64,000 bases of DNA from Bacteroidales bacterium (GTDB lineage Bacteria; Bacteroidota; Bacteroidia; Bacteroidales; P3). The position numbers and the translations under genes are program-made. Each line of letters starts with the position of its first letter. The first letter of the stretch is position 1. Under the pieces are notes generated by a model. It ran no database searches and was not told the origin of the DNA. It saw only the letters and a list, made by a program, of their open reading frames with translations. The stretch lies in NCBI GenBank assembly GCA_017522105.1, contig JAFXAA010000035.1, positions 1 to 64,000 of the forward strand, written 5' to 3'. Of this stretch, positions 1 through 64,000 are shown in pieces.

Positions 1-91
1 CCCCTACGGCATTTCTTCAGTAGTTCTTCAGTAGTTCTTCAGTCAAACACTGAAGAACTACTGAAGAACTACTGAAGAAATGCCGTAGGGG
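1..91. repeat. Palindrome of 11-bp units, copy 1
   Basis: Perfect inverted repeat: 43-bp arms at 1-43 and 49-91 around a 5-nt loop CAAAC (44-48). Each arm holds three copies of the core TTCTTCAG spaced 11 bp apart (unit TTCTTCAGTAG) and ends in CCCCTACGGC at the outer edge. The same structure recurs at 39652-39766 and 61055-61190, and a half-copy lies at 9109-9161. It may extend left of the window. No coding potential is evident. Confidence 0.95.
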
Positions 92-210
92 CTCCGGTGG
101 GGATGCGGCGGGGAGAAAAAAAAATTGCATGCCCACACAATAAATTAAATATATATACGTTTTTCCTTCCGTGTTGACAACCCAAAGCAGACAAAAATAA
201 AACGCATTAT

Positions 211-2535
211 ATGAAAAATCTTGTAATTGTTGAGTCGCCTGCCAAGGCGAAAACCATCGAGAAATTCCTCGGCAAGGACTACACCGTGAAGTCGAGCTAC
301 GGCCACATCCGCGACCTTGCGAAGAAAGAGATGAGCATCGACGTGGAGGACAACTACGAGCCTCAGTACCAAATCAGCGACGACAAGAAGGCGCTGGTGA
401 ACGAGCTGAAGAAAGCCGTGAAGGAAGCCGACAAGGTGTGGCTGGCGTCCGATGAGGACCGCGAGGGAGAGGCCATAGCGTGGCACCTCCAGGAGACCCT
501 GAAGCTGGACCCGAAGACGACGCAGCGCATAGTCTTCAACGAAATCACCAAGACGGCCATCCTGCACGCCATCGAGAACCCGCGCCAGATAGACATGAAC
601 CTGGTGGATGCGCAGCAGGCACGCCGTGTGCTGGACCGCCTGGTGGGCTACGAGATAAGCCCCATCCTGTGGAGCAAGATCAAGCCGGCCCTGAGCGCCG
701 GGCGCGTGCAGAGCGTGGCGGTGCGCCTCATCGTGGAGCGCGAGGAGGAGATCAAGCACTTCAAGAGCAAGCCCTACTTCCGCGTGACGGCGCAGTTCCG
801 CCCCATAGAGAGCGGCAAGACCCTCCACGCCGAGCTGGGACGCCACTACGACACCGCCGATGAGGCCGAGGCCTTCCTGCAGAGCCTGATAGGCGCCAAC
901 TTCAAGATCAGCAAGATTGAGACCAAGCCCGCACGCCGCACGCCGGCGCCGCCGTTCACCACGAGCACCCTGCAGCAGGAGGCCAGCCGCAAGCTGGGCT
1001 TCAGCGTGGCGCGCACCATGCAGGTGGCGCAGCAGCTGTACGAGAGCGGATACATCACCTACATGCGTACCGACAGCGTGAACCTCAGCGAGCTGGCCCT
1101 GGGCATGGCAAAGAAGGAGATCGAGCAGCAGTACGGTCCCGAATACGTCAAGACGCGCCGCTACCAGACCAAGACCAAGGGCGCCCAGGAGGCCCACGAG
1201 GCCATACGCCCCACCAACATGGAGGCACAGAGCATCAACACCGAGAGCGCGCAGCGCCGCCTCTACGAGCTGATATGGAAGCGCACCGTGGCCAGCCAGA
1301 TGGCCGACGCCGAGCTGGAGAAGACGGAGATTGAGATTGCCGCCAGCGGCCAGACGCTCACCTTCGGCTGCACCGGAGAGCAGGTGAAGTTCGACGGCTT
1401 CCTGAAGGTGTACATGGAGAGCACCGACGACGACGAGGACGGGCAGACGCAGTCGCTGCTGCCCAAGCTGCCCGAGGGCACGCGCCTGACCATGGAGAGC
1501 TGCGAGGCCGCCGAGCACTACACGCAGCACCCGCCGCGATACACCGAGGCGAGCCTCGTGAAGAAGCTCGAAGACCTCGGCATCGGCCGCCCGTCGACCT
1601 ACGCGCCGACCATAAGCACCATCCTCAAACGCGAGTACATCATCAAGGAAGACCGCGAGGCCGAGGCACGCCAGTGCACGGTGCTCACCCTCAAGGACGG
1701 CGCCGTGAAGAAAACCGAGCGCACCGAGAAGGGCTACGCCGAGAAGGGCAAGCTCTTCCCGACGGACATCGGATGCGTGGTCAACAGCTTCCTCACGGAG
1801 CATTTCGCCAACATCATAGACTATAACTTCACCGCCACGGTGGAGAAGGACTTCGACGACATTGCCGACGGCAAGAAGGAGTGGCGCAAGGTGATAGACA
1901 AGTTCTACGTGCCGTTCCACAAGAACATCAGGCAGACGCAGCAGACGAGCCAGCGCACCACGGGCAGCCGCCTGCTGGGCGTGGACCCCGCCAGCGGCAA
2001 GAACGTGTACGCCAAGATAGGCCGCTACGGCACCCTGGTGCAGATCGGCGAGACCAACAGCGACGAGAAACCCCGCTTCGCCAGCATGAAGAAGAGCCAG
2101 AGCATAGAGACCATCACCCTTGAGGAGGCCCTGGGGCTCTTCTCGCTGCCGCGCAACCTTGGGCAGTTCGAGGACAAGGACGTCACGGTGAGCATAGGCA
2201 AGTTCGGCCCCTACGTGCGCCACAACAACAAGTTCTACTCGCTGGGCAAGAACGACGACCCGTACGAGGTGTCGCTCGAACGCGCCATAGAAATCATCAA
2301 GGTCAAGCGTGCCGCCGAGGAGGAGAAGGAGGAGCTGAAGAAGATCTACCCGCACGAGATAGGCGTGAAAGACGGCGACGCCGTGGTGAGCAACATAGGG
2401 CGCTTCGGGCCGTACCTGACCTTCCGCGGCGAGAACTTCCGCCTGGCCAAGGGCGTGGACCCGCTGACGCTGACACTGGCGCAGGCCATGGAAATCATCG
2501 AAGGAGCCTCGAAAAAGAAAAGCAGGAAGAAGTAG
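211..2535 (+). CDS. topA: DNA topoisomerase I (type IA)
   Basis: Relaxes negatively supercoiled DNA by cutting and passing one strand. The 774-residue product opens with the TOPRIM signature VIVESPAKAKTIEKFLG and an acidic SDEDREGEAIAWH motif near residue 85. The active-site tyrosine is Tyr284 in YITYMRTDS. Instead of C4 zinc fingers, the C-terminus has at least two FGPY-type repeats (around residues 665 and 733) and ends in a lysine-rich tail, as in many Bacteroidota enzymes. The ATG at 211 starts exactly at the conserved N-terminus. A long palindrome lies 120 bp upstream. Family and start are clear. Confidence 0.97.
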   Translation: MKNLVIVESPAKAKTIEKFLGKDYTVKSSYGHIRDLAKKEMSIDVEDNYEPQYQISDDKKALVNELKKAVKEADKVWLASDEDREGEAIAWHLQETLKLDPKTTQRIVFNEITKTAILHAIENPRQIDMNLVDAQQARRVLDRLVGYEISPILWSKIKPALSAGRVQSVAVRLIVEREEEIKHFKSKPYFRVTAQFRPIESGKTLHAELGRHYDTADEAEAFLQSLIGANFKISKIETKPARRTPAPPFTTSTLQQEASRKLGFSVARTMQVAQQLYESGYITYMRTDSVNLSELALGMAKKEIEQQYGPEYVKTRRYQTKTKGAQEAHEAIRPTNMEAQSINTESAQRRLYELIWKRTVASQMADAELEKTEIEIAASGQTLTFGCTGEQVKFDGFLKVYMESTDDDEDGQTQSLLPKLPEGTRLTMESCEAAEHYTQHPPRYTEASLVKKLEDLGIGRPSTYAPTISTILKREYIIKEDREAEARQCTVLTLKDGAVKKTERTEKGYAEKGKLFPTDIGCVVNSFLTEHFANIIDYNFTATVEKDFDDIADGKKEWRKVIDKFYVPFHKNIRQTQQTSQRTTGSRLLGVDPASGKNVYAKIGRYGTLVQIGETNSDEKPRFASMKKSQSIETITLEEALGLFSLPRNLGQFEDKDVTVSIGKFGPYVRHNNKFYSLGKNDDPYEVSLERAIEIIKVKRAAEEEKEELKKIYPHEIGVKDGDAVVSNIGRFGPYLTFRGENFRLAKGVDPLTLTLAQAMEIIEGASKKKSRKK

Positions 2536-2544
2536 GCGTCAGAG

Positions 2545-4440
2545 GTGAAGCTATCGGTAGTTATAGTAAACTACAACGTCAAGTACTTCCTCAAGCAGTG
2601 CCTGGCGTCGGTCTACGGCTCTGAGAGGCGGCTCGCCGACGGCAGCGAGCTGGAGCTTGATGTGTGGGTGGTGGACAACGACTCTGTGGACGGCAGCGTG
2701 GAGATGGTGCGCAAGGATTTCCCGCAGGCGCACTTGATAGCCAACAAGGAGAACGTGGGCTTCGCCAAGGCCAACAACATGGCGCTGAAACAGGCCACGG
2801 GCGATTTGCTGCTGCTGCTCAACCCAGACACGGTGGTGGAGCGCGACACACTGGTGCGCTGCGCCGACTTCATGGCGGAGCATGCCGACTGCGGCGGCCT
2901 GACGGTGAAGATGGTGGACGGCAAGGGCAACTACCTGCGCGAGAGCAAACGAGGCTTCCCGTCGCCGGCAGCGTCGTTCTACAAGGTGACGGGCCTGACA
3001 CGGCTCTTCCCGCACTCGCGGCGACTGGCGGCATACTACATGGGCCACCTGCCGGAGGACGAGGTGAACGAGATAGAGATACTGCCCGGGGCCTTCCTGA
3101 TGTTCCGGCGCGAGGTGTATGAAGCCACGGGAGGCTTGGACGAGAGCTATTTCATGTACGGCGAGGACATAGACTTCTCGTGGTGCATAAAACTGGCGGG
3201 GTGGAAGAACTACTACCTGCCCACCACGCGCATCATCCACTACAAGGGCGAGAGCACGCGCAAGGGCTCGATGAACTACGTCTACACGTTCTACAACGCC
3301 ATGTCCATCTTCGTGCGCAAGTACTTCAACGGCAAGGACGCGCGGCTGTTCAACATGCTGCTGCAGACTGCCATCTGGATGCGTGCCACGCTGGCATGGC
3401 TGATACGGATAGCCAAGCACATAGCCGTGCCGTTGCTGGACTTCCTGCTGGCCTACGGGGGCTTTGTGCTCATCAAGCAGGTGTGGGAAAGCGTCAAGTG
3501 GGGCGGCGCGGAATACTACCCGCCGCAGTACACGCTGCTGGTCATACCGCTGTACATCCTCATCCTGATGTGCAGCAGCTGGCTGGGCGGAGGCTATGAC
3601 AAGCCGGTGCGCATAGGGCGCATAGTGAGCGGCATGGGCACAGGACTGCTTATGCTGCTGGCCTTCTACTCGCTGCTCGACGAGAGCCAGCGCTATTCGC
3701 GCCTGCTGCTGCTCATGGGGTCGGCATGGACGCTGACGGCCACACTGCTGGTGCGCGTGGCGCTGAGCCTCAAAGGGGTGAAAGGATACACGCTGCGCAC
3801 GCACGCACGCGGAGCCACACTCGCAGTGGGCACCACCGCCGAGACGGCACGCATCAGAGAGCTGTACTCCTCGATGGGCATATCGACAGAGAAACTCACG
3901 GAGACCGACGACACCGACGCCCACCACCTGCAGGACCTCATACGCATAGAGCATGCCGAGGAGGTGGTCTTCTGCGGCTGCGACATACGCCACGTCATAG
4001 GCCTCATGGCGCACCTGCGCACAACGGGCGTGGAGTACAAGATTGCACCGCGCGAGAGCGACTACGTCATCGGCAGCGAGACGGTGCTCACGCCCGACGA
4101 CCTGTACATTGCCAATCTCGACACTATCAGCACCGACACGGCACGGCGCACCAAGCGCATGTTCGACATCGGCACAGCGGCGGCTCTGCTGCTGCTCTCG
4201 CCGGTGCTCTTCTGGTTCCAGAAGCGCAAGAACAGATACTTCGGCGACTGCCTCGCGGTGATGGTGGGCAGTCTCACGTGGGTGGGCTACACGGGCCACC
4301 GGGGCGTCTTCTCGCCCGCCGACATCATGGACGGCAAGCCTACCGAGCAGCTGCGCGAGAGACTTACACTGCGCTATATGCGCCACTACAGCACCGCAAC
4401 GGACTTCTCCATACTAATGCGCAACATCAAGAATATATGA
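2545..4440 (+). CDS. Family 2 glycosyltransferase with C-terminal membrane and nucleotide-binding part
   Basis: The N-terminal ~270 residues form a GT-A family 2 domain like rhamnosyltransferases: SVVIVNYNVKYFL at the start, NVGFAKANN, the acidic metal site NPDTVV and GEDIDFSWCIKLAGW. It should transfer a sugar from a nucleotide donor during envelope polysaccharide synthesis. Residues ~270-410 contain several membrane segments, and the last ~200 residues resemble the nucleotide-binding and membrane part of initiating sugar transferases (RTKRMFDIGTAAALLLLSP) without a full catalytic domain. Translation starts at GTG 9 bp after topA. The end overlaps the next gene by ATGA. Substrate unknown. 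Confidence 0.88.
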   Translation: MKLSVVIVNYNVKYFLKQCLASVYGSERRLADGSELELDVWVVDNDSVDGSVEMVRKDFPQAHLIANKENVGFAKANNMALKQATGDLLLLLNPDTVVERDTLVRCADFMAEHADCGGLTVKMVDGKGNYLRESKRGFPSPAASFYKVTGLTRLFPHSRRLAAYYMGHLPEDEVNEIEILPGAFLMFRREVYEATGGLDESYFMYGEDIDFSWCIKLAGWKNYYLPTTRIIHYKGESTRKGSMNYVYTFYNAMSIFVRKYFNGKDARLFNMLLQTAIWMRATLAWLIRIAKHIAVPLLDFLLAYGGFVLIKQVWESVKWGGAEYYPPQYTLLVIPLYILILMCSSWLGGGYDKPVRIGRIVSGMGTGLLMLLAFYSLLDESQRYSRLLLLMGSAWTLTATLLVRVALSLKGVKGYTLRTHARGATLAVGTTAETARIRELYSSMGISTEKLTETDDTDAHHLQDLIRIEHAEEVVFCGCDIRHVIGLMAHLRTTGVEYKIAPRESDYVIGSETVLTPDDLYIANLDTISTDTARRTKRMFDIGTAAALLLLSPVLFWFQKRKNRYFGDCLAVMVGSLTWVGYTGHRGVFSPADIMDGKPTEQLRERLTLRYMRHYSTATDFSILMRNIKNI

Positions 4441-5075
4441 GACGACTGTTTGCCATAGCACTGCTGGCCCTGATGCCCCTCGCCCCACAGGCGCAGAGGA
4501 TACACGCCTTTGTGTCGTCGGGTCTGACGGTGAGCCAGATTGAGGGCGACGAGCTCAAAGGGTTCAAGCACTTCGGCTATACCGGCGGCGTTGGTGCCCT
4601 GGCCTCGGTGAGCAAGAACAACCAGTGGGGGGTGAGCGTTGAAGCCCTGTATACACAGCGCGGCTCCTACAACAACAGCGGCGACCCATACAGCATAAAG
4701 CTCACGCTGCACTACATAGAAATCCCTGTGCTGGTGCACTGGCAAGACCCATACGGCGGCATGCTCTTCGGCCTCGGCGTGAACTACGGCCGCCTGGTGC
4801 AGCAGCCGCACAGCGTGATGAAGTACAACCCCAACTACTTCTTCCCCGACACGAGCGACTTCACCTTCCTTGGCAACGACCTGTCTGTGGTGGCCGACGC
4901 ACGCTTCACCATCTGGAGCGGCCTGCAGCTTGGCTTACGCTGGCAGTACTCGGTGCTGCCCATCAAGCGCGACTGGCGCTTCTATGAATACAAAAGCAAC
5001 GGCACCAAGCTCGACGAATATGTCAACAACGCCTACAACCACAGCATCACCGTCAGACTGATATGGCAGTTTTAG
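4437..5075 (+). CDS. Outer-membrane beta-barrel protein (PorT-like)
   Basis: A 212-residue protein with a signal peptide (MRRLFAIALLALMPLAPQAQ) followed by alternating hydrophobic/aromatic strands and a terminal aromatic residue (RLIWQF), typical of small Bacteroidota beta-barrels annotated as porin or PorT family. It is expected in the outer membrane; function unknown. The ATG overlaps the upstream stop (ATGA, 4437-4440), and the last 13 bases overlap coaD. The ATG fits the signal peptide, so the longer frame upstream was not used. Confidence 0.8.
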   Translation: MRRLFAIALLALMPLAPQAQRIHAFVSSGLTVSQIEGDELKGFKHFGYTGGVGALASVSKNNQWGVSVEALYTQRGSYNNSGDPYSIKLTLHYIEIPVLVHWQDPYGGMLFGLGVNYGRLVQQPHSVMKYNPNYFFPDTSDFTFLGNDLSVVADARFTIWSGLQLGLRWQYSVLPIKRDWRFYEYKSNGTKLDEYVNNAYNHSITVRLIWQF

Positions 5076-5485
5076 CACTCTTCCCCGGTTCCTTCGACCC
5101 CTTCACCAAGGGGCATGAGGCAGTGTTGCGCCGCGTGCTGCCACTCTTCGACAAGGTGGTGGTGGCCGTGGGCGTCAATAGCGAGAAGCACTGCATGTTC
5201 AGCCCGGAGGAGCGCATGGAGCGCATACGCGAGGCCATGAAGGACTGCCCCACAGTGGAGGTGACCTCCTACAGCGGCATGACCATAGACCTGTGCCACA
5301 GCCTGGGCGCCAAAGCCATCATCCGCGGCATACGCACCGCCGCAGACTTTGAGTACGAGCAGCTGATAGCCTCCGTCAACCGTGCACAGGACCCCACGAT
5401 AGAGACCCTCCTGGTGATGGCCGACGCCGAGCACATCAACATCTCCTCCACCCTTGAGCGAGAAAAAATCACCCATAACTCATAA
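5063..5485 (+). CDS. coaD: Phosphopantetheine adenylyltransferase, short C-terminus
   Basis: Adenylates 4'-phosphopantetheine to dephospho-CoA, the penultimate step of CoA synthesis. The nucleotidyltransferase signature FPGSFDPFTKGHEAV is at residues 7-21, followed by the RGIRTAADFEYE motif and ISST near residue 128. The product is 140 residues; CoaD proteins usually run about 150-165, with a further helix after ISST. Here the reading frame ends 10 residues after that motif. The neighbouring frames do not restore a normal tail. It overlaps the barrel gene by 13 bp and precedes recG by 8 bp. Confidence 0.92.
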   Translation: MAVLALFPGSFDPFTKGHEAVLRRVLPLFDKVVVAVGVNSEKHCMFSPEERMERIREAMKDCPTVEVTSYSGMTIDLCHSLGAKAIIRGIRTAADFEYEQLIASVNRAQDPTIETLLVMADAEHINISSTLEREKITHNS

Positions 5486-5493
5486 CCAAAGAA

Positions 5494-7578
5494 GTGCTGC
5501 CGGGTGACGACATAGTATACCTCAAAGGCGTAGGCCCCTCGCGGGCCAAAGTCCTCGCCGCCGAGGCGGGCATACACACCTGCGGCGACCTGCTGCTCTA
5601 CTACCCCTTCCGCCACATAGACCGTTCGCAGCAGAGCACCATAGCGTCGCTGCACGACGAGAACCAGTACGTGGTGCTGCAAGGCACGGTGAGCAACATG
5701 CAGACCGCCAGCACCGGGCCGCGCCGCGAGCGGCTGACCGTGGACTTCAGCGACGGCACAGGCTCCCTGCAGCTCGTCTGGTTCCAGGGCACAAAATGGG
5801 TGCGCGAGAAACTCAAGCCCGGCGTGAAGTACACCGTCATGGGCAAGCCCACGGTGTTCAACGGCCAGTGGCAGATGACTCACCCCGAGCTGGAGGCCGC
5901 CGGTGCTTCCTCCGACAGCCACCAGCCTTTCCTGCCCATCTACCCCACCACAGAGAAGATGAAGCACAGCGGCCTCGGCACCCGCGCCATAGCGCGCCTC
6001 ACCGAGACCCTCGTCGGCTCCCTCGGCGGCATCGACGAGACCCTGCCTACCGACGTCATAGAGCGCTACCGCCTCCTTGGCCGCCGCGAGGCCCTCAAGG
6101 CCATACACTACCCCGACAGCCAGCAGCAGCTCGACGCCGCCCGCACGCGCCTGAAGTTCGAGGAACTCTTCTTCATGCAGCTCGACTACCAGTGGGCCCA
6201 CAGCGAGCGCCAGCAGCACTCCGCCGGGCGCGTCTTCGCCACCGTGGGCGACCACTTCAACCGCTTCTACAGCGAGAAGATACCCTTTCCTCTCACCGGG
6301 GCGCAGAAGCGCGTCATACGCGAAATACGCGAGGACATGCGCTCCGGCCACCAGATGAACCGTCTGCTGCAGGGCGACGTGGGCAGCGGCAAGACCCTCG
6401 TGGCCCTGATGTGCATGCTCCTGGCCATAGACAACGGCAGCCAGACATGCCTCATGGCCCCCACCGAGATACTGGCCACACAGCACTACAACACCTTCCT
6501 CCGCATGCTCGACGGCCTCGGCCTCGGCGTGGAGCTGCTGATAGGCAGCGTGCGGCCGGCCGACAAGAAGAAGATAAAAGCCCGCATCGCCGCCGGCGAG
6601 ACACACATCGTCATAGGCACCCACGCCCTCATCGAGGACGACGTCACCTTCCGCGACCTCGGCCTCGTGGTCATCGACGAGCAGCACCGCTTCGGCGTGG
6701 AACAGCGCAGCAAGCTCTGGGCCAAGGCCACGCCGCCGCCCCACGTGCTGGTGATGACCGCCACCCCCATACCGCGCACCCTGGCCATGACCGTCTACGG
6801 CGACCTGGACTGCTCCGTCATCGACGAGCTGCCCCCCGGGCGCCACCCCGTGCGCACCTACCACCGCACCGAGCCGCACCGCCCCTTGGTGTTCAGCTTC
6901 CTGAAGAAGCAGATAGACGCCGGGCGACAGGTCTACGTCGTCTACCCCCTCATCCACGAGAGCGAGAAGCTCGACCTCAAAGACCTCATCGACGGCCTGG
7001 AGATGGTGCAGAGCTACTTCCCGCGCCCGCAGTACCACGTCTCCATGCTCCACGGCGGCCTCACCGCCGAGGAGAAAGCCTTCGAGATGCAGCGTTTCAA
7101 GGAGGGCAAGACGCACATCATGGTGGCCACCACGGTGATAGAGGTGGGCGTCGACGTGCCCAACGCCACGGTGATGGTCATAGAGAACGCCGAACACTTC
7201 GGCCTCTCGCAGCTGCACCAGCTCCGCGGCCGCGTGGGACGCGGCGCCGAGCAGAGCTATTGCATCCTCATGACCAAAGACAGCCTCGGCTACTCCAGCC
7301 AGGAGCGCATACGCACCATGTGCAGCACCACCGACGGCTTCCAGATAGCCGAAGCCGACCTGCGGCTGCGCGGCCCCGGCGACATGCAGGGGCTGCAGCA
7401 GAGCGGCGTGCTGGACCTCAAGATAGCCTCCATCGTCGACGACGAGCCCCTCGTGGCCGCCGCGCGCAACGAGGTGCGCGACATCCTCGATGCCGACCCC
7501 ACCCTCGCCGCGCACCCCCTCCTGCTGCGCTACATAGAGCACTCGAAAAACAAGACACTGTGGAGCAAGATTAGTTAA
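5494..7578 (+). CDS. recG: ATP-dependent DNA helicase RecG
   Basis: Branch-migrating helicase that remodels stalled replication forks and recombination intermediates. The 694-residue product has the N-terminal wedge/OB domain, Walker A GDVGSGKT at ~294-301, the Walker B variant DEQHRFGVEQR, TATPIPRTLAM, and helicase C motifs including QLRGRVGRG. Length is normal. The start is GTG at 5494, 8 bp after coaD. Its TAA stop (7576-7578) lies inside a 7-bp repeat array that also supplies the next gene's start codon. Confidence 0.96.
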   Translation: MLPGDDIVYLKGVGPSRAKVLAAEAGIHTCGDLLLYYPFRHIDRSQQSTIASLHDENQYVVLQGTVSNMQTASTGPRRERLTVDFSDGTGSLQLVWFQGTKWVREKLKPGVKYTVMGKPTVFNGQWQMTHPELEAAGASSDSHQPFLPIYPTTEKMKHSGLGTRAIARLTETLVGSLGGIDETLPTDVIERYRLLGRREALKAIHYPDSQQQLDAARTRLKFEELFFMQLDYQWAHSERQQHSAGRVFATVGDHFNRFYSEKIPFPLTGAQKRVIREIREDMRSGHQMNRLLQGDVGSGKTLVALMCMLLAIDNGSQTCLMAPTEILATQHYNTFLRMLDGLGLGVELLIGSVRPADKKKIKARIAAGETHIVIGTHALIEDDVTFRDLGLVVIDEQHRFGVEQRSKLWAKATPPPHVLVMTATPIPRTLAMTVYGDLDCSVIDELPPGRHPVRTYHRTEPHRPLVFSFLKKQIDAGRQVYVVYPLIHESEKLDLKDLIDGLEMVQSYFPRPQYHVSMLHGGLTAEEKAFEMQRFKEGKTHIMVATTVIEVGVDVPNATVMVIENAEHFGLSQLHQLRGRVGRGAEQSYCILMTKDSLGYSSQERIRTMCSTTDGFQIAEADLRLRGPGDMQGLQQSGVLDLKIASIVDDEPLVAAARNEVRDILDADPTLAAHPLLLRYIEHSKNKTLWSKIS

Positions 7579-7709
7579 GAGTTAAGAGTTATGAGTTATG
7601 AGTTTGGCGATAAGGTTAATGTTGACAAGTTGAGAAGTTCCCACAAAAACTCCTCAACCCACCAGCCTGTCAACCCATCAACCTATCAACCTATCAACTT
7701 ATCAACCCG
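7573..7709. repeat. Heptamer array followed by inverted octamer array
   Basis: 7573-7605 is two AGTTAAG units, two AGTTATG units and a partial unit. 7621-7637 continues with GTTGACAA/GTTGAGAA. 7654-7709 is seven 8-bp units of the type TCAACCTA on the opposite strand sense. The first array contains the recG stop codon and the ATG of the GNAT gene; the octamer array encodes the low-complexity N-terminus of that acetyltransferase. Confidence 0.9.
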
Positions 7710-8079
7710 CCATCCTGTCGAGCTGGTGGCCGAAGAGGGGGCTTCGCTGTCGTCGGGGTCGCTGCGCCTCTACGCGCTGCCCTACGGCTGCGTCGACCTC
7801 TACGCCTACGACCCGCTGAACCGCCGCGCGGCGGTGGGCATCATGGTGGCCACGGAGCACCGCCGCAAGGGCTACGCCCTGGCCATGCTTGAGACCCTGC
7901 GCCACATGGCAGCCGACACCTACCGGCTGCACTGCCTCTATGCCGACATCGCCGCCACCAACACCGCCTCGACAGCCCTCTTCCGCAAGGCGGGCTACAG
8001 CGAGTGCGGACACTTCAAGGAGTGGCTCGAATACGACAGCCACTTCGTAGACACTATACGCATGCAACTGATACTATGA
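7591..8079 (+). CDS. GNAT-family N-acetyltransferase with repeat-encoded N-terminus
   Basis: Acetyl-CoA-dependent acyltransferase of unknown substrate. The core begins around residue 45 and shows the GNAT acetyl-CoA loop RRKGYALAMLETL and the late motif NTASTALFRKAGYSECGHFKEW, close to RimJ/RimL-like enzymes. The first ~45 residues are Ser/Thr/Pro/Asn/Gln-rich and are encoded by an 8-bp tandem array (7654-7709), so they are unlikely to be part of the original fold. The start ATG sits within an AGTTATG array; a start at a later codon cannot be excluded. The stop overlaps mltG by ATGA. Confidence 0.82.
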   Translation: MSYEFGDKVNVDKLRSSHKNSSTHQPVNPSTYQPINLSTRHPVELVAEEGASLSSGSLRLYALPYGCVDLYAYDPLNRRAAVGIMVATEHRRKGYALAMLETLRHMAADTYRLHCLYADIAATNTASTALFRKAGYSECGHFKEWLEYDSHFVDTIRMQLIL

Positions 8080-9059
8080 AAAAACAAACCCTGGCCATAA
8101 TCCTCGTCCTCGCCGCCGTGCTGGCGGGCTGCATCGTTGGCGCCCTCGGACTGCGCCGCCCCACCGCCAACAGCACACCGCTGCGCCTCAACCTGCCCGA
8201 AGGTACCGACTACAAAGCACTGTGCGACAGCCTTTCGTCCAACGGTATAGCGACGGGAGGCACCTTCAGCCTCATGGCCCGCGCCATGCGCCTGAACCAG
8301 AACGTGCGCCCCGGCAGCTACGTCGTCGAGCCTCACATGCGACAGCTCGCCCTCGTGCGCAAACTGCGCAACGGCCAGCAAGACCCCATACGGCTGACCA
8401 TCGGCAAGTTCCGCACGCCGCAGCAGCTCAACAAATACCTCAACAAGAAACTGATGCACGATGACTTCGACGTCACCCTCGACAGCTTCCACCTGGTCCT
8501 TCAGGACACCTACGAGTTCTACTGGACCGTCAGCCCCGAGCAATTCATGCAGCGGATGGAAGACGAGTACAATCGGTTTTGGACCACGGAAGTCGGCCCT
8601 CAGGGCGAACTACGGTGCGACCTTCTCGAGCTCTCCGACAACGGCAATGCGCGACTGGAGACAATGATTTTGGCTTCGATAGTTGATGAAGAAACCAACA
8701 ACAACGCCGAGAAGCCACTGATAGCCAGTGTGTACATCAACCGTTTGGAGCGCGGCATGCCCCTCCAGGCCGACCCCACGGTGAAGTATGCCGTGGGCGA
8801 CTTCACCCTCAAGCGCATTCTCAACAAACACCTCGCCGTCGAATCCCCCTTCAACACCTACCTCCACGCCGGCCTGCCACCCGCCCCCATCTGCCTACCC
8901 TCGAAAGCCAGCATTGACGCCGTCATCAACGCCAAAGAGACCAACTACCTCTATTTCTGTGCCTCCGACAAGCTTGACGGCACCCACCGCTTTGCCGCCA
9001 CCCTGGCCGAGCACAACCGCAACGCCGCCCGCTACCATGCGGCCATCAGCCGCCTCTGA
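8076..9059 (+). CDS. mltG: Endolytic murein transglycosylase MltG
   Basis: Cleaves nascent glycan strands in the periplasm and is thought to terminate peptidoglycan polymerisation. The 327-residue product has an N-terminal membrane anchor (residues 5-25), a LysM-like/YceG domain and the catalytic signature ASIVxxET with Glu206. Conserved downstream elements QADPTVKYA and PFNTYLHAGLPPAPI are present. The ATG at 8076 overlaps the acetyltransferase stop, which favours it over the longer upstream frame. Gene order recG-GNAT-mltG reads as one transcription unit. Confidence 0.94.
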   Translation: MKKQTLAIILVLAAVLAGCIVGALGLRRPTANSTPLRLNLPEGTDYKALCDSLSSNGIATGGTFSLMARAMRLNQNVRPGSYVVEPHMRQLALVRKLRNGQQDPIRLTIGKFRTPQQLNKYLNKKLMHDDFDVTLDSFHLVLQDTYEFYWTVSPEQFMQRMEDEYNRFWTTEVGPQGELRCDLLELSDNGNARLETMILASIVDEETNNNAEKPLIASVYINRLERGMPLQADPTVKYAVGDFTLKRILNKHLAVESPFNTYLHAGLPPAPICLPSKASIDAVINAKETNYLYFCASDKLDGTHRFAATLAEHNRNAARYHAAISRL

Positions 9060-9108
9060 CTTCCCACGGATCCGCCCCGCCTCCCCGACGGGGTCGGTAC
9101 GGCCTTCC

Positions 9109-9161
9109 ACTGAAGAACGGCCGTAGGGGGGCCGTAGGGGCTCCGTAGGGACTCCGTACCC
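9109..9161. repeat. Half-copy of the 11-bp palindromic element
   Basis: ACTGAAGAACGG (9109-9120) is followed by three 11-bp units, CCGTAGGGGGG, CCGTAGGGGCT and CCGTAGGGACT, and then CCGTACCC. This is the right flank of the palindromes at 39652 and 61055 without a left arm. It lies between mltG and the T9SS cargo gene. Confidence 0.8.
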
Positions 9162-9181
9162 AAAACATGCTTTTGGGGTAC
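9156..9181 (+). terminator. Possible terminator hairpin after mltG
   Basis: GTACCCAAAA (9156-9165) pairs with TTTTGGGGTAC (9171-9181) with one bulged G and a 5-nt loop. It lies about 100 bp after the mltG stop. There is no clean T-run, so termination is only suggested. Confidence 0.4.
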
Positions 9182-9277
9182 GTGCAGTGACGGCGAACCG
9201 GGCGTTAAATATAGTTAAAAGCGGGGTGTGTTGACAACAAAATGAACATGCGCGCGTCATATATGCAAAAAAAAGGG

Positions 9278-9285
9278 TATCTTTG
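9278..9285 (+). promoter_or_regulatory. Bacteroidota -7 box for the T9SS cargo gene
   Basis: TATCTTTG matches the lineage consensus TAnnTTTG and lies 22 bp before the ATG at 9308. I see no convincing TTTG element at the usual 19-bp distance upstream. Confidence 0.5.
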
Positions 9286-9307
9286 CAATTCTGTAAAAAG
9301 GAAAAAA

Positions 9308-11752
9308 ATGAAGAACAAACTGATATTCAAAGGCATTTCTTTAATAGCCGCCCTTGTGCCGGCGCTTTCGGGCACCGCCACAGCGCAACAGGACACGGCT
9401 TTCAAACCCTGCCCGTCGGTGACCATCGAGGAGCGCGTGGACCATACGCCATACGCCACATACCAGAGCCGCGGGTGGGACACCGTGGTGAACTGCGCCA
9501 ACCAGGGTGTGATTGAACTCAACGCCGAGCCATACATTCCGGTGCAGTACTTCACCGGGATGTACAAGGTGGAAACGGTGCCCTACAACCCGCCAGACCC
9601 GACATTTGCCCTTGGCACACGCATGAGCATCAGCACCGACGATGATTTCGCCCCGAGTGCCACAACGATTCCTTATCCGTTCTATTTCTTTGGAATAAGG
9701 AAGACCGGGTTTGTGCTTGGTGCCAACGGCTTGGTAACCTTCGTCACATCGGCCGGTGGCACCGGATGCCCCTGGAGCTACTCCGCACCAATCCCATGGC
9801 CCGACGGTACGTCCGGTGCACCCAGCGGCGCGAAGATGAGGGATGCCATCTATGGTGTCTATGAGGACACCGACCCCAAGATTACTACAGGACACAATGA
9901 AAGCAATTGGGGCATATACTACGGCATACAGGACGAGTACCCATGCCGCAAGATCATCTGCTCGTGGAACGACATGTCGCAGTTCAGCTGCAATGAAAAG
10001 CACTGCTCATACCAGATTGTATGCTACGAAGGCTCAAACATCATCGAGGTGCACGTAAAACACCGCAAGGTATGCTCCAGTTGGAACGGCGGACGCGGTA
10101 TAATAGGCATACAGAACGCCACGGGGGTGGCTCAGACGAAAGGAGCGAGGGGCGAGAGCAACATGTATGTTGAAGACGGTTCGCCGGCTGCTTTCTGGCC
10201 CAACGGCTACAACTATTTCACCTCCGACCTCGACTCCGTGGCGTTCCGCTTCACACCGCAGGGGCGCACGGATAAGACCGTGGAGTGGTACCGCATCTTC
10301 GACGACGGGCGCGACTCCATAATGCTCACAGAAAATGTGAACGACACCAACGGCTACTTCATCCCGATGCACGACGACCCGACAAAGCCCGACTACGACT
10401 CCGTGCACCCGACGCTGACCAAGGCCATCGTGAAGCCCACGGTGCCGTCGCGATACGTGATAAGCCTGCGCTTCCTCGACGCTGAAGGTAACGAGTACGT
10501 CATCAACGACACCATCAGCATCGGTGTTGACTTCAGCAACGACCTGTCGCTGAAATCCATCACGCCGCTGCCCGACACGGCGCGGCAGATAGACCTCTGC
10601 AACGGCACCACGTCGGCCATGCAGCTCAGCTGGCCGTCGACGCAGACTGTGGACACCATACGCTGGCGCGTGGAGCGCATGATGAAAGGCGAACGCAGCG
10701 AACTGCCGGAGAGCATGTACACCCTTGAGAACGGCAACACTACCGTCACCATACACCCCGACCCGCAGTTCGACACGCTGCCGGAGAACCACATAGACTC
10801 CATACGCGTGATGGCATCGGTGGACTTCGTGAGCCACTGCACCAACTACGACACATTCACGGTACGCGTGTACCCGAACTTCGACACGGTGCACTACGAC
10901 GGCATCTGCCAGGGCGAGACCTATGTGTGGGACGCCAACGGGCAGAGCTACACAGTGAGCACCGACGAGCCGGTGGCCAGACTGCGGTCGGTGCCCGGCT
11001 GCGACTCGGTGGTGCACCTGCACCTGACGGTGTACGACGTGCAGCACAAGTACGACACGGTGGATGTGTGCAACTCCTACCGCTGGCGCAACGGGCGCAC
11101 CTACAACGCGACCAACACCAACACGCGCGAGACGGACACCGTGAAGCTGGTGAACCAGTACAACTGCGACTCCATAGTGCACCTGGTGCTGACGGTCTAC
11201 CCGACGGCGGCACGGATAGAGTGCGACGTGGAGGAGTTCACCTACGACAAGATGGAGGCCATGCTGACGGACATCTCCACCGGCAGCACGGGGCGCCTGT
11301 GGCTGCTGCCCACGGTGGACGCCAACGGCGACTCGACGACGGTGCAGACCACCGACCCCGTGGTGTACTACACGATACCCGACACGCTGGACGGCGCGCA
11401 CATATACCTCATAGCGGCAAGCCCCTACGGATGCATGGACACGGCATCCATCTATCTGCCCTTCCGCAAGGAGACCGTCTGGGTGCCCACGATATTCATG
11501 CCCGACGATCAAGGCAACAACAACATCTTCCGTGCCTACAGCACCAACGCCGAGACGCAGGAGATGTGGATATACGACCGCGCCGGACGCCTGGTGGCGC
11601 ACTGCCAGGGCGTGGGCTGCGGATGGGACGGACGCGACCTGAACGGCAACCCCTGCCCGCAGGGAGGCTATGTGTACCTCGTCAACTACACCACCAAGTA
11701 CAACCCGCGCCAGATGCAGAGCAAGCACGGCTCGGTGACGCTGGTGAGGTGA
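9308..11752 (+). CDS. Secreted protein with T9SS type B (gliding motility-associated) C-terminal domain
   Basis: An 814-residue exported protein. A signal peptide (about residues 1-27, ending SGTATAQQ) is followed by a ~300-residue beta-rich region of unknown function. Two repeats of about 55 residues end in CDSVVHLHLTV and CDSIVHLVLTV. The C-terminal ~90 residues are a CHU_C/gliding-type sorting domain (VWVPTIFMPDDQGNNNIFRA, WDGRDLNGNPCPQGGYVYLV). Such domains direct export and attachment through the type IX secretion system in Bacteroidota. The ATG at 9308 begins the signal peptide; an in-frame ATG at 9242 precedes the promoter box and was rejected. Ligand unknown. Confidence 0.88.
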   Translation: MKNKLIFKGISLIAALVPALSGTATAQQDTAFKPCPSVTIEERVDHTPYATYQSRGWDTVVNCANQGVIELNAEPYIPVQYFTGMYKVETVPYNPPDPTFALGTRMSISTDDDFAPSATTIPYPFYFFGIRKTGFVLGANGLVTFVTSAGGTGCPWSYSAPIPWPDGTSGAPSGAKMRDAIYGVYEDTDPKITTGHNESNWGIYYGIQDEYPCRKIICSWNDMSQFSCNEKHCSYQIVCYEGSNIIEVHVKHRKVCSSWNGGRGIIGIQNATGVAQTKGARGESNMYVEDGSPAAFWPNGYNYFTSDLDSVAFRFTPQGRTDKTVEWYRIFDDGRDSIMLTENVNDTNGYFIPMHDDPTKPDYDSVHPTLTKAIVKPTVPSRYVISLRFLDAEGNEYVINDTISIGVDFSNDLSLKSITPLPDTARQIDLCNGTTSAMQLSWPSTQTVDTIRWRVERMMKGERSELPESMYTLENGNTTVTIHPDPQFDTLPENHIDSIRVMASVDFVSHCTNYDTFTVRVYPNFDTVHYDGICQGETYVWDANGQSYTVSTDEPVARLRSVPGCDSVVHLHLTVYDVQHKYDTVDVCNSYRWRNGRTYNATNTNTRETDTVKLVNQYNCDSIVHLVLTVYPTAARIECDVEEFTYDKMEAMLTDISTGSTGRLWLLPTVDANGDSTTVQTTDPVVYYTIPDTLDGAHIYLIAASPYGCMDTASIYLPFRKETVWVPTIFMPDDQGNNNIFRAYSTNAETQEMWIYDRAGRLVAHCQGVGCGWDGRDLNGNPCPQGGYVYLVNYTTKYNPRQMQSKHGSVTLVR

Positions 11753-11765
11753 GGTGTTGAGGTTT

Positions 11766-11845
11766 AATGAAGAATGAAGAATGAAGAATAGGCTGACGCG
11801 TCCGCCCCGCACTATTCACTGTTCACTAATCACTGTTCACTAATC
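11766..11845. repeat. Heptamer element: forward array, core, inverted array
   Basis: Three AATGAAG units (11766-11786) are followed by a G+C-rich core (11791-11810) and five units of the form ACTNTTC/ACTAATC (11811-11845). It fills the gap between the T9SS cargo gene and asd, ending 5 bp before the asd ATG. Confidence 0.88.
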
Positions 11846-11850
11846 GCCAA

Positions 11851-12846
11851 ATGAAGATTGCAGTAGTGGGAGCCACGGGGCTGGTGGGCCGCGAAATGCT
11901 CGCGGTGCTGGCCGAACGGGGCTTCGCAAAGGAAGAGATAATAGCGGCAGCCTCCGCCAAGAGCGTGGGCAAAGAGATTGACTTCGCCGACAGGCGGCTG
12001 ACGGTGCAGAGCGTGGACGACGCCATAGCGGCGCACCCGCAGTATGCCCTCTTCTCGGCCGGCGCCGCGGCATCGCGCCAGTATGCGCCGCTGTTCGCCA
12101 CCGTGGGCACCACGGTGATAGACAACAGTTCGGCTTGGCGCAAAGACCCACAGGTACCCCTGGTGGTGCCCGAGGTGAACATCGGAGCCGTCAGGCCCTC
12201 CGACAGGATAATAGCCAACCCCAACTGCAGCACCATACAGATGGTGCTCGCCCTCTCGGCCCTGGAGCGCGAATACGGCATACACCGCCTCGTGATAGCC
12301 ACCTACCAGAGCATCACCGGCACCGGCATCAAGGCCGTGCGGCAGCTGGAGGCCGAGGAGTGCGGCGAGAAGCCGTCAGAGACGGCCTACCCCTACCAAA
12401 TACACCGCAACCTCTTCCCCCACGGTGGCGACTTCCAGGCCGACGGCTACACCACCGAGGAGCAGAAACTGGTGGACGAGACACGCAAGATATTCGGCGA
12501 CCCGCAGATACAGATTACCGCCACCGTGGTGCGCGTGCCCGTGGTGGGCGGCCACAGCGAGGCCGTCAACGTGGAGCTGCGCAGGGACTATGAACTGGAC
12601 GACGTCAGGCGACTGATAGAGGACACGCCGGGAGTGATACTCTATGACAATCCGGCGAAGAACGAGTACCCCATGCCCATACTGGCGCACCACCGCGACG
12701 AGGTATGGGTGGGCCGCCTCAGGCGCGACTTCTCGCAGCCCAGGGCGCTGAACCTGTGGATAGTGGCCGACAATATACGCAAAGGTGCCGCCACCAACGC
12801 CGTACAGATTATGGAGAGGCTGGCGGGAATGAAGAATGAAGATTGA
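11851..12846 (+). CDS. asd: Aspartate-semialdehyde dehydrogenase
   Basis: Reduces aspartyl phosphate to the semialdehyde, the branch point to lysine, diaminopimelate, threonine and methionine. The 331-residue product starts with the NADP-binding loop VVGATGLVGREML; the catalytic Cys lies in NPNCSTIQMVLAL near residue 129. QSITGTGIKA and the late GGHSEAVN motif are typical. Length is normal. The last codons and the stop lie in an AATGAAG array that runs into the next gene's start. Confidence 0.96.
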   Translation: MKIAVVGATGLVGREMLAVLAERGFAKEEIIAAASAKSVGKEIDFADRRLTVQSVDDAIAAHPQYALFSAGAAASRQYAPLFATVGTTVIDNSSAWRKDPQVPLVVPEVNIGAVRPSDRIIANPNCSTIQMVLALSALEREYGIHRLVIATYQSITGTGIKAVRQLEAEECGEKPSETAYPYQIHRNLFPHGGDFQADGYTTEEQKLVDETRKIFGDPQIQITATVVRVPVVGGHSEAVNVELRRDYELDDVRRLIEDTPGVILYDNPAKNEYPMPILAHHRDEVWVGRLRRDFSQPRALNLWIVADNIRKGAATNAVQIMERLAGMKNED

Positions 12847-12860
12847 AAAATGAAGAATAA
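12828..12860. repeat. AATGAAG heptamer array spanning asd stop and next start
   Basis: Four 7-bp units (AATGAAG, AATGAAG, ATTGAAA, AATGAAG) and a partial unit. The array contains both the asd TGA (12844-12846) and the ATG of the lipoprotein gene (12850). Confidence 0.85.
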
Positions 12861-13341
12861 GCTATTGAACCTTATCATACTGGGTGTTGCCATGCTGTTT
12901 TTCGCGGCATGCAGCCCAAAGAACATCGTGGACGAAGAGCGAACCTTTGCCGGCGAAGTGTGGAACAGAGTGACGCCCGAAGTGTTTGAGGTGGATGTGA
13001 CAAACATTGAGGATTACTACAACATAGACATGACGGCCACGGTGGACACAGCCCTCTTCCGCTACAACACGCTGCCGCTGACGGTGAACATCTACTCGCC
13101 CGGCGGCGAGCGACGCACGTTCCTCACCGCGATACTGCTGAAGGAAAACGGACGCTGGAAGGGCGAAGCCAAAGAAGGGAAACGCGAGGTGACCACCCGC
13201 ATACGCACATTCTTCAGCTTCAACAGCAAAGGCACGCACCGCATGGAGATAGGGCAAGCCACCAGCCAGTATGACCTCGAAGGCATTGCCGCCCTGCGGC
13301 TGACCGTCGAGAACACCAAGATAGACTACAGCGACCTTTGA
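12850..13341 (+). CDS. gldH: GldH-like gliding-motility lipoprotein
   Basis: A 163-residue lipoprotein: signal peptide with lipobox FFAAC (Cys21), then a single beta-rich domain with W..VTPEVFEVDV, RYNTLPLTVNIYSP and HRMEIGQATSQYDLEGIAAL. These fit my recollection of the GldH family, which accompanies type IX secretion and gliding genes, also in non-gliding Bacteroidales. I place it there with moderate confidence because the motifs are weak. It starts inside a heptamer array and overlaps uvrC by TTGA. Confidence 0.65.
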   Translation: MKNKLLNLIILGVAMLFFAACSPKNIVDEERTFAGEVWNRVTPEVFEVDVTNIEDYYNIDMTATVDTALFRYNTLPLTVNIYSPGGERRTFLTAILLKENGRWKGEAKEGKREVTTRIRTFFSFNSKGTHRMEIGQATSQYDLEGIAALRLTVENTKIDYSDL

Positions 13342-15152
13342 TAGACGCTTCCATAAACCCCAACATAGACCGCATAGCCATGCGGCTGAAGACCATACCG
13401 GAGAACCCCGGGGTCTACCAGCACCTTGACGCCGACGGCAAGGTTATCTATGTAGGCAAAGCACGCAACCTGCAGCGCAGGGTCAGCAGCTACTTCTCTC
13501 ACTACGACGACAAGAGCCCCAAGATAAAGATGCTTGTGCGCTCCGTGTGCGACATAAGGGTCACCGTCGTCGCCACCGAAGTGGACGCACTGCTGCTGGA
13601 GAACAGCCTCATCAAGCGCTACCAGCCGCGCTACAACTCCATGCTCAAGGACGACAAGACCTACCCCTACCTCTGCATTACCGACGAAGAATACCCCCGC
13701 CTGCTCTACACCCGCCGCCACACCATCAAGGGCCAGTACTTCGGCCCCTACCCCAACGGCCGCATACTGCGCGAACTGCAGGACATCATACGCCAGCTTT
13801 TCCAATACCGCACATGCAACATCATGGGCAGCCGCCCGTGCATGAAACACCAGATAGGGCTCTGCGGCGCCCCATGCGCCGGCAGGCAGAGCAAGGAAGA
13901 ATACCAGGCCGTGTTCGACAACATACGGCGCATCCTCAAAGGCGACTTCGGCGACATACTGGACGACCTCAAGAGGCAGATGTACGCCCTCGCCGAACAG
14001 CTGCGCTTCGAGGAAGCCGAAAGCGTCAAGCGCAAGATACGCCTGCTTGAAGAATACCAGAGCCGTTCCACGGTGGTGGACACTAATGTGCGCGACGTTG
14101 ATGTGGTATCCATCCTCGGCGACGAACGCTACGCCTACGTCAACTTCATGCGCGTCAAACACGGCGCCATCATCTACAGCATCAGCAACGAAATAAAGAA
14201 ACAGCTCGACGAAAGCGACGAGGAAATTCTCGCCACCGTCATTCCAGCGCTCCACGAACAGACCCAGAGCACCGCCACCGAGGTGGTGCTTCCCATGGAA
14301 GTGGCCGACCTGCCGTCGGACTACCTCAAGCAGACCGCCGACCCGCGCGGCGACCGGCGCAAGCTGCTGGAGCTGTCGCTGCGCAACGTGGAGAGCTACC
14401 AGAAGCAGTGCCGCCACCAGCGCGCCCTGACCCAGGGCGACGCAGCCCCCCAGGCCGTCAAACTCCTTGAACGCCTCCAGCGTGCGCTGCAGCTGCCGCA
14501 ACTCCCCATGGACATCGAATGCTTCGACAACTCGCACATCTCGGGAGCCTACCCTGTGGCAGGCATGGTGCGCTTCACCGCCGGCAAGCCCAACCGCAAG
14601 GAATACCGCAAATTCAACCTCGCCACCACCAATGACGATTACGCCTCCATGGCAGAGGTCATCACCCGTCGATACAGCCGTCTGCACGACGAGGGGCAAC
14701 CCCTGCCCGACCTACTTATTGTCGACGGCGGCGAAGGGCAGATGCATATAGCACGCCAGGTGATTGAGGAAAAGCTCGACCTCCACATCCCCATAGCAGG
14801 ACTGGCCAAAGACGACCGCCACCGCACCAACGAACTACTGCGCTTCGACAGCCGTGGCGACATCGCCGTCGTACAGCTCAAACCCACCGACCCGCTCTTC
14901 CACCTCATGGAGCAGATACAGAACGAGGTGCACCGCTTCGCCGTAACCTTCCACAAGGACAAACGCAGCAAGGGCACCTTCCGCACCGCCCTCACCGACA
15001 TACCTGGCATCGGCGAGAAGACCGCCCATGACCTCCTCCTGCGCTTCGGCAGCGTGAAACAAATACAGCTGCAGAACCTCGACGACCTCACAGCCGCCAT
15101 AGGCCCTGCAAAAGCGGAACTGGTGTACAACCACCTACATAATGGCGAATAA
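13338..15152 (+). CDS. uvrC: Excinuclease ABC subunit C
   Basis: Makes the dual incisions in nucleotide excision repair. The 604-residue product has an N-terminal GIY-YIG nuclease (NPGVYQHL, IYVGKARNLQRRV), a UVR coiled segment near residues 205-240 (QLRFEEAESVKRKI), the RNase H-like C nuclease (IECFDNSHISGAYPVAGMV) and a terminal helix-hairpin-helix (IPGIGEKTAHDLLLRFGS). I use TTG at 13338, which overlaps the upstream stop as TTGA and keeps the N-terminal length usual; ATG at 13380 would begin just 8 residues before PGVY. Confidence 0.94.
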   Translation: MIDASINPNIDRIAMRLKTIPENPGVYQHLDADGKVIYVGKARNLQRRVSSYFSHYDDKSPKIKMLVRSVCDIRVTVVATEVDALLLENSLIKRYQPRYNSMLKDDKTYPYLCITDEEYPRLLYTRRHTIKGQYFGPYPNGRILRELQDIIRQLFQYRTCNIMGSRPCMKHQIGLCGAPCAGRQSKEEYQAVFDNIRRILKGDFGDILDDLKRQMYALAEQLRFEEAESVKRKIRLLEEYQSRSTVVDTNVRDVDVVSILGDERYAYVNFMRVKHGAIIYSISNEIKKQLDESDEEILATVIPALHEQTQSTATEVVLPMEVADLPSDYLKQTADPRGDRRKLLELSLRNVESYQKQCRHQRALTQGDAAPQAVKLLERLQRALQLPQLPMDIECFDNSHISGAYPVAGMVRFTAGKPNRKEYRKFNLATTNDDYASMAEVITRRYSRLHDEGQPLPDLLIVDGGEGQMHIARQVIEEKLDLHIPIAGLAKDDRHRTNELLRFDSRGDIAVVQLKPTDPLFHLMEQIQNEVHRFAVTFHKDKRSKGTFRTALTDIPGIGEKTAHDLLLRFGSVKQIQLQNLDDLTAAIGPAKAELVYNHLHNGE

Positions 15153-15162
15153 TAATTCGCCA
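15143..15162. terminator. Short hairpin between convergent uvrC and hflX
   Basis: TGGCGAAT and ATTCGCCA form an 8-bp stem with a 4-nt loop at the convergent end of uvrC (+) and hflX (-). No long T-run, so a terminator role is tentative. Confidence 0.45.
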
Positions 15163-15169
15163 CTATAAT

Positions 15170-16450
15170 TCAGTACAGGAAATTGTTGTAAGGATAGCGC
15201 ACCGCGTGGATACGCTTCACCTCGTCGTAGAGCATCTCGCGCAATGCGTCGATATTATTTTTGGCAACAGCGGAGATGAAGACAGTCTTGCCCTGTTTTG
15301 ACAGCCAGCTCTCCTGCAACATCTCGAGGCTCCAATTGGCTTTGGTCATTGGACTGAGGTCGTCTTCCTCTTTTTCCACATAGGTATAGGCGTCAATCTT
15401 GTTAAAAACCATAATGACGGGCTTGTCATTGGCGCCGATTTCTTCCAGCGTGCGGTTGACAGCGGCAATCTGTTCCTCATAGTCAGGATGCGATATGTCC
15501 ACAACATGTAGCAGCAAGTCGGCCTCCACCACCTCGTCGAGGGTGCTCTTGAAGCTCTCCACGAGCTGCGTGGGGAGCTTGCGGATGAAGCCTACAGTGT
15601 CGGTGAGGAGGAACGGCAGGTTGCCGATGACGACTTTGCGCACGGTGGTGTCGAGGGTGGCAAAAAGCTTGTTCTCCGCAAAGACATCACTCTTGGAGAG
15701 GAGGTTCATCAGCGTGGATTTGCCGACGTTGGTGTAGCCCACGAGTGCGACACGCACAAGGCTCTCACGGTTCTTGCGCTGCAGGGTTTTCTGCTTGTCG
15801 ATGCTCGCCAGTTGTTCGCGCAAAAGAGCTATCTTTTCTTTGATGAGCCGGCGATCGGTCTCTATCTGTGTCTCGCCGGGCCCACGCATGCCTATGCCGC
15901 CGCGCTGGCGTTCAAGGTGTGTCCACATACGCGTGAGTCGCGGAAGCATGTACTGGAGCTGCGCAAGTTCCACCTGAGTCTTCGCTATCGACGTGCGCGC
16001 TCGCTTGGCAAATATGTCGAGAATAAGCGTGGTGCGGTCAAGAATACGGCACTGCAACTCTTTCTCAAGGTTGCGGAGCTGGGCTGGAGAGAGTTCGTCG
16101 TCGACGACGATAAAGTCAGCATCAAGCGCCTGCCGGTACTCTTTTATTTCCTCCAGCTTGCCGCTGCCGACATAAGTCCTCGTGTCGGCCCGTTCAAGAC
16201 GCTGGATGACCTGCTTGACGGCGATGCCGCCTGCAGTCTCCAAAAGGAAGGCCAGTTCGGCGAGGTATTCACCAGTGCGTTCCATAGTCTGCCCACTTTG
16301 GCATACGGCCACAAGGATGGCCTTCTCCGGCTGAACGTCGGTGCTGAAAGTGTTGCGTTGCTGGGGCGAGGGGCGTTTGTTCTCGCCCTCCCAAGTGCCT
16401 ATGCCGTCGCGGAATTTGCCCTTGTCGTTCTTCCAGGTGGTTCTGCTCAT
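15170..16450 (-). CDS. hflX: Ribosome-associated GTPase HflX
   Basis: GTPase that binds the 50S subunit and rescues or splits stalled ribosomes. The 426-residue product carries the HflX N-terminal domain (RADTRTYVGSGKLEEI, DRTTLILDIFAKRA), the glycine-rich RGGIGMRGPGETQIETDRR motif, G1 GYTNVGKST, G3 DTVGFIRKLP and G4 NKID. The ATG at 16450 overlaps the upstream glycosyltransferase stop by ATGA; a longer in-frame start at 16507 would lie inside that gene and was rejected. Confidence 0.95.
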   Translation of the reverse strand: MSRTTWKNDKGKFRDGIGTWEGENKRPSPQQRNTFSTDVQPEKAILVAVCQSGQTMERTGEYLAELAFLLETAGGIAVKQVIQRLERADTRTYVGSGKLEEIKEYRQALDADFIVVDDELSPAQLRNLEKELQCRILDRTTLILDIFAKRARTSIAKTQVELAQLQYMLPRLTRMWTHLERQRGGIGMRGPGETQIETDRRLIKEKIALLREQLASIDKQKTLQRKNRESLVRVALVGYTNVGKSTLMNLLSKSDVFAENKLFATLDTTVRKVVIGNLPFLLTDTVGFIRKLPTQLVESFKSTLDEVVEADLLLHVVDISHPDYEEQIAAVNRTLEEIGANDKPVIMVFNKIDAYTYVEKEEDDLSPMTKANWSLEMLQESWLSKQGKTVFISAVAKNNIDALREMLYDEVKRIHAVRYPYNNFLY

Positions 16451-17631
16451 CTCTTTTGCATGACTTGGTTCAACACAGACTCGAGCTTTGCCACCGCTGC
16501 GGGCCATCCATAGTGTTGGTGCACGAAGCGGGATCCCTCTTCGGCGAGGGTGTCTGCCCTCTGGGTGTCATGCAGCAGGGAGAGTATGTTATCGGCGAGT
16601 TGAGCGGGGGTGTTGCCGACGAGCACCTGACGGCCTTCTTCGGCGCCGAGGGAGCTGTTGCAAATGGCTGTGGTGACACATGGGAGATGCATAGCCATGG
16701 CTTCAAGGAGTTTGTTCTGGAGGCCGGAGCCTATACGCATAGGGGCTATGAAGAGACGCGATGAGGCGTAGGCTGTGCGGATGTCGTCAAGCCATCCGCT
16801 GACGGTAACGCGGCCGTCCTCGGCAAGACGGCTTACGCTGTGCTTGGGTGCGGCTCCGGCAAGGAGGACTGTGGTTTCTGGCCGTTTGACCCATACGAGG
16901 GGCATAATCTCCTCCACAAGGTAGTGCGCCGCGTTGACATTGGGAGCATACGACATGTTGCCGGCGAAGACTATGTCGTGCGTTATGGGCATGGAGAGGG
17001 CCTGAGGGCTGAAGTAGTCGAAGTCGACTCCATTGGGCACGATTTTTATCTCGCCGTTCTTTTTGTGCGGTATGGCCTCGCTGTCCACTTCACTGATGAT
17101 GGTGAGGTCGTCGAAGATGCTGAAGGCGTTGTACTCGGAAGAGCGCAGCATTTTGAACTCATAGTGCAGGATGTAGCGCATGAGGCCTCTTGTGCGTTCC
17201 ATGCGGCGCTCGGCGTTGAGAGAGAGGGCGTCCTGGAAATCCATGACTTTGGGGTATTGGCTGCGGGCCACAAGGGGCATGGTGCGCACCATCTGGTTGT
17301 AGACGATGTCGGGCTGCACCTGGCTCTCAAACTTACGGTAGGCCCGTTTGGCAGCGGCGGTGTTCCAATAGCCAAGCTGGAGTGATTTTGAGGCGAGCCA
17401 GTTGGCCACAATGTTCTTGGCAGCGACGAGCTTGTTGATGGGCACTATGCGTATCTCCTTGCAATGGGGCCGCAGGACATCGACATCCTCCGTGGCCACC
17501 TTTTTGTGGCTGACGCAGAAGAGGTATATGTCGTGCCGTTTGGCGAGTTCGACTATCTGGTGGTATGCGCGCAGCTTGTCCCCTTTCTCAAGGGGGTATG
17601 GGAAGCGTGGCAGGACTACGAGTATTTTCAT
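16447..17631 (-). CDS. Family 4-type glycosyltransferase
   Basis: A 394-residue GT-B enzyme. N-terminal Rossmann half: KILVVLPRFPYPLEKGDKLRA. C-terminal donor-binding half: IVPNGVDFDYFSP, IVFAGNMSYAPN, APMRIGSGLQNKLLEAMAM. These resemble the sugar transferase of the PEP-CTERM/EpsH type and other GT4 proteins that act in exopolysaccharide or LPS assembly. Overlaps hflX by 4 bp. Donor and acceptor are unknown. Confidence 0.85.
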   Translation of the reverse strand: MKILVVLPRFPYPLEKGDKLRAYHQIVELAKRHDIYLFCVSHKKVATEDVDVLRPHCKEIRIVPINKLVAAKNIVANWLASKSLQLGYWNTAAAKRAYRKFESQVQPDIVYNQMVRTMPLVARSQYPKVMDFQDALSLNAERRMERTRGLMRYILHYEFKMLRSSEYNAFSIFDDLTIISEVDSEAIPHKKNGEIKIVPNGVDFDYFSPQALSMPITHDIVFAGNMSYAPNVNAAHYLVEEIMPLVWVKRPETTVLLAGAAPKHSVSRLAEDGRVTVSGWLDDIRTAYASSRLFIAPMRIGSGLQNKLLEAMAMHLPCVTTAICNSSLGAEEGRQVLVGNTPAQLADNILSLLHDTQRADTLAEEGSRFVHQHYGWPAAVAKLESVLNQVMQKR

Positions 17632-17645
17632 TGCTCTATCATTTC

Positions 17646-17708
17646 AGTTATTGGTCATTGGTGATTTCGCTATTCATTAATCACTATCCACCAATCACTA
17701 TTTACTTA
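17646..17708. repeat. Heptamer element between parC-like gene and GT4
   Basis: Three forward units (AGTTATT, GGTCATT, GGTGATT; 17646-17666), a 5-8 bp core, then inverted units of the form CACTATC/CACCAAT/CACTATT to 17708. The TAA stop of the topoisomerase gene (complement of 17706-17708) falls within it. Confidence 0.8.
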
Positions 17709-20348
17709 AAACAGTTGTGTCTGTGTTCCTTCGGCGAAGCCCTGACGCTCGTCGGGTTCTGCCGCGAGCTCAGTTTCTGTCGGGTCGGTGTCCGGGTCCG
17801 GGTCGGGGTCGGGGTCGGCTTTGAGGGGTGCAAGCCAGACGAATTTCTCCACTGCAAAGGTGGTGATGCGTTTGCCTTTGGCCTTGTTGCTCTTGACTCC
17901 GATGAAGTCCTCCACCTCAATTATCTCGCTTCCTATCTTCTTTCCGCTGTCTTCAGTGTACACCACTTCGAGGCGTGGGAAGAAATCCATGCTGAGGTCG
18001 ATGAGGGAGGAGCCGTCATCGTCGAGGAATGGGGTCTTGCGGTCTGTGGCTTCGGGGGTGAAACGTTTGAGGTAGGGGTAGCCGTCGGCGGAGCGATAGA
18101 GAGCGGTGACTATCTGGTCGGGGCGGTATTTGCGGAGTTCCACGAGGTCGTCGTCATAGTGGTTGGCCAAGTCGAATGTCGTGGTACGATAGGTGCCACC
18201 CTGCATGATAGCCAGTATCTTGTCGGTGCCGCGGAACTCTCCAAGGTAGCGCCCTGCCTCGTTCACATTGAGGCGTTTGACACTCTCGTCGAACCATATC
18301 TTGCGCGCACTGAGGGTGCTGACGCCTTCGTCCTTGAGGTTGATGGAACGGACGGCATTGCGGGTGAGTATGTTGCCCATGCTCTGACGCCCTTTGATGG
18401 CGAGGGTCTTGAAGTCAAAGTCAAAGGATACTTTCTTCAGCTTGGGGTTGCTGACGTGGTGCACAGTGACGACCTCGGCTTCTCCGTTGGGGTTGGCGGT
18501 GAAGTAGAGGACTTTGCTACCCTTGGTGCCCTTGGTGAGGAGGTAGTCTCGGTCGCGCGTGATGGCGGTAACGCTGAAGCGCTTGACCATTGCGTAGCCG
18601 CTGGGCCCGTCACGGTATATCATGTTGTACACCGTGCGCTCATCGCGCTTGCGGAAGACACTGACAAAGAGTATCTCCTTGCAGTCCTGCGAGCCAACGA
18701 ACCCTTTCTCCTGCACCTTGGTGACCATCATGGTGCCGTCCTTGCGGAAGACTATGATGTCGTCCAGCCGCGAACACTCGCAGGCCACCTCGACGCCTTC
18801 TTCGCGTTTGAGGCCCCAGCCGACGAAGCCGGTGGTGTAGTTGACGTAGAGTTTCTCGTTGGCCAGAGCCACCTGTGTGGACTCAATGTCTTCAAAGGAG
18901 CGTATCTCCGTCTTGCGCTCGCGTCCTTTGCCGTACTTCTTCAGGATGTCCTGGAAGTAACGTATAGCATAGTCCGTCAGGTGTTCCAGGTGATTCCTCA
19001 CCTCGTCCATTGTCATTTCTATGCTTTCTATCTCCTCCTCGGCCTTCTTGATGTCGAACTTGCTAATCTTGCGCACAGGCTTCTCGGTGAGTTTGAGCAC
19101 GTCCTCGCGCGTAATCTCGCGCTTGAAGCGCTTGCGGTAGGGGCCGAAGGCATGCAGCATCTCGTCCACCTGCTCGTCCCACGTGCTGCTGTCCTTCTTC
19201 TCCATCTTCTTGTAGATGCCTTTCTCGAAGAATATCTTTTCCAGACTCACCCAGTGCCAGCGGTCCTCCAGCTCGCCAAGCTGTATCTCCAGCTCCTGAC
19301 GCAGCAGGTCCTTGGTGCGCATGGTGTTGTGGCGCAGTATGTCGCTGGCGGTCATGAAGACCGGCTTCTCGTCCACGATGACACAGGTCTGCGGCGAGAA
19401 ACTTATCTGGCAGCTCGTGAAAGCGTAGAGTGCGTCGATGGTCTGGTCGGGGCTCACGCCACCGGGCAGGTAGACCACTATCTCTACCTCCGCGGCGGTG
19501 TTGTCGTCCACCTTCTTAATCTTTATCTTGCCCTTCTCGTTGGCCTTCACTATGCTGTCTATCAGCACGTCGGTGGTCACCGTGTATGGCAGCTCGCTGA
19601 TGACTATCGCCTTGCGCTTCTCGTCGTAGTGCATCTTCGCCCTTATCCTAAGCCTGCCGCCCTGCGCACCGTCGTTGTACTTGCTCACGTCGATGAGCCC
19701 CCCCGTCGGGAAGTCGGGGTATATCTCGAACGGCACATTTTGCAGTATCTTGATGCTGGCCTCCAGCAGTTCGCAGAAGTTGTAGGGCATGATGACGCTC
19801 GTCAGCGTGACGGCGATACCCTTCGTGCCCTGCGCCAGCAGCAGCGGGAACTTTATCGGCAGGCTCACAGGCTCCTGCTTGCGCCCGTCGTAGCTCGGCT
19901 TCCACTGCGTGGTCTTCGGGTTGAACACCACCTCCTTGGCAAACTTCGACAGCCGCGCCTCTATGTAGCGGCCCGCTGCAGCATCGTCGCCAGTCAGTAT
20001 GTTGCCCCAGTTTCCCTGGCAGTCTATCAGCAAGTCCTTCTGCCCCAGGTTCACCAGGGCATCCTTGATGCTCGCGTCGCCGTGGGGGTGGTACTGCATG
20101 GTGTTGCCCACTATGTTGGCCACCTTCGTGTAGCGTCCGTCGTCCGTCTCCTTCATGGCGTGCAGTATGCGACGCTGCACAGGCTTCAGGCCGTCGTCTA
20201 TGTCGGGCACCGAACGGTCCAGTATCACGTCCGACGCATAGTCTATCCAGTAGTCCTTGAACATCCCGTCGAGCGACACCGTGCCACCTCCGCTCTGCAC
20301 CTCGCCCTCCTGCGGGATTTCCTTTTCTTCCATATTGTCTTCGTTCAT
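17706..20348 (-). CDS. parC: DNA gyrase/topoisomerase IV subunit A
   Basis: The 880-residue subunit of a type IIA topoisomerase cuts and religates the gate DNA segment. It shows the N-terminal winged helix with GLKPVQRRILHAM, the YHPHGDASIKDAL helix and the catalytic tyrosine in AAGRYIEARLS near residue 127. The long C-terminal half matches the Bacteroidota ParC-type protein rather than GyrA; I see no GyrA box. The tail is an Asp-Pro repeat (DPDPDPDPDT) encoded by a 6-bp repeat at about 17789-17820. No parE is adjacent in the window. Confidence 0.9.
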   Translation of the reverse strand: MNEDNMEEKEIPQEGEVQSGGGTVSLDGMFKDYWIDYASDVILDRSVPDIDDGLKPVQRRILHAMKETDDGRYTKVANIVGNTMQYHPHGDASIKDALVNLGQKDLLIDCQGNWGNILTGDDAAAGRYIEARLSKFAKEVVFNPKTTQWKPSYDGRKQEPVSLPIKFPLLLAQGTKGIAVTLTSVIMPYNFCELLEASIKILQNVPFEIYPDFPTGGLIDVSKYNDGAQGGRLRIRAKMHYDEKRKAIVISELPYTVTTDVLIDSIVKANEKGKIKIKKVDDNTAAEVEIVVYLPGGVSPDQTIDALYAFTSCQISFSPQTCVIVDEKPVFMTASDILRHNTMRTKDLLRQELEIQLGELEDRWHWVSLEKIFFEKGIYKKMEKKDSSTWDEQVDEMLHAFGPYRKRFKREITREDVLKLTEKPVRKISKFDIKKAEEEIESIEMTMDEVRNHLEHLTDYAIRYFQDILKKYGKGRERKTEIRSFEDIESTQVALANEKLYVNYTTGFVGWGLKREEGVEVACECSRLDDIIVFRKDGTMMVTKVQEKGFVGSQDCKEILFVSVFRKRDERTVYNMIYRDGPSGYAMVKRFSVTAITRDRDYLLTKGTKGSKVLYFTANPNGEAEVVTVHHVSNPKLKKVSFDFDFKTLAIKGRQSMGNILTRNAVRSINLKDEGVSTLSARKIWFDESVKRLNVNEAGRYLGEFRGTDKILAIMQGGTYRTTTFDLANHYDDDLVELRKYRPDQIVTALYRSADGYPYLKRFTPEATDRKTPFLDDDGSSLIDLSMDFFPRLEVVYTEDSGKKIGSEIIEVEDFIGVKSNKAKGKRITTFAVEKFVWLAPLKADPDPDPDPDTDPTETELAAEPDERQGFAEGTQTQLF

Positions 20349-20379
20349 TTTGTAATCTCTTTACTTAAACCTTATCCCC

Positions 20380-21912
20380 TCACTCCACACTCCTGAACCA
20401 GCGCCCATTGCGGAACTTCCCGCGGTCCTTGTCGCGGCTGAACACAATCCACTTGGCCTTGCCCACGATGTGATCCTCCGGCACAAAGCCCCAATAGCGG
20501 CTGTCCTGGCTGTGGTGGCGGTTGTCGCCCATCATCCAATAGTAGTCCTGCTTCACCGTGTAGGTCTCAGCAAGCTCGCCGTTGACGTAGTATTTGCCGT
20601 CCTTCACCTCCAGCTCGTTGTGCTCATACACCTCAATCAACCTGCGGTATATGGTCAGCGTGCTGTCGTTCAGCTCTATCACTTCACCCTTGGCAGGTAT
20701 GTGCACCGGCCCGAAGTTGTCCACACTCTGCTTCTGACCCTCGCGGTGCGGGAAGAGGTCCGTGTTCTCCGTCGCCTCCGCCGTGTCGCACACAATGTTA
20801 AGCTGCATGCCCAACGTAGAACTTGACAGACGCGACAGCTGCCTCTTCGTCAGCGGCACATTGTAGGCCAGCAGCACCCCCGTGCTGTCCGCCATGTAGG
20901 GCCCCGCATTCTCTATGTCCTGATAGCTCAACCCCAGCCGGTCGAGTTCCTGCATCACATACTGCGGCGGTATGCCGCGCGAGTTGGTCACAAACGAGTA
21001 CGTCGTCTGCGCCTCCCTCGGCGTCGCTATCGCCTTGCCGTCTATCAGCACCTCGTGGTTCACAATCTCCAGCGTCTCGCCGGGCAGGCCTATGCAGCGC
21101 TTGATATACAGCGTCTTCTTGTCCAACGGCCTCACAAACCATCCATCCCTCAGCAAATCCTTGTCCCCGCGGCGCACAGCGTCGTAGTACGTGTACTGGT
21201 TCCCCGGGCTCGCCTTCAGCGTCGTGTCGCCCTCCGGGAAGTTGAACACCACGGCGTCAAACCGCGCCACCTTCCCCAAACCAGGATAGCGGTGGTACGG
21301 CAGCTGCGGCCACCGCAGGTAGCTCTCCACCCTCTCGCCCGTACCCGGAATGGTGTTGTGCACCAGCGGTATGCTCAGCGGCGTCATCATCACCCTCGGC
21401 CCATAGCTCAGCTTGCTCACCACCAGGTAGTCGCCCGTCATCAGGCTTCCCTCCATCGAACTAGACGGTATGTTGTACAACTCCACGGTGAACGTCCTTA
21501 TCATCACAGCTGCCACCACCGCGAAGACTATCGCCTCCATCCAGTCGCGCCCCTCGCTCACCTTCACCGGCGGGTCCGTCTTCGGGTCATGGTACACCGC
21601 CGACTTCGACAAGCCGAGTATCGGCAGATAGATGAACGGAAACAGCACCGCGAAAAACTGCTCCCAGAAACTCGTTCGGTGGAACACCTTGGCAGTCTCC
21701 TGCACCAGCAGCAGAAACGTGAAGATATTCAGCGCCGGCACGAGGAAGTAGATATACCACTTCCACGACTTGCCGCACACCTTGATCCACACCACAATGT
21801 TGTACACCGGCACCAAGGCCTTCCATGGCCTCTCGCCAGCCTTCTTGAACACGAACCACAGCCCCGCTATGGTCCCAACGAAGTACAAAATCAGCAAAAC
21901 GTCGTAAATCAT
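20380..21912 (-). CDS. lepB: Signal peptidase I, large form
   Basis: Removes signal peptides from exported proteins at the inner-membrane outer face. The 510-residue product has an N-terminal extension with three hydrophobic segments (residues ~1-105) seen in Bacteroidota LepB, then the catalytic Ser in NIPSSSMEGSL and the Lys in LYIKRCIGLPGE, and finally MGDNRHHSQDSRYWGFVPEDHIVGKA. A long insertion lies between the catalytic lysine and this last box. The gene lies 31 bp before the topoisomerase gene; its start is next to an 8-bp repeat array. Confidence 0.94.
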   Translation of the reverse strand: MIYDVLLILYFVGTIAGLWFVFKKAGERPWKALVPVYNIVVWIKVCGKSWKWYIYFLVPALNIFTFLLLVQETAKVFHRTSFWEQFFAVLFPFIYLPILGLSKSAVYHDPKTDPPVKVSEGRDWMEAIVFAVVAAVMIRTFTVELYNIPSSSMEGSLMTGDYLVVSKLSYGPRVMMTPLSIPLVHNTIPGTGERVESYLRWPQLPYHRYPGLGKVARFDAVVFNFPEGDTTLKASPGNQYTYYDAVRRGDKDLLRDGWFVRPLDKKTLYIKRCIGLPGETLEIVNHEVLIDGKAIATPREAQTTYSFVTNSRGIPPQYVMQELDRLGLSYQDIENAGPYMADSTGVLLAYNVPLTKRQLSRLSSSTLGMQLNIVCDTAEATENTDLFPHREGQKQSVDNFGPVHIPAKGEVIELNDSTLTIYRRLIEVYEHNELEVKDGKYYVNGELAETYTVKQDYYWMMGDNRHHSQDSRYWGFVPEDHIVGKAKWIVFSRDKDRGKFRNGRWFRSVE

Positions 21913-21913
21913 A

Positions 21914-21996
21914 TTGCGTTAATGTGTTATTGCGTTATCGCGTCAGTGGTTGGCGCGTCCTCTCTAACGCATTGACGCACTAACGCACTAACGCAT
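21914..21996. repeat. Octamer element, inverted arrays
   Basis: Four forward units TTGCGTTA/ATGTGTTA/TTGCGTTA/TCGCGTCA (21914-21945), a ~19-bp core, then four inverted units TAACGCAT/TGACGCAC/TAACGCAC/TAACGCAT (21965-21996). It encodes about the last 22 residues of the adjacent glycosyltransferase and abuts the lepB start. Confidence 0.88.
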
Positions 21997-23099
21997 TCAA
22001 TCAGTTTTTCCTTCTCTTTGTTCCAATCCATATCCTCGCGCGCGGCGGCGAAATCCTCGTCCTGCCACTCCCTCGCCAGCACCCTCTCCACAGCCTCCGC
22101 CAACGCACGTGCTCCCGGCTCCGCCATCACCTCGCCCACACCGTAACGACGCACCACGTGCGCCATCTCCGGCAAATCGCTCACCACCATCGGCACCCCC
22201 GCTTGCACAAAAGCACCCACCCTGTTGGGCAGCGCGTAGTGGTAGCTAAGGCCCTTGTCCTCAAGCATCACCAACCCCACTGCTTGTGGGGAACGCGAGC
22301 CCGTCGAGCGAAACCCACAAGAAGCCTCCAGCGCCGTCATCTCCTCCGGCATCAGCCGACCCGTGAACACCACGCGGTCGGCCCAAGACTTCTCGGCGGC
22401 GTAAGCCTTCATCGCCTCCAGCAAGTCGCCGTCGCCGGCCACCACCAGGCGGCACCCCGGCAGCCACTCCAGCGCGTCGATGGCCCAGTCCACGCCCCTG
22501 CCGACATTCACTTTGCCGGCATAGAGAAGAGTGGCCAGTGGACAGTGGTCAGTGGACAGTATGCTGACGCGACAATGGCTTCCGCCCCTCTGGCCACTGA
22601 CCACTGACCACTGACCACTACTAAGGTTCCTCACCACGGTCATCTCAACCCCGTACCTGTCCTTGTAGTAGTCGGCTATCCCCTGGCTCACCGTCAGCAG
22701 CGCGTCGCACTTCGGCATCAGCCACCGCTCTATCGTCCTCCACACCCACTTCACCACCGGCTTGTCCTGTATCTCAGGCACTTCGTGGAACAGTTCATGG
22801 GCGTCCATCACCAGGCGGCAACGCCCGCGCGCCGCAAGCCAGCACCCCAACAGCGTGTCCGTATCGTTCGCCCATATCACATCGCACTCCATCCCACGCA
22901 GACGCCTCCACAGCCGCCAGTTGAACGCCGCATAGAAGCGCCAGCCGCGCTGCCAGCGCACCGGCAGGTCCGTCCGGCACACCGTCGTCACCTCATACCC
23001 CGCCTCGCGCAAAGCTTCGACGTGGCGCATAACACGCTGGTCGGTAAGCAAATCGTTGCTCACCGCCATCACAATCCGCGTGCTATTGTTGCTGTTCAC
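21927..23099 (-). CDS. Family 4-type glycosyltransferase carrying two repeat-derived inserts
   Basis: A 390-residue GT-B enzyme (RIVMAVSNDLLTDQRV at the N-terminus; VFTGRLMPEEMTALEA and LSYHYALPNRVGAFVQAGVPMV in the donor half). I use GTG at 23099 because the ATG at 23069 would remove the first beta strand. Two in-frame inserts look foreign to the fold: about 31 residues at 22530-22622 encoded by inverted heptamer arrays, and about 12 residues at 22283-22321 encoded by an imperfect palindrome. The C-terminus is encoded by the octamer array at 21914-21996. Likely role in surface glycan synthesis; activity after the inserts is uncertain. Confidence 0.78.
   Translation of the reverse strand: MNSNNSTRIVMAVSNDLLTDQRVMRHVEALREAGYEVTTVCRTDLPVRWQRGWRFYAAFNWRLWRRLRGMECDVIWANDTDTLLGCWLAARGRCRLVMDAHELFHEVPEIQDKPVVKWVWRTIERWLMPKCDALLTVSQGIADYYKDRYGVEMTVVRNLSSGQWSVVSGQRGGSHCRVSILSTDHCPLATLLYAGKVNVGRGVDWAIDALEWLPGCRLVVAGDGDLLEAMKAYAAEKSWADRVVFTGRLMPEEMTALEASCGFRSTGSRSPQAVGLVMLEDKGLSYHYALPNRVGAFVQAGVPMVVSDLPEMAHVVRRYGVGEVMAEPGARALAEAVERVLAREWQDEDFAAAREDMDWNKEKEKLIECVSALVRQCVREDAPTTDAITQ
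22530..22622. repeat. Inverted heptamer element inside a glycosyltransferase gene
   Basis: Forward units AGTGGCC, AGTGGAC, AGTGGTC, AGTGGAC, AGT (22530-22560), a 31-nt core, then GGCCACT and three GACCACT units plus ACT (22592-22622). The arms can pair as a hairpin. The 93-bp tract is 31 codons, so it leaves the host frame open. Confidence 0.92.
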
Positions 23100-23400
23100 C
23101 CTTCGGCCGTTATTATTATTTAAGTTACATAATAACGCGCCCGAACAAAATATCGTATTATCCCCCCGCAAAAAAGTTATCAACCGCCATTTTTGTGCAC
23201 ATAAATCCTCCCGACGGGCAAAAAACCATCAAAAAAAGGCGTTTTATATCAGCTTCTTACCGCATCATCTCTTACATTAGTCTTTAGTTTATCTTTAATA
23301 TGTCATTAATTAAATTTAATTTTGTAAGCAATAATAAGGTGTAATGTACGTTATATATAATGTCAATTATGTTTGAATAGTAATATAAAAGCTTATAGAT
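23100..23400. other. AT-rich intergenic region, no gene seen
   Basis: Between divergent genes. It is visibly richer in A+T than its surroundings. A TAATTTTG at 23317-23324 resembles the -7 box for the gene at 23401, but no partner element is at the expected distance. No RNA gene or repeat family member is recognised. Confidence 0.5.
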
Positions 23401-24192
23401 ATGGCAACTACGGTTAATGGAGAGTTTCTTGGATTGAATGGCCGCATTGGGTCGCTGGTGAGTTACAGGTGGCGCGGGAAGTGGGTGGCGCGCACCTTCG
23501 CACAGAAGCCGAAGAACCCACGCACCGAGCTTCAGCAGAGTCACCGCATGCTCTTCAAGCAGGAGGTGCAGCTGGCGGGCCGCATGAACTGGGTGCTGCG
23601 CGAGACGATGGACGCCGTCGCTGCCGAGCAGGGTATGACGGCATGCAACTACTTCATCAAGCGCAACCAGGCGGCGTTCGGTGTGGACGACGGACAGCTG
23701 GCTGTCGACTGGAGTGCGCTGGTGCTCAGCGAGGGACCTGTGGCGCCGGTGGCCTTCTGGGCGCCCTCGATTACCGAGGGGACGACCCTCAGCATCGCCT
23801 TCGAGCGCAACCCGCTGCACATGCGTGCCGACAACTACGACCGCGTCTATGTCTACCTCTATTGCCCTGACATTGAGCTTGGTTTCCTCACCGCTCCCGT
23901 CTACCGCCGCGAGCAACGCCTGTCGGTGGTGCTGCCCGAGGTCTTCGCCGGCCGCGAGGTGCAGCTGTGGGGCATGGTGCAGGACGCCGCCGGCCGCTGG
24001 TCGGAGACAATCTACATCGGCTGCGGCCCCATAGAAAACACAGTGGAAGAGCCCATTACATCAGAGCCAACCAACGAAGAAAGCCTTGCTGCCACCGGAC
24101 ATCAGTCCTCCCAGCACCAAGGCCTCAATAACGTCTCGCCGTCAAGCCCCATAGAGGCCCCGCCCGACGAAAAGGAAATCCCTAAAGGTTAG
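23401..24192 (+). CDS. DUF6266 family protein
   Basis: A 263-residue protein without a signal peptide. The start (NGEFLGLNGRIGSLVSYRWRGKWVARTF), followed by PRTELQQSHRMLFKQ, matches the pattern I know for the Bacteroidota DUF6266 family, whose function is unknown. The last ~60 residues are Ser/Pro/Glu-rich and probably disordered. It sits in an AT-richer patch next to a lipoprotein of a variable family, which suggests accessory DNA. It is convergent with that gene; only 2 bp separate the ends. Confidence 0.75.
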   Translation: MATTVNGEFLGLNGRIGSLVSYRWRGKWVARTFAQKPKNPRTELQQSHRMLFKQEVQLAGRMNWVLRETMDAVAAEQGMTACNYFIKRNQAAFGVDDGQLAVDWSALVLSEGPVAPVAFWAPSITEGTTLSIAFERNPLHMRADNYDRVYVYLYCPDIELGFLTAPVYRREQRLSVVLPEVFAGREVQLWGMVQDAAGRWSETIYIGCGPIENTVEEPITSEPTNEESLAATGHQSSQHQGLNNVSPSSPIEAPPDEKEIPKG

Positions 24193-24194
24193 TT

Positions 24195-25556
24195 CTATCT
24201 TGCACGCACGGCGCGGACGGGTAGGCCAAGGTCGCGATTTTCGGGATCCATTCCCTGACTGTAATAAGAGAAACCAAAAGCATATGCATTCTCAGGGAAG
24301 TTGTGGCCCACATAGAGCGAGGATGACCAATAGTAGCCGCTGCTGCCAGAATCTTCGAGATCCGTGAAGAAGTAAACGCCTGCAGCAGGCAGAAATAGGG
24401 TACTGCCGTTAGATCCGGTGAAACGACGACCGTATTTGCCGTTATGGGTCGTCCATTCGGAAGTAGTGTTGCTGATAAGCTCGCTCCACTCGCCGTAGGT
24501 CGGGGTGCGGGCTCCATTGCCCATGTTAGCGGTGGCGGCATCGTCGTCGGGCTCAAGGATGGTCAAGGTGTCGAAGAAGCCGTGAAGTCCATAAGCAGGG
24601 TTGTCACAGTACTTGGTAAGCTGGTGTTCGTCACCATAAGCATAGTGATACCAGTCGTAGTAGTCCTTGGGCATAATCTCGCCCCATGAGTAGTAGTAGC
24701 CGTCCTGTTCCGGAGCCATTGCTCCCACGTTGCATTCAGCCCATAAAAGACCAGAAGGAAGAGCAAGATCAACCCATCCTTCAGGCACAGGTTGGGGATT
24801 TGGTTGTGGATTGGGGTCGAGTTTGTCATGCACAGCACGTACAGAGTTGCCATAAACGCGGTCTCTGTGTTCCATCGAACGGCCAGACGGTCGGAATTCG
24901 TATAGCCACGCGCTAGCAGGGGTTTCCGTACTAATCGAGGCGGACCAGTAAGAACCAAGGTTGCCTGCGGCGTAAGGCGAAGAACCGAGGCAGCTACCAG
25001 CAGATGGCATGAAGATACTGTTGCCATTAGATGCGGTGAATAATCTGCCGCTGACACCATTGATGGTTGTCGTTCCGATGCTAGTATTATCGATGAGCTC
25101 CTGCCACTCCTCTTTGGTTGGGGTACGGGCTCCGTCGCCGATGCGGATTGTCGCAGCGTCATCGACTGGCTGCAGGGTTGTAAGGTTATCTATTGTACCA
25201 TAGTAGTTAATGGTGTTGTACTTGGTCAGTATGGATACTCTTCCTTCGTCATCCAACGTGCAGTAACGGTAGGTGTTCCAATTATATGTATCCTTGGGCA
25301 TTGTCTCTCCCCACGCAATATAATCGCCATATTCTTCTGGAGCCGTAGCACCAACGTTGCAAGAGGCCCATAATAGGCCTGAGGGCAAACCAAGGTCAAC
25401 CCATTCGACTGTAGTGTTGCCGCCACCGCCATTGCTGCCACCATTGTTGGCAACGTTTTCACTATCATTGTTGCCATCTTCCTTTCCACAACCAGCGAGG
25501 GTAACAACCACCACAGCCATTGCAGCCACAACGATTGTCCTGAATGTGTGTTTCAT
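24195..25556 (-). CDS. Lipoprotein with two FISUMP-type domains
   Basis: A 453-residue exported lipoprotein: signal peptide with lipobox VTLAGC, a Gly/Asn-rich linker, then two homologous domains beginning WVDLGLPSGLLWASCNVGA and WVDLALPSGLLWAECNVGA. Each contains YWSSS/YWSAS-like and final VRAV motifs of the Fibrobacter-succinogenes major paralogous domain family. The two halves are probably an internal duplication. Base composition is lower in G+C than neighbouring genes. The ATG at 25556 begins the signal peptide; the longer frame to 25646 crosses the promoter. Surface role unknown. Confidence 0.85.
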   Translation of the reverse strand: MKHTFRTIVVAAMAVVVVTLAGCGKEDGNNDSENVANNGGSNGGGGNTTVEWVDLGLPSGLLWASCNVGATAPEEYGDYIAWGETMPKDTYNWNTYRYCTLDDEGRVSILTKYNTINYYGTIDNLTTLQPVDDAATIRIGDGARTPTKEEWQELIDNTSIGTTTINGVSGRLFTASNGNSIFMPSAGSCLGSSPYAAGNLGSYWSASISTETPASAWLYEFRPSGRSMEHRDRVYGNSVRAVHDKLDPNPQPNPQPVPEGWVDLALPSGLLWAECNVGAMAPEQDGYYYSWGEIMPKDYYDWYHYAYGDEHQLTKYCDNPAYGLHGFFDTLTILEPDDDAATANMGNGARTPTYGEWSELISNTTSEWTTHNGKYGRRFTGSNGSTLFLPAAGVYFFTDLEDSGSSGYYWSSSLYVGHNFPENAYAFGFSYYSQGMDPENRDLGLPVRAVRAR

Positions 25557-25575
25557 GTTGTTGATATTTGGGGTG

Positions 25576-25609
25576 CAAAGATACGAAAAAAATTCACATG
25601 TGGACAAAA
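25576..25609 (-). promoter_or_regulatory. Promoter for the FISUMP lipoprotein gene
   Basis: On the minus strand a TTTTTG element (complement of 25605-25609) is followed 21 bp later by TATCTTTG (complement of 25576-25583), matching the Bacteroidota -33/-7 pattern. The ATG is 19 bp downstream of the -7 box. Confidence 0.7.
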
Positions 25610-25666
25610 AAAACATTATTTTCTCCATATACAATATAATTAACAAAACAGCGTTGTATAATCCAT

Positions 25667-26167
25667 ATGTTTATGGATATGAGGGCATCTGTCATAACAC
25701 GTATCGCGCTGGTTGCGTGCCTGCTACTTACCGCCTGCGGCGGCAGCAACAAAGCCCGTAGCGGCGCCGACACAGCCACCTTGGCGGCCAAAGCCGAGGC
25801 CCTGGCGCCGGAGAAGGGGCAGATATGGCAGCTGGTGGCCGTCAGGGGCAAGGCGGTGAGCCGCACCGCAGGCCTCACCACCCTGACATTCAACCCCGAA
25901 GCAGGCACCATCAGCGGCAAGACGGCCTGCAACACCTACTACGGCAGCTACCGCCTGCGCCTTGAAGCCTCAACGGCCGAGGGCTACCGCTACGCCCTTG
26001 CCTTCAGCGGCATAGGCAGCGGCGACACACGCTGCCCCGAGGCCGACATGAACGCCGAGGCCCGCTACATGGCCCTGCTGCCCAAGGCCGACGCCATGTG
26101 CGTCGACGCCTACACTATGACCCTCTACCAGCGTGGAAAAGAGATACTAAAGTACGAATTGCAATGA
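25667..26167 (+). CDS. META-domain (HslJ-like) lipoprotein
   Basis: A 166-residue lipoprotein with lipobox LLTAC near residue 22, then a META domain: IWQLVAVRGKAV, FNPEAGTISGKTACNTYYGSY, GDTRCPEADMNAEARYMALLP. HslJ-like proteins are linked to heat or novobiocin tolerance in enterobacteria; the role here is unknown. Three in-frame ATGs (25667, 25673, 25679) compete; all precede the signal peptide. It overlaps the NUDIX gene by ATGA. Confidence 0.85.
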   Translation: MFMDMRASVITRIALVACLLLTACGGSNKARSGADTATLAAKAEALAPEKGQIWQLVAVRGKAVSRTAGLTTLTFNPEAGTISGKTACNTYYGSYRLRLEASTAEGYRYALAFSGIGSGDTRCPEADMNAEARYMALLPKADAMCVDAYTMTLYQRGKEILKYELQ

Positions 26168-26670
26168 AGCTGAGCTATAAATACCACACATGGGACGTGC
26201 CGCTGTGGCTGCTGCGGCTGCTGAAGCACCGCATGCGGTGGGTGCGCGCCGCCGGCGGCATGGTGACGCGCGACGACGGCATGATGCTGCTCATAAAGCG
26301 CAACGGTCGCTGGGACCTGCCCAAGGGCAAGGTGGAGCCGGGCGAGACCCTCCTGCAGGGCGCCTTCCGCGAAGTGGAGGAAGAGACCGGCATTAAAGCG
26401 GACTGCGCACAGGGGCATACACTACCAACTACCAACTACCCACTACCCACTAAAACCTACCACATCTTCAACCTCTACGGCGGATGGCACCTGAAGCAGA
26501 CGTCGTGGTTCCCCATGACCACCGCCGGCAGCCAGGCCGCCAAGCCGCAGGAAGAGGAGGGCATCACCGGCGTGGAGTGGGTGACGCGCGACGAGTGGCA
26601 CCGCCGCTTGGAGGGCAGCTACGGCACCCTGCGCACCCTCTCGGAGACCATGAAAAACAGCACACTATGA
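26164..26670 (+). CDS. NUDIX hydrolase
   Basis: A 168-residue hydrolase of a nucleoside diphosphate linked to some other group; substrate unknown. The NUDIX box GX5EX7REUXEEXGU is intact (GKVEPGETLLQGAFREVEEETGI, preceded by RWDLPK). Just after the box, at the loop before the next beta strand, a heptamer array (26421-26451) encodes LPTTNYPLPT. The ATG overlaps the META lipoprotein stop, and the stop overlaps dprA, so the three genes are probably translationally coupled. Confidence 0.9.
   Translation: MKLSYKYHTWDVPLWLLRLLKHRMRWVRAAGGMVTRDDGMMLLIKRNGRWDLPKGKVEPGETLLQGAFREVEEETGIKADCAQGHTLPTTNYPLPTKTYHIFNLYGGWHLKQTSWFPMTTAGSQAAKPQEEEGITGVEWVTRDEWHRRLEGSYGTLRTLSETMKNSTL
26421..26451. repeat. Heptamer array inside the NUDIX gene
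   Basis: Two ACTACCA units, two ACTACCC units and a final ACT. It is read in frame as part of the NUDIX protein and is free of stop codons in the coding direction. No forward partner array is seen. Confidence 0.85.
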
Positions 26671-27785
26671 TGGACAAGCTCTCACAGGTGGCCCTGACGA
26701 TGACCGCAGGCCTCGGACCCACGGCCATCAGACGGCTTGTCGACGCCTATCCCGGCGAGGACATCTTCGCCCTGCCCGCCGCCGAGCTGCGCGCAGCCTT
26801 CGGCAGCCACCGTGCGCTGGTGGACAACCTGCTGGCCAAGACGGCGTTCCCGCGTGCCGAGGAAGAGCTGCGCACCGCCGAAGCCAAGCACATCAAGGTG
26901 CTCTTCTTCACCGACGAGGCCTTCCCGCAGCGCCTCAACCGCGACGAATGCGGCGACAGCCCCGCGCTGCTCTACGCCCTCGGCGACGCCGACCTCAACG
27001 CCGGGCGCACGCTGGCCGTGGTGGGCACACGCAAGGCCACCCCCTACGGCCACGACATGACGGAGCGCATCGTGGGCGCCATAGGCGACACCAACGGCGG
27101 CAAGGAAGTGCTGATTGCCAGCGGGCTGGCCTACGGCATAGACACCGCAGCCCACAAATCGGCTCTGGCGCACGGCATGCCCACGGTGGCGGTGCTGGGC
27201 CACGGGCTCGACCGCATATACCCGCCCGAGAACCGCAGCCTGGCACAGCAGATTGTGGCCAACGGCGGCGCGCTGCTGACGGAATACCCCATGGGCACTG
27301 ACATCAACCCACGCTACTTCCCCGCCCGCAATCGCATCATTGCGGCCATGAGCGATGCCACCATCGTGGTGGAGGCCTCGGAGCACGGCGGAGCCCTGAT
27401 CACAGCCACCATGGCGGCAGGCTACCAGCGCGAGGTATTCGCCGTGCCGGGGCGCCTCACCGACACCTACAGCCGCGGCACCAACAACTTGATAGCCACC
27501 AACAAAGCCATCCTAGCCAGGGACGCCTCCGACGTGGCCTACCACATGGGGTGGCCCCTGCCGGACAAACACGCCCCTGCCGCGCAGCAAGAGCTCTTCC
27601 CCACCCTACCCCCCGCCGAACAGCGGATGCTCGACCTGCTGCGCATGCACGGACAGATGTCGCTCGACGAGATAGTGGCCGCCAGCGGGCTGACGATGCC
27701 CAAGGCGGCATCGCTGATGTTCAACCTTGAAATGTCGCAGGCAGTGCATGTGCTGCCAGGGCGCTTATACTGTGTAGCGGGCTGA
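26667..27785 (+). CDS. dprA: DNA processing protein DprA
   Basis: Loads RecA on incoming single-stranded DNA during natural transformation and protects it. The 372-residue protein has an N-terminal SAM/HhH-like part, the Rossmann core starting at LAVVGTRKATPYG, the ASGLAYGIDTAAH and NPRYFPARNRIIAAMSD motifs, and a C-terminal winged helix (AEQRMLDLLRMHGQMSLDEIVAASGL). The first of two adjacent ATGs overlaps the NUDIX stop. No competence genes are adjacent. Confidence 0.95.
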   Translation: MMDKLSQVALTMTAGLGPTAIRRLVDAYPGEDIFALPAAELRAAFGSHRALVDNLLAKTAFPRAEEELRTAEAKHIKVLFFTDEAFPQRLNRDECGDSPALLYALGDADLNAGRTLAVVGTRKATPYGHDMTERIVGAIGDTNGGKEVLIASGLAYGIDTAAHKSALAHGMPTVAVLGHGLDRIYPPENRSLAQQIVANGGALLTEYPMGTDINPRYFPARNRIIAAMSDATIVVEASEHGGALITATMAAGYQREVFAVPGRLTDTYSRGTNNLIATNKAILARDASDVAYHMGWPLPDKHAPAAQQELFPTLPPAEQRMLDLLRMHGQMSLDEIVAASGLTMPKAASLMFNLEMSQAVHVLPGRLYCVAG

Positions 27786-27819
27786 AGCGCAGACTGACCC
27801 ACAGCCCGTTGCATATTTT

Positions 27820-27852
27820 TTGCAGCCATTAAGCAAGTTTTTGCTATCTTTG
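27820..27852 (+). promoter_or_regulatory. Promoter for the YwqK-like lipoprotein and cca
   Basis: TTG (end of a T-run, 27815-27822) is followed 22 bp later by TATCTTTG (27845-27852). The lipoprotein ATG lies 31 bp downstream. Confidence 0.7.
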
Positions 27853-27883
27853 CACATCTAAAAAAGACCCATACAACAAGACA

Positions 27884-28408
27884 ATGAAGAAACTCCTCAT
27901 CATCCCCCTGCTGGCGGCCCTGACCGCAGCTTGTGGCAGCAAAACCCAGACCTACACAGCAGCCGACGGCAGCGTCAGCGCCACCCTCAACGAGCGCACC
28001 GGCGAATGGCACATCACCGGCCCCGACGGGCGCGAGGTGGTGCCCGACTACGACTCTATGCGCGTAGTCGAAGTGAGCCCCGACGGGCACCCGATGACCA
28101 TAGTATACCACAGCGGCAACGTGGAACATTGGCGCCAGTACTACAGCACCATGCAGCTGCGCAGCGAAGGCGACATAGTGGGCGGCAAGCGCGAAGGACA
28201 CTGGGTGTTCTACCACCCCGACGGCAAGATACAGGCCGAGGCCACCTACATAGGAGGCCGCGAAGAAGGCCCATACCGCGTCTTCCGCGAAAACGGAGCC
28301 CCATACTACTTAGGCCAATACCACGACGGCGAGCGCGTGGGAGTGTGGGAGATATACGACGAGCAGGGCCAGCTCGTGGGCCGTCAAGACTACTCCGCAG
28401 AGGGATGA
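27884..28408 (+). CDS. Lipoprotein with MORN/YwqK-type repeats
   Basis: A 174-residue lipoprotein: signal peptide with lipobox LTAAC (Cys17), then repeats of the form G.R.GHWVFYHPDGKIQAEATY, GREEGPYRVFRENG, GERVGVWEIYDEQGQL, which match the YwqK/MORN_2 repeat. Proteins of this family are often labelled antitoxins by homology, but an outward-facing lipoprotein here makes that doubtful. Overlaps cca by ATGA and shares its promoter. Confidence 0.82.
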   Translation: MKKLLIIPLLAALTAACGSKTQTYTAADGSVSATLNERTGEWHITGPDGREVVPDYDSMRVVEVSPDGHPMTIVYHSGNVEHWRQYYSTMQLRSEGDIVGGKREGHWVFYHPDGKIQAEATYIGGREEGPYRVFRENGAPYYLGQYHDGERVGVWEIYDEQGQLVGRQDYSAEG

Positions 28409-29916
28409 TAGACCTTGGTCTGAACCTCTACCGCACCATAGGCCGGGAGGCCGACCGCATGGGCATCGACGCCTACGCCGTGGGAGGCGTGGTGCGCGAC
28501 CATTTCCTCCAGCGCCCCTGCACCGACATAGACATCGTCTGCATAGGCCACAGCGAAGGCGGCGAGGTGCACATAGGCATAGAGCTGGCGCACGCCTCCT
28601 CGCGCGCCCTCGGCGGAGGCCATGTCTCTGTCTTCAAGACCTTCGGCACCGCCAGTTTCCGCTACACCGAAGACGGACGCGAGTACGAGCTGGAGTTCGT
28701 CGGCGCCCGCCGCGAGAGCTACAGCCACGACAGCCGCAAACCCGTGGTGGAGAACGGCACCCTGGAGGACGACCAGCGACGGCGCGACTTCACCGTCAAC
28801 GCCCTCGCCGTATGCCTCAACGCAGACCGCTACGGCGAGCTGATGGACCCCTTCGGCGGCATCAAGGACATGGATGACGGCATCCTGCGCACGCCGCTGG
28901 ACCCCGACATCACCTTCAGCGACGACCCCCTACGCATGATGCGCGCCGTGCGCTTCGCCAGCCAGCTGGGCTTCCGCATAGCCGACGACACCTTCGAGGC
29001 CATAGGCCGCAACGCGGAGCGCATAGCCATTGTCAGCACAGAACGCATCACCACTGAACTCAACAAGATAATGCTCTCCGCCAACCCCACGCTGGGTCTC
29101 AAGCTGATGCAGAAGAGTGGCCTCATGAAGCTCATCCTGCCCGAGATAGCAGCCCTGCAAGGCGTGGAGACAGTGGACGGACACGGCCATAAGGACATTT
29201 TCTTCCACACCATGCAGGTGCTGGACAATGTATGTCAAATGGAAAGTGAAAAGCGGAAAGCGGAAAGCGATGCCACGCAGACCACTGGAGACAACTCTCC
29301 ACTATCCACTACCCACTATCCACTATATCTCCGCTGGGCCGCCTTGCTGCACGATGTGGGCAAACCCGGAGTCAAACGCTACGATGCACGCCAGGGCTGG
29401 ACGTTCCACGGCCACGAGGCCCGCGGGGCGCACATGGTGAAGCGCATCTTCAAGCGCCTGCGCCTGCCCCTGGGCGAAGAGATGCGCTACGTGGAGAAGC
29501 TGGTCATGCTGCACATGCGCCCCATAGTGCTGGCCGAAGAGGTGGTCACCGACAGCGCTGTGCGCCGCCTCCTCTTCGAGGCTGGCGACGACATCGACGA
29601 CCTCATGCTCCTCTGCCACGCCGACATCACCACGCGCAACCTCGACAAGCAGCGCCGCCACCGCGAGAACTTCGAGCTCGTCAAACGCAAGCTCGTGGAG
29701 CTTGAAGAGCGCGACCGCATACGCAACTTCCAGCCGCCGGTGAGCGGCGAGGACATCATGACCGCCTTCGGCATAGGCCCCTGCCGCGAGATAGGCACCA
29801 TCAAGGACGCCATAAAGGATGCTATACTCGACGGCCAGATACCCAACGAGCGCGAGGCCGCCTGGCAGATGATGCTCCGCCTCGGCGCCGGGTTGGGATT
29901 GAAGGTTCATGAATAG
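28405..29916 (+). CDS. cca: CCA-adding/poly(A)-polymerase family nucleotidyltransferase with HD domain
   Basis: Adds or repairs the CCA end of tRNAs. The 503-residue protein has the class II signature (DAYAVGGVVRDHFLQRP followed by the catalytic DIDIV), RRRDFTVNALAV, DPLRMMRAVRFASQLGF, and an HD phosphohydrolase domain (LRWAALLHDVGKP). Between HTMQVLDNVCQ and LRWAALLHD it carries about 26 residues encoded by inverted heptamer arrays (29241-29329), where relatives have a short loop. The start overlaps the lipoprotein stop by ATGA. Confidence 0.92.
   Translation: MIDLGLNLYRTIGREADRMGIDAYAVGGVVRDHFLQRPCTDIDIVCIGHSEGGEVHIGIELAHASSRALGGGHVSVFKTFGTASFRYTEDGREYELEFVGARRESYSHDSRKPVVENGTLEDDQRRRDFTVNALAVCLNADRYGELMDPFGGIKDMDDGILRTPLDPDITFSDDPLRMMRAVRFASQLGFRIADDTFEAIGRNAERIAIVSTERITTELNKIMLSANPTLGLKLMQKSGLMKLILPEIAALQGVETVDGHGHKDIFFHTMQVLDNVCQMESEKRKAESDATQTTGDNSPLSTTHYPLYLRWAALLHDVGKPGVKRYDARQGWTFHGHEARGAHMVKRIFKRLRLPLGEEMRYVEKLVMLHMRPIVLAEEVVTDSAVRRLLFEAGDDIDDLMLLCHADITTRNLDKQRRHRENFELVKRKLVELEERDRIRNFQPPVSGEDIMTAFGIGPCREIGTIKDAIKDAILDGQIPNEREAAWQMMLRLGAGLGLKVHE
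29241..29329. repeat. Inverted heptamer element inside cca
   Basis: Four forward units (GGAAAGT, GAAAAGC, GGAAAGC, GGAAAGC; 29241-29268), a 26-nt core, then five units CTCTCCA, CTATCCA, CTACCCA, CTATCCA, CTATATC (29295-29329). The insertion leaves the host gene open and falls just before the HD motif. Confidence 0.9.
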
Positions 29917-29924
29917 AAAAACAT

Positions 29925-29955
29925 TTTGTCATATCAGTATTATTTAGTAATTTTG
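29925..29955 (+). promoter_or_regulatory. Promoter for crt
   Basis: TTTG (29925-29928), 19 bp, then TAATTTTG (29948-29955), a close match to the Bacteroidota consensus. The crt ATG follows 24 bp later. Confidence 0.8.
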
Positions 29956-29979
29956 CAGCCTCAAAAAAACATAAACAAC

Positions 29980-30756
29980 ATGTACGAACACCTAAAGATA
30001 GAAGAGCGCGGGGCCATAGCCATCATGACCATCAGCGCACCGAAGAGCCTCAACGCACTGAACAGCAAAATACTGAGCGAGATTGACCAATACCTCGACG
30101 GTTTCGACTGCGATAAGTACCGCTGTCTGGTGGTGACCGGCGACGGCGAGAAGAGTTTTGTGGCGGGAGCCGACATCAGCGAGATGGCCGGCCTCAACGC
30201 CGCCGATGGCGAGGCTTTCGGCAAACGCGGTGCCAAGGTGTTCCGCAGACTGGAGACCCTGCCGGTGCCCGTCATAGCGGCCGTCAACGGTTTCGCCCTC
30301 GGCGGCGGCTGCGAGCTGGCAATGGCCTGCGACATACGCATCTGCTCCGACAACGCCAAATTCGGCCAGCCCGAGGTAGGCCTCGGCATCATCCCCGGCT
30401 TCAGCGGCACGGTACGCTTGGCGCGACTGGTGGGCATGGGCATGGCCAAGCAGCTGATATACACAGGCAAGGCCATCCGCGCCGATGAAGCGCTGCGCAT
30501 AGGGCTGGTCAATGCCGTGGTGCCGCAAGCAGAATTGATGGACAAGGTCATGGAGATGGCCGACCTGATTGCCAAGCAGGCACCGCTGGCAGTGCGCGCC
30601 GCCAAGGAGTGCATCAACGCCGAGTGGGACATGGACGCCGACGAGGCCATAGCCTGCGAGAACCGCGCCTTCGGCGAATGTTTCGCCACAGCCGACCAGA
30701 AGGGTGGCATGCGCGCCTTCCTCGACAAGAGCAAGTATGAGTTTCTGGGAAAGTAG
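29980..30756 (+). CDS. crt: Enoyl-CoA hydratase (crotonase type)
   Basis: Hydrates short-chain trans-2-enoyl-CoA (crotonyl-CoA) to 3-hydroxyacyl-CoA. The 258-residue product has the oxyanion-hole motif FVAGADISEM, AVNGFALGGGCELAMACDIR with the first catalytic Glu region, and FGQPEVGLGIIPGFSGTVRL with the second. Length and motifs fit crotonases. With hbd 75 bp downstream it provides the middle two steps of butyrate-type or CoA-dependent fermentation; thiolase and acyl-CoA dehydrogenase are not in the window. Own promoter; the start at 29980 lies 24 bp after it. Confidence 0.92.
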   Translation: MYEHLKIEERGAIAIMTISAPKSLNALNSKILSEIDQYLDGFDCDKYRCLVVTGDGEKSFVAGADISEMAGLNAADGEAFGKRGAKVFRRLETLPVPVIAAVNGFALGGGCELAMACDIRICSDNAKFGQPEVGLGIIPGFSGTVRLARLVGMGMAKQLIYTGKAIRADEALRIGLVNAVVPQAELMDKVMEMADLIAKQAPLAVRAAKECINAEWDMDADEAIACENRAFGECFATADQKGGMRAFLDKSKYEFLGK

Positions 30757-30788
30757 GGAGTAGACAGTAGGTAAGTAGGCAAGTAGAC
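30752..30788. repeat. AGTAGNN array at the crt stop
   Basis: Units AGTAGGG, AGTAGAC, AGTAGGTA, AGTAGGCA, AGTAGAC. The crt TAG stop (30754-30756) lies in the first unit, and every unit contains TAG. Confidence 0.82.
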
Positions 30789-30831
30789 TGCTAATATAAA
30801 TAAACGTTTAACAATCAAATAATCATCAATC

Positions 30832-31668
30832 ATGAAAATCTGTGTTATTGGAACCGGCACGATGGCCAAAGGCATTGTGAAAGCCTTCGCCGCCAAGATG
30901 CCCGTCGTCATGAAGAGCCGTACGCAGGCCAGCCTCGACAAGGCTATGGCCTCGATAGCCAAAGGCTACGGCAAACTCGTTGAGAAAGGCAAGATGACCC
31001 AGGAGGCTGTCGACGCCCTGCTCAAGAACATCACCACCACCACCGACTACGCCACCTTCGCCGACGCCGACCTCGTCATCGAGGCCGCCGTGGAGGAGAT
31101 GCAGCTCAAGAAGGATGTCTTCACCGAGTTGGACGGCATCTGCAAGCCCGAGACCATCTTCGCCACCAACAGCTCGTCGCTGAGCATCACCGAGATTGCC
31201 GCCTGCACCAAGCGTCCGGCCCAGTTCATCGGCATGCACTTCTTCAACCCCGCCGACCGCATGGCCCTCGTCGAGGTTATCCGCGGCCAGCTCACCAGCG
31301 ACGCCGTTGTGAAGTGCGTCATCGACCTCGCCACCGAGATCGGCAAGCAGCCTGTAGAGGTGAAGGAAGCCCCCGGCTTTGTGGTCAACCGCATCCTCAT
31401 CCCGATGATCAACGAGGCTGTCGGCATCCTGGCCGACGGTATCGCCAGCGCCGAAGACATCGACAAGTGCATGATGCTCGGTGCCAACCACCCCATGGGT
31501 CCCTTGGCCCTGGCCGACCTCATCGGCAACGATGTGAACCTGGCCATCATGGAGGTGCTCTACAAAGAGTTCGGCGATCCCAAGTATCGTCCCCACCCCC
31601 TGCTGCGCAAGATGGTCCGTGCCGGCCTCCTCGGCCGCAAGACCGGCGAAGGCTTCTACAAATATTGA
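30832..31668 (+). CDS. hbd: 3-hydroxybutyryl-CoA dehydrogenase
   Basis: NAD(P)-dependent oxidoreductase interconverting acetoacetyl-CoA and 3-hydroxybutyryl-CoA. The 278-residue protein opens with the dinucleotide fold [15 protein letters not shown], has [11 protein letters not shown], the catalytic HFFNP motif with its histidine, and the C-terminal [17 protein letters not shown]. The consensus GAGTMG loop is GTGTMA here, a mild deviation. It ends at a strong bidirectional terminator shared with miaA. Confidence 0.93.
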
Positions 31669-31686
31669 TGCCTTACCATTCAGCCA

Positions 31687-31724
31687 AAAGAGAAGGTCCA
31701 GCCACTTAGCTGGACCTTCTCTTT
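31687..31724. terminator. Bidirectional terminator between hbd and miaA
   Basis: Perfect 16-bp stem (31687-31702 with 31709-31724), 6-nt loop CACTTA, A-run on the left and T-run on the right, 18 bp after hbd and 3 bp after the miaA stop on the other strand. It can work in both directions. Confidence 0.9.
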
Positions 31725-31726
31725 GT

Positions 31727-32551
31727 CTACTGGTAACGCTTGAGCCAGGTGAGCTGCTTGCGGGCGTAGTGCCATGTGTTGAGCTTTATCTGCGCCACAG
31801 CCTCATCGAGCGCTGCATGGCCGTCGAGCACGGGGAAGAGCTCGCGGTAGCCGACGGTGTTGAGGGTATTGAGGTGGCGGTAAGGGAGCAGCGAGCGCAC
31901 CTCGTCGAGGAGGCCGTCGGCCATCATCTGGTCCACACGGCGGTCAATACGTTCACGCAAGGCAGCAGGCTCCATTGACAACACCTGCATCTCTATGGCG
32001 AAGGGGCGCGGTGCCACCTGCTGGTCGGCAATCACTGCGCTGTAGGGACGGCCTGCCGTGAGACACACTTCAAGAGCTCGCTGCAAGCGTACGGGGTTGC
32101 GGAGGTCGACGCGGGCGTAATAGTCGGGGTCGAGCAACCGCAGCTGTGCCCGTTTCTCCTCCAGTGGCATTTGCTGCAGCATGGACCGCAGCTCGGCAGT
32201 GGGCGACGGCAACACGGCGGGCGTGGCACGCAAAGCGTCGATATACAGCCCGCTGCCGCCGACGGCAATAACGGTGTTATGTGTCTCCATCAGACGTGTG
32301 ACCACAGCCATGGCGTCGTGCTCATAGTCATAGATGTTGTACGGCTCGGTGACCGACCGACAGGCGATGAAATGGTGTGGGACGGCGGCGAGTTCCTCGT
32401 CTGTTGGGCGGGCCACGCCTATGCGTAGCTCGCGGTAGAACTGACGCGAGTCGCAGGAAACGACCTCTGTGCCTGCTTCTTGGGCGAGCCTGACGGCATA
32501 GGCCGTCTTGCCCACAGCCGTCGGGCCGGCAACGATGACAAGTTTTTTCAC
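31727..32551 (-). CDS. miaA: tRNA dimethylallyltransferase
   Basis: Transfers dimethylallyl to A37 of tRNAs that read UNN codons. The 274-residue product has the P-loop GPTAVGKT (residues 9-16), SCDSRQFYRELRIGVARPT, VGGSGLYIDAL and NPVRLQRALEV. It is somewhat shorter than the ~300-residue norm, but all motifs are present. The ATG overlaps the aroA stop by 4 bp. It ends at the terminator shared with hbd. Confidence 0.95.
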   Translation of the reverse strand: MKKLVIVAGPTAVGKTAYAVRLAQEAGTEVVSCDSRQFYRELRIGVARPTDEELAAVPHHFIACRSVTEPYNIYDYEHDAMAVVTRLMETHNTVIAVGGSGLYIDALRATPAVLPSPTAELRSMLQQMPLEEKRAQLRLLDPDYYARVDLRNPVRLQRALEVCLTAGRPYSAVIADQQVAPRPFAIEMQVLSMEPAALRERIDRRVDQMMADGLLDEVRSLLPYRHLNTLNTVGYRELFPVLDGHAALDEAVAQIKLNTWHYARKQLTWLKRYQ

Positions 32552-33777
32552 GTTGCCGAGAGCACTTTGTCGAACTCCTCCCAGAACTCCGGGAACGACT
32601 TGTCCACCACCTCCGGCGCCTCAATCTGCAAATCAGGGAACACCAGGCGCAGCGGTGCGAAAGCCATGGCAATGCGATGGTCGCCATAGGTCTGGACAGG
32701 CTCTACAGGCTTCAGCGTGGAAGGAATGATAACCATCTCCTCTGCCGTAGTGTTCACTTTGCCCCCCATGCGTCTGAGTTCATTGGTTATGGCTACCATG
32801 CGGTCACTTTCCTTGAGGGCTATATTGCTCACCCCCTTGAGGGTAGTGCGGACGCCCGCTGCCGCTGCGGCCACAGCGAATGTAGGCACAAGGTCAGGGC
32901 AGTCTATACAGTTGAACTGCACCGTTTTTCCATGTTCGAAGCCGCCTTGCAGAGTTATGCTGCGACCTGTGGCACGGTATGGCGAGCGCACCTCGGTGCT
33001 ATGCACGCCGAGCATACGGAAGAAGGCGTCGGCGGCGCTGTCGCCTTGGCAGGAGTCGAGCTGAAGTCCGAGGAGGCGAATGCGCAATTCAGGGCGCAGC
33101 AGGGCCATGGTATAGAAGTAGGAGGCCGACGACCAGTCACGTTCTATTGTTATTGCCGTGGGCTTGGCCTTATTGGCCAGAGGCTGTACATAGTATGTTC
33201 GCCCGTTTGACGAGCGCCTCACATCGACGCCTGCCTGACGCAACACCTCGGCTGTCATTTCAATGTAAGGGCGCGACGTTGGGCGAGAAGTCATGGTTAG
33301 CGATATGCCTTCAGGCAGCACCGGAGCTATGAGCATCAGTGCGCTGACAAACTGGCTACTGAGGAGCGGATCCACCTGCACGGTGCGTTTTATGGGGATA
33401 CCGCCCTGAATGCTCACCGGCAGGAACCCCTCGTTCTCAGTACACTCCACGCGGAGGCCCATCTGACGCAACGAGTCTATTATCGGAGCCATAGGACGCT
33501 GGCATAGCCTGGCATCGCCAGTGAGTATACGGTGTCCCGGTGTTATGGCGAGCAGAGGCATGAGGAAACGCGCCACAGAACCGGCGTTGTTGCAGTAGAA
33601 CACATCCGACGAACCCTCGTCAAACTGTGTCAGCAGCTGCCGCAGGAGACGCGTGTCGCCGGAAGAGGATGGTTTTGCTATACGGAATCTGTTCCCGATA
33701 AGATGGTTGATCATCATCCATCGGTTGCTGAGGCTTTTAGAAGCAGGAAGATTGATACGTATGTCGTTAGTGTTCAT
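32548..33777 (-). CDS. aroA: 3-phosphoshikimate 1-carboxyvinyltransferase (EPSP synthase)
   Basis: Condenses shikimate 3-phosphate with PEP in chorismate synthesis. The 409-residue product has the S3P-binding start LPASKSLSNR, NNAGSVARFLMPLLA, the LTGDARLCQRPM motif, and the late ESDRMVAI and YGDHRIAMAFAPL. It is slightly short but complete. The gene is 22 bp after the sigma-54 regulator and overlaps miaA. No other shikimate gene is in view. Confidence 0.95.
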   Translation of the reverse strand: MNTNDIRINLPASKSLSNRWMMINHLIGNRFRIAKPSSSGDTRLLRQLLTQFDEGSSDVFYCNNAGSVARFLMPLLAITPGHRILTGDARLCQRPMAPIIDSLRQMGLRVECTENEGFLPVSIQGGIPIKRTVQVDPLLSSQFVSALMLIAPVLPEGISLTMTSRPTSRPYIEMTAEVLRQAGVDVRRSSNGRTYYVQPLANKAKPTAITIERDWSSASYFYTMALLRPELRIRLLGLQLDSCQGDSAADAFFRMLGVHSTEVRSPYRATGRSITLQGGFEHGKTVQFNCIDCPDLVPTFAVAAAAAGVRTTLKGVSNIALKESDRMVAITNELRRMGGKVNTTAEEMVIIPSTLKPVEPVQTYGDHRIAMAFAPLRLVFPDLQIEAPEVVDKSFPEFWEEFDKVLSAT

Positions 33778-33786
33778 AATCCCAAT

Positions 33787-33807
33787 CGCTATTCACTAAT
33801 CACTTGA
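33787..33807. repeat. Short heptamer array at the end of the sigma-54 activator gene
   Basis: CGCTATT, CACTAAT, CACTTGA. The regulator's stop codon (complement of 33800-33802) lies within it. Confidence 0.6.
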
Positions 33808-35032
33808 TGTTATACTCCTTCAACTTGCGGTACAGGCTGCGCTCCGATATGTGCAGGTCGGCTGCGGCGAGCTTGCGGCTGCCGTGACGCTGTTCCAGGG
33901 CGCGGATTATGGCATTGCGTTCACGGTCTTCGAGAGCAACGCTCTCATCCTCGATAATCTCCGGCGTAAGGAACTCCTCCTCCTGGTTAGCCATCTGGCC
34001 CTGCATGCCCGACATCTGGGTTGCCGGCAGATATGAGGGGGCAGAGACTTGTGCCTGCTCCACTTGCACCTGTGTTCCTTGAGCGAGGCGTCCCACCATC
34101 TGGCGCAGGTCATTGATCTCCTGCCTCATCTCGCTAATCATCTGACCCATAGAGAGAGCTTTAAGCAGCAGTTCACGGTCTGTGATAGCGTTGCCTGCCG
34201 GTGCCGATTTGTCAACGACAGCTGGCATGCGCTCTGTGGGTATATAAGAAAGGTAGTTCTGCAATATGGCCGGCGTGATGGTGCGTTCGGTCTCCACGAC
34301 AGCGATCTGTTCGGTGATATTCTTCAGTTCGCGCACATTGCCGTACCACGGATAGTCCATCATCATGCGCTTGGCGTCCTCGGTCAGCACGATTGGCGGC
34401 ATGTGGTACTTCTCCGCCACATCCGAAGAGAACTTGCGGAACAGCAACGGCACGTCGTCCTTGCGCTCGCGCAGCGGCGGCAAGAATATGCTTATCTGGT
34501 TCAGGCGGTAGTACAGGTCCTCGCGGAAACGTCCGTTGCGCACAGCCTCCACAATGTCGATATTGGTGGCAGCCACCACACGCACGTTTATCTTCTGTGC
34601 CGTGCTGCTACCCACGGGAATAATCTCGCCATTTTCAAGCACACGCAGCAACTTCACCTGCATGGCCAGAGGCAGCTCACCGATTTCGTCGAGGAAGATC
34701 GTGCCGCCGTCAGCCTCCTCGAAATAGCCCTTGCGGGAGCGGTCGGCGCCCGTGAAAGCCCCTTTCACGTGCCCGAACAGTTCGCTCTCTATGGTTCCTT
34801 CCGGTATAGCGCCGCAGTTGACGGAAATCAGTCCCCTGCCCTGCCGCACATGCTTACGCAGGCTGTTCTCGTGGATTATGCGTGAGAAGACATCCTTGCC
34901 CACACCGCTCTCGCCGGTGATGAGGATGCTCAAATCCGTTGGCGCCACCTGTATGGCCTTGTTCAAAGCCAGCAGCAGACGCGGGTCGTTGCCTATTATG
35001 TCGTATCGTTGTTTCAGTGTCTGTATGTCCAT
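33800..35032 (-). CDS. Sigma-54-dependent transcriptional activator without receiver domain
   Basis: A 410-residue bacterial enhancer-binding protein. The AAA+ domain begins near residue 12 with Walker A GESGVGKD (40-47), the sigma-54 contact loop GAFTGA (91-96) and Walker B TIFLDEIGEL. A Met/Gln-rich linker (~290-350) leads to a C-terminal Fis-type helix-turn-helix (HGSRKLAAADLHISERSLYRKL). There is no N-terminal receiver, GAF or PAS domain, so activity must be set by expression level or another protein. Only 3 bp separate it from the dnaG stop, so it is probably cotranscribed with dnaG. Confidence 0.92.
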   Translation of the reverse strand: MDIQTLKQRYDIIGNDPRLLLALNKAIQVAPTDLSILITGESGVGKDVFSRIIHENSLRKHVRQGRGLISVNCGAIPEGTIESELFGHVKGAFTGADRSRKGYFEEADGGTIFLDEIGELPLAMQVKLLRVLENGEIIPVGSSTAQKINVRVVAATNIDIVEAVRNGRFREDLYYRLNQISIFLPPLRERKDDVPLLFRKFSSDVAEKYHMPPIVLTEDAKRMMMDYPWYGNVRELKNITEQIAVVETERTITPAILQNYLSYIPTERMPAVVDKSAPAGNAITDRELLLKALSMGQMISEMRQEINDLRQMVGRLAQGTQVQVEQAQVSAPSYLPATQMSGMQGQMANQEEEFLTPEIIEDESVALEDRERNAIIRALEQRHGSRKLAAADLHISERSLYRKLKEYNIK

Positions 35033-35035
35033 AGT

Positions 35036-37042
35036 CTAATCCAGTCTCCTTGCTATCACCATCCCCAAAGCGGAACCTATCTGCCGCGACAGGTCGGTGT
35101 ATTGTTTTATCTCCGCCAGCAGCTGCATCTGCTCCTCGTCCGACGCCCCCATCAAACGCTCGCGCCTTTCGGCGATCATCTGCGCCAGCCTCAAGCTCTT
35201 GAACGTGTTGAGGCTGTCTCTCACATCCTGCAGCAGGTTGTCTTCCTCTTTAGGCGGATAAATATTCTTTTTCTTCCACGACTCCTCACAGATGCTATAG
35301 GTGTCCATCATCACCGTGGCACAGAAGGTACGGAGCGCATCGTCGGCAGAATCCACGAAACGCGACACCTCCACCCTTCCGGCCATCTCCACCATCAGCG
35401 AGCACTGTTCCAGCACACGTTGGCACAGCGGATGCGAGAAGGAGAGTTTCTCGCCCTCCAACTCACCGACAATAATCTGCGCGACCGTATATGTGGACGT
35501 CTGCTGCGTGCCGTTCTCGTCCGTGAAGTCCTGGCTCAAAGCCTCGTTGCCATAGTTCAGCAGAAGTCTCACCAGATGGCGTTCCACCTCAGGCGGTGCC
35601 GTGTCGGTGGTCCGTGGTGAGTGGTCCGTGGTCAGTTTCTGCCCTGCGCCATCCGCTCCTTGCTCTCCGCTCTCCACTTTCCGCTCTCCACTCTCCACTT
35701 TCCGCTCTCCACTATCTTCAGCAACCTTCTGGCGGGCCGAGCCTATAGCCCTCGCCACAGCCGTTCCCAAAGCCTCCTCGCTCACCCTCAACATCTGGGA
35801 GCACTGCCTTATATACTCGCTGCGTTCCAGCAGGTCGGCCACCAGCGCTATGCTGCGCGCCGTCTCGCTGACGAGCTCGGCCTTGCGTATGGGGTCGTCC
35901 TTCACGCCGTCCAGCAGCACGCGCGTCTTGTACATGATGAAGTTGTCCTCGTGCGAGGCGAGGAACTCCTGCAGCTGTGTGGAGCCGTACTTCTGGGCGT
36001 AGCTGTCAGGGTCTTCGTCGTCGGGGAAAAGCACCAGCCTGACGTGCATGCCCTCGGCGAAGAGGAGGTCTATGGCGCGGAGCGCCGCCTTGACGCCCGC
36101 CTTGTCGCCGTCGTAGAGCACGGTGACGTTCTGCGTGTAGCGTTTGATGAGCCTTATCTGCTCCACCGTCAGGCTTGTGCCGCAGCTGGCCACGGTGTTC
36201 TCCACGCCGCTCTGGTGCATCGATATGACGTCCACGTTGCCCTCCACCAGGTAGCACTTGTCGGCCTTGGCGATGGCGGAGCGGGCCTGGTAGAGGCCGT
36301 AGAGGATGCGGCTCTTGTTGTATATGTCCGAGTCGGGCGAGTTGACGTATTTGGCGGCCTGCTTCTCGCTGGTGAGCACGCGGCCGCTGAAGCCCAGCAC
36401 ACGGCCGCTGATGCTGTAGATGGGGAACATCACGCGGCCGCGGAAACGGTCGTACTGCTTGCCGGTGTCCTCCTTGACGATGGTGAGGCCCGTCTTCTCC
36501 AGCACCTGCAGGCTGTAGCCGTTCTTCAGCGCGTGGTCGGTGAAGTTGCTCCACTCGTCGAGGCAGTAGCCCAGCCCGAAGCGCTTTATCACCTCGTCGC
36601 TGAGGCCGCGCCCGTGGAAGTAGCTCAGGCCCACGGCACGTCCCATCTCGTCGTTGTAGAGCAGGTCGGCGAAATACTTCTGCGCAAACTCGCTCACGTG
36701 GAACAGGCCGTCCCTTTCCGTCTGCCGCTGCTTCTCCTCCTCGGTCTGCTCCTCCTCCTTAATCTCTATGTGGTACTTGTCGGCCAGCCAGCGCAGCGCC
36801 TCGGGGTAGGTGTAGTGCTCATGCTTCATGAGGAACTTCACCACATCGCCCGCCTCACCGCAGCCGAAACACTTGAAGATGCCCTTCGACGGCGACACAT
36901 AGAACGACGGCGTCTTCTCGTTGTGGAACGGGCAGCAGCCTATATGGTTGGCGCCACGCTTCTTGAGCGACACAAAATCGCCTATCACCTCCTCGATGCG
37001 GGCGGCGTCCATAATGCGCTGTATGGTCTCCTGGTCAATCAT
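35036..37042 (-). CDS. dnaG: DNA primase carrying a repeat-encoded insert
   Basis: Synthesises RNA primers at the replication fork. The 668-residue protein has the CHC2 zinc site (Cys37, His40, Cys58, Cys61), the catalytic core with EGNVDVISMHQSGVENTVA, the TOPRIM acidic patch LYDGDKAGVKAA and DDEDPDSYAQ, and a C-terminal helicase-binding domain. Between the core and the C-terminal domain, about residues 444-478 are encoded by heptamer arrays (35607-35711) and read SGERKVESGERKVESG and a Thr/Asp/Pro stretch. The start MIDQET fits the family; its ATG is only 8 nt downstream of the -7 box. Confidence 0.96.
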   Translation of the reverse strand: MIDQETIQRIMDAARIEEVIGDFVSLKKRGANHIGCCPFHNEKTPSFYVSPSKGIFKCFGCGEAGDVVKFLMKHEHYTYPEALRWLADKYHIEIKEEEQTEEEKQRQTERDGLFHVSEFAQKYFADLLYNDEMGRAVGLSYFHGRGLSDEVIKRFGLGYCLDEWSNFTDHALKNGYSLQVLEKTGLTIVKEDTGKQYDRFRGRVMFPIYSISGRVLGFSGRVLTSEKQAAKYVNSPDSDIYNKSRILYGLYQARSAIAKADKCYLVEGNVDVISMHQSGVENTVASCGTSLTVEQIRLIKRYTQNVTVLYDGDKAGVKAALRAIDLLFAEGMHVRLVLFPDDEDPDSYAQKYGSTQLQEFLASHEDNFIMYKTRVLLDGVKDDPIRKAELVSETARSIALVADLLERSEYIRQCSQMLRVSEEALGTAVARAIGSARQKVAEDSGERKVESGERKVESGEQGADGAGQKLTTDHSPRTTDTAPPEVERHLVRLLLNYGNEALSQDFTDENGTQQTSTYTVAQIIVGELEGEKLSFSHPLCQRVLEQCSLMVEMAGRVEVSRFVDSADDALRTFCATVMMDTYSICEESWKKKNIYPPKEEDNLLQDVRDSLNTFKSLRLAQMIAERRERLMGASDEEQMQLLAEIKQYTDLSRQIGSALGMVIARRLD
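35607..35711. repeat. Two heptamer arrays inside dnaG
   Basis: Four units GTGGTCC, GTGGTGA, GTGGTCC, GTGGTCA (35607-35634), a core of about 28 nt, then seven units of CTCTCCG/CTCTCCA/CTTTCCG (35663-35711). They are read in frame on the minus strand in the linker before the primase C-terminal domain. Confidence 0.92.
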
Positions 37043-37050
37043 TGAGGGTG

Positions 37051-37082
37051 CAAAGATACTATTTTTTCCCGATACGGCAAAA
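37051..37082 (-). promoter_or_regulatory. Promoter for dnaG, nearly leaderless
   Basis: On the minus strand TTTTG (complement of 37078-37082), 19 bp, TATCTTTG (complement of 37051-37058). The dnaG ATG begins 8 nt after the box, so the predicted 5' leader is only a few bases. Confidence 0.8.
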
Positions 37083-37084
37083 CG

Positions 37085-37115
37085 CTATTCACTAATCGCT
37101 AAACATTAATCACTT
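37085..37115. repeat. Heptamer array at the hydE stop
   Basis: CTATTCA, CTAATCG, CTAAACA, TTAATCA and a partial unit. The hydE stop (complement of 37110-37112) is inside it, and its other edge touches the -33 side of the dnaG promoter. Confidence 0.75.
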
Positions 37116-38135
37116 ACGGTAGTCGCCCCTGTCCGTCGGCACGTCCATGCCGATGGCCTTCATGCGAAGGCGTATGTCGGCGGCGCTCTCGGCGGCCTCG
37201 CTGCCTGTCGAGAGCTTGTTGTTGTAGATGCTGTAGAGCGCGCGAGTGTCCTGCGGGCTGAGGTTGGGCATCACGACGTTGGCGCCTGCGGCAATGGCCT
37301 GTTCGCGCCCCCGGGGATGCATGGTGCCGAGTGCCGAGGTGGCGGGGAGGAGCACGGAGGGGTGCAAGACCCTGATGATGGCGAGGAGCCTGAGCGTCAG
37401 CTCGACGCTGCCGGCGCGTTCGTTTTCGAAGGGTGTGCCGGCGGCGGGGATGAAGGGGCCTATGCCCACCATCTCCGGCTTGAAGTCCTCGATGAAGCGG
37501 AGGTCTTTTTTCAGCGTTGCCAGCGACTGACCGGGGCTGCCGACCATAAAGCCTGCGCCGACCTGGAAGCCGAGGTCGCGGAGGTCGCGGAGGCACTGCA
37601 TGCGGTGGTCGAAGCTCATCTCCGCCGGGTGGAGGAAGGCATAGTGTGCGGCGTCGGCGGTCTCGTGGCGCAGGAGGTAGCGGTCGGCGCCGGCGTCGCG
37701 GAGGCGTCGGAAACTCTCGCGGCCGCGCTCGCCGAGCGAGAGGGTCACGGCGCAGTCGGGGTACTGGCGTTTGATGGCCTCCACGATGCCGCACACCACC
37801 TCGTCGGTGAACCAGGCGTCCTCGCCGCCCTGCAGCACGAAGGTGCGGAAGCCGAGGGCGTAGCCCGTGCGGCAGCAGTCGAGGATCTGCTGCGGCGTGA
37901 GGCGGTAACGGCGCAGACGTCTGCCTGGGGGGCAGTTCGCTCCCTGCGGGTCGCGGTCTGCGTCGCGGCGTATGCCGCAGTAGAGGCAGTTGTTGCGGCA
38001 ATGGTTGCTGATCTCTATCAGGCCGCGCATGAAGACGCGGCGTCCGTAGACGGCGTCGCGCAGCCGGCAGGCTTCAGCCTTGAGGGCGTCAACAGCTACG
38101 GGGTCGCTCGTCGTCAGCAGGTGGTCAATATCCAT
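37110..38135 (-). CDS. hydE: [FeFe]-hydrogenase maturase HydE (radical SAM)
   Basis: Radical SAM enzyme needed to build the H-cluster of [FeFe] hydrogenase. The 341-residue product has GLIEISNHCRNNCLYCGIR with the cluster cysteines C46, C50 and C53, LQGGEDAWFTDE, the TLSLGER motif and GIGPFIPAAGTPFEN. Compared with the family there are about 12 extra residues after CGIRRD, encoded by an imperfect palindrome at 37912-37962. hydF, hydG and a hydrogenase gene are absent from the window. A HydE-like protein of other function is the main alternative. Confidence 0.87.
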   Translation of the reverse strand: MDIDHLLTTSDPVAVDALKAEACRLRDAVYGRRVFMRGLIEISNHCRNNCLYCGIRRDADRDPQGANCPPGRRLRRYRLTPQQILDCCRTGYALGFRTFVLQGGEDAWFTDEVVCGIVEAIKRQYPDCAVTLSLGERGRESFRRLRDAGADRYLLRHETADAAHYAFLHPAEMSFDHRMQCLRDLRDLGFQVGAGFMVGSPGQSLATLKKDLRFIEDFKPEMVGIGPFIPAAGTPFENERAGSVELTLRLLAIIRVLHPSVLLPATSALGTMHPRGREQAIAAGANVVMPNLSPQDTRALYSIYNNKLSTGSEAAESAADIRLRMKAIGMDVPTDRGDYRK

Positions 38136-38145
38136 GATGCGGGAA

Positions 38146-38230
38146 TGTGTTAATGCGTTAATGCGTTAGTGTGTTAGTTGTCGGCGACAAGCTATTAATC
38201 ACAAGTCACCAATCACCCATCCTCAATCAC
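38146..38230. repeat. Octamer array and inverted heptamer-like array between hydE and GH20-like gene
   Basis: Forward units TGTGTTAA, TGCGTTAA, TGCGTTAG, TGTGTTAG (38146-38177), a short core, then degenerate inverted units such as CACCAAT to 38230, which includes the stop of the GH20-like gene (complement of 38227-38229). Confidence 0.78.
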
Positions 38231-39582
38231 TTTATCACAAACTCGTATACCGAGTCGCGCTCGATGTCTTTGTAGACGGGCAGCAGTTTGATGTGGGTGC
38301 CGCGCTGGAGGTTGACGGGACCGATGTATACGGCGCTCTGACGCGTGGGCGTGGAGCCGTCGGTGGTGTAGAAGATGTAGGTGTTCGGCACCTCGGTGCT
38401 GACCTCGATATTCATCGTTGTCTCGTCGACGCGGCGGGCTGAGAAGATGGGGGTGAAGGAGCCCTCGCAGTAGGTGATGCCGCGTGCGGCAAGGCGTTCT
38501 TTCTGCACTTCCACCTTGCGGCGGAAGCGGCCCCAGTTGCGGACATCGGATGGCGACCACAGCACTTCGGAGAGTGCCAGCGCGCGCGGCAGGAGCATGT
38601 ACTCGGCGCGGCGGGCGTCGGAGCCTGCTGGCACGGCGTAGCGGCCGCAGGCGCCGATGATGGCTGCCGCCGATGCTGCCGCGGTGCCTTCGGGCACGGG
38701 GTCGAAGGCGTAGACGCGCGCCAAGGTGATGATGCCGGCGCTGGCTTTGGGCTGGTAGCGGGCTTCGGCCTGGTAGCGGCACCAGTCGCAGTAGTCCGGC
38801 GGACACATGACGACCATGCAGCCTTCACGGGCGCGTTCGAGGCCTTCGTAGAAGCCGCGGCGGCAGAAGACGGTGTCCGTCTCGAAGCCGCGCGAGGCGG
38901 AGTCAACCACGACGAGAGTGACGCCACGCGAGGCGGCGTAGTCGCGCAGGTCGGCCCACTCCTCGCCGGAGGCGTCGGCCTCGCCGCCGTCGTAGTACAG
39001 GCGGTTGAGCTTGTAGAGCGACATCACGTCGAGGAGCCGACGGAGATGCTTCTTGCCGATAGAGGCGAGGGTGTCGACGACGGCTATGCCGCGCCACGGG
39101 AAGTGCGGGTGGTCGAGGATGGTGCACTCTGGCAGCGTCACAGCCAAGTAGGCCGAGCGCGTCACGTCGGCAGGGAGCATCTGCATGAACGTCTGGCAGC
39201 CGTAGAGGAGGCCTCGTTCAGTGTTGGCCGACAGGCGGATGCCGCTGCCGCGCACTTCGAGCAGGTAGCCTTCGTCGCCGAGTTCGGTGTTCAGCGTGTC
39301 GTTGAGGGCCAGCTCAAGGTCGCTGTCCAGCGCCGCCGAGACCATGGAAGGCCTGAAGTGGGCGCTGCGCAGGGTCTTGAGCACGTATTTGAGCATCGGG
39401 GAATTCTGACCGATGCCGGTGACGCTCATTTTCAGACTTGAGTACAGGGTGTAAGAGCCTTCCTTCTGCACCATGAAGACAGGTTCCGGCACCACGCTGA
39501 TTTCCTTGACCGTGGCGCTGCGCCCGCAGCCCGCGGCCAGGAGCGCGAGCAGCAGGCATCCGACGATGACATTAGTTCTCAT
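38227..39582 (-). CDS. GH20 beta-hexosaminidase-like lipoprotein lacking the catalytic core
   Basis: A 451-residue lipoprotein (lipobox LLAAGC, Cys19). Residues ~28-150 match the GH20 N-terminal domain, ~155-200 the first barrel strands (HPHFPWRGIAVVDTL) and ~250-371 the barrel end (VYAFDPVPEG, EYMLLPRALALSEVLWSP), followed by a chitobiase-like C-terminal domain (FYTTDGSTPT). The middle of the barrel, where active enzymes carry HxGGDE, is missing: the protein passes from about residue 230 to 250 across that gap. The reading frame is intact, so it looks like a pseudoenzyme, perhaps a glycan-binding surface protein, rather than a fresh pseudogene. Confidence 0.8.
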   Translation of the reverse strand: MRTNVIVGCLLLALLAAGCGRSATVKEISVVPEPVFMVQKEGSYTLYSSLKMSVTGIGQNSPMLKYVLKTLRSAHFRPSMVSAALDSDLELALNDTLNTELGDEGYLLEVRGSGIRLSANTERGLLYGCQTFMQMLPADVTRSAYLAVTLPECTILDHPHFPWRGIAVVDTLASIGKKHLRRLLDVMSLYKLNRLYYDGGEADASGEEWADLRDYAASRGVTLVVVDSASRGFETDTVFCRRGFYEGLERAREGCMVVMCPPDYCDWCRYQAEARYQPKASAGIITLARVYAFDPVPEGTAAASAAAIIGACGRYAVPAGSDARRAEYMLLPRALALSEVLWSPSDVRNWGRFRRKVEVQKERLAARGITYCEGSFTPIFSARRVDETTMNIEVSTEVPNTYIFYTTDGSTPTRQSAVYIGPVNLQRGTHIKLLPVYKDIERDSVYEFVIK

Positions 39583-39651
39583 AGTAAAAGGTATAACGCC
39601 AACGAAGCGCTTTTATTGTGCCGCCGACGCGTATACGCCGACGATACGGCT

Positions 39652-39766
39652 CCCCTACGGCATTTCTTCAGTAGTTCTTCAGTAGTTCTTCAGTCAAACA
39701 CTGAAGAACTACTGAAGAACTACTGAAGAACTACTGAAGAAATGCCGTAGGGACTCCGTAGGGGCA
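39652..39766. repeat. Palindrome of 11-bp units, copy 2
   Basis: Left arm 39652-39694 is identical to that of copy 1, with the same loop CAAAC (39695-39699). The right arm (39700-39752) has one extra 11-bp unit (four versus three), then CCGTAGGGACT and CCGTAGGGGCA. It lies between the divergent GH20-like and flippase genes. Confidence 0.95.
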
Positions 39767-39842
39767 TGGGTGGAGAGGCCGTTGCGGAGTGGGGTGGCGA
39801 CAAACAGACTTACGACTGATTGACAGCACTTTGCATTTTAAA

Positions 39843-39856
39843 TGCATCGCGATGCA
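39843..39856. promoter_or_regulatory. 14-bp perfect palindrome upstream of the flippase
   Basis: TGCATCGCGATGCA is self-complementary and sits 23 bp before the ATG at 39879, with a second imperfect palindrome (GCATTTTAAATGC) overlapping on its left. It could be an operator; no regulator can be assigned. Confidence 0.35.
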
Positions 39857-39878
39857 ATTTTCGGGGCGTCGGAACGTT

Positions 39879-41378
39879 ATGGATGATGTTATGGCTTCGC
39901 TGAAAAAACTTTTGTCAGACTCGGTTGTCTACGGCCTGAGCAGCATAGTGGGGCGTTTCCTGAACTACCTGCTGGTGCCGGTGTACACCTACCACATCGC
40001 GGCGTCCTCGGGCGGCTACGGTGTGGTGACCAATGTCTATGCCTACACGGCGCTGCTGCTGGTGATACTGACCTTCGGCATGGAGACGACCTATTTCTAT
40101 TTTGCCAACAAGGCCGGCGGCGACGAGCGTCGCGTGTACAGCACGGCGCTGACGGCCGTGGGCAGTGTGGCCGCGGTGTTCGTGGCGCTGGTGATGCTGT
40201 TCATTGGGCCCGTGAGCGCGGCGATGGGCTACGCCGACCACCCGGAGTACCTGAGGGTGATGGCCTGCGTGGTGGCGCTGGACGCTTTCCAGGCCATCCT
40301 CTTCGCGCGGCTGCGCCAGAAGGGGAAGGCGTGGCACTTCGCGGGGCTGAAGCTGGGCTTCATAGTGGCCAGCCTGGCACTGAACCTGTTTGTCTTCGTC
40401 GTGGCGCCGCAGTGGGCCGACCGGGCGTGGATGGGCTGGTACAGCGAGGCGGACAATGTGGGCTACATCTTCTATATCAACCTGCTGTGCACGGCGCTGG
40501 TCACCCTGGGCTTCGCGGGCGAGCTGCGCGACTACAGGCCGGCGCTCTTCGACGGGGGCCTGATGAGGCAGATGCTGAAATACGCGTGGCCGCTGCTGCT
40601 CTTCGGGGTGGTGGGCATCTTCAACCAGGTGGCTGACAAGATACTGCTGCCGGTGCTGCTGCCCGGGGGCGAGGGGCGCGTGCAGCTGGGCCTCTACGGT
40701 GCCTGCGTGAAGATAGCGATGATCATGGCCATCATCACCCAGGCGTTCCGCTACGCCTACGAGCCCTTCGTCTTCAGCGGCCAGCGCGACAAGCAGAGCA
40801 AGGAGACGCAGGCGCAGGCCACCAAGTATTTCGTCATGTTCACGCTGCTGGCGTTCCTGGCGGTGATGTGCTATATGGATGTGTTCCGCTACCTGGTGAG
40901 CCCCGACTACTGGGAGGCGCTGCCGGCGGTGCCGGTGGTGATGATGGCGGAGATACTGATGGGTATCTATTTCAACCTGAGCTTCTGGTACAAGCTCAGC
41001 GGGCAGACATGGTGGGGCGCCGTGATGAGCGCCGTGGGGTGCGCAGTGCTGGTGGCGGTGAACGTGGTCTTTGTGCCGCGGGTGGGCTATATGGCCTGCG
41101 CCTGGGGCGGCCTGGCGGGCTACGGCGTGTGCGTGCTGATGAGCTACTTCATAGGGCAGCGGAAGAACCCTGTGCCCTACCCCGTGTGGACCATCCTCGG
41201 CTACATATTGCTGGCGCATGTACTCTACGCCCTGACGGTGGTGGTGCACCCCGAGGCACTGTGGCTGCGCCTGGCATGGAACACACTGCTGCTGCTGGTC
41301 TATGTGGCCGCCGTGCTCTACGGCGAACGCAGGCTCGTGGCGCAGGCAATAGGAAAACTGAAACAACGCAGACAATGA
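39879..41378 (+). CDS. Polysaccharide flippase (Wzx/MATE-like)
   Basis: A ~499-residue integral membrane protein with about 12-14 hydrophobic segments and no large soluble domain. The start LSDSVVYGLSSIVGRFLNYLLVPVYT is typical of lipopolysaccharide/O-antigen flippases of the MOP superfamily, which turn undecaprenyl-linked glycans across the inner membrane. ATG at 39879 is chosen; ATG at 39891 is equally possible. It overlaps a small lipoprotein gene by ATGA. Confidence 0.87.
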   Translation: MDDVMASLKKLLSDSVVYGLSSIVGRFLNYLLVPVYTYHIAASSGGYGVVTNVYAYTALLLVILTFGMETTYFYFANKAGGDERRVYSTALTAVGSVAAVFVALVMLFIGPVSAAMGYADHPEYLRVMACVVALDAFQAILFARLRQKGKAWHFAGLKLGFIVASLALNLFVFVVAPQWADRAWMGWYSEADNVGYIFYINLLCTALVTLGFAGELRDYRPALFDGGLMRQMLKYAWPLLLFGVVGIFNQVADKILLPVLLPGGEGRVQLGLYGACVKIAMIMAIITQAFRYAYEPFVFSGQRDKQSKETQAQATKYFVMFTLLAFLAVMCYMDVFRYLVSPDYWEALPAVPVVMMAEILMGIYFNLSFWYKLSGQTWWGAVMSAVGCAVLVAVNVVFVPRVGYMACAWGGLAGYGVCVLMSYFIGQRKNPVPYPVWTILGYILLAHVLYALTVVVHPEALWLRLAWNTLLLLVYVAAVLYGERRLVAQAIGKLKQRRQ

Positions 41379-41602
41379 AAAGACGTTCCACAATACTGCT
41401 GCTCGTCATGGCTCTGCTGTCGCCGGCCTTCTGCGGCTGCCGCAAGACGTGCACCTGCATCAAGAACAACGGCACGAGCCACACCTTCACGGCCGAGGAG
41501 GTGAGGGCCCACAACGGCACCTGCCAGTCGATGAAATACATGTACAACGACGGCACCTACGACCCGTCGGCAAGCTACTACTCGGTGTGCAGCTGGGACT
41601 GA
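41375..41602 (+). CDS. Small cysteine-rich lipoprotein
   Basis: A 75-residue protein with a signal peptide and a lipobox-like SPAFCGC, followed by a short domain with several cysteines (CRKTCTCIKNN, GTCQSM, YSVCSWD). Function unknown. The ATG overlaps the flippase stop by 4 bp, so it is probably translated with it. Confidence 0.7.
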   Translation: MKRRSTILLLVMALLSPAFCGCRKTCTCIKNNGTSHTFTAEEVRAHNGTCQSMKYMYNDGTYDPSASYYSVCSWD

Positions 41603-41606
41603 TGGG

Positions 41607-41643
41607 AGTTTTAAGTTTTGAGTTTTGAGTTATGAGTTATGAG
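41607..41643. repeat. Heptamer array holding the radical SAM start codon
   Basis: AGTTTTA, AGTTTTG, AGTTTTG, AGTTATG, AGTTATG and AG. The ATG at 41632 is in the fourth unit, giving the N-terminus MSYED; the GNAT gene at 7591 starts the same way (MSYE). Confidence 0.9.
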
Positions 41644-42571
41644 GACACTGGACGCTGCACGCTGTGTCCGCGGCGGTGCGGAGTGCGAAGGGATGCGGCA
41701 CAGGGCTTCTGCGGCGCCACGGAGGCCTTGGAGGTGGCCACGGTGTGCGTGCACCGCGGCGAGGAGCCTCCGCTGAACCCCATCGTCAACGTCTTCTTCG
41801 CCCACTGCAACCTGCAGTGCATCTACTGCCAGAACTGGCAGATCAGCGGTGGAGAGTGGAGAGCGGAAAGTGGAGAGTGGAAAGTGGAAAGTGGAAAGCA
41901 TAGAGTCGCTGGCGGAGCGCATCTGCCGGTTGTTCTCCTCGCTCGACTCGCCAGGCACCACACCCATGCTGGGGCTCGTCACTGCCGCCCACTATGCCGA
42001 CCGCATGGCGGCGCTTGTGGAGGAGCTGCACCGGCGCGGCTGCACGCCCACGGTGGTGTACAACAGCGGCGGCTACGAGAGCGTGGAGACCCTGCGGAGC
42101 CTCGAAGGGCTGGTGGACGTCTACCTGCCCGACCTCAAGTACATGGACGGCGCCCTTGCGGCCCGCTACAGCCACGCGGCGGACTACCCCGAGGTGGCGG
42201 CGGCGGCGCTGAAGGAAATGAAGAGGCAGGTGGGCGGGGGCCTGATGGCGGACGACGGGGGACGCGCCTACCGCGGCATGATAGTGCGCCACCTGGTGCT
42301 GCCGGGGGCCACGGACAACTCGCTGAAGTGCCTCGAATGGCTGGCGGACCACTTCAACCCCTTCACGCTGCACCTCTCGCTCATGGCGCAGTACTTCCCG
42401 CCGCGCCAGGGCCTTCCGGCTCCGCTGGACCGCACGCTGACGGCGGAGGAATACGCCACGGTGACCGACCGCGCCGCCGCGCTGGGCTTCACCGAAGGAT
42501 GGGTGCAGGAGCTGGAGGCTCGCGACAACTACCGCCCGGACTTTGACCGCAAGGACAACCCCTTTGAATAG
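41632..42571 (+). pseudogene. Radical SAM protein (PflA-like) split into two frames at a heptamer array
   Basis: The N-terminal part (from ATG 41632) has CTLCPRRCGV, GFCGATEAL and the cluster motif CNLQCIYC (C59, C63, C66) and runs into a seven-unit array at 41849-41897. The remainder (VVYNSGGYESVETLRSL, DVYLPDLKYMDG, IVRHLVLPGATDNSLK, TEGWVQELE) continues in a frame shifted by one and ends at 42571; this part can be read from GTG 41849. Relatives are single proteins of about 300 residues. Removing one 7-bp unit rejoins the frames. So the gene is phase-variable, decayed, or carries a sequence error. Substrate unknown; related enzymes are glycyl-radical-activase-like. Confidence 0.85.
41849..41897 (+). 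repeat. Seven-unit heptamer array at the radical SAM frame break
   Basis: Exactly seven units: GTGGAGA, GTGGAGA, GCGGAAA, GTGGAGA, GTGGAAA, GTGGAAA, GTGGAAA. Stop-free in the coding direction in all frames. With six (or nine) units the two halves of the gene would be in one frame. Confidence 0.95.
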
Positions 42572-43132
42572 ATGAAGAAAAAGAACATAATCACCCTCGA
42601 CCTCGACGACGAGGAGCCGCTGGACGACGTGGCGCAGCTGCTGTTCCGCACCCCGCAGCCGGGCTACCTCTTCGCCGACACCCTCAACCGGCTCTACGGC
42701 TACGCCCTGCGGCGCATCGACGACATGCCGCTCGACGGTGCGCAATGGCCTTTCTACACCTACGCCGACAGCGTGAGCCACCTGCGCTACTACCTCGTGG
42801 AGAAACCCGCCACGGAGCAGTTGCGCGATGCCTGGGGCGAGCACAACAAGATGCTTGTCATCAAAGGGGAATGCGCTGCCGACGAGGCGGAGCGCCTCTA
42901 CGAAGACCTCACCGACCCGCTGCCCGCCGACGAGGGCGACCTGCTGGCCACGGAGCACGCGGCACTGCGCGACGACCTGCTGGCCGACTTCCCGCTTGTG
43001 GACCGCTACGACCCGGAGAACTCCCTGCCGCCGAAAGCCTCACGGCGCAGCATACAAATACACACAGCCCTCAATCAGCACTCCACGGCCATCATGACGC
43101 ACATCGACACCGAGCGCCTCGACCTTGTGTGA
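42572..43132 (+). CDS. Hypothetical protein
   Basis: A 186-residue acidic, soluble protein with no signal peptide or membrane segment; not recognised. It starts directly after the radical SAM stop (TAG immediately followed by ATG), so it is probably coupled to that gene and would be affected by its frame state. Asp/Glu-rich opening (LDLDDEEPLDD) and no cysteine cluster except one Cys near residue 94. Confidence 0.7.
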   Translation: MKKKNIITLDLDDEEPLDDVAQLLFRTPQPGYLFADTLNRLYGYALRRIDDMPLDGAQWPFYTYADSVSHLRYYLVEKPATEQLRDAWGEHNKMLVIKGECAADEAERLYEDLTDPLPADEGDLLATEHAALRDDLLADFPLVDRYDPENSLPPKASRRSIQIHTALNQHSTAIMTHIDTERLDLV

Positions 43133-43154
43133 GGGGCAGAAAAATGACATATTA

Positions 43155-43186
43155 TTTTGCCAGGTGCGAAATTATGTGTATATTTG
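43155..43186 (+). promoter_or_regulatory. Promoter for pepD
   Basis: TTTTG (43155-43159), 19 bp, TATATTTG (43179-43186). The pepD ATG lies 46 bp downstream. Confidence 0.82.
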
Positions 43187-43232
43187 CAGTCGGCTTTCAG
43201 CAAGAACAACAATAACTAAAAACAAATACATT

Positions 43233-44690
43233 ATGACAATCAAAGACCTTGAACCCAAAGAGTTGTGGAGTAACTTCTACGCCCTGACGCGCCAGCCGCG
43301 CCCCTCGAAACACGAGGAGAAAGTGCGCCAGTTCCTTGTGGACTGGGCCAAGAAGAACAATATTGCCTGCCGAGTGGACGGCGTGGGCAATATCATCATG
43401 AGCAAGCCCGCCACCAAGGGCATGGAGAAGGTGCGCCCCGTGGTGCTGCAGGCCCACATGGACATGGTGCCGCAGGCACGCGCAGGCAAGAAGCACGACT
43501 TTGAGAAAGACCCGATAGAGACCAAGATTGTGGGCGACTGGGTGTATGCCTGCGACACCACTTTGGGTGCCGACGACGGCATGGGCGTGGCCGCCATCAT
43601 GGCCGTCTTCGCCAGCAAGACCGCCAAGCACGGCCCCCTGGAGGCCCTCATCACCACCGACGAGGAGACGGGCATGACGGGAGCCTTCGGCCTGAAGAAA
43701 GGCGAGTTGCACGGCGACTACCTGCTGAACCTCGACAGCGAGACCGAGGGCGAACTCTATGTGGGCTGCGCCGGCGGCATCGACGCTGCCATCAGCCTGC
43801 CCTACAGCACCGAGAAAGCCCCCAAGGGCATGGAAGCCTACAAGCTCACCATCGGCGGCCTCAAGGGCGGCCACAGCGGCATGGAGATCAACACCGGCCG
43901 CGCCAACGCCAACAAGCTCCTCTTCCGCCACCTGCGCTGGGTGGCCGAGTGCGGCATACGCATCATCAGCCTTGAAGGCGGCAACATGCGCAACGCCATA
44001 CCGCGCGACGCCGAGGCCGTCATAGCCATGCCCAAGGAGCATGTGGACTGCATCCTCAAGGAGTGGGACAAGGTGGCAGGCTGGGTGAAGAAAGAACTCG
44101 CCGCCGTGGAGCCCGACTTCTTCATGAAATACGAGAAGGTGCGCATGAACCCAACCGTCATCACCGAGGCCGACACGCAGAAGATCATCAGCCTCATGAT
44201 GGTGGCCCCGAACGGCGTCATCCGCATGAGCAAGGACATGGAAGGTCTGGTGGAGACTTCGCTGAACCTGGCCATAGCCAAGACCACGGCCAGCAAGAAG
44301 TTCGTCGTCTACGCGTTGCTGCGCTCCTCTGTCGACACCGCCAAGGAAGCCCTTGCCGAGCGTCTGGTGTGCCTGGCCGAACTGGCCGGCGGCAAGTGCC
44401 AGCTCAGCGGTGCCTATCCCGGCTGGAAGCCCAACATGGAGAGCCAGCTACTGAAGACCATGAAGGCCACCTACAAGAAGCTCTACAAGAAAGAGCCCGC
44501 CGTCGTGGCCATCCACGCCGGTCTGGAGTGCGGCCTGCTGGGCGGCAAGTATCCGGACATGGAGATGATCAGCTTCGGCCCGACGCTGCAGAGCCCCCAC
44601 AGCCCCGACGAGCGCTGCTACATACCGAGCGCACAGAAGTTCTACGACTACCTGCTGGCAGCACTGGAGGCGATGCCCGAGAAGAAATAA
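43233..44690 (+). CDS. pepD: Aminoacyl-histidine dipeptidase (PepD, M20 family)
   Basis: Zinc di- or tripeptidase that cleaves Xaa-His and related dipeptides. The 485-residue product has the metal motifs AHMDMVPQ, TTLGADDGMGVAAI and TTDEETGMTGAFGL, the lid-domain GGHSGMEINTGRANANKLL, and the late HAGLECGLL and SPHSPDERCYI. Length is normal. The ATG at 43233 follows a consensus promoter; the longer frame from 43125 crosses that promoter and was rejected. Ends at a strong terminator. Confidence 0.95.
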   Translation: MTIKDLEPKELWSNFYALTRQPRPSKHEEKVRQFLVDWAKKNNIACRVDGVGNIIMSKPATKGMEKVRPVVLQAHMDMVPQARAGKKHDFEKDPIETKIVGDWVYACDTTLGADDGMGVAAIMAVFASKTAKHGPLEALITTDEETGMTGAFGLKKGELHGDYLLNLDSETEGELYVGCAGGIDAAISLPYSTEKAPKGMEAYKLTIGGLKGGHSGMEINTGRANANKLLFRHLRWVAECGIRIISLEGGNMRNAIPRDAEAVIAMPKEHVDCILKEWDKVAGWVKKELAAVEPDFFMKYEKVRMNPTVITEADTQKIISLMMVAPNGVIRMSKDMEGLVETSLNLAIAKTTASKKFVVYALLRSSVDTAKEALAERLVCLAELAGGKCQLSGAYPGWKPNMESQLLKTMKATYKKLYKKEPAVVAIHAGLECGLLGGKYPDMEMISFGPTLQSPHSPDERCYIPSAQKFYDYLLAALEAMPEKK

Positions 44691-44714
44691 GCATTCTTAC
44701 TTACGCCAATAAAG

Positions 44715-44742
44715 GAAGAGCCGGCCATCTGGCCGGCTCTTC
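44715..44742. terminator. Bidirectional terminator between pepD and the permease gene
   Basis: GAAGAGCCGGCCA (44715-44727) pairs perfectly with 44730-44742 across a 2-nt gap, with AT-rich edges, between convergent genes. Confidence 0.88.
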
Positions 44743-44746
44743 TATT

Positions 44747-45826
44747 TCAGTTGAGGCGTACCCGCGGGTCGAGCACCGCGTAAAGGATGTCGGTGAGGAT
44801 GTTGATGAGCACCAAAAGGATGCAGATGAAGAGGATGGTGCCCATGACCACGGGGAAGTCGTACTTCTCCAGGCCGTCGACGATGACGACGCCCATGCCC
44901 TTCCAGTCGAAGACATACTCCACGAAGACAGCGCCCGCCAGGAGCCCGGCAAACCAACCGCTGGCCGACGTCACCACGGGATTGAGGGCGTTGCGCAGCG
45001 CATGGCGCACCACGACGCGGCGGCGGCTCAAGCCCTTGGCACGAGCTGTGCGTATGTAGTCCTGCGAGAGGGCTTCAAGCATGGAGTTCTTGGTGAGCTG
45101 CGTGAGCGTGGCCAGGGGGCGTATGCCGAGCGTCAGCGCAGGAAGGATGAGGTTCTTAAGGTCAATGTATTCGCCGCAGCCGTAGTCGTCGACAGAGTAC
45201 AGGTTGCCGAACATGTTGAGGTGCGTCCACCCAGCCAAGACGTAGGCAAAAAGCCAGGCAATGAGTATGGCGGCGAAGAAGGACGGCAGCGACATGCCGA
45301 GGGTGGAGAGGACGAGGGTGAGACGGTCCACCCAAGTGTCCTTGTGGAGGGCTGATACTACGCCGAGCGAGACACCGACGACGAGGGCGAAGAGCATGGC
45401 CACCACGGCGAGGAGTGCCGTCTGCGGGAAAGCGGTGCCTATAATCTCGCTCACGCGGCGCTGGCTCTGGTAGCTCCGCCTGAGGTAGGGTGCTTTGAGC
45501 ACCACCGAGGCGGAACCAAGGTGCAGCAGGGTGGCATAGGGGGCATACTTCTCGGCAGAGAGGTAGAAATAGCTGGTACTGTCGCTGTTGTTGTGCACCG
45601 ATATGGGCACAAGGTCGTTGAGGTAGTTGAGATATTGCAAGCCCACGGGCTTGTCGCGCCCGAGGTCGCGGTTGATGATGTCGATGCTTTCCTGGTCGGC
45701 GCGCTGGCCGAGCATCATGCGGGCCGGGTCGCCGGGCAGGATGTTGAAGAGGAAGAAGACCAAAGTGACCACCCCCAGGAGCACAAGGAAGCCGTACAGA
45801 AGGCGTTTTAAGATATAGCGTCCCAT
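44747..45826 (-). CDS. Peptide-type ABC transporter permease (DppB/OppB-like)
   Basis: A 359-residue inner-membrane permease with six predicted helices. N-terminal GRYILKRLLYGFLVLLGVVTLVFFLFNILPGDP is typical of DppB/OppB, and the EAA-type loop appears as QDYIRTARAKGLSRRRVVVRHALRNAL. A long periplasmic stretch lies between helices 1 and 2. No binding protein, second permease or ATPase gene is adjacent, so its partners are elsewhere. It is 9 bp from tsaB. Confidence 0.9.
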   Translation of the reverse strand: MGRYILKRLLYGFLVLLGVVTLVFFLFNILPGDPARMMLGQRADQESIDIINRDLGRDKPVGLQYLNYLNDLVPISVHNNSDSTSYFYLSAEKYAPYATLLHLGSASVVLKAPYLRRSYQSQRRVSEIIGTAFPQTALLAVVAMLFALVVGVSLGVVSALHKDTWVDRLTLVLSTLGMSLPSFFAAILIAWLFAYVLAGWTHLNMFGNLYSVDDYGCGEYIDLKNLILPALTLGIRPLATLTQLTKNSMLEALSQDYIRTARAKGLSRRRVVVRHALRNALNPVVTSASGWFAGLLAGAVFVEYVFDWKGMGVVIVDGLEKYDFPVVMGTILFICILLVLINILTDILYAVLDPRVRLN

Positions 45827-45835
45827 AACAATGTG

Positions 45836-46513
45836 TTATCGCAGGCCGTGCACCACACTCTTCTTGGCCACGAAGTCCTTGAGATAGAAAGGCTCAAAGT
45901 AGGCCACATCCTCCACCCTACCCTCGGCGATGCGCTGTTCGGCGAGGGTTGCCATGCCAGCGGCGGAGACCGCGAAGGACTCGTCATAGCGAGCGTTGGG
46001 GTGACTGCCCAGCAGCGGACGCGTCTTGGCGGCGCCGTCGCCAATGAAGGTAACCTCGGCACGGCCAAGCCATTCGTCATAGAAGCCCTCGGAGACTACA
46101 TCGGCATGCGTGTCGCGCAGGATGTTGAGCCCGCGGTCCACCATCATAGTGTAGCACTCCATGCGGCGTGCGTCAATCATTGGGCACAGAAGTCCATTGT
46201 ATTCAGGGTGCTGTGCATAATAAAGGGCGGCCATGGAGAGGAGCGTAGGCACCGAGAGCAGAGGAATGCCGTAGCCATAGCAGAGCCCTTTGGCGCTGCT
46301 GACGCCTATGCGCAGACCCGTGTAGCTGCCTGGGCCTGCCGAGACACAGACGGCGTCGGGCCGCTGTGAGTCGGTGATTTCTTTGAGGAAAAGAGGCAAC
46401 TGTGTGGAGTGGGCATCGGGCACGGAGCTCTCGCGCTGTGCGACGACCTTGCCGTCGATGGCCATAGCCACCGAGCATACCCGCGTGGCTGTTTCTATCA
46501 GGAGTACTTTCAT
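45836..46513 (-). CDS. tsaB: tRNA threonylcarbamoyladenosine biosynthesis protein TsaB
   Basis: Scaffold partner of TsaD in t6A37 synthesis on tRNA. The 225-residue product has the ASKHA-fold start LLIETATRVCSVAM, the conserved AGPGSYTGLRIGVSSAKGLCYG stretch and DARRMECYTM. Typical length. The start overlaps the lolA stop (ATGA), giving a folE-lolA-tsaB-permease run on the minus strand. Confidence 0.94.
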   Translation of the reverse strand: MKVLLIETATRVCSVAMAIDGKVVAQRESSVPDAHSTQLPLFLKEITDSQRPDAVCVSAGPGSYTGLRIGVSSAKGLCYGYGIPLLSVPTLLSMAALYYAQHPEYNGLLCPMIDARRMECYTMMVDRGLNILRDTHADVVSEGFYDEWLGRAEVTFIGDGAAKTRPLLGSHPNARYDESFAVSAAGMATLAEQRIAEGRVEDVAYFEPFYLKDFVAKKSVVHGLR

Positions 46514-47169
46514 CGCATGTCTATTACTTCCACTTCAGGGTGCTTGGCGGCGTCGAAGGTGAACTGCGAGGCAGCGTTGGAGGCACGCTTGAAGTCGGTG
46601 ATGTCATAGTTTTCGCGGCCGGAGTCATATTTATGCACCTCCATGCGACGCAGCAGGCCGTCGTCTTCATTGAGGAAGAGGCGTATCTTGTGGTAGCTGC
46701 GTGTAGAGCGCGGCTGCAGGTCGACGATGGCAGTACCGTCGTCGTCAGTACGGATATACTTTGCCTTGAAGCTCTTGCTGTAGTTTGCCAACAGACGGCC
46801 TGGGTTGAGCAGGTCAATGTCGTCATCGCTCATGGCACTGACGGTCACCTCGTTGGCTTGCTTGTTCCAGTGCCACACAGTGGTGCCGTCGCTGATGAGC
46901 TCCTGGTCGGGCAGCACGAGACGGTACTTGCCCTTGCTGTAGCGCACCTCGGCGCTCTGTCGTGCTTTCTGCTGCTTCTTGCCGTCGAGGACGGTCATGG
47001 TCACCGTGAAGCTCACATTCTTGTCGAAGCGGGCGGCAGCTTTCTTGAGCACTTCGGTGGCGTTCTCGTCGAGGCGTCCCTGAGAGGCGTGGGTAATCTG
47101 AGCTTGAGGGGCGAAAGGCAAGAGGACAAAGGCGGCAACAGCCAACAATATCAATACAGTCTTTCTCAT
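46510..47169 (-). CDS. lolA: LolA-like outer-membrane lipoprotein carrier
   Basis: A 219-residue periplasmic protein: signal peptide (ending LLPFAPQAQ), then the open half-barrel pattern AAARFDKNVSFTVTMTV, GKYRLVLPDQELISDGTTVWHW, NEVTVSAM and HKIRLFLNEDDGLLRRMEV. Family members carry lipoproteins to the outer membrane. In Bacteroidota several paralogues exist, so the exact cargo is uncertain. Two base pairs separate it from folE. Confidence 0.88.
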   Translation of the reverse strand: MRKTVLILLAVAAFVLLPFAPQAQITHASQGRLDENATEVLKKAAARFDKNVSFTVTMTVLDGKKQQKARQSAEVRYSKGKYRLVLPDQELISDGTTVWHWNKQANEVTVSAMSDDDIDLLNPGRLLANYSKSFKAKYIRTDDDGTAIVDLQPRSTRSYHKIRLFLNEDDGLLRRMEVHKYDSGRENYDITDFKRASNAASQFTFDAAKHPEVEVIDMR

Positions 47170-47171
47170 GA

Positions 47172-47780
47172 TCAGTGCAGTTTCATGCCGATAATATTCA
47201 TGAACTCCTCACGTGTCTTGGGGTCTTTCATGAAGGCGCCAGTGAAATCGGAGGTGGTGGTGACGGAGTTTTGCTTCTGCACGCCACGCATCGACATGCA
47301 CATGTGCTGCGCCTCGATGACCACGGCCACACCGAGGGGGTTGAGGGTCTCCTGAATGCAGTCTTTGATCTGCTTTGTGAGGCGTTCCTGCACCTGCAGA
47401 CGGCGGGCGTAGGCATCCACCACACGCGGTATCTTGCTCAAGCCCACGATGGTACCGTTGGGAATGTAAGCCACGTGGGCCTTGCCGACGAAGGGCACCA
47501 TGTGGTGCTCGCAGAGCGAATAGAGCTCTATGTCCTTGACGACGACCATCTGCCTGTAGTCCTCGTGGAACATGGCCGAGCGCAATATCTCCTTGGGGTC
47601 GAGGTCGTAGCCATTGGTAAAGAAGAGCATGGCCTTGGCAATGCGCTCCGGGCTTTTGAGGAGACCTTCGCGATCAGGGTTTTCGCCAAGGAGACGGAGG
47701 ATGGCCTTGTAGTGTGCAGCCATCTCGTTGACGCACTGTTCGTCGTACTTATCTATCTTCTGATATCCTAATTCTGCCAT
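47172..47780 (-). CDS. folE: GTP cyclohydrolase I
   Basis: Converts GTP to dihydroneopterin triphosphate, first step of folate synthesis. The 202-residue product has the zinc ligands in [10 protein letters not shown] and the Cys in [12 protein letters not shown], plus [23 protein letters not shown]. Full length. The 226 bp upstream (47781-48006) hold no gene and no clear promoter. Confidence 0.96.
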
Positions 47781-48006
47781 TGTTGTCTTTTAGTATGTTA
47801 TGCGATGTTGTTATTGCATCAAAGTGTTGGTTTTGCGCATGCAATATGGCACGCCTGTGGTTTCTGTACGGCTCTTGCTCCATCAATCCCTTCTTCGGCG
47901 AGCAGGGCCACAGCAAGGGCATAGGTAGACCGCAGAGGGGCTGTAGGGGCAGCGAGCAAATGTAGCGTCAGCAACGGACGGACGCAATTAGCGACGGGCT
48001 TCATGC

Positions 48007-48996
48007 TCATTCCAATTCCATTACAACACGGAAACCGATAGTGCTGTCGGTGACGAAGGTGGTATCTCTCACTTCTTGCAGGAAACGGTAGGATACGAAG
48101 CAACGCTCCGGATTGGTCTGCCACGAGCCGCCGCGACGCACGTGAGCCACATAGGACGGCACGGGTTCGAGAGGCGTAGGATCGACGGCACCGTTCTCCT
48201 GGTACTGGCTGTAGTCATAGTAATAGCCACGGCACCATTCCCACGCGTTGCCGCTCATGTCGTATATGTCGAGAATATTGGGCATCTTCTTGCCAACAGG
48301 CATCACATGCTTGAGGGTGAAGACGGTGGTGTCGATGAGGGTGGAGTCGAGGTCGGGGTCGTAGACGGTGTCGAAGATGAGCACCGTGTCAAGCGGAGTG
48401 TTGCGAGTGTACCAGCCGACGGTGTCCAGCAGGTCGGAGCCGGAGAAAATGGACTGTACGCGGCGCGCCACGTGACCGCCACGGGCTGCATACTCCCACT
48501 GCGCCTCTGTGGGCAGCGAGAAATTCTTGCCGGTCATGGCGCTAAGGCGCTGGCAGAAAAGCTCGGCGTCGTCGTAGCTTATCCATACGGCAGGCTTGTC
48601 GTCGCCAAGAAAAGCCGCCAAGGCAGGATTGGCTTTGGCCCAGGTGCGAGCGGGGTTGGTGTCCATGACTGCCTCATAGAGGGCCTGCGTCACCGGGACG
48701 ACGGCCATGGCATAGTCCTTGGAAATGGTCACATTGTGCTGCGGCAGATCGAGGCCAGCCGAGGTATGAGCCTGTGGCTCGGCACCCATAACAAAACTGC
48801 CCTTGAGAATTACGACGAGGTCTACAGTCTGGCCAGTGCCTGGCACAGCGATGTGCTGCTTCATGATGTTGACGCTCTCGCTGTCGTTGGACATGTTGAC
48901 CACCTCGTCGATCATGTAGTGGCTCTCTTTGGCGCAGGAGACGCAGAGGACAGCGAGGGTCACTATGGCGGTGAGCAAGAGGGTTATTTTTTTCAT
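48007..48996 (-). CDS. SUMF1/formylglycine-generating-enzyme-like lipoprotein
   Basis: A 329-residue lipoprotein (lipobox VLCVSC, about Cys21). A C-lectin-like SUMF1 domain starts near residue 65: GSFVMGAEP, ISKDYAMAVVPVTQALYE, FSLPTEAQWEYAARGG, NILDIYDMSGNAWEWC and VRRGGSWQTNPERC. It resembles GldJ/GldK-type structural relatives as much as true sulfatase activators. The conserved C-terminal Cys pair of catalytic enzymes is not evident, so a structural role is more likely. No sulfatase gene is nearby. Confidence 0.85.
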   Translation of the reverse strand: MKKITLLLTAIVTLAVLCVSCAKESHYMIDEVVNMSNDSESVNIMKQHIAVPGTGQTVDLVVILKGSFVMGAEPQAHTSAGLDLPQHNVTISKDYAMAVVPVTQALYEAVMDTNPARTWAKANPALAAFLGDDKPAVWISYDDAELFCQRLSAMTGKNFSLPTEAQWEYAARGGHVARRVQSIFSGSDLLDTVGWYTRNTPLDTVLIFDTVYDPDLDSTLIDTTVFTLKHVMPVGKKMPNILDIYDMSGNAWEWCRGYYYDYSQYQENGAVDPTPLEPVPSYVAHVRRGGSWQTNPERCFVSYRFLQEVRDTTFVTDSTIGFRVVMELE

Positions 48997-49042
48997 GATA
49001 TCAGAATTATGATTTACTTGTTATTGATTACTTATTTGCACG

Positions 49043-50257
49043 TTATTCAACCTGAAGCAGTAGGCCTTTGAGATACTCGCCCTCCGGGTGGTAGATACTG
49101 ACGGGATGGTCTATGGCATGTGGCAGCTCGCGAGCCACACGCACAGCGCGTCGAGCGTTGGCGGCTGCCGTGAACACCATGGTGCGAAAGTCATCTTTAC
49201 TGACGGCCTGGCTGCAGCTGAAGGTCATCAACAGACCGCCAGAAGGGATGGACTCCATGGCCCGCTGGTTGATGGTGCGGTAGCCGCGCAGCCCCTGCTG
49301 GAGCGAACGATGATTCTTGGCAAAGGCCGGTGGGTCAAGGATGATGAAGTCATAAAAGGGAGTGCCGGAAGCGGAAAGACTGTCTGACGCAGCCAATGTG
49401 TTTTTGCCCAGTAAGTCCAGCACATCAGCTACAGTGCCTTTATGGGGTGCATCGGAGCCAAAGTTGAGTTCTACGTTACGGTTGCACAGTTCAATGGCCT
49501 TCTTACTTATGTCTACAGTTTCCACATATTCGGCCCCACCGCGAAGAGCTGCCAACGAGAATCCACCGGTGTAGCCGAAACAGTTGAGCACACGGTGGCC
49601 TGCGGCGAGACTCTGCACAAGGGCTCGGTTTTCGCGCTGGTCGATGAAAAAGCCCGTCTTCTGGCCTTCATAGAAGTTGATGAGCATACGATTGCCGTGC
49701 TCAGTAATTTCCCATTCCGGCAAATCCGCCCCCCACAAGAAACCATCTTGGCTGCCACCAGGGACAGTGGCAGAACTCTTGTCGAAGACTGCCCTGAGGC
49801 CATAAGGGGTCAGCAGCTGGCGCAAGATATCAACGAACATGGGGAAGAGGCGGTGCATGCCGACGGAATGTGCCTGTAGTACGAGAACGCCATTGTACCA
49901 GTCGGCAACAAGCCCAGGGAGACCGTCACCTTCAGCGTGGACAAGGCGGAAGACATTAGTGGCGACGTTGGTGAAGAGTCCGAAGCGCTGACGATAGTCT
50001 ACAGCCGACAGGAAACGGTTGTGGAAGAACCCCTCATCGACCTGCTTGGTGTCAAAGGAGAGCACCTTGCAGATAATGCTTTCGGGTTGATAGTGGCCCA
50101 CGGCAAGCCATCGGCCTTGGAAGTCTACCACATCGACGAGGTCGCCCTCCTGCGGAGCGCCGTCCACGCGCTTCACGGCACCGCTGAATATCCAGGGGTG
50201 GCGGCGCTGGATAGCTTTCTCCTTGCCGGGGGCTATGATGAGCTGCGGACGTTTCAT
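49043..50257 (-). CDS. rlmI: Class I rRNA large-subunit methyltransferase (RlmI-like)
   Basis: SAM-dependent methyltransferase, by family 23S rRNA m5C. The 404-residue product has an N-terminal PUA domain (RRHPWIFSGAVKRVDG), the central RlmI-like FINYEGQKTGFF-type motif (here NFYEGQKTGFFIDQR), SAM-binding VLNCFGYTGGFSLAAL and the DPPAFAKN catalytic motif, with TFSCSQAV near the end. The ATG overlaps the rpe stop by 4 bp. Confidence 0.92.
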   Translation of the reverse strand: MKRPQLIIAPGKEKAIQRRHPWIFSGAVKRVDGAPQEGDLVDVVDFQGRWLAVGHYQPESIICKVLSFDTKQVDEGFFHNRFLSAVDYRQRFGLFTNVATNVFRLVHAEGDGLPGLVADWYNGVLVLQAHSVGMHRLFPMFVDILRQLLTPYGLRAVFDKSSATVPGGSQDGFLWGADLPEWEITEHGNRMLINFYEGQKTGFFIDQRENRALVQSLAAGHRVLNCFGYTGGFSLAALRGGAEYVETVDISKKAIELCNRNVELNFGSDAPHKGTVADVLDLLGKNTLAASDSLSASGTPFYDFIILDPPAFAKNHRSLQQGLRGYRTINQRAMESIPSGGLLMTFSCSQAVSKDDFRTMVFTAAANARRAVRVARELPHAIDHPVSIYHPEGEYLKGLLLQVE

Positions 50258-50898
50258 TGTTTCATCATGTGGATGGTTTGGCCGGGGTCATCGCTTTTGA
50301 AGACGGCATTGCCAGCCACGAGGACGTCGGCACCGGCCTCAAAGAGCAAGGGGGCGTTCAGGAGGTTCACGCCTCCGTCGACCTCGATGAGGCACTGCGG
50401 GTTCTTGCGGTTGCAGAGCTCGCGCAGCTGGCGCACTTTGTTGTATGTATTCTCGATGAACTTCTGTCCGCCAAAGCCGGGGTTGACGCTCATCAGGAGC
50501 ACCACGTCGCAGAGCTGTACGATGTCTTCGAGCAGGCAGACGGGCGACGAGGGGTTGAGCACCACCCCACCCTTCATTCCCGCATCGTGGATGGCATGGA
50601 GTACACGGTCGTGGTGGTGACAAGCCTCGTAGTGGATGGTGAGGATATCGGCACCAGCATCGCGGAAGTCCTGCACATAGCGGCCAGGGTCCATAATCAT
50701 CAGGTGCACGTCGAGGGGTTTCTGCGCATGCTTCTTGATGTGCTTGACGATAGGCTGACCGAAGGAGATGTTGGGCACGAAGATGCCGTCCATAACATCG
50801 ACATGAAGCCAATCGCATTCGCTGGCGTTGAGCATCTCTATGTCGCGCTGTAGGTTGCCGAAATCAGCGCTGAGGAGTGACGGGGATACTAATTTCAT
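50254..50898 (-). CDS. rpe: Ribulose-phosphate 3-epimerase
   Basis: Interconverts ribulose 5-phosphate and xylulose 5-phosphate in the pentose phosphate pathway. The 214-residue TIM-barrel has SPSLLSADFGNL, HVDVMDGIFVPNISFG, VLLMSVNPGFGGQKFI and IEVDGGVN. Normal length. Overlaps rlmI by ATGA. Confidence 0.96.
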   Translation of the reverse strand: MKLVSPSLLSADFGNLQRDIEMLNASECDWLHVDVMDGIFVPNISFGQPIVKHIKKHAQKPLDVHLMIMDPGRYVQDFRDAGADILTIHYEACHHHDRVLHAIHDAGMKGGVVLNPSSPVCLLEDIVQLCDVVLLMSVNPGFGGQKFIENTYNKVRQLRELCNRKNPQCLIEVDGGVNLLNAPLLFEAGADVLVAGNAVFKSDDPGQTIHMMKQ

Positions 50899-50936
50899 TG
50901 CTGTGGTTGGGGTTGGATGGTGAATGTAACGGCGCG

Positions 50937-51821
50937 TCAGAATTTGAGCTTGTCGAAGTTCTTGCCATAGACGCCTTCAGCTTTGCTGACGCTGATGAAA
51001 GCGTTTTCATCGATGCGGTGTATTATCTGCATCACATGGGGCTTGTCGGTGCGGTGCACCATCATCAGGAGCACCTTCTGGCCTTGGCGGGTATAGCACC
51101 CCTCGCCATCAAGAAGGGTGGCGCCACGTCCCACTTCCTTGGTGACAGCTTCGCCAATTTCTTCGTTCCGGGCGGAGAAGACCATCACCTGATAGGACTG
51201 CTTATTACCGTCAAGCACCATGTCAAGGACGTAAGTCATGACTACCATGACGACATAGCCGCAGATGACATTATCAAGTTTATGGCTGACAAAGAAGGAG
51301 CAGCCGATGATGACGACATCGATAAGCATGATAACACGGCCCGGGGAGATATTGTGGTACTTGCACACAATAAGGGCAATGATGTCCGTGCCACCACTGT
51401 TGCCGCCCATAATGAAGCTCAAGCCAATGCCCGCACCGCAGCAGACGCCACCGAGCACAGCGCACATAAAGACGCCGAAATGCTCCACGTCAAACCACGT
51501 GTCCACATGCAGCACCTGTTGCCATAGGATAAAACAAAGCGATGACATGATGATGCCGTAGATGGTATTGGCACCGAATTTGGAGCCAAGGAGCTTGAAG
51601 CCTATGGCGACAAGGATGGCATTGAAGATAAAGTTGAGCACACCAATGGGGATGTGGATGCCGACGGCATAATAGAGGATGGCCGACATACCGCTGACGC
51701 CGCCGCCTACAATCTTCATGGGCAGCATGAAGGCCGACCAGCCGAAGGTGTAGAGCATTAGTCCAAGCGTAATGACAACGTAGGAGATGACAATCTGCTT
51801 GCTTTTCTGAAATATCTGCAT
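50937..51821 (-). CDS. YitT family membrane protein
   Basis: A 294-residue protein with about five membrane helices (starting VISYVVITLGLMLYTFGWSAFML; GGNSGGTDIIAL) and a cytosolic C-terminal DUF2179 domain. Function unknown; family members are sometimes called transporters on weak grounds. The ATG at 51821 fits the family; an upstream in-frame start at 51923 would overlap yggS and was rejected. Confidence 0.9.
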   Translation of the reverse strand: MQIFQKSKQIVISYVVITLGLMLYTFGWSAFMLPMKIVGGGVSGMSAILYYAVGIHIPIGVLNFIFNAILVAIGFKLLGSKFGANTIYGIIMSSLCFILWQQVLHVDTWFDVEHFGVFMCAVLGGVCCGAGIGLSFIMGGNSGGTDIIALIVCKYHNISPGRVIMLIDVVIIGCSFFVSHKLDNVICGYVVMVVMTYVLDMVLDGNKQSYQVMVFSARNEEIGEAVTKEVGRGATLLDGEGCYTRQGQKVLLMMVHRTDKPHVMQIIHRIDENAFISVSKAEGVYGKNFDKLKF

Positions 51822-51831
51822 ATTTTTTTGT

Positions 51832-52506
51832 TTATTTGCGTTTACTGTAGTCGCGGGCGCCGAAGATGGTGGTGCCGAGGCGCACAAGAGTGGAGCCCTC
51901 GGCCACGGCGAGGTGATAGTCATGGCTCATGCCCATGGATAATTCACAGAACTCTGGCCGCCCTGCAAAAAGGCCGGAGCGCAGGGTGTCAAAGATATGC
52001 TTCAACTCGCGGAACTCGGAGCGCACCTGCTCCGTGTCTGACGTGTTGGTGGCCATGCCCATAACACCGCATACGCGCACATGTTGCAAAGCAGCCAGAC
52101 GGGAGCCGTCGAGGGCTCCGACCTCGTCTATGCTGAAACCGAACTTCGTCTCTTCGCGGGCTATGTGAAACTGAAGCAGTACATCAACCACACGACCTGC
52201 TTTGGCAGCGGCGCGGTCTATGTCTTCAAGATGCTCCACGGAGTCCACACCGTGTATCATACTGACGAAGTCGATGTAGTATTTTATCTGCTTGGCCTGC
52301 AGGTGGCCTATGAAGTGCCACTGGATGTCCTTGGGCAAAACGGCGGCCTTGTCGCGCAGCTCGGTGGCGTAGTTCTCGCCGAAGAGACGCTGACCAGCGT
52401 TGTAAGCCTCCATTATATCCTCAACAGGCTTTATCTTGGACACAGCGACAAGCCTCACACCAGCAGGCAATGAGGCCCTGACGCGTTCTATGTTTTCTGC
52501 AATCAT
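51832..52506 (-). CDS. YggS family PLP homeostasis protein
   Basis: A 224-residue pyridoxal-phosphate-binding TIM-barrel protein. The PLP lysine lies in LVAVSKIKPVEDI; other motifs are FGENYATELRDK, WHFIGHLQAKQIKY, VCGVMGMATN and LSMGMSHDYHLAV. It binds PLP without a known catalytic reaction and buffers B6 vitamer pools. It lies 10 bp upstream of the yitT-like gene. Confidence 0.94.
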   Translation of the reverse strand: MIAENIERVRASLPAGVRLVAVSKIKPVEDIMEAYNAGQRLFGENYATELRDKAAVLPKDIQWHFIGHLQAKQIKYYIDFVSMIHGVDSVEHLEDIDRAAAKAGRVVDVLLQFHIAREETKFGFSIDEVGALDGSRLAALQHVRVCGVMGMATNTSDTEQVRSEFRELKHIFDTLRSGLFAGRPEFCELSMGMSHDYHLAVAEGSTLVRLGTTIFGARDYSKRK

Positions 52507-52551
52507 GTTATACTTAACGTCACTTTTTTTTATTTATTATATATAGCGCAT

Positions 52552-52583
52552 AAAAAAATGCCCCCACGCAAAGCATGGAGGCA
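52552..52583 (-). terminator. Terminator after the large T9SS cargo gene
   Basis: On the minus strand a ~10-bp stem (complement of 52574-52583 with 52559-52568, two G-U wobbles, 5-nt loop) is followed by seven T residues (complement of 52552-52558), about 20 bp after the stop at 52604. Confidence 0.6.
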
Positions 52584-52603
52584 TCATTGTGTCTGCTCAG
52601 CGA

Positions 52604-55600
52604 TTATTTCACCACCTCAATGGCTCCATTATGCTCAATGTTGCCGTTGTATCCGCGGGCAGAGAAGCGATAGAAGTAGGTGCCTGCCGGGACGTCGACA
52701 GGATCCCAGAAATCTTCCTCGGAGGTTATATTCTCGCGGTGGAATATACGCGTACCCCACTTATTGTAGATGTCGAGGGTGTTCACCGGATAGGCCATGC
52801 CGCCGATAAGGTTGCCGATGACAAACTTGTCGTTGATGCCGTCGCCGTTGGGGGTCACAACATTGGGGAACTGCAGGAAGTCGTTGACCAGCAGAATAGT
52901 GTTTTCTGTTGTGTCGCTGCAGTATATAACGTTGCCCGACGGGGCCATATTGTCCGTGCGCGATATGAGGCGGGCGGTATATGTGCCAGCCACTTCACCC
53001 TGAGGAGCAAACTGAGAGAAGTCAAAGAGCGGGTTTTCGTCCGTAATCGTCTGAACCGAGAGCAGGTTGTTGCGGTCATACTGCATCTCCCAGAAGAACC
53101 TTGTGTCTGCTGTGCGGTTGGCCGTCGTGTTGGTGAGCTGAGCCACAGGATGCAGCACCGAAGGATAGAGAGGCTCCCACGCGAATGAGGCCTTAGGCGA
53201 GGCATAGACCGCTATCACGCTGTCGAAGATGAGTGAATCCTTGCAGCCGTCAACCGAAGTGGCATAGTACTTGAGGTCGTAGACGCCCTCGGTGTATGTA
53301 TGGGTGGGGCTTTGCTGCTCCGATGTGACACCGTCACCAAACACCCAGAAATGTTTGTCAACGTTGGTAGTCTGGTTGTCAAAGGTAAGCGTATAAGGGC
53401 TGCACCCTTCAAGGGCAAACGGGATCGGTACAAAACTCGGATAAGGCTGGCTGCGGAGCTTGACGTCTATGGTGTCGCGCGTGACACATACCGTGGAGCG
53501 CTGGGTGTTGTTCACCTGCACAATGTAGCGTATGTCGCTGCCAGGCTCGTAGCGGGTCACAATCTGGCTGGAGTCCTGACCGAAGGGTTCCCACATATAC
53601 GTGTAGTTCTGTGTGGCGGCATGGCGGTCTGTGGCGTCAAGCACCGTGGTGGTGACGCCGCAGAGGGTGGTGTCGGCACCGAGAGTAGGAGTAGGCGTCC
53701 AATAGGTGGTAATCTTCGTGGTGGTGTCCCACACGCAGCCGAACTCGTCGTAGATGGTCACATTGATGGGGAAGGTGCCTGCGGTGTCGGGCGAGAGAAC
53801 ATACGACTCTAAGTCGTTGTGGCGGTGCACCTCGAGGCCGCGATAGTGCCCAAGCTCATAGTCGTGGTACTGCGCCGCAGTGTCCGGCGACCATATAAGG
53901 CTATCTATGCCCACCTGGTACTGGCACCCGTCGGTGTTGAGATTGCATATATCCACGCTGAAGCTGAACACCCATCCATTATCAATACCCAGGTAATCAC
54001 ATATCTTAATACTCCATTCGCCATTGAGAGGACAACCAACAAGGCTTGAGAAGTCGCTGGCCGGAACATAATAGTTGGTTTTCTCCGCATGGTTAGAAGA
54101 ATCCAACACATTGTTCACGCTGATTGTAGGCGTCGTACCTGCACCATAAAATCCTGGCGGTATCGTGGGCATAACAACATTCGAATAATTGGAGGCTGGC
54201 CCGTTAGACATACCGGCATTTGCCGGGTTGGAAGTATTCGCAGGCATGCCATTCACAAGCGTGTAGTTCTCGTTACGCGAGAAACAATAGTTGAAACCAA
54301 TGCCAAACGGGTTGTCCAGCGAGTCACATCCATCGTCCCAGTTACCACCATCGTACGGAATGCCGGTATATCGTCCCCCGCCTCCAGATGTTCCGCCGGG
54401 GATTTGTATTCCAGAACCGCTAGACGGGGCATTTTTATATTTCAACATGGCTTCGTTACCATTGGGACAGACAATAGACAAATCATAGTCGCCCATGTAA
54501 GAGTGCTCGTAGTTGACACACACCGAACATATATCCTCAGCAGACTTCACCACTCTGCCATTGGGGAATTCTGAGAACACAACAGACGCCTCAAAGCAGT
54601 TTGGCAGATTGGGACATTGCGGGCCGTCTGGAATAAACGTTCTTATTTCGTTGGTTTTCGACGTACCGTCTTCATATTTTATAGAATCCAATACCAAGGT
54701 GGCATCGTCACCATCGTAGCCCATATTCACCAGCAGACTGTCGCGGTTGCAGATGTCTCTCAACGTGAACACCGTCTTCAGAGGGTTCTGTGCCACACGG
54801 ACACGCACTTCAGGATGTATAGCAGCCTCGCATCCTTCTGCATCGGTGACAGTGAGCACCATATCGTTGCATGCAACTTTATAATAGCCCTCGTAGTATA
54901 TGCTGGTCAAGCCGGTCCCAACCAAAGTGTCTTTCGTACCCATATCCCACAGGAAGACCGACGTCCTGTCCGACGGTTCATACCATCCTGTCGAGTTGGA
55001 ATAATCACAGTGTGCTGTGAAAATGACGCCGTCGCCCATGCAGAGGTTCACGCCGTCAAATGGTACAGAGTCCAGATACGGTACAGAGTCCCTGAGGACC
55101 GGATCCCACATATTCCTCGTCATTGTGTCAAACAAGTGCTTGATTGTACCAAACTCATACACCACACCGTTGCGTGTCTTATAGTATATGCTGTCAAGTA
55201 CTGGCGTAAATCTCTCGCAAGGTTTCTGGCATTCTGCCACCATGCGGAAGCCACGGCCAGTCTCATAATTCCACGGGCCGCAGTCATCGCATACCTTATA
55301 GCGCACAGTCAAGGCCTGCATTGTATTATTCGGCCCCACATAGATATCCCTCGTCGCCGGTGACATGGCATTTCCTGTCGCATACCAAAGGAGCGGTGCC
55401 GAAGTGTCCACACCATCATAGATGAACAATGTGTCCGCACACGGATTGCCTGACGTACTGAAACGAAGATCAAGCGTCTCTATCTTAAAAGTCAATACAT
55501 TTGGAAGCGAACAATCACCTACTACGGTAATCCAGTAATCGTATCCACGTCCGACACTATGAGCGCTGTCAATGCCGTCACAATATATACGTGTGCCTGC

Positions 55601-55723
55601 TATTGATTTATTGATCACTGAACCATGGCTTAAGGCATCAAGCGAATACTGCTCAATATCCTGGGCATGGCCCATATGCAAACCCATCAACAGGGTCAAC
55701 ATTATAAGACAATACCTTTTCAT
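52604..55723 (-). CDS. Large secreted T9SS type B cargo with P-domain-like and PKD domains
   Basis: A 1,039-residue exported protein: signal peptide (MKRYCLIMLTLLMGLHMGHAQ), a CUB-like N-terminal region (DTLFIYDGVDTSAPLL), a proprotein-convertase P-domain-like part (GCPLNGEWSIKICDYLGIDN at ~570-590), a PKD domain (HFWVFGDGVTSEQQSPTHTY near 810), and a C-terminal gliding-type sorting domain (FPNVVTPNGDGINDKF, YNKWGTRIFH). It should be exported by the type IX system to the cell surface. The next gene upstream ends 2 bp before its start and encodes a small secreted protein. Ligand unknown. Confidence 0.9.
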   Translation of the reverse strand: MKRYCLIMLTLLMGLHMGHAQDIEQYSLDALSHGSVINKSIAGTRIYCDGIDSAHSVGRGYDYWITVVGDCSLPNVLTFKIETLDLRFSTSGNPCADTLFIYDGVDTSAPLLWYATGNAMSPATRDIYVGPNNTMQALTVRYKVCDDCGPWNYETGRGFRMVAECQKPCERFTPVLDSIYYKTRNGVVYEFGTIKHLFDTMTRNMWDPVLRDSVPYLDSVPFDGVNLCMGDGVIFTAHCDYSNSTGWYEPSDRTSVFLWDMGTKDTLVGTGLTSIYYEGYYKVACNDMVLTVTDAEGCEAAIHPEVRVRVAQNPLKTVFTLRDICNRDSLLVNMGYDGDDATLVLDSIKYEDGTSKTNEIRTFIPDGPQCPNLPNCFEASVVFSEFPNGRVVKSAEDICSVCVNYEHSYMGDYDLSIVCPNGNEAMLKYKNAPSSGSGIQIPGGTSGGGGRYTGIPYDGGNWDDGCDSLDNPFGIGFNYCFSRNENYTLVNGMPANTSNPANAGMSNGPASNYSNVVMPTIPPGFYGAGTTPTISVNNVLDSSNHAEKTNYYVPASDFSSLVGCPLNGEWSIKICDYLGIDNGWVFSFSVDICNLNTDGCQYQVGIDSLIWSPDTAAQYHDYELGHYRGLEVHRHNDLESYVLSPDTAGTFPINVTIYDEFGCVWDTTTKITTYWTPTPTLGADTTLCGVTTTVLDATDRHAATQNYTYMWEPFGQDSSQIVTRYEPGSDIRYIVQVNNTQRSTVCVTRDTIDVKLRSQPYPSFVPIPFALEGCSPYTLTFDNQTTNVDKHFWVFGDGVTSEQQSPTHTYTEGVYDLKYYATSVDGCKDSLIFDSVIAVYASPKASFAWEPLYPSVLHPVAQLTNTTANRTADTRFFWEMQYDRNNLLSVQTITDENPLFDFSQFAPQGEVAGTYTARLISRTDNMAPSGNVIYCSDTTENTILLVNDFLQFPNVVTPNGDGINDKFVIGNLIGGMAYPVNTLDIYNKWGTRIFHRENITSEEDFWDPVDVPAGTYFYRFSARGYNGNIEHNGAIEVVK

Positions 55724-55725
55724 GA

Positions 55726-56169
55726 CTACCTACCTTCCTTGTTTTGATTATCCGCAATGGCATACATGTCGTCTATCGACCGCAGCACCAGATACGGATG
55801 CTCCGACGACGGGGTCGGGAAGCAAATCGTCACGTTTCCCTTTGGATAGCGGACCTGGATGTCCTTGAAACCGTAGGCATAGTAGCTCAACGTCGTCAGA
55901 TCCACGCGGAAGTCTGCCGTCAGGTTCTTGCCGTCTGCCTTCGCCACCACCTCCGTGATGGAATGCATCTTGGCACCGGCAGGCACAGTGTCCGACACAT
56001 AGAATGCCGCACGTGCAAAAGCACAGCGCCATTCAAGCTTCTCCTGAGGATAGGAGTACATGGCATCGGCATTGCCTCCGAAGTAAGGCAACATAATGGT
56101 CTCACAGTCCTGGGCCTTGGCCCCCAGGGCACCCAACATAAGGGCGGCGATAAAAACGATCTTTTTCAT
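55726..56169 (-). CDS. Small secreted protein, unknown
   Basis: A 147-residue protein with signal peptide (MKKIVFIAALMLGALGAKAQ) and a beta-rich body with two early cysteines (DCETIML, EWRCAFAR) and one late (ICFPTP). Not recognised. Only 2 bp separate it from the large T9SS cargo gene downstream, so the two are probably cotranscribed and may act together on the cell surface. Confidence 0.75.
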   Translation of the reverse strand: MKKIVFIAALMLGALGAKAQDCETIMLPYFGGNADAMYSYPQEKLEWRCAFARAAFYVSDTVPAGAKMHSITEVVAKADGKNLTADFRVDLTTLSYYAYGFKDIQVRYPKGNVTICFPTPSSEHPYLVLRSIDDMYAIADNQNKEGR

Positions 56170-56234
56170 AACTGCATTTTTTGGGCTTCTATATATATGA
56201 CGAGGAGGTAGCCGATTTATAACATTTTTTAACT

Positions 56235-56831
56235 CTATTTAACTTTTTTCTTGCTGCGAAGGTGGTTTATCAGGGCCATCAGCAGTCCAAGTGCGAGGAA
56301 ACCGCCCGGGGGCAGAATCATCATCAGCATGCCGTCGGCACCGCCAATGAGGCTGTGGCCGAAGATGCAGCCGGTGCCAAGCAGCTCACGCACCATGCCC
56401 AGCAGGGTCAGGGCCCACGTGAAGCCCAAGCCCATGAAGAGGCCGTCGAGGAACGACTGGCCCACGTTGTTCTTTGAGGCGAAAGCCTCGGCGCGGCCCA
56501 GCACGATGCAGTTCACCACGATGAGGGCTATGAAGAGGCCCAGACTGTCGTAGAGGGCGGGCAGATAAGCCTTCATGACCATCTCGACCATGGTGACGAA
56601 GGTGGCAATGATGACGATGAACGCCGGGATGCGCACCTTGTCGGGTATGACGTTCTTAAGCAGCGAGATGACCATGTTGGACATCATCAGCACGAAGGTG
56701 GTGGCCAGGCCCATAGAGAGGCCGTTGATGGCTGATGTTGTAGTGGCCAGCGTGGGGCACATGCCCAGCACGAGCACCCATGTGGGGTTCTCCTTGATAA
56801 GGCCGTTTTTGATAATATCTTTAGTCTTCAT
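56235..56831 (-). CDS. rnfE: Rnf complex subunit RnfE
   Basis: Membrane subunit of the ferredoxin:NAD+ oxidoreductase that couples electron transfer to ion pumping. The 198-residue protein has six hydrophobic segments and the family motif NPTWVLVLGMCPTLATTTSA near the start. It is the last gene of the visible cluster; rnfA, which normally follows, is not in the 65 bp before the next gene or elsewhere in the window. RnfA itself was ruled out because RnfA starts with a NNFVLSxFLGxCPFLG-like motif. Confidence 0.93.
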   Translation of the reverse strand: MKTKDIIKNGLIKENPTWVLVLGMCPTLATTTSAINGLSMGLATTFVLMMSNMVISLLKNVIPDKVRIPAFIVIIATFVTMVEMVMKAYLPALYDSLGLFIALIVVNCIVLGRAEAFASKNNVGQSFLDGLFMGLGFTWALTLLGMVRELLGTGCIFGHSLIGGADGMLMMILPPGGFLALGLLMALINHLRSKKKVK

Positions 56832-56843
56832 AAATCCTGCTTT

Positions 56844-57407
56844 TTACTGGTTAATGTGAGCGAATACGTCGGCCGCCTCGTTGACGATGGCGAGGAATGC
56901 GCGCGAGGTGATGGTGGAGCCGCTGATGGCGTCCACACTGCCACCGTCCTTCTTGACGGTCAGCGGCGCGTCGGCGGGTTTGGTACCCACTACGCACCCC
57001 TTGCCGTCCTTCTGGAACCACTGGTCGGCCTTGGCGCCAAGACCCGGGGTCTCATGTGTTTCAAGTATCTGGTAGCCGCTGACGGCGCCCTGGGCATCGA
57101 AGCCCACCATGAGCTGCAGGTGGCCGCCGAAACCTTTGTCGTTGCCAGCCTCGATGGCGGCGCCGACCATGGTGCCGGCCTCGTCGAGACCCACATGGCA
57201 CAGGTGGCCGTCCACGGTCTTGTCCTCAAGCTTGGCGAACGGCGGCAGCACAGCGCCTATGGCGTTCTCCACCTTGGCCTGCTGGGCCTTGGCTATGGGG
57301 TCTTTGGTCACCCCGTTGAGGGCGGCCAGCGCTGCGGCAGCCACAAGGGCTATAGCCGTCAGCGATATGAGCATATTGGGTAATGTCGATTGTGCTTTCT
57401 TTGCCAT
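56844..57407 (-). CDS. rnfG: Rnf complex subunit RnfG
   Basis: Single-helix periplasmic flavoprotein. The 187-residue product has an N-terminal anchor (MLISLTAIALVAAAALAAL), ETPGLGAKADQWF, and the covalent FMN attachment sequence in DAISGSTITSRAF, near residue 165. It lies 12 bp before rnfE. A heptamer array separates it from rnfD. Confidence 0.94.
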   Translation of the reverse strand: MAKKAQSTLPNMLISLTAIALVAAAALAALNGVTKDPIAKAQQAKVENAIGAVLPPFAKLEDKTVDGHLCHVGLDEAGTMVGAAIEAGNDKGFGGHLQLMVGFDAQGAVSGYQILETHETPGLGAKADQWFQKDGKGCVVGTKPADAPLTVKKDGGSVDAISGSTITSRAFLAIVNEAADVFAHINQ

Positions 57408-57410
57408 AAT

Positions 57411-57452
57411 CTTAAACTTTATACCTTAAATTTTAAACCTTAAACCTCATAC
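57411..57452. repeat. Heptamer array between rnfD and rnfG
   Basis: Six units: CTTAAAC, TTTATAC, CTTAAAT, TTTAAAC, CTTAAAC, CTCATAC. The rnfD stop (complement of 57447-57449) lies in the last unit. Confidence 0.85.
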
Positions 57453-58406
57453 CGCGAAGCGGGTGGGCTTGAACCAGCGGTTGAGCAGCGGCGTGACGCT
57501 GTTCATGATGAGGATGGCGAAGCTCACGCCCTCGGGGTAAGAACCCCAGTTGCGGATGATGATGGTCAGCAGGCCGCATCCGAAACCGAATATCAGCTGG
57601 CCGCTCTTGGCCATGGGGCTGGTCACCATGTCGGTAGCCATGAAGCAGGCGCCCAGCATGATGCCGCCGGTGAGGATGGTCATCACGGGGTCCATATACG
57701 CCGTGGGGTCAATGAGCCACAGGATGCCGCTGAACAGGAACGCCGTGCCGATAAAGGCCACGGGGATATGCCAGCTGATGACTTTCTTCCACAGCAGGTA
57801 GCAGGCGCCAAGCAGTATGGCTATGGCGCTCACCTCGCCCATGGAACCGCCTATATGGCCCAGGAAGGCATCCATGAAGGTGACACCCTCGCCGAGGGCG
57901 CCCTCCTTGAAGGCCCCGAGGGGCGTGGCTCCCGTGGGCACGTCAAAGCCCATGGGGAACAGACCTTCGGCCACAGGCCACGTGGTCATCTGCACGGGGA
58001 AGCTGATGAGCAGGAACACGCGGCCCACCAGCGCGGGATTGAAGGGGTTCTTGCCCAGGCCGCCGAAACTCATCTTGCCGATGCCTATGGCCACCAGGGC
58101 GCCTATCACCACTATCCACAGCATCTGCGCCGTGGCAGGCACGTTGAAGGCCAGCAGCAAACCCGTCACCACGGCCGAGCCGTCGCCGATGGAGGTCGGC
58201 ACCTTCATGATGAACTTCTCTATCAGCCACTGGAAGAGCACGCAACTCGCCACAGAGACGAGGCTCACCAGCAGGGCCGGAAGTCCGAAATAGGCTATGG
58301 CGCAGAGCAGCGCCGGCACCAGCGCCATATTGACGCGCCACATGATTTTCTTTGTCGACTCGTCGCTGTGCACATGGGGCGAGCCTGATACATTTAATAT
58401 ATTCAT
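57447..58406 (-). CDS. rnfD: Rnf complex subunit RnfD
   Basis: Integral membrane flavoprotein with about nine helices, 319 residues. FMN-threonine attachment is expected in DVPTGATPLGAF near residue 178. GKNPFNPALVGRVFLL is a typical family segment, and GFGCGLLTIIIRNWGSYPEGVSFAIL lies near the end. It is spaced 64 bp from rnfC. Confidence 0.94.
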   Translation of the reverse strand: MNILNVSGSPHVHSDESTKKIMWRVNMALVPALLCAIAYFGLPALLVSLVSVASCVLFQWLIEKFIMKVPTSIGDGSAVVTGLLLAFNVPATAQMLWIVVIGALVAIGIGKMSFGGLGKNPFNPALVGRVFLLISFPVQMTTWPVAEGLFPMGFDVPTGATPLGAFKEGALGEGVTFMDAFLGHIGGSMGEVSAIAILLGACYLLWKKVISWHIPVAFIGTAFLFSGILWLIDPTAYMDPVMTILTGGIMLGACFMATDMVTSPMAKSGQLIFGFGCGLLTIIIRNWGSYPEGVSFAILIMNSVTPLLNRWFKPTRFAV

Positions 58407-58470
58407 AGTTTATTATTTATTCATTCAACTACTTATCCACGGTCTACTTACCTACAGTCTTCTTACCAAC

Positions 58471-59799
58471 TCATTTCTTGGCAGCCATCATGGCGCGCAC
58501 GCGGTTCTTGCCGAGGCGTATCTCGTCGGTCAAAGGCTTGTGTGCCGGGCAGCTGAAGAAGCAGCATCCGCACTCTATGCAGTCCAGGATGTTGTGCTCA
58601 CGTGCCTCCTCGGTGCGGCCGTTCTTCACCAGGGCCGAGAAGAGGTAGGGCTCCAACCCCATGGGGCAGGCCTCCATGCACTTGCCGCAGCGTATGCAGT
58701 TGGTCTCCGGCTCGCGGCGGGCTTCTTTCTCGCCCATCACCAGCACGCTGCTGTTGCCCTTCACCGTCGGCGCGTCGAGGTTCACCACGGCCTTGCCCAT
58801 CATGGTGCCGCCGCTGATGACCTTGCCTGTGGTCTCGGGCAGGGCGCCTATGGAGTGCTTGATAATCTCGTTGTAGGTGGTACCTATGCGCACAATGTAG
58901 TTGTGCTGGCTGGGCAGCTCCTTGCCCGTGACGGTCAGTATGTTCTCTATCAAAGGTTTGTTCTTCTGCACAGCCTCGTAGACAGCGAAGCACGAGCCCA
59001 GGTTGCTCACCACGCAGCCCACGTCGATGGGCAGCTTGCCGCTGGGCACCTTGCGTCCCGTGACGGCATTGATGAGCTGCTTCTCGGCGCCCTGCGGGTA
59101 CTTCACCTTCAGCGGCTCAATGACTATGCCCTCGAACTGCTTGGCCATCTCCTGCATCTTGGCTATGGCCTGGGGCTTGTTGCTCTCGATGCCTATGTAG
59201 GCGTTGGGCACGCCAAGGGCCTTGCGCAGTATGCTCACGCCGATGCACACCTCCTCGGCATGCTCCATCATCACGCGGTAGTCGCTCGTCAAGTACGGCT
59301 CGCACTCCGCAGCGTTGACAATCAGGTATTCGGCCTTCTTGCCCTCGGGAATGCTGTACTTTATGTGCGTGGGGAACGTGGCGCCGCCCAGACCAACGAT
59401 GCCCATCTCCTTGAGCTTGGCCACAATCTGCTGCGGCTCAAGGGTGCACTCGCGCTTGATGTCCGGGGTGCGGTCTATGGTCTCCATCCACTCGTCGCCC
59501 TCCACGTTGATGTACACGGCCGGCTTGGCCATGCCGAAAGCATCCTTGCAGGTGTCCACCTTCAGCACCGTGCCGCTCACAGGCGAGTGCACATTGGCGC
59601 ACATGAAAGCCTGGGCTTCGCCTATCAGCTGCCCCACCTTCACCTTGTCGCCCTTCTGCACCACCGGCGTGGCCGGCGCTCCGAGGTGCTGGTTCATCAG
59701 CACCACCATCTGCTTGCCCACAGGCATCACCTCGATGGCGGCATCGTTCGATATCTTGTTTTCTTCGGGGTGTACACCACCCATTCTAAAAGTCTTCAT
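58471..59799 (-). CDS. rnfC: Rnf complex subunit RnfC
   Basis: Peripheral NADH-binding subunit of Rnf, 442 residues. The N-terminal GGVHPEENK, the flavin/NADH fold IVGLGGATFPTHIKY and VNAAECEPYLTSDYR, the SLBB region, and two [4Fe-4S] motifs CIRCGKCMEACP and CIECGCCFFSCP are present. Ends with a lysine-rich tail. A heptamer element (59802-59885) separates it from rnfB. Confidence 0.95.
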   Translation of the reverse strand: MKTFRMGGVHPEENKISNDAAIEVMPVGKQMVVLMNQHLGAPATPVVQKGDKVKVGQLIGEAQAFMCANVHSPVSGTVLKVDTCKDAFGMAKPAVYINVEGDEWMETIDRTPDIKRECTLEPQQIVAKLKEMGIVGLGGATFPTHIKYSIPEGKKAEYLIVNAAECEPYLTSDYRVMMEHAEEVCIGVSILRKALGVPNAYIGIESNKPQAIAKMQEMAKQFEGIVIEPLKVKYPQGAEKQLINAVTGRKVPSGKLPIDVGCVVSNLGSCFAVYEAVQKNKPLIENILTVTGKELPSQHNYIVRIGTTYNEIIKHSIGALPETTGKVISGGTMMGKAVVNLDAPTVKGNSSVLVMGEKEARREPETNCIRCGKCMEACPMGLEPYLFSALVKNGRTEEAREHNILDCIECGCCFFSCPAHKPLTDEIRLGKNRVRAMMAAKK

Positions 59800-59801
59800 A
59801 C

Positions 59802-59885
59802 AGTTTTAAGTTTTAAGTTTCAAACTTTAAGTGGCTTGCGCCGTCGGCGGCAGCCCACTTAAAACTTACAGCTTACAGCTAACAG
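59802..59885. repeat. Inverted heptamer element between rnfB and rnfC
   Basis: Forward AGTTTTA, AGTTTTA, AGTTTCA (59802-59822), a ~35-bp core with a G+C-rich palindrome GCCGTCGGCGGC, then CTTAAAA, CTTACAG, CTTACAG, CTAACAG (59858-59885). Confidence 0.85.
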
Positions 59886-59892
59886 CCCTCAC

Positions 59893-60810
59893 CTATTGTT
59901 TAACCTCCACCTTCTCGGCAACGGGAATCTCCACCTTCTCGGCGGCAGGTGCCGACGGCGCCTCGGCGGCCTTGGGGGCCGGCTTCACGGCGGGCGCGGG
60001 GAAGCCCACATCCTTGATAGCACCCGTCGGGCACTCGGTGACGCACTTGCGACAGGCTATGCACTTCTTGTAGTCGATATACGACAGGTTGCCCTCAACG
60101 GTGATGGCCTCCATGGGGCACACCTTGGCGCACTTGCCGCAGCCTATGCAGGCGTTGGCGCAGGTCTTCATGGCCACAGCGCCCTTCTCCTTGTTCACGC
60201 AGCTCACGTACACGCGGCGCTCTTTCTTGCCTTTGTTGCGCAGCTCTATGATGCGGCGCGGGCAGGCCTTGGCGCAGGCTCCGCAGGCCGTGCACTTGTC
60301 GGCGTCAACCACAGGCACCCCGTCGGGCCCCATGTGGATGGCGTCAAACTGGCAGGCCGCCACGCAGTCGCCACAGCCCAGGCAGCCGAAGGGGCAGCCG
60401 CTCTCGCCGGTATAGACCGTGTTCTGGAAAGCGCAGGAGCGCAGGCCGTCGTAGTTCGAGCGGCGTTTGTCGCCGCAGTTGGCAGGGTTGCAGCGCACCA
60501 CAGCCACCATCGGCTCGCCCTGCTCGACGGCACAGCCCAGCAGCTCGGCAATCTTGGCGGCCACAGCGTCGCCGCCGGGGGCGCAGCGCAGACCGTCGAG
60601 GCTGTGCTGCGCCACGCAGGCCTCGGCAAAGGCTCGGCAACCGGCCTTGCCGCAGCCGCCGCAGTTGGCGCCGGGCAACACCTCGGCAACCTCGTCGATC
60701 AGCGGGTCCTCGACCACCTTGAACTTCTGGGCCACAATGTAGAGCACCTCGGCAAAGATGATGCCCAGCGCACCGAGCACCAACACCGCAATCAGGATTT
60801 GTTGAGTCAT
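59893..60810 (-). CDS. rnfB: Rnf complex subunit RnfB
   Basis: Ferredoxin-like subunit that accepts electrons from ferredoxin, 305 residues. It has an N-terminal membrane anchor, a CGGCGKAGC cluster near residue 50, and several [4Fe-4S] motifs (CLGCGDCVAAC, CTACGACAKACP, CIGCGKCAKVCP, CIACRKCVTECP). The C-terminus is an Ala/Pro-rich tail. It is the first gene of the cluster and has a consensus promoter 174 bp upstream. The RseC-like gene found before rnfB in some relatives is absent. Confidence 0.95.
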   Translation of the reverse strand: MTQQILIAVLVLGALGIIFAEVLYIVAQKFKVVEDPLIDEVAEVLPGANCGGCGKAGCRAFAEACVAQHSLDGLRCAPGGDAVAAKIAELLGCAVEQGEPMVAVVRCNPANCGDKRRSNYDGLRSCAFQNTVYTGESGCPFGCLGCGDCVAACQFDAIHMGPDGVPVVDADKCTACGACAKACPRRIIELRNKGKKERRVYVSCVNKEKGAVAMKTCANACIGCGKCAKVCPMEAITVEGNLSYIDYKKCIACRKCVTECPTGAIKDVGFPAPAVKPAPKAAEAPSAPAAEKVEIPVAEKVEVKQ

Positions 60811-60983
60811 ATTGTTGTTTTTGTTTTAGGATTATCGTTTTTTTTTCTTCCCGCGGCCGCAAAAAGTCCGCCTACACACCCACACCACTGAGCCGAAACC
60901 GTCGTCCACACACCACCATCACACTGAACCTCACCGCATTCCGTCCAATCGCCGACAGTCATGCACAGTCGTTTTAAACTTTG

Positions 60984-61015
60984 CAAAGATAAGTAAATAT
61001 CATAATATGGCAAAA
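60984..61015 (-). promoter_or_regulatory. Promoter of the rnf cluster
   Basis: On the minus strand ATTTTG (complement begins at 61011), 19 bp, TATCTTTG (complement of 60984-60991). The leader to the rnfB ATG is about 170 nt; no riboswitch is recognised in it. Confidence 0.82.
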
Positions 61016-61054
61016 TTTTTTTTTCCACATTCTGTGAATTTCCACGCCTCCGCC

Positions 61055-61190
61055 CCGGAGTCCCTACGGCCGAGGGGCGTAGTTCCGTCGCCTCCGCAAC
61101 GGCACTTCTTCAGTAGTTCTTCAGTCAAACACTGAAATACTACTGAAGAACTACTGAAGAACTACTGAAGAACGGCCGTAGGGACTCCGG
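61055..61190. repeat. Palindrome of 11-bp units, copy 3 (degenerate)
   Basis: Outer arms 61055-61072 and 61173-61190 are perfect 18-bp inverted repeats (CCGGAGTCCCTACGGCCG). Inside, a left array of two TTCTTCAG units (61106-61125), the loop CAAAC (61126-61130), and a right array of four 11-bp units, the first altered (ACTGAAATACT). The left side has an extra ~33 bp. It lies between the divergent rnf and usp promoters. Confidence 0.92.
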
Positions 61191-61298
61191 GGGAATGGCT
61201 GCGCTGCGGCAGTGCGACGACACGTCGCGGACAGCGAGGCGCCATGGGCAACGCGACACACAAAAGGGGCGCCCTGGCAGCGTTGAGGAAAGTTTTTT

Positions 61299-61329
61299 TT
61301 TGCCATGTCGGAAAAAATGTGTATTTTTG
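61299..61329 (+). promoter_or_regulatory. Promoter for the universal stress protein gene
   Basis: TTTG at the end of a T-run (61299-61302), 19 bp, TATTTTTG (61322-61329). The ATG follows 26 bp later. Confidence 0.82.
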
Positions 61330-61355
61330 CACTCGGAAATCATAAAAACAAAGAT

Positions 61356-62177
61356 ATGAACAAAGTAGTTGTCGGATTCGACTTTTCGTCAGGCTCGGCC
61401 TACGCCGTGGACCTGGCCATTGACATTGCAAACCGCTGGAAGAGCGACATCAGGCTCGTCTACGTGAAAGAGAAGAACGAGGCCGAGGAACCCATCCGCG
61501 AGGAGATTGAACGCCGCAACGCCGGCGTGGCGCACCTGCTGCAGGGCATCAAGCTGGAGTACGTGCTGCGCAAGGGAAACCCCGCCGACGAGCTGACGGC
61601 GCAGGCCCGCGAGGACAACGCCGCGCTCCTCATCGTGGGCACCCACGGCATGAGCGGCATGAAGACCAACATGCTGGGCCGCAATAGCTACCGCACCATC
61701 GAGCTGTCGCCGGTGCCCGTGCTTATAGTGCGCGAGGGCTTCAACTTCAACAAGTCGCTGGAGACCATAGTGGTGCCGCTGGACAACAGCGACGACACGC
61801 GCCAGAAGGTGAACATCGCCGCCACCTTCGCCAAGACCTTCGGTTCCACCATACACCTCCTGGGACTCTACACCGCCTCGGCGGCCGACGTGCGCGGCAT
61901 CGTGAACAACTACGTCCGCATGGTCGAGCGCTTCCTGGACAAGAACGAGGTCAAGTACGTCACCAAATACATGGAAGTCAGCAAGAACGTCACCGCCGAC
62001 ACGCTGGACTACGCCGCCTCCGTGCAGGCCGACATGATTGCCATCATGACCGAGCAGGAAAAGAGCCTCTCAAGCCTCATACTCGGTTCCTACGCCCAGC
62101 AGATGATCAACCAGTCCACCATCCCTGTGGTCACGGTGCGCCCCAAGGACGTGCTGGCCAACAGCAGCAACAACTGA
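61356..62177 (+). CDS. Universal stress protein with two UspA domains
   Basis: A 273-residue cytosolic protein of two UspA folds. The first begins VVVGFDFSSGSAYAVDLA and has the ATP-loop-like VGTHGMSGMKTNMLGRNSYRTI. The second begins TIVVPLDNSDDTRQKV and has only ILGSYAQQMINQSTIPVV, so the second site may not bind ATP. The start at ATG 61356 follows a consensus promoter; the upstream ATG at 61305 would overlap it. One base separates the stop from the next ATG. Confidence 0.92.
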   Translation: MNKVVVGFDFSSGSAYAVDLAIDIANRWKSDIRLVYVKEKNEAEEPIREEIERRNAGVAHLLQGIKLEYVLRKGNPADELTAQAREDNAALLIVGTHGMSGMKTNMLGRNSYRTIELSPVPVLIVREGFNFNKSLETIVVPLDNSDDTRQKVNIAATFAKTFGSTIHLLGLYTASAADVRGIVNNYVRMVERFLDKNEVKYVTKYMEVSKNVTADTLDYAASVQADMIAIMTEQEKSLSSLILGSYAQQMINQSTIPVVTVRPKDVLANSSNN

Positions 62178-62178
62178 C

Positions 62179-62613
62179 ATGAAGAAGACCCTCGCACTGC
62201 TCACAGCGCTGGCCCTCGGCGCGGCACTTCAGGCACAGGTGCGCCTTCAGGGTGACACCGGCGTGGAGCGCATGGTGGAGAAGCACATCGAGCTGAACAA
62301 CAAGGTGAAGACCATTCCGGGCTACCGCGTGCAGATTGCATCCTTCTCGGGCACAAGCTCCAAGGCCAACGCCTTCGACCTGCGCGACAGGTTCATTGCC
62401 GACTATCCGGAGGTGCAGGCCTACATAGTCTTCGACGAGCCCAACTTCAAGGTGAAGGTGGGCGACTTCCGCACACGTCTGGAAGCCTATGCGTTCCTGC
62501 AAAAAATCAAGGAGTTCTACAAGGGCTATATCACCAAGGACAACATCGTCCCGGAGCCGCCGGAGCAGACCGAGTACGCACCCGACGACGAGATGTCGGG
62601 CGACGAGGAATAA
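62179..62613 (+). CDS. Secreted SPOR-domain protein
   Basis: A 144-residue exported protein: signal peptide (LLTALALGAALQAQ), then a SPOR domain (GYRVQIASFSGTSSKANAF, PNFKVKVGDFRTRLEAYAFLQKIKEFY) that binds denuded peptidoglycan glycan strands in known members. Acidic C-terminal tail. Directly follows the stress-protein gene, probably cotranscribed; converges on hemW with 3 bp between stops. Confidence 0.88.
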   Translation: MKKTLALLTALALGAALQAQVRLQGDTGVERMVEKHIELNNKVKTIPGYRVQIASFSGTSSKANAFDLRDRFIADYPEVQAYIVFDEPNFKVKVGDFRTRLEAYAFLQKIKEFYKGYITKDNIVPEPPEQTEYAPDDEMSGDEE

Positions 62614-62616
62614 AAC

Positions 62617-63693
62617 CTAAACGAAGAGCGCCGCGGCCATGCCGTCGGCATGGAGCAGACCCTCCGCCGTGGGGCGGTAGACAGGCTGCGGGTCTGCGGG
62701 ACGCTCAATCCATCCACACTCTATATAGGGCTGCATAGCACGGTGCAGCCCTTCTCTGTACCCCTCGGGCACAGCGGCGGCGGCGAGGCCGTCGGTGGTG
62801 CGCAGGGCGGTCATCAGCAGCTCGTTGCAGGCATCGGCTTCGCTCAGCGCCTCCTCGCCGCCCACGGTCCACGCCCCGTCGGCATCCATAGGACTGTTCC
62901 AGCGCCTGCAGCGCCCGTCGAAACTGTGGGCCGAGGGGCCGAGCCCCAGATAGGGGGTGCGGTCCCAGTAGCGGCTGTTATGGCGCGAGCGGAAACCGGG
63001 GAGGGCGAAGTTGCTCACCTCGTACTGCGCGAAGCCTTGGGCCTCAAGGGCCGAACGCATGGCGTGATATTGCTCCGCCACCTCGTCGTCGCCCGGCAGC
63101 GCCACCCTCCCCTGCCCCACCTGCATGGCCAAGGCCGTGCCGGGCTCAACGGTGAGCGCGTAGGCCGAGACATGGGTCACCCCCGCAGGCACCACGGGGG
63201 GGTGCGCACGGCCGGGCAGGCCATAAATGAAGTCGATGCTGATGTTGCCGAAGCCTGCCGCGCGCGCGTTCTCTATCGCCTCCAGCGCCTGGCGCGCGGT
63301 GTGGCTCCTGTTGAGCAGCCGCAGCGATGCCTCGTCGAGGCTCTGAACACCGATGCTCAAGCGGTTGAAGAAGCGCAGCTCCGCCAGGGCGCCGAGGTAG
63401 TCCGGCGTCAGATCCTCGGGGTTGGCCTCGATGGTCGCCTCACACACATGCGAGAGGTCGAACCACCGCCGCAGGCCCTCCACCACCCTGGCCAAAAGGC
63501 CGAGGGGCAGCAGCGACGGCGTTCCGCCGCCAAAATAAACCGTCTGTATCGGGTGCGCCTGCTCGCCGTGGCGCAGCGCCATCTCCGCCAGCAGCGCGTC
63601 CACATAGCCCTCCGCCTTGCGCAGCGACGGCAGGGAATAGAAGGCACAATAGGTGCACTTGCGGTGGCAGAAAGGAACGTGGACGTATATCAT
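62617..63693 (-). CDS. hemW: Radical SAM protein HemW (coproporphyrinogen III oxidase-like)
   Basis: Radical SAM protein of the HemN/HemW family; HemW members act as haem chaperones rather than oxidases. The 358-residue product has the cluster cysteines C9, C13 and C16 (CHRKCTYC), YFGGGTPSLLP, EANPEDLTP, RLSIGVQSLDEASL and YEVSNFALPG. The linker between GLPG and HVSAYALTVEPGT is about 7 residues shorter than usual, lying at a G-rich run near 63200. The ATG at 63693 overlaps the upstream stop as ATGA, so the longer frame to 63915 is not used. Confidence 0.92.
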   Translation of the reverse strand: MIYVHVPFCHRKCTYCAFYSLPSLRKAEGYVDALLAEMALRHGEQAHPIQTVYFGGGTPSLLPLGLLARVVEGLRRWFDLSHVCEATIEANPEDLTPDYLGALAELRFFNRLSIGVQSLDEASLRLLNRSHTARQALEAIENARAAGFGNISIDFIYGLPGRAHPPVVPAGVTHVSAYALTVEPGTALAMQVGQGRVALPGDDEVAEQYHAMRSALEAQGFAQYEVSNFALPGFRSRHNSRYWDRTPYLGLGPSAHSFDGRCRRWNSPMDADGAWTVGGEEALSEADACNELLMTALRTTDGLAAAAVPEGYREGLHRAMQPYIECGWIERPADPQPVYRPTAEGLLHADGMAAALFV

Positions 63694-64000
63694 GCCAGCA
63701 ACTGGTCGGCCGCGGCGTAGGGGCTTATCTTGTTGTCGAGGATGTCCTTCTTGAGGGCCTCGATGCGCTCCTCCATGCCGGGGGTGTTGTAGAAGCGCTC
63801 GCGCAGCCCGTTCTCCAGCGCTTCGGTCATGATGCGCAGGTTCTGCTGCTGCCGTTTGTGGTAGAAGTAGCCGTTCTGCTTGGTGAAGGTGACGTACTCC
63901 ATCACCGAGTTCCACAGCTCGTCAATGCCCTCCTTGGTGTATGCGGAGCAGAGCGTGACCTTCACCGTCCAGCCGCTCTCCGGCATGGGAAAGAGGTGCA
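63690..64000 (-). CDS. meaB: MeaB/ArgK-type GTPase, C-terminal part (cut by window end)
   Basis: The last ~100 residues of a methylmalonyl-CoA mutase-associated G protein: VTLCSAYTKEGIDELWNSV with the G5-like SA motif, the dimerisation helix NGYFYHKRQQQNLRIM, and the tail IEALKKDILDNKISPYAAADQLL. The gene continues beyond position 64000. The protein loads or guards the B12 cofactor of the mutase used in propionate metabolism. It overlaps hemW by ATGA. Confidence 0.88.
   Translation of the reverse strand, partial: HLFPMPESGWTVKVTLCSAYTKEGIDELWNSVMEYVTFTKQNGYFYHKRQQQNLRIMTEALENGLRERFYNTPGMEERIEALKKDILDNKISPYAAADQLLA

Follow-up and report, generated by a model that had tools for sequence, protein, structure and literature searches.

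Dispersed period-7 and period-8 arrays in the window

The window analysed here is a stretch of 64,000 nucleotides from a 2.28-Mb Bacteroidales draft genome, whose relatives are mostly rumen MAGs; a 16S search of this draft gave no match. Tandem arrays of short units, with period 7 dominant and period 8 also occurring, are dispersed along the window at gene junctions, in gaps and inside protein genes (Table 1). An earlier note on this DNA had listed 16 such intervals as tandem arrays of a single design, with units that differ between sites and agree within each site. All 16 intervals were read and scored for self-match at period 7 or 8, and this reading bore out the common design; 13 of them scored at least 17/21 self-matches, and the weaker ones were 17646-17708, 30752-30788 and 37085-37115 (14-15 of 21). 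Units of 8 bp make up 21914-21996 and 30752-30788, as well as the right half of 7573-7716 and the left half of 38146-38230. Within the window, 14 places reached at least 17/21, versus a mean of 0.01 (maximum 1) in 100 shuffles made in blocks of 300 bases. Across 454,371 bases of the same genome, comprising the window and 20 stretches, 48 period-7 arrays of at least 18/21 were found, with none in one Markov copy and none in one local shuffle. These results confirmed that the dispersed arrays are real.

Scanning of this genome and its relatives, as the earlier note had proposed, revealed period-7 arrays in 0.6% of the 454-kb sample and in about 0 to 2% of the DNA of relatives, from 2% in 200 kb of the sister genome G002 to almost nil in G016 (0 arrays) and G029 (1 array; 100 kb each). 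By array content, G013 also ranks among the species without arrays, and G023 and G007 rank with G002 among the rich ones. This gradient within one genus makes the cause of the arrays testable through comparison of gene content.

Table 1. Period-7 and period-8 arrays in the window.
Feature	Position	Strand	Context
AGTTAAG/AGTTATG 7-bp array at gene junction	7573..7604	+	Start of GNAT ORF 7591-8079 lies inside
TCAACCTA 8-bp array facing the 7573..7604 array	7654..7716	-	Encodes N-terminal residues of ORF 7591-8079
Facing pair AATGAAG / core with GCTGACGCG / CACTATT-CACTAAT	11766..11845	.	Arms not complementary; intergenic, ahead of semialdehyde dehydrogenase ORF 11851
GAATGAA 7-bp array across end of ORF 11851-12846	12827..12860	+	
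Weak 7-bp arrays TTGGTCA / CACTATC (14/21)	17646..17708	.	
8-bp facing pair TTGCGTTA / CTAACGCA	21912..21996	.	C-terminal tail of glycosyltransferase-type ORF 21927-23183
Complementary facing pair AGTGGAC / core / CTGACCA	22530..22622	.	Within ORF 21927-23183
ACTACCA/ACTACCC 7-bp array	26420..26461	-	In frame within NUDIX ORF (26098-26670)
Facing pair GGAAAGC / core / CACTATC	29241..29329	.	In frame, tRNA-nucleotidyltransferase-type gene (PolyA_pol and HD domains)
AGTAGGTA 8-bp array (15/21)	30752..30788	+	End of ORF 29926-30756; G023 has a longer version, G008 almost none
Facing pair GTGGTCC/GTGGTGA / core / CACTCTC	35599..35713	.	DnaG ORF (35036-37042); arms not complementary
CACTAAT weak 7-bp array (15/21)	37085..37115	-	No match in G023 or G008
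AATGCGTT 8-bp array facing weak AATCACC array	38144..38230	.	
GAGTTTT/GAGTTAT 7-bp array	41606..41643	+	ORF 41632 has its start codon here; G023 and G008 carry homologous arrays
GTGGAAA 7-bp array	41849..41898	+	Same gene as ORF 41632; frames before and after disagree in own genome, read through in G023, G008
AACCTTA 7-bp array	57408..57453	-	In G023, G008 instead GTTGATA array, then GCGTCAGC
Facing pair AGTTTTA / GC-rich core / ACTTACAGC	59802..59885	.	G023 nearly identical, G008 different

The units follow a loose purine-purine-T rule

The AGT anchor claimed for the units recurs but is only partial: 9 of the 16 sites show AGT or ACT in three 7-mers in a row. A motif fitted to 65 arrays of the own genome consisted of A[GA]T and C-poor positions, and scored 3.18, whereas none of 10 position-permuted sets exceeded 1.40. 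A fixed AGT anchor was rejected because a TGA-type control pattern is equally common in several species, and also because facing versus outward counts with TGA and TGG anchors show weak or no bias (see below). AGT falls under a looser rule, purine-purine-T (RRT); the units are otherwise free, with a C-poor strand within this genus.

Opposite-strand neighbours are arranged as facing pairs

The pairing count was made on 528 arrays, with 100 of undecided type dropped and repeated pairs removed by an 18-base key. Neighbours of opposite strand type were facing in 44 cases and outward in none, so oriented that the 3' end of the AGT or GGT strand points at the core; same-type neighbours were also present (15 C-C and 7 G-G pairs). 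Across the order, 114 of 393 genomes, belonging to 85 of 206 genera, had facing AGT pairs and 11 had outward ones; GGT pairs were facing in 31 of 384 genomes and outward in 3. The control anchors gave a weaker bias for TGA (facing in 58 versus outward in 32 of 393 genomes, counted by eye) and no bias for TGG (14 versus 11 of 384). As exceptions, outward AGT pairs outnumbered facing ones in G364 (13 to 9) and G320 (5 to 1).

The arms are complementary in 27 of the 44 facing pairs and non-complementary in 17, and among the matches listed they agreed at no more than 4 of 8 spacer bases in 27 of 49 facing sites, one N-bearing site and shifted duplicates being left out. Strong folds were predicted at 22530 (z -7.55), 59802, 21914 and 29241, and the facing orientation is kept even at 11766, where the predicted fold does not surpass that of shuffled sequence (z -0.53). 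Such a one-way rule, valid across the order and also with arms that cannot pair, is a mechanical clue of a kind that plain slippage does not supply.

Ordinary replication slippage in unconstrained DNA, with a step of 7 nt set by the polymerase and inverted pairs arising through template switching, is an unlikely source of the arrays: being strand-symmetric, it gives neither the 44:0 facing ratio nor 114 versus 11 genomes, close species range from none to 2% of DNA, and an AACTCAT array keeps a constant length across G008, G023 and L037. The available text of PMC4679880 attributes the idea of a polymerase-set 7-nt slippage to Mrazek et al. (2007) and gives heptanucleotides as the most frequent class of long repeats for the majority of the genomes studied. 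Also on the side of slippage, the slot at 41849 in G023 and G008 holds a degenerate sequence of period 7.

Arrays occupy permissive slots and replace one another

As stated earlier, the arrays lie both between and inside genes, which was supported by site reading and ORF overlap, and no neighbouring gene explains them. They occupy permissive slots, namely gaps, gene ends and protein loops, and comparison of orthologous loci revealed that the array found in a given gap or loop differs from species to species. The reading frame was kept at the two orthologous slots tested; at 22530..22622 relatives carry other sequence, with the frame kept in 19 of 19 loci. The 37085 and 38146 sites had no syntenic match in G023 or G008. 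No target-site duplication was seen by eye, and orthologous slots differ in length and flank. By rewriting loops or ends of proteins (primase, tRNA nucleotidyltransferase, NUDIX, glycosyltransferase), the arrays are a source of new coding sequence.

Among single arrays, 81 of 192 lie within ORFs as called by a crude criterion (ORFs of at least 100 aa), with an antisense excess of 53:28 that may reflect stop-codon avoidance, and of those located between co-directional genes, 42 have the G-rich strand as sense and 17 have it as antisense. The latter excess, together with the strong predicted folds and the hairpin roles discussed for cyanobacterial STRRs in the available text of PMC2670836, is consistent with selected RNA or DNA hairpin signals at gene ends acting in termination, mRNA stability or translation, for which a single orientation would be kept, the RNA needing its purine-rich arm ahead of the other. 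We consider this explanation distinctly improbable, given the many single arrays inside ORFs, the fact that most arrays are single rather than paired, the failure of 11766 to fold, and the life of G016 and G029 without arrays.

Some facing pairs share core sequences

Facing pairs in G002 have cores sharing GCTACGCAG...GCGKCAGCC despite differing arm units, and at least three of the G364 sites listed share a core between unlike arms. All three of the 18/18 core matches lie at facing pairs, one of them in the held-out G023, and in L043 an 8-bp pair is nested within 7-bp arrays. Together with the 27 complementary pairs, these observations speak for the main rival explanation, a copied palindromic element, in which an ancestral hairpin of core and heptamer arms would have been copied around genomes by some enzyme, slippage would have changed arm length and drift arm sequence, lone arrays would be decayed halves and the direction would have been inherited from the ancestor. 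The evidence against it makes this possible but doubtful: the 17 non-complementary pairs nevertheless face each other, neither GCTGACG nor GCTACGC occurs in the 30-bp flanks of any of 218 single arrays, 6-mer enrichment in the cores equals and does not exceed the best random set, just 3 of 9 17/18 core matches are near arrays, target duplications were not seen by eye, and RAYT does not fit (see below). Seven nine-letter core words picked by eye lay near arrays in 14 of 37 occurrences in G002 and 9 of 99 in G000, the source genomes of the words, and in 4 of 25 in G023; G008 gave 0 of 11, and the other relatives together 3 of 83. The base fractions for comparison are 0.013-0.048. The earlier proposal of local expansion, not copying of a fixed element, is likely for most arrays, but some paired sites of sister species share a core and may have been copied.

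Candidate enzymes do not follow the arrays

No enzyme behind the arrays was found among RAYT, RVT_1 and Ku in 41 genomes of the genus. Ku-dependent end joining was rejected, as Ku occurs in 0 of 41. RAYT is present in 29 of 41 and was rejected as the array source on two grounds. First, its flanks hold other palindromes: when 16 RAYT genes in 12 stretches were read by eye, other palindromes adjoined them wherever repeats were visible, and 7-bp arrays lay 0.3-1.2 kb away in L088, L089, L090, L092 and L099, with none at the gene itself. Second, array number does not correlate with RAYT number (Spearman 0.11, P 0.5, 37 genomes); median array pattern hits were 136.5 with RAYT and 62 without, and RAYT is missing from the near-array-free G016 and G029 and also from G014 with its 233 pattern hits.

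RVT_1 was found in 16 of 41 genus genomes, the own genome included. A reverse transcriptase as a required factor was rejected on its count of 0 in G002, the genome with most pattern hits, although diverged reverse transcriptases could be missed by this count. A reverse transcriptase gene is present in the near-array-free G029, and no correlation with array number was obtained (Spearman -0.08 over 37 genomes). On these grounds, capture in the chromosome of a product of a telomerase-like reverse transcriptase of the DRT10 type is very improbable, even though reverse transcriptase genes occur in the genus, the array orientation would fit 3'-directional repeat addition, and tandem repeats are produced by DRT10 through realignment on a short template that is itself repeated (PMC12632851, available text).

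Relation to known heptanucleotide repeats

Bacterial heptamer repeats are an old observation and, to our knowledge, there is no agreed reason for their 7-bp period. The arrays belong to this known kind, the heptanucleotide repeat (LSSR/STRR) class, since they are dispersed tandem arrays of 7-bp units far above chance, some of which form hairpins with a complementary array according to arm complementarity and predicted folds. The earlier view that no such element had been described does not hold, as the available text of four sources already covers heptanucleotide repeats, including two-armed hairpins and wholesale replacement of unit classes (PMC4476775, PMC2670836, PMC4679880, PMC4692102). 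Our literature search found no description of the facing rule, of array swapping at orthologous slots or of a core motif shared by pairs.

The P6b stem-loop of the Nostoc trnL intron, with heptanucleotide classes TDNGATT and NNTGAGT, resembles the present sites in its 7-bp units, arms flanking a stem and wholesale class replacement at a fixed slot, and NNTGAGT fits the AGTTATG type of the own genome (PMC4476775, available text). It is one cyanobacterial RNA-gene locus, whereas the Bacteroidales arrays occupy many sites, protein genes included, and have non-complementary arms and a one-way rule. STRRs of filamentous cyanobacteria are likewise 7-bp arrays between genes, some with hairpins, but belong to another phylum, and their orientation is not discussed in the available text of PMC2670836; in Nostoc HK-01 plasmids we found 10 period-7 arrays in 335 kb, with 2 facing and 0 outward pairs, and the unit GACCTCC in common with Bacteroidales L031. 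TAACTGA repeats (Beggiatoaceae, cyanobacteria and five Bacteroidetes) and GGGAATC repeats (Xanthomonas) are also dispersed heptamer arrays but, in the parts of PMC4679880 and PMC4692102 at hand, have one main unit per genome and in Beggiatoa lie mostly just before start codons. DRT10 performs telomerase-like tandem-repeat synthesis at a 3' end but, as far as the available text of PMC12632851 goes, uses 9-nt and other units and protein-primed cDNA with no chromosomal product shown; moreover, reverse transcriptases do not follow the arrays in this genus. REP/REPIN sequences with RAYT are similar as dispersed short palindromes and differ by the RAYT findings above. Rickettsia palindromic elements are palindromic inserts in frame inside protein genes, as are some arrays here, but form fixed sequence families, whereas the present units are free.

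Directional extension as the preferred explanation

Our preferred explanation, held tentatively and with somewhat less than even confidence, is that the arrays are heptanucleotide repeats written in place by a directional process. The RRT strand would be the strand being made, its 3' end being extended in 7-nt steps at permissive or broken sites, with each step realigning on a short anchor, much as telomerase or DRT10 does on the short repeat of its template. Extension on one side would yield a single array; if a break or a stalled fork had its two 3' ends extended and then joined, the result would be a facing pair with a filler core, arranged like two fused telomeres. The agreement of units, found mostly within sites and often between arms as well, suggests that one event would usually use one template, and arrays that leave the frame intact or fall outside genes would be retained by selection.

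Directional extension is supported by the facing excess, including that of non-complementary arms and of the non-folding site 11766, by the unit motif score, by slot replacement and by the existence in bacteria of telomerase-like tandem-repeat synthesis (DRT10). Counting against it are the failure of RVT_1 and Ku to follow the arrays, the weak or absent bias of the TGA and TGG controls, the outward excess in G364 and G320, the 15 C-C and 7 G-G neighbour pairs, and the look-alike cores at some pairs, which are unexpected for random filler; the complementary arms weaken the case because a copied hairpin explains them too. The one-way orientation, together with the exchange of entire arrays at fixed positions, hints at a DNA-writing process that has a direction. 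A broader conjecture, unlikely as a whole, is that a widespread bacterial activity adds RRT-anchored 7-nt repeats to 3' ends at breaks or stalled forks in a telomerase-like way and the ends are then joined, so that facing arrays would be healing scars in tolerant gaps and loops of Bacteroidales and perhaps of cyanobacteria.

A separate period-11 family

A second, distinct family, missed by the earlier note, consists of 11-bp facing arrays at 13-79, 39664-39741 and 61100-61173. It was rejected as part of the period-7 phenomenon and kept separate because it persists in G016 and G029 despite their near-absence of period-7 arrays.

Reality of the arrays and their unit

The window belongs to a 2.28-Mb draft genome and has a G+C content of 59%. 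All 16 intervals listed in the earlier note were inspected as sequence, and at least 17 of 21 self-matches at period 7 or 8 were found in 13 of them. Places at this threshold numbered 14 in the window vs a mean of 0.01 in 100 shuffles (300-base blocks), and a scan of this genome over 454,371 bases at ≥18/21 yielded 48 period-7 arrays vs none in one Markov copy and one local shuffle; period 11 was the other strong basic period. The arrays reported from the window are thus a sound observation. Since long arrays of this genome sit at or near contig ends (C4:43-143, C5:1-164, C16:277-335, C19:159-238), longer ones may be cut by assembly.

Using expectation-maximisation with strand and rotation free on 65 arrays of this genome, the fitted unit was A[GA]T followed by positions nearly without C, scoring 3.18 vs a maximum of 1.40 over 10 position-permuted sets; 81 arrays of relatives, with orthologous arrays kept in the set, scored 2.88 vs at most 0.98. 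The proposed AGT anchor held at 9/16 window sites, where three successive units carry AGT or ACT, but not as a fixed anchor: because a TGA-type control pattern equals AGT in frequency in several sister species, it is best written RRT (purine-purine-T) and is not universal. A four-unit AGT-anchored pattern matched in 50 of 61 genomes; neither it nor its control matched in three genomes of the same genus (G013, G016, and G029), of which G016 and G029 had 0 and 1 period-7 arrays, respectively, in 100 kb each. Such arrays numbered 63 in 454 kb of this genome vs 89 in 200 kb of its relative G002, where they cover 2% of bases, and a single 50-kb segment of E. coli K-12 had none.

Paired arrays obey a direction rule

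Arrays were typed by G or C excess, 100 of 528 undecided ones and repeated pairs were dropped, and neighbours within 70 bp were paired. This gave 44 G-then-C, 0 C-then-G, 15 C-C, and 7 G-G pairs (44:0, two-sided binomial 1.1e-13, overstated if pairs have common ancestry). Across the order, a pattern search found AGT pairs facing, with the 3′ end of the AGT strand toward the core, in 114/393 genomes (85/206 genera) and outward in 11/393 (10 genera), most outward matches coming from genomes G364, G365, and G320, with outward exceeding facing in G364 and G320. GGT pairs were facing in 31/384 and outward in 3/384 genomes, five of the seven outward matches lying within ACCGGGT-type arrays of G320. 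A major source of exceptions is G364:C63:31287-31836, an outward pair in several tandem copies. The reversed patterns used as controls, with genomes counted by eye, gave 58 facing vs 32 outward of 393 for TGA and 14 vs 11 of 384 for TGG, which ties the direction rule to the RRT reading.

Hairpin pairing alone fails to predict this rule, because strand symmetry would let arms that point outward pair equally well. Arms were complementary in 27 of the 44 G-then-C pairs and non-complementary in 17, and among the matches listed, the two arms matched at 4 or fewer of 8 spacer positions in 27 of 49 facing AGT sites. Fold z-scores were -7.55 (site 22530), -3.79 (59802), -3.40 (21914), -2.84 (29241), and -0.53 (11766); the one single array tested showed no folding. 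Judged from the geometry, directional extension, in which a 3′ end would be lengthened in 7-nt steps, fits the facts best, and we propose it tentatively.

A serious rival, though a less probable one, is that the arrays originate from a copied core element. A search by complementarity gave 36 facing pairs, among which several cores of G002 read GCTACGCAG...GCGKCAGCC despite differing arm units, and in a core scan of seven groups all three 18/18 matches lay at facing pairs, two of them in G002 and the third in the held-out relative G023. At 17/18, 3 of 9 matches were near arrays, two (G023 and G008) sitting within an inverted repeat without 7-bp arrays, and at 16/18 most lay away from arrays. 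Core 6-mer enrichment was no higher than in the best random set, and in the flanks of 218 single arrays GCTGACG or GCTACGC never occurred and GCGTCAG on the 3′ side occurred twice. The core characterises some paired sites rather than arrays as a whole.

Among candidate gene families, RAYT was present in 29 of 41 genus genomes and Ku in none of the 41. RAYT was rejected as the source, its flanks showing other palindromes by eye and its number not tracking array number in 37 genomes; RVT_1 number likewise did not track array number in these genomes. The palindromes flanking RAYT genes (stretches L088-L099), such as CCAGCC...GGCTGG and CAGTGTGGGG, vary by species.

Array turnover in coding slots

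Arrays were said to lie both between and within genes, and 81 of 192 single arrays did fall inside ORFs (crude ORF caller; coding fraction 0.90); by the same caller, for those between co-directional genes, the G-rich strand was the sense strand in 42 cases and the antisense strand in 17. The window's tRNA-nucleotidyltransferase-type gene (Pfam PolyA_pol and HD domains) was found at 47 loci in named genomes, 10 from Marinimicrobia and 37 from uncultured Bacteroidales/Bacteroidetes MAGs, chiefly of rumen and other gut samples. Its array slot, from HTMQVLDNV to LRWAALLHD, had the basal 99 nt in 23 of 37 loci and a different length in 14, about nine of which carried heptamer-like runs with dissimilar units (judged by eye); one (L043) held 7-bp arrays enclosing an 8-bp pair. 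Slot length was a multiple of three in 37/37, and stops were absent from the printed translations. In a glycosyltransferase-type gene, the slot kept frame without a stop in 19/19 loci (13 genomes after removing duplicates) and was occupied by arrays (AACTCAT, GGAGGTT or AATTGAG), by plain palindromes, or by sequence that lacks a clear repeat; the AACTCAT arrays of G008, G023, and locus L037 were equal in length and differed by point changes only.

The window is 84.7% and 82.5% identical to G023 and G008, respectively, over ~59 kb, and comparison of orthologous loci, a check the earlier note had proposed, showed many window slots holding a different array, or none, in these relatives. The array at 41606 is homologous across all three genomes, and that at 59802 is nearly identical in G023 (59802-59885, ~1 mismatch in 84 bp, against 0.90-0.94 identity in most 250-bp blocks nearby). 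Frame is not kept in the gene from 41632, where this genome has conflicting reading frames on the two sides of the 41849 array; the gene is read through in G023 and G008, so intact copies exist. At 41606-41898, this gene has its start codon inside one array and a frame break at a second; it is possibly phase-variable.

A period-11 family and known relatives

Facing arrays of period 11 form a second family, which also occurs where 7-bp arrays are nearly absent. G029 carries several similar copies of a different 11-bp version (GTTCTTCGATT), many ending CCGTCTG/CAGACGG. The repeats at window positions 9121-9158 resemble CCGTAGGG repeats in the stretch around this genome's RAYT gene (L088).

Period-11 features of the window
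Feature	Positions	Sequence	Remark
Facing arrays, second family	13-79; 39664-39741; 61100-61173	TTCTTCAGTAG, spacer CAAAC, ACTGAAGAACT	
Repeats	9121-9158	CCGTAGGGGCT	also flank 11-bp facing arrays

The window arrays belong to a known kind, heptanucleotide repeats, and the view that no such element had been described is not upheld. TDNGATT or NNTGAGT heptamers build the Nostoc trnL P6b stem, one class being repeatedly replaced wholesale by the other (PMC4476775); intergenic DNA of cyanobacteria carries STRR hairpins, usually built from 7-bp repeats (PMC2670836); TAACTGA arrays are known from Beggiatoaceae, cyanobacteria, and five Bacteroidetes (PMC4679880); and GGGAATC and GGGGA(C/T)T repeats occur in Xanthomonas and Nostoc (PMC4692102). 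Mrazek et al. 2007, as summarised in PMC4679880, found that heptanucleotides were the most frequent class in most genomes, and proposed a 7-nt polymerase contact. In searches of the open-licence literature, we found described neither the direction rule, nor that it holds independently of pairing and across the order, nor heptamer arrays within Bacteroidales protein genes, nor array turnover in coding slots. Plasmids of Nostoc HK-01 (335 kb) contained 10 period-7 arrays, one unit being common to a Bacteroidales locus, with two facing pairs and no outward pair. On plasmid3 (L174), G-rich and C-rich heptamer arrays (2090-2133 and 4287-4329) face each other across an annotated transposase gene (2197-3858).
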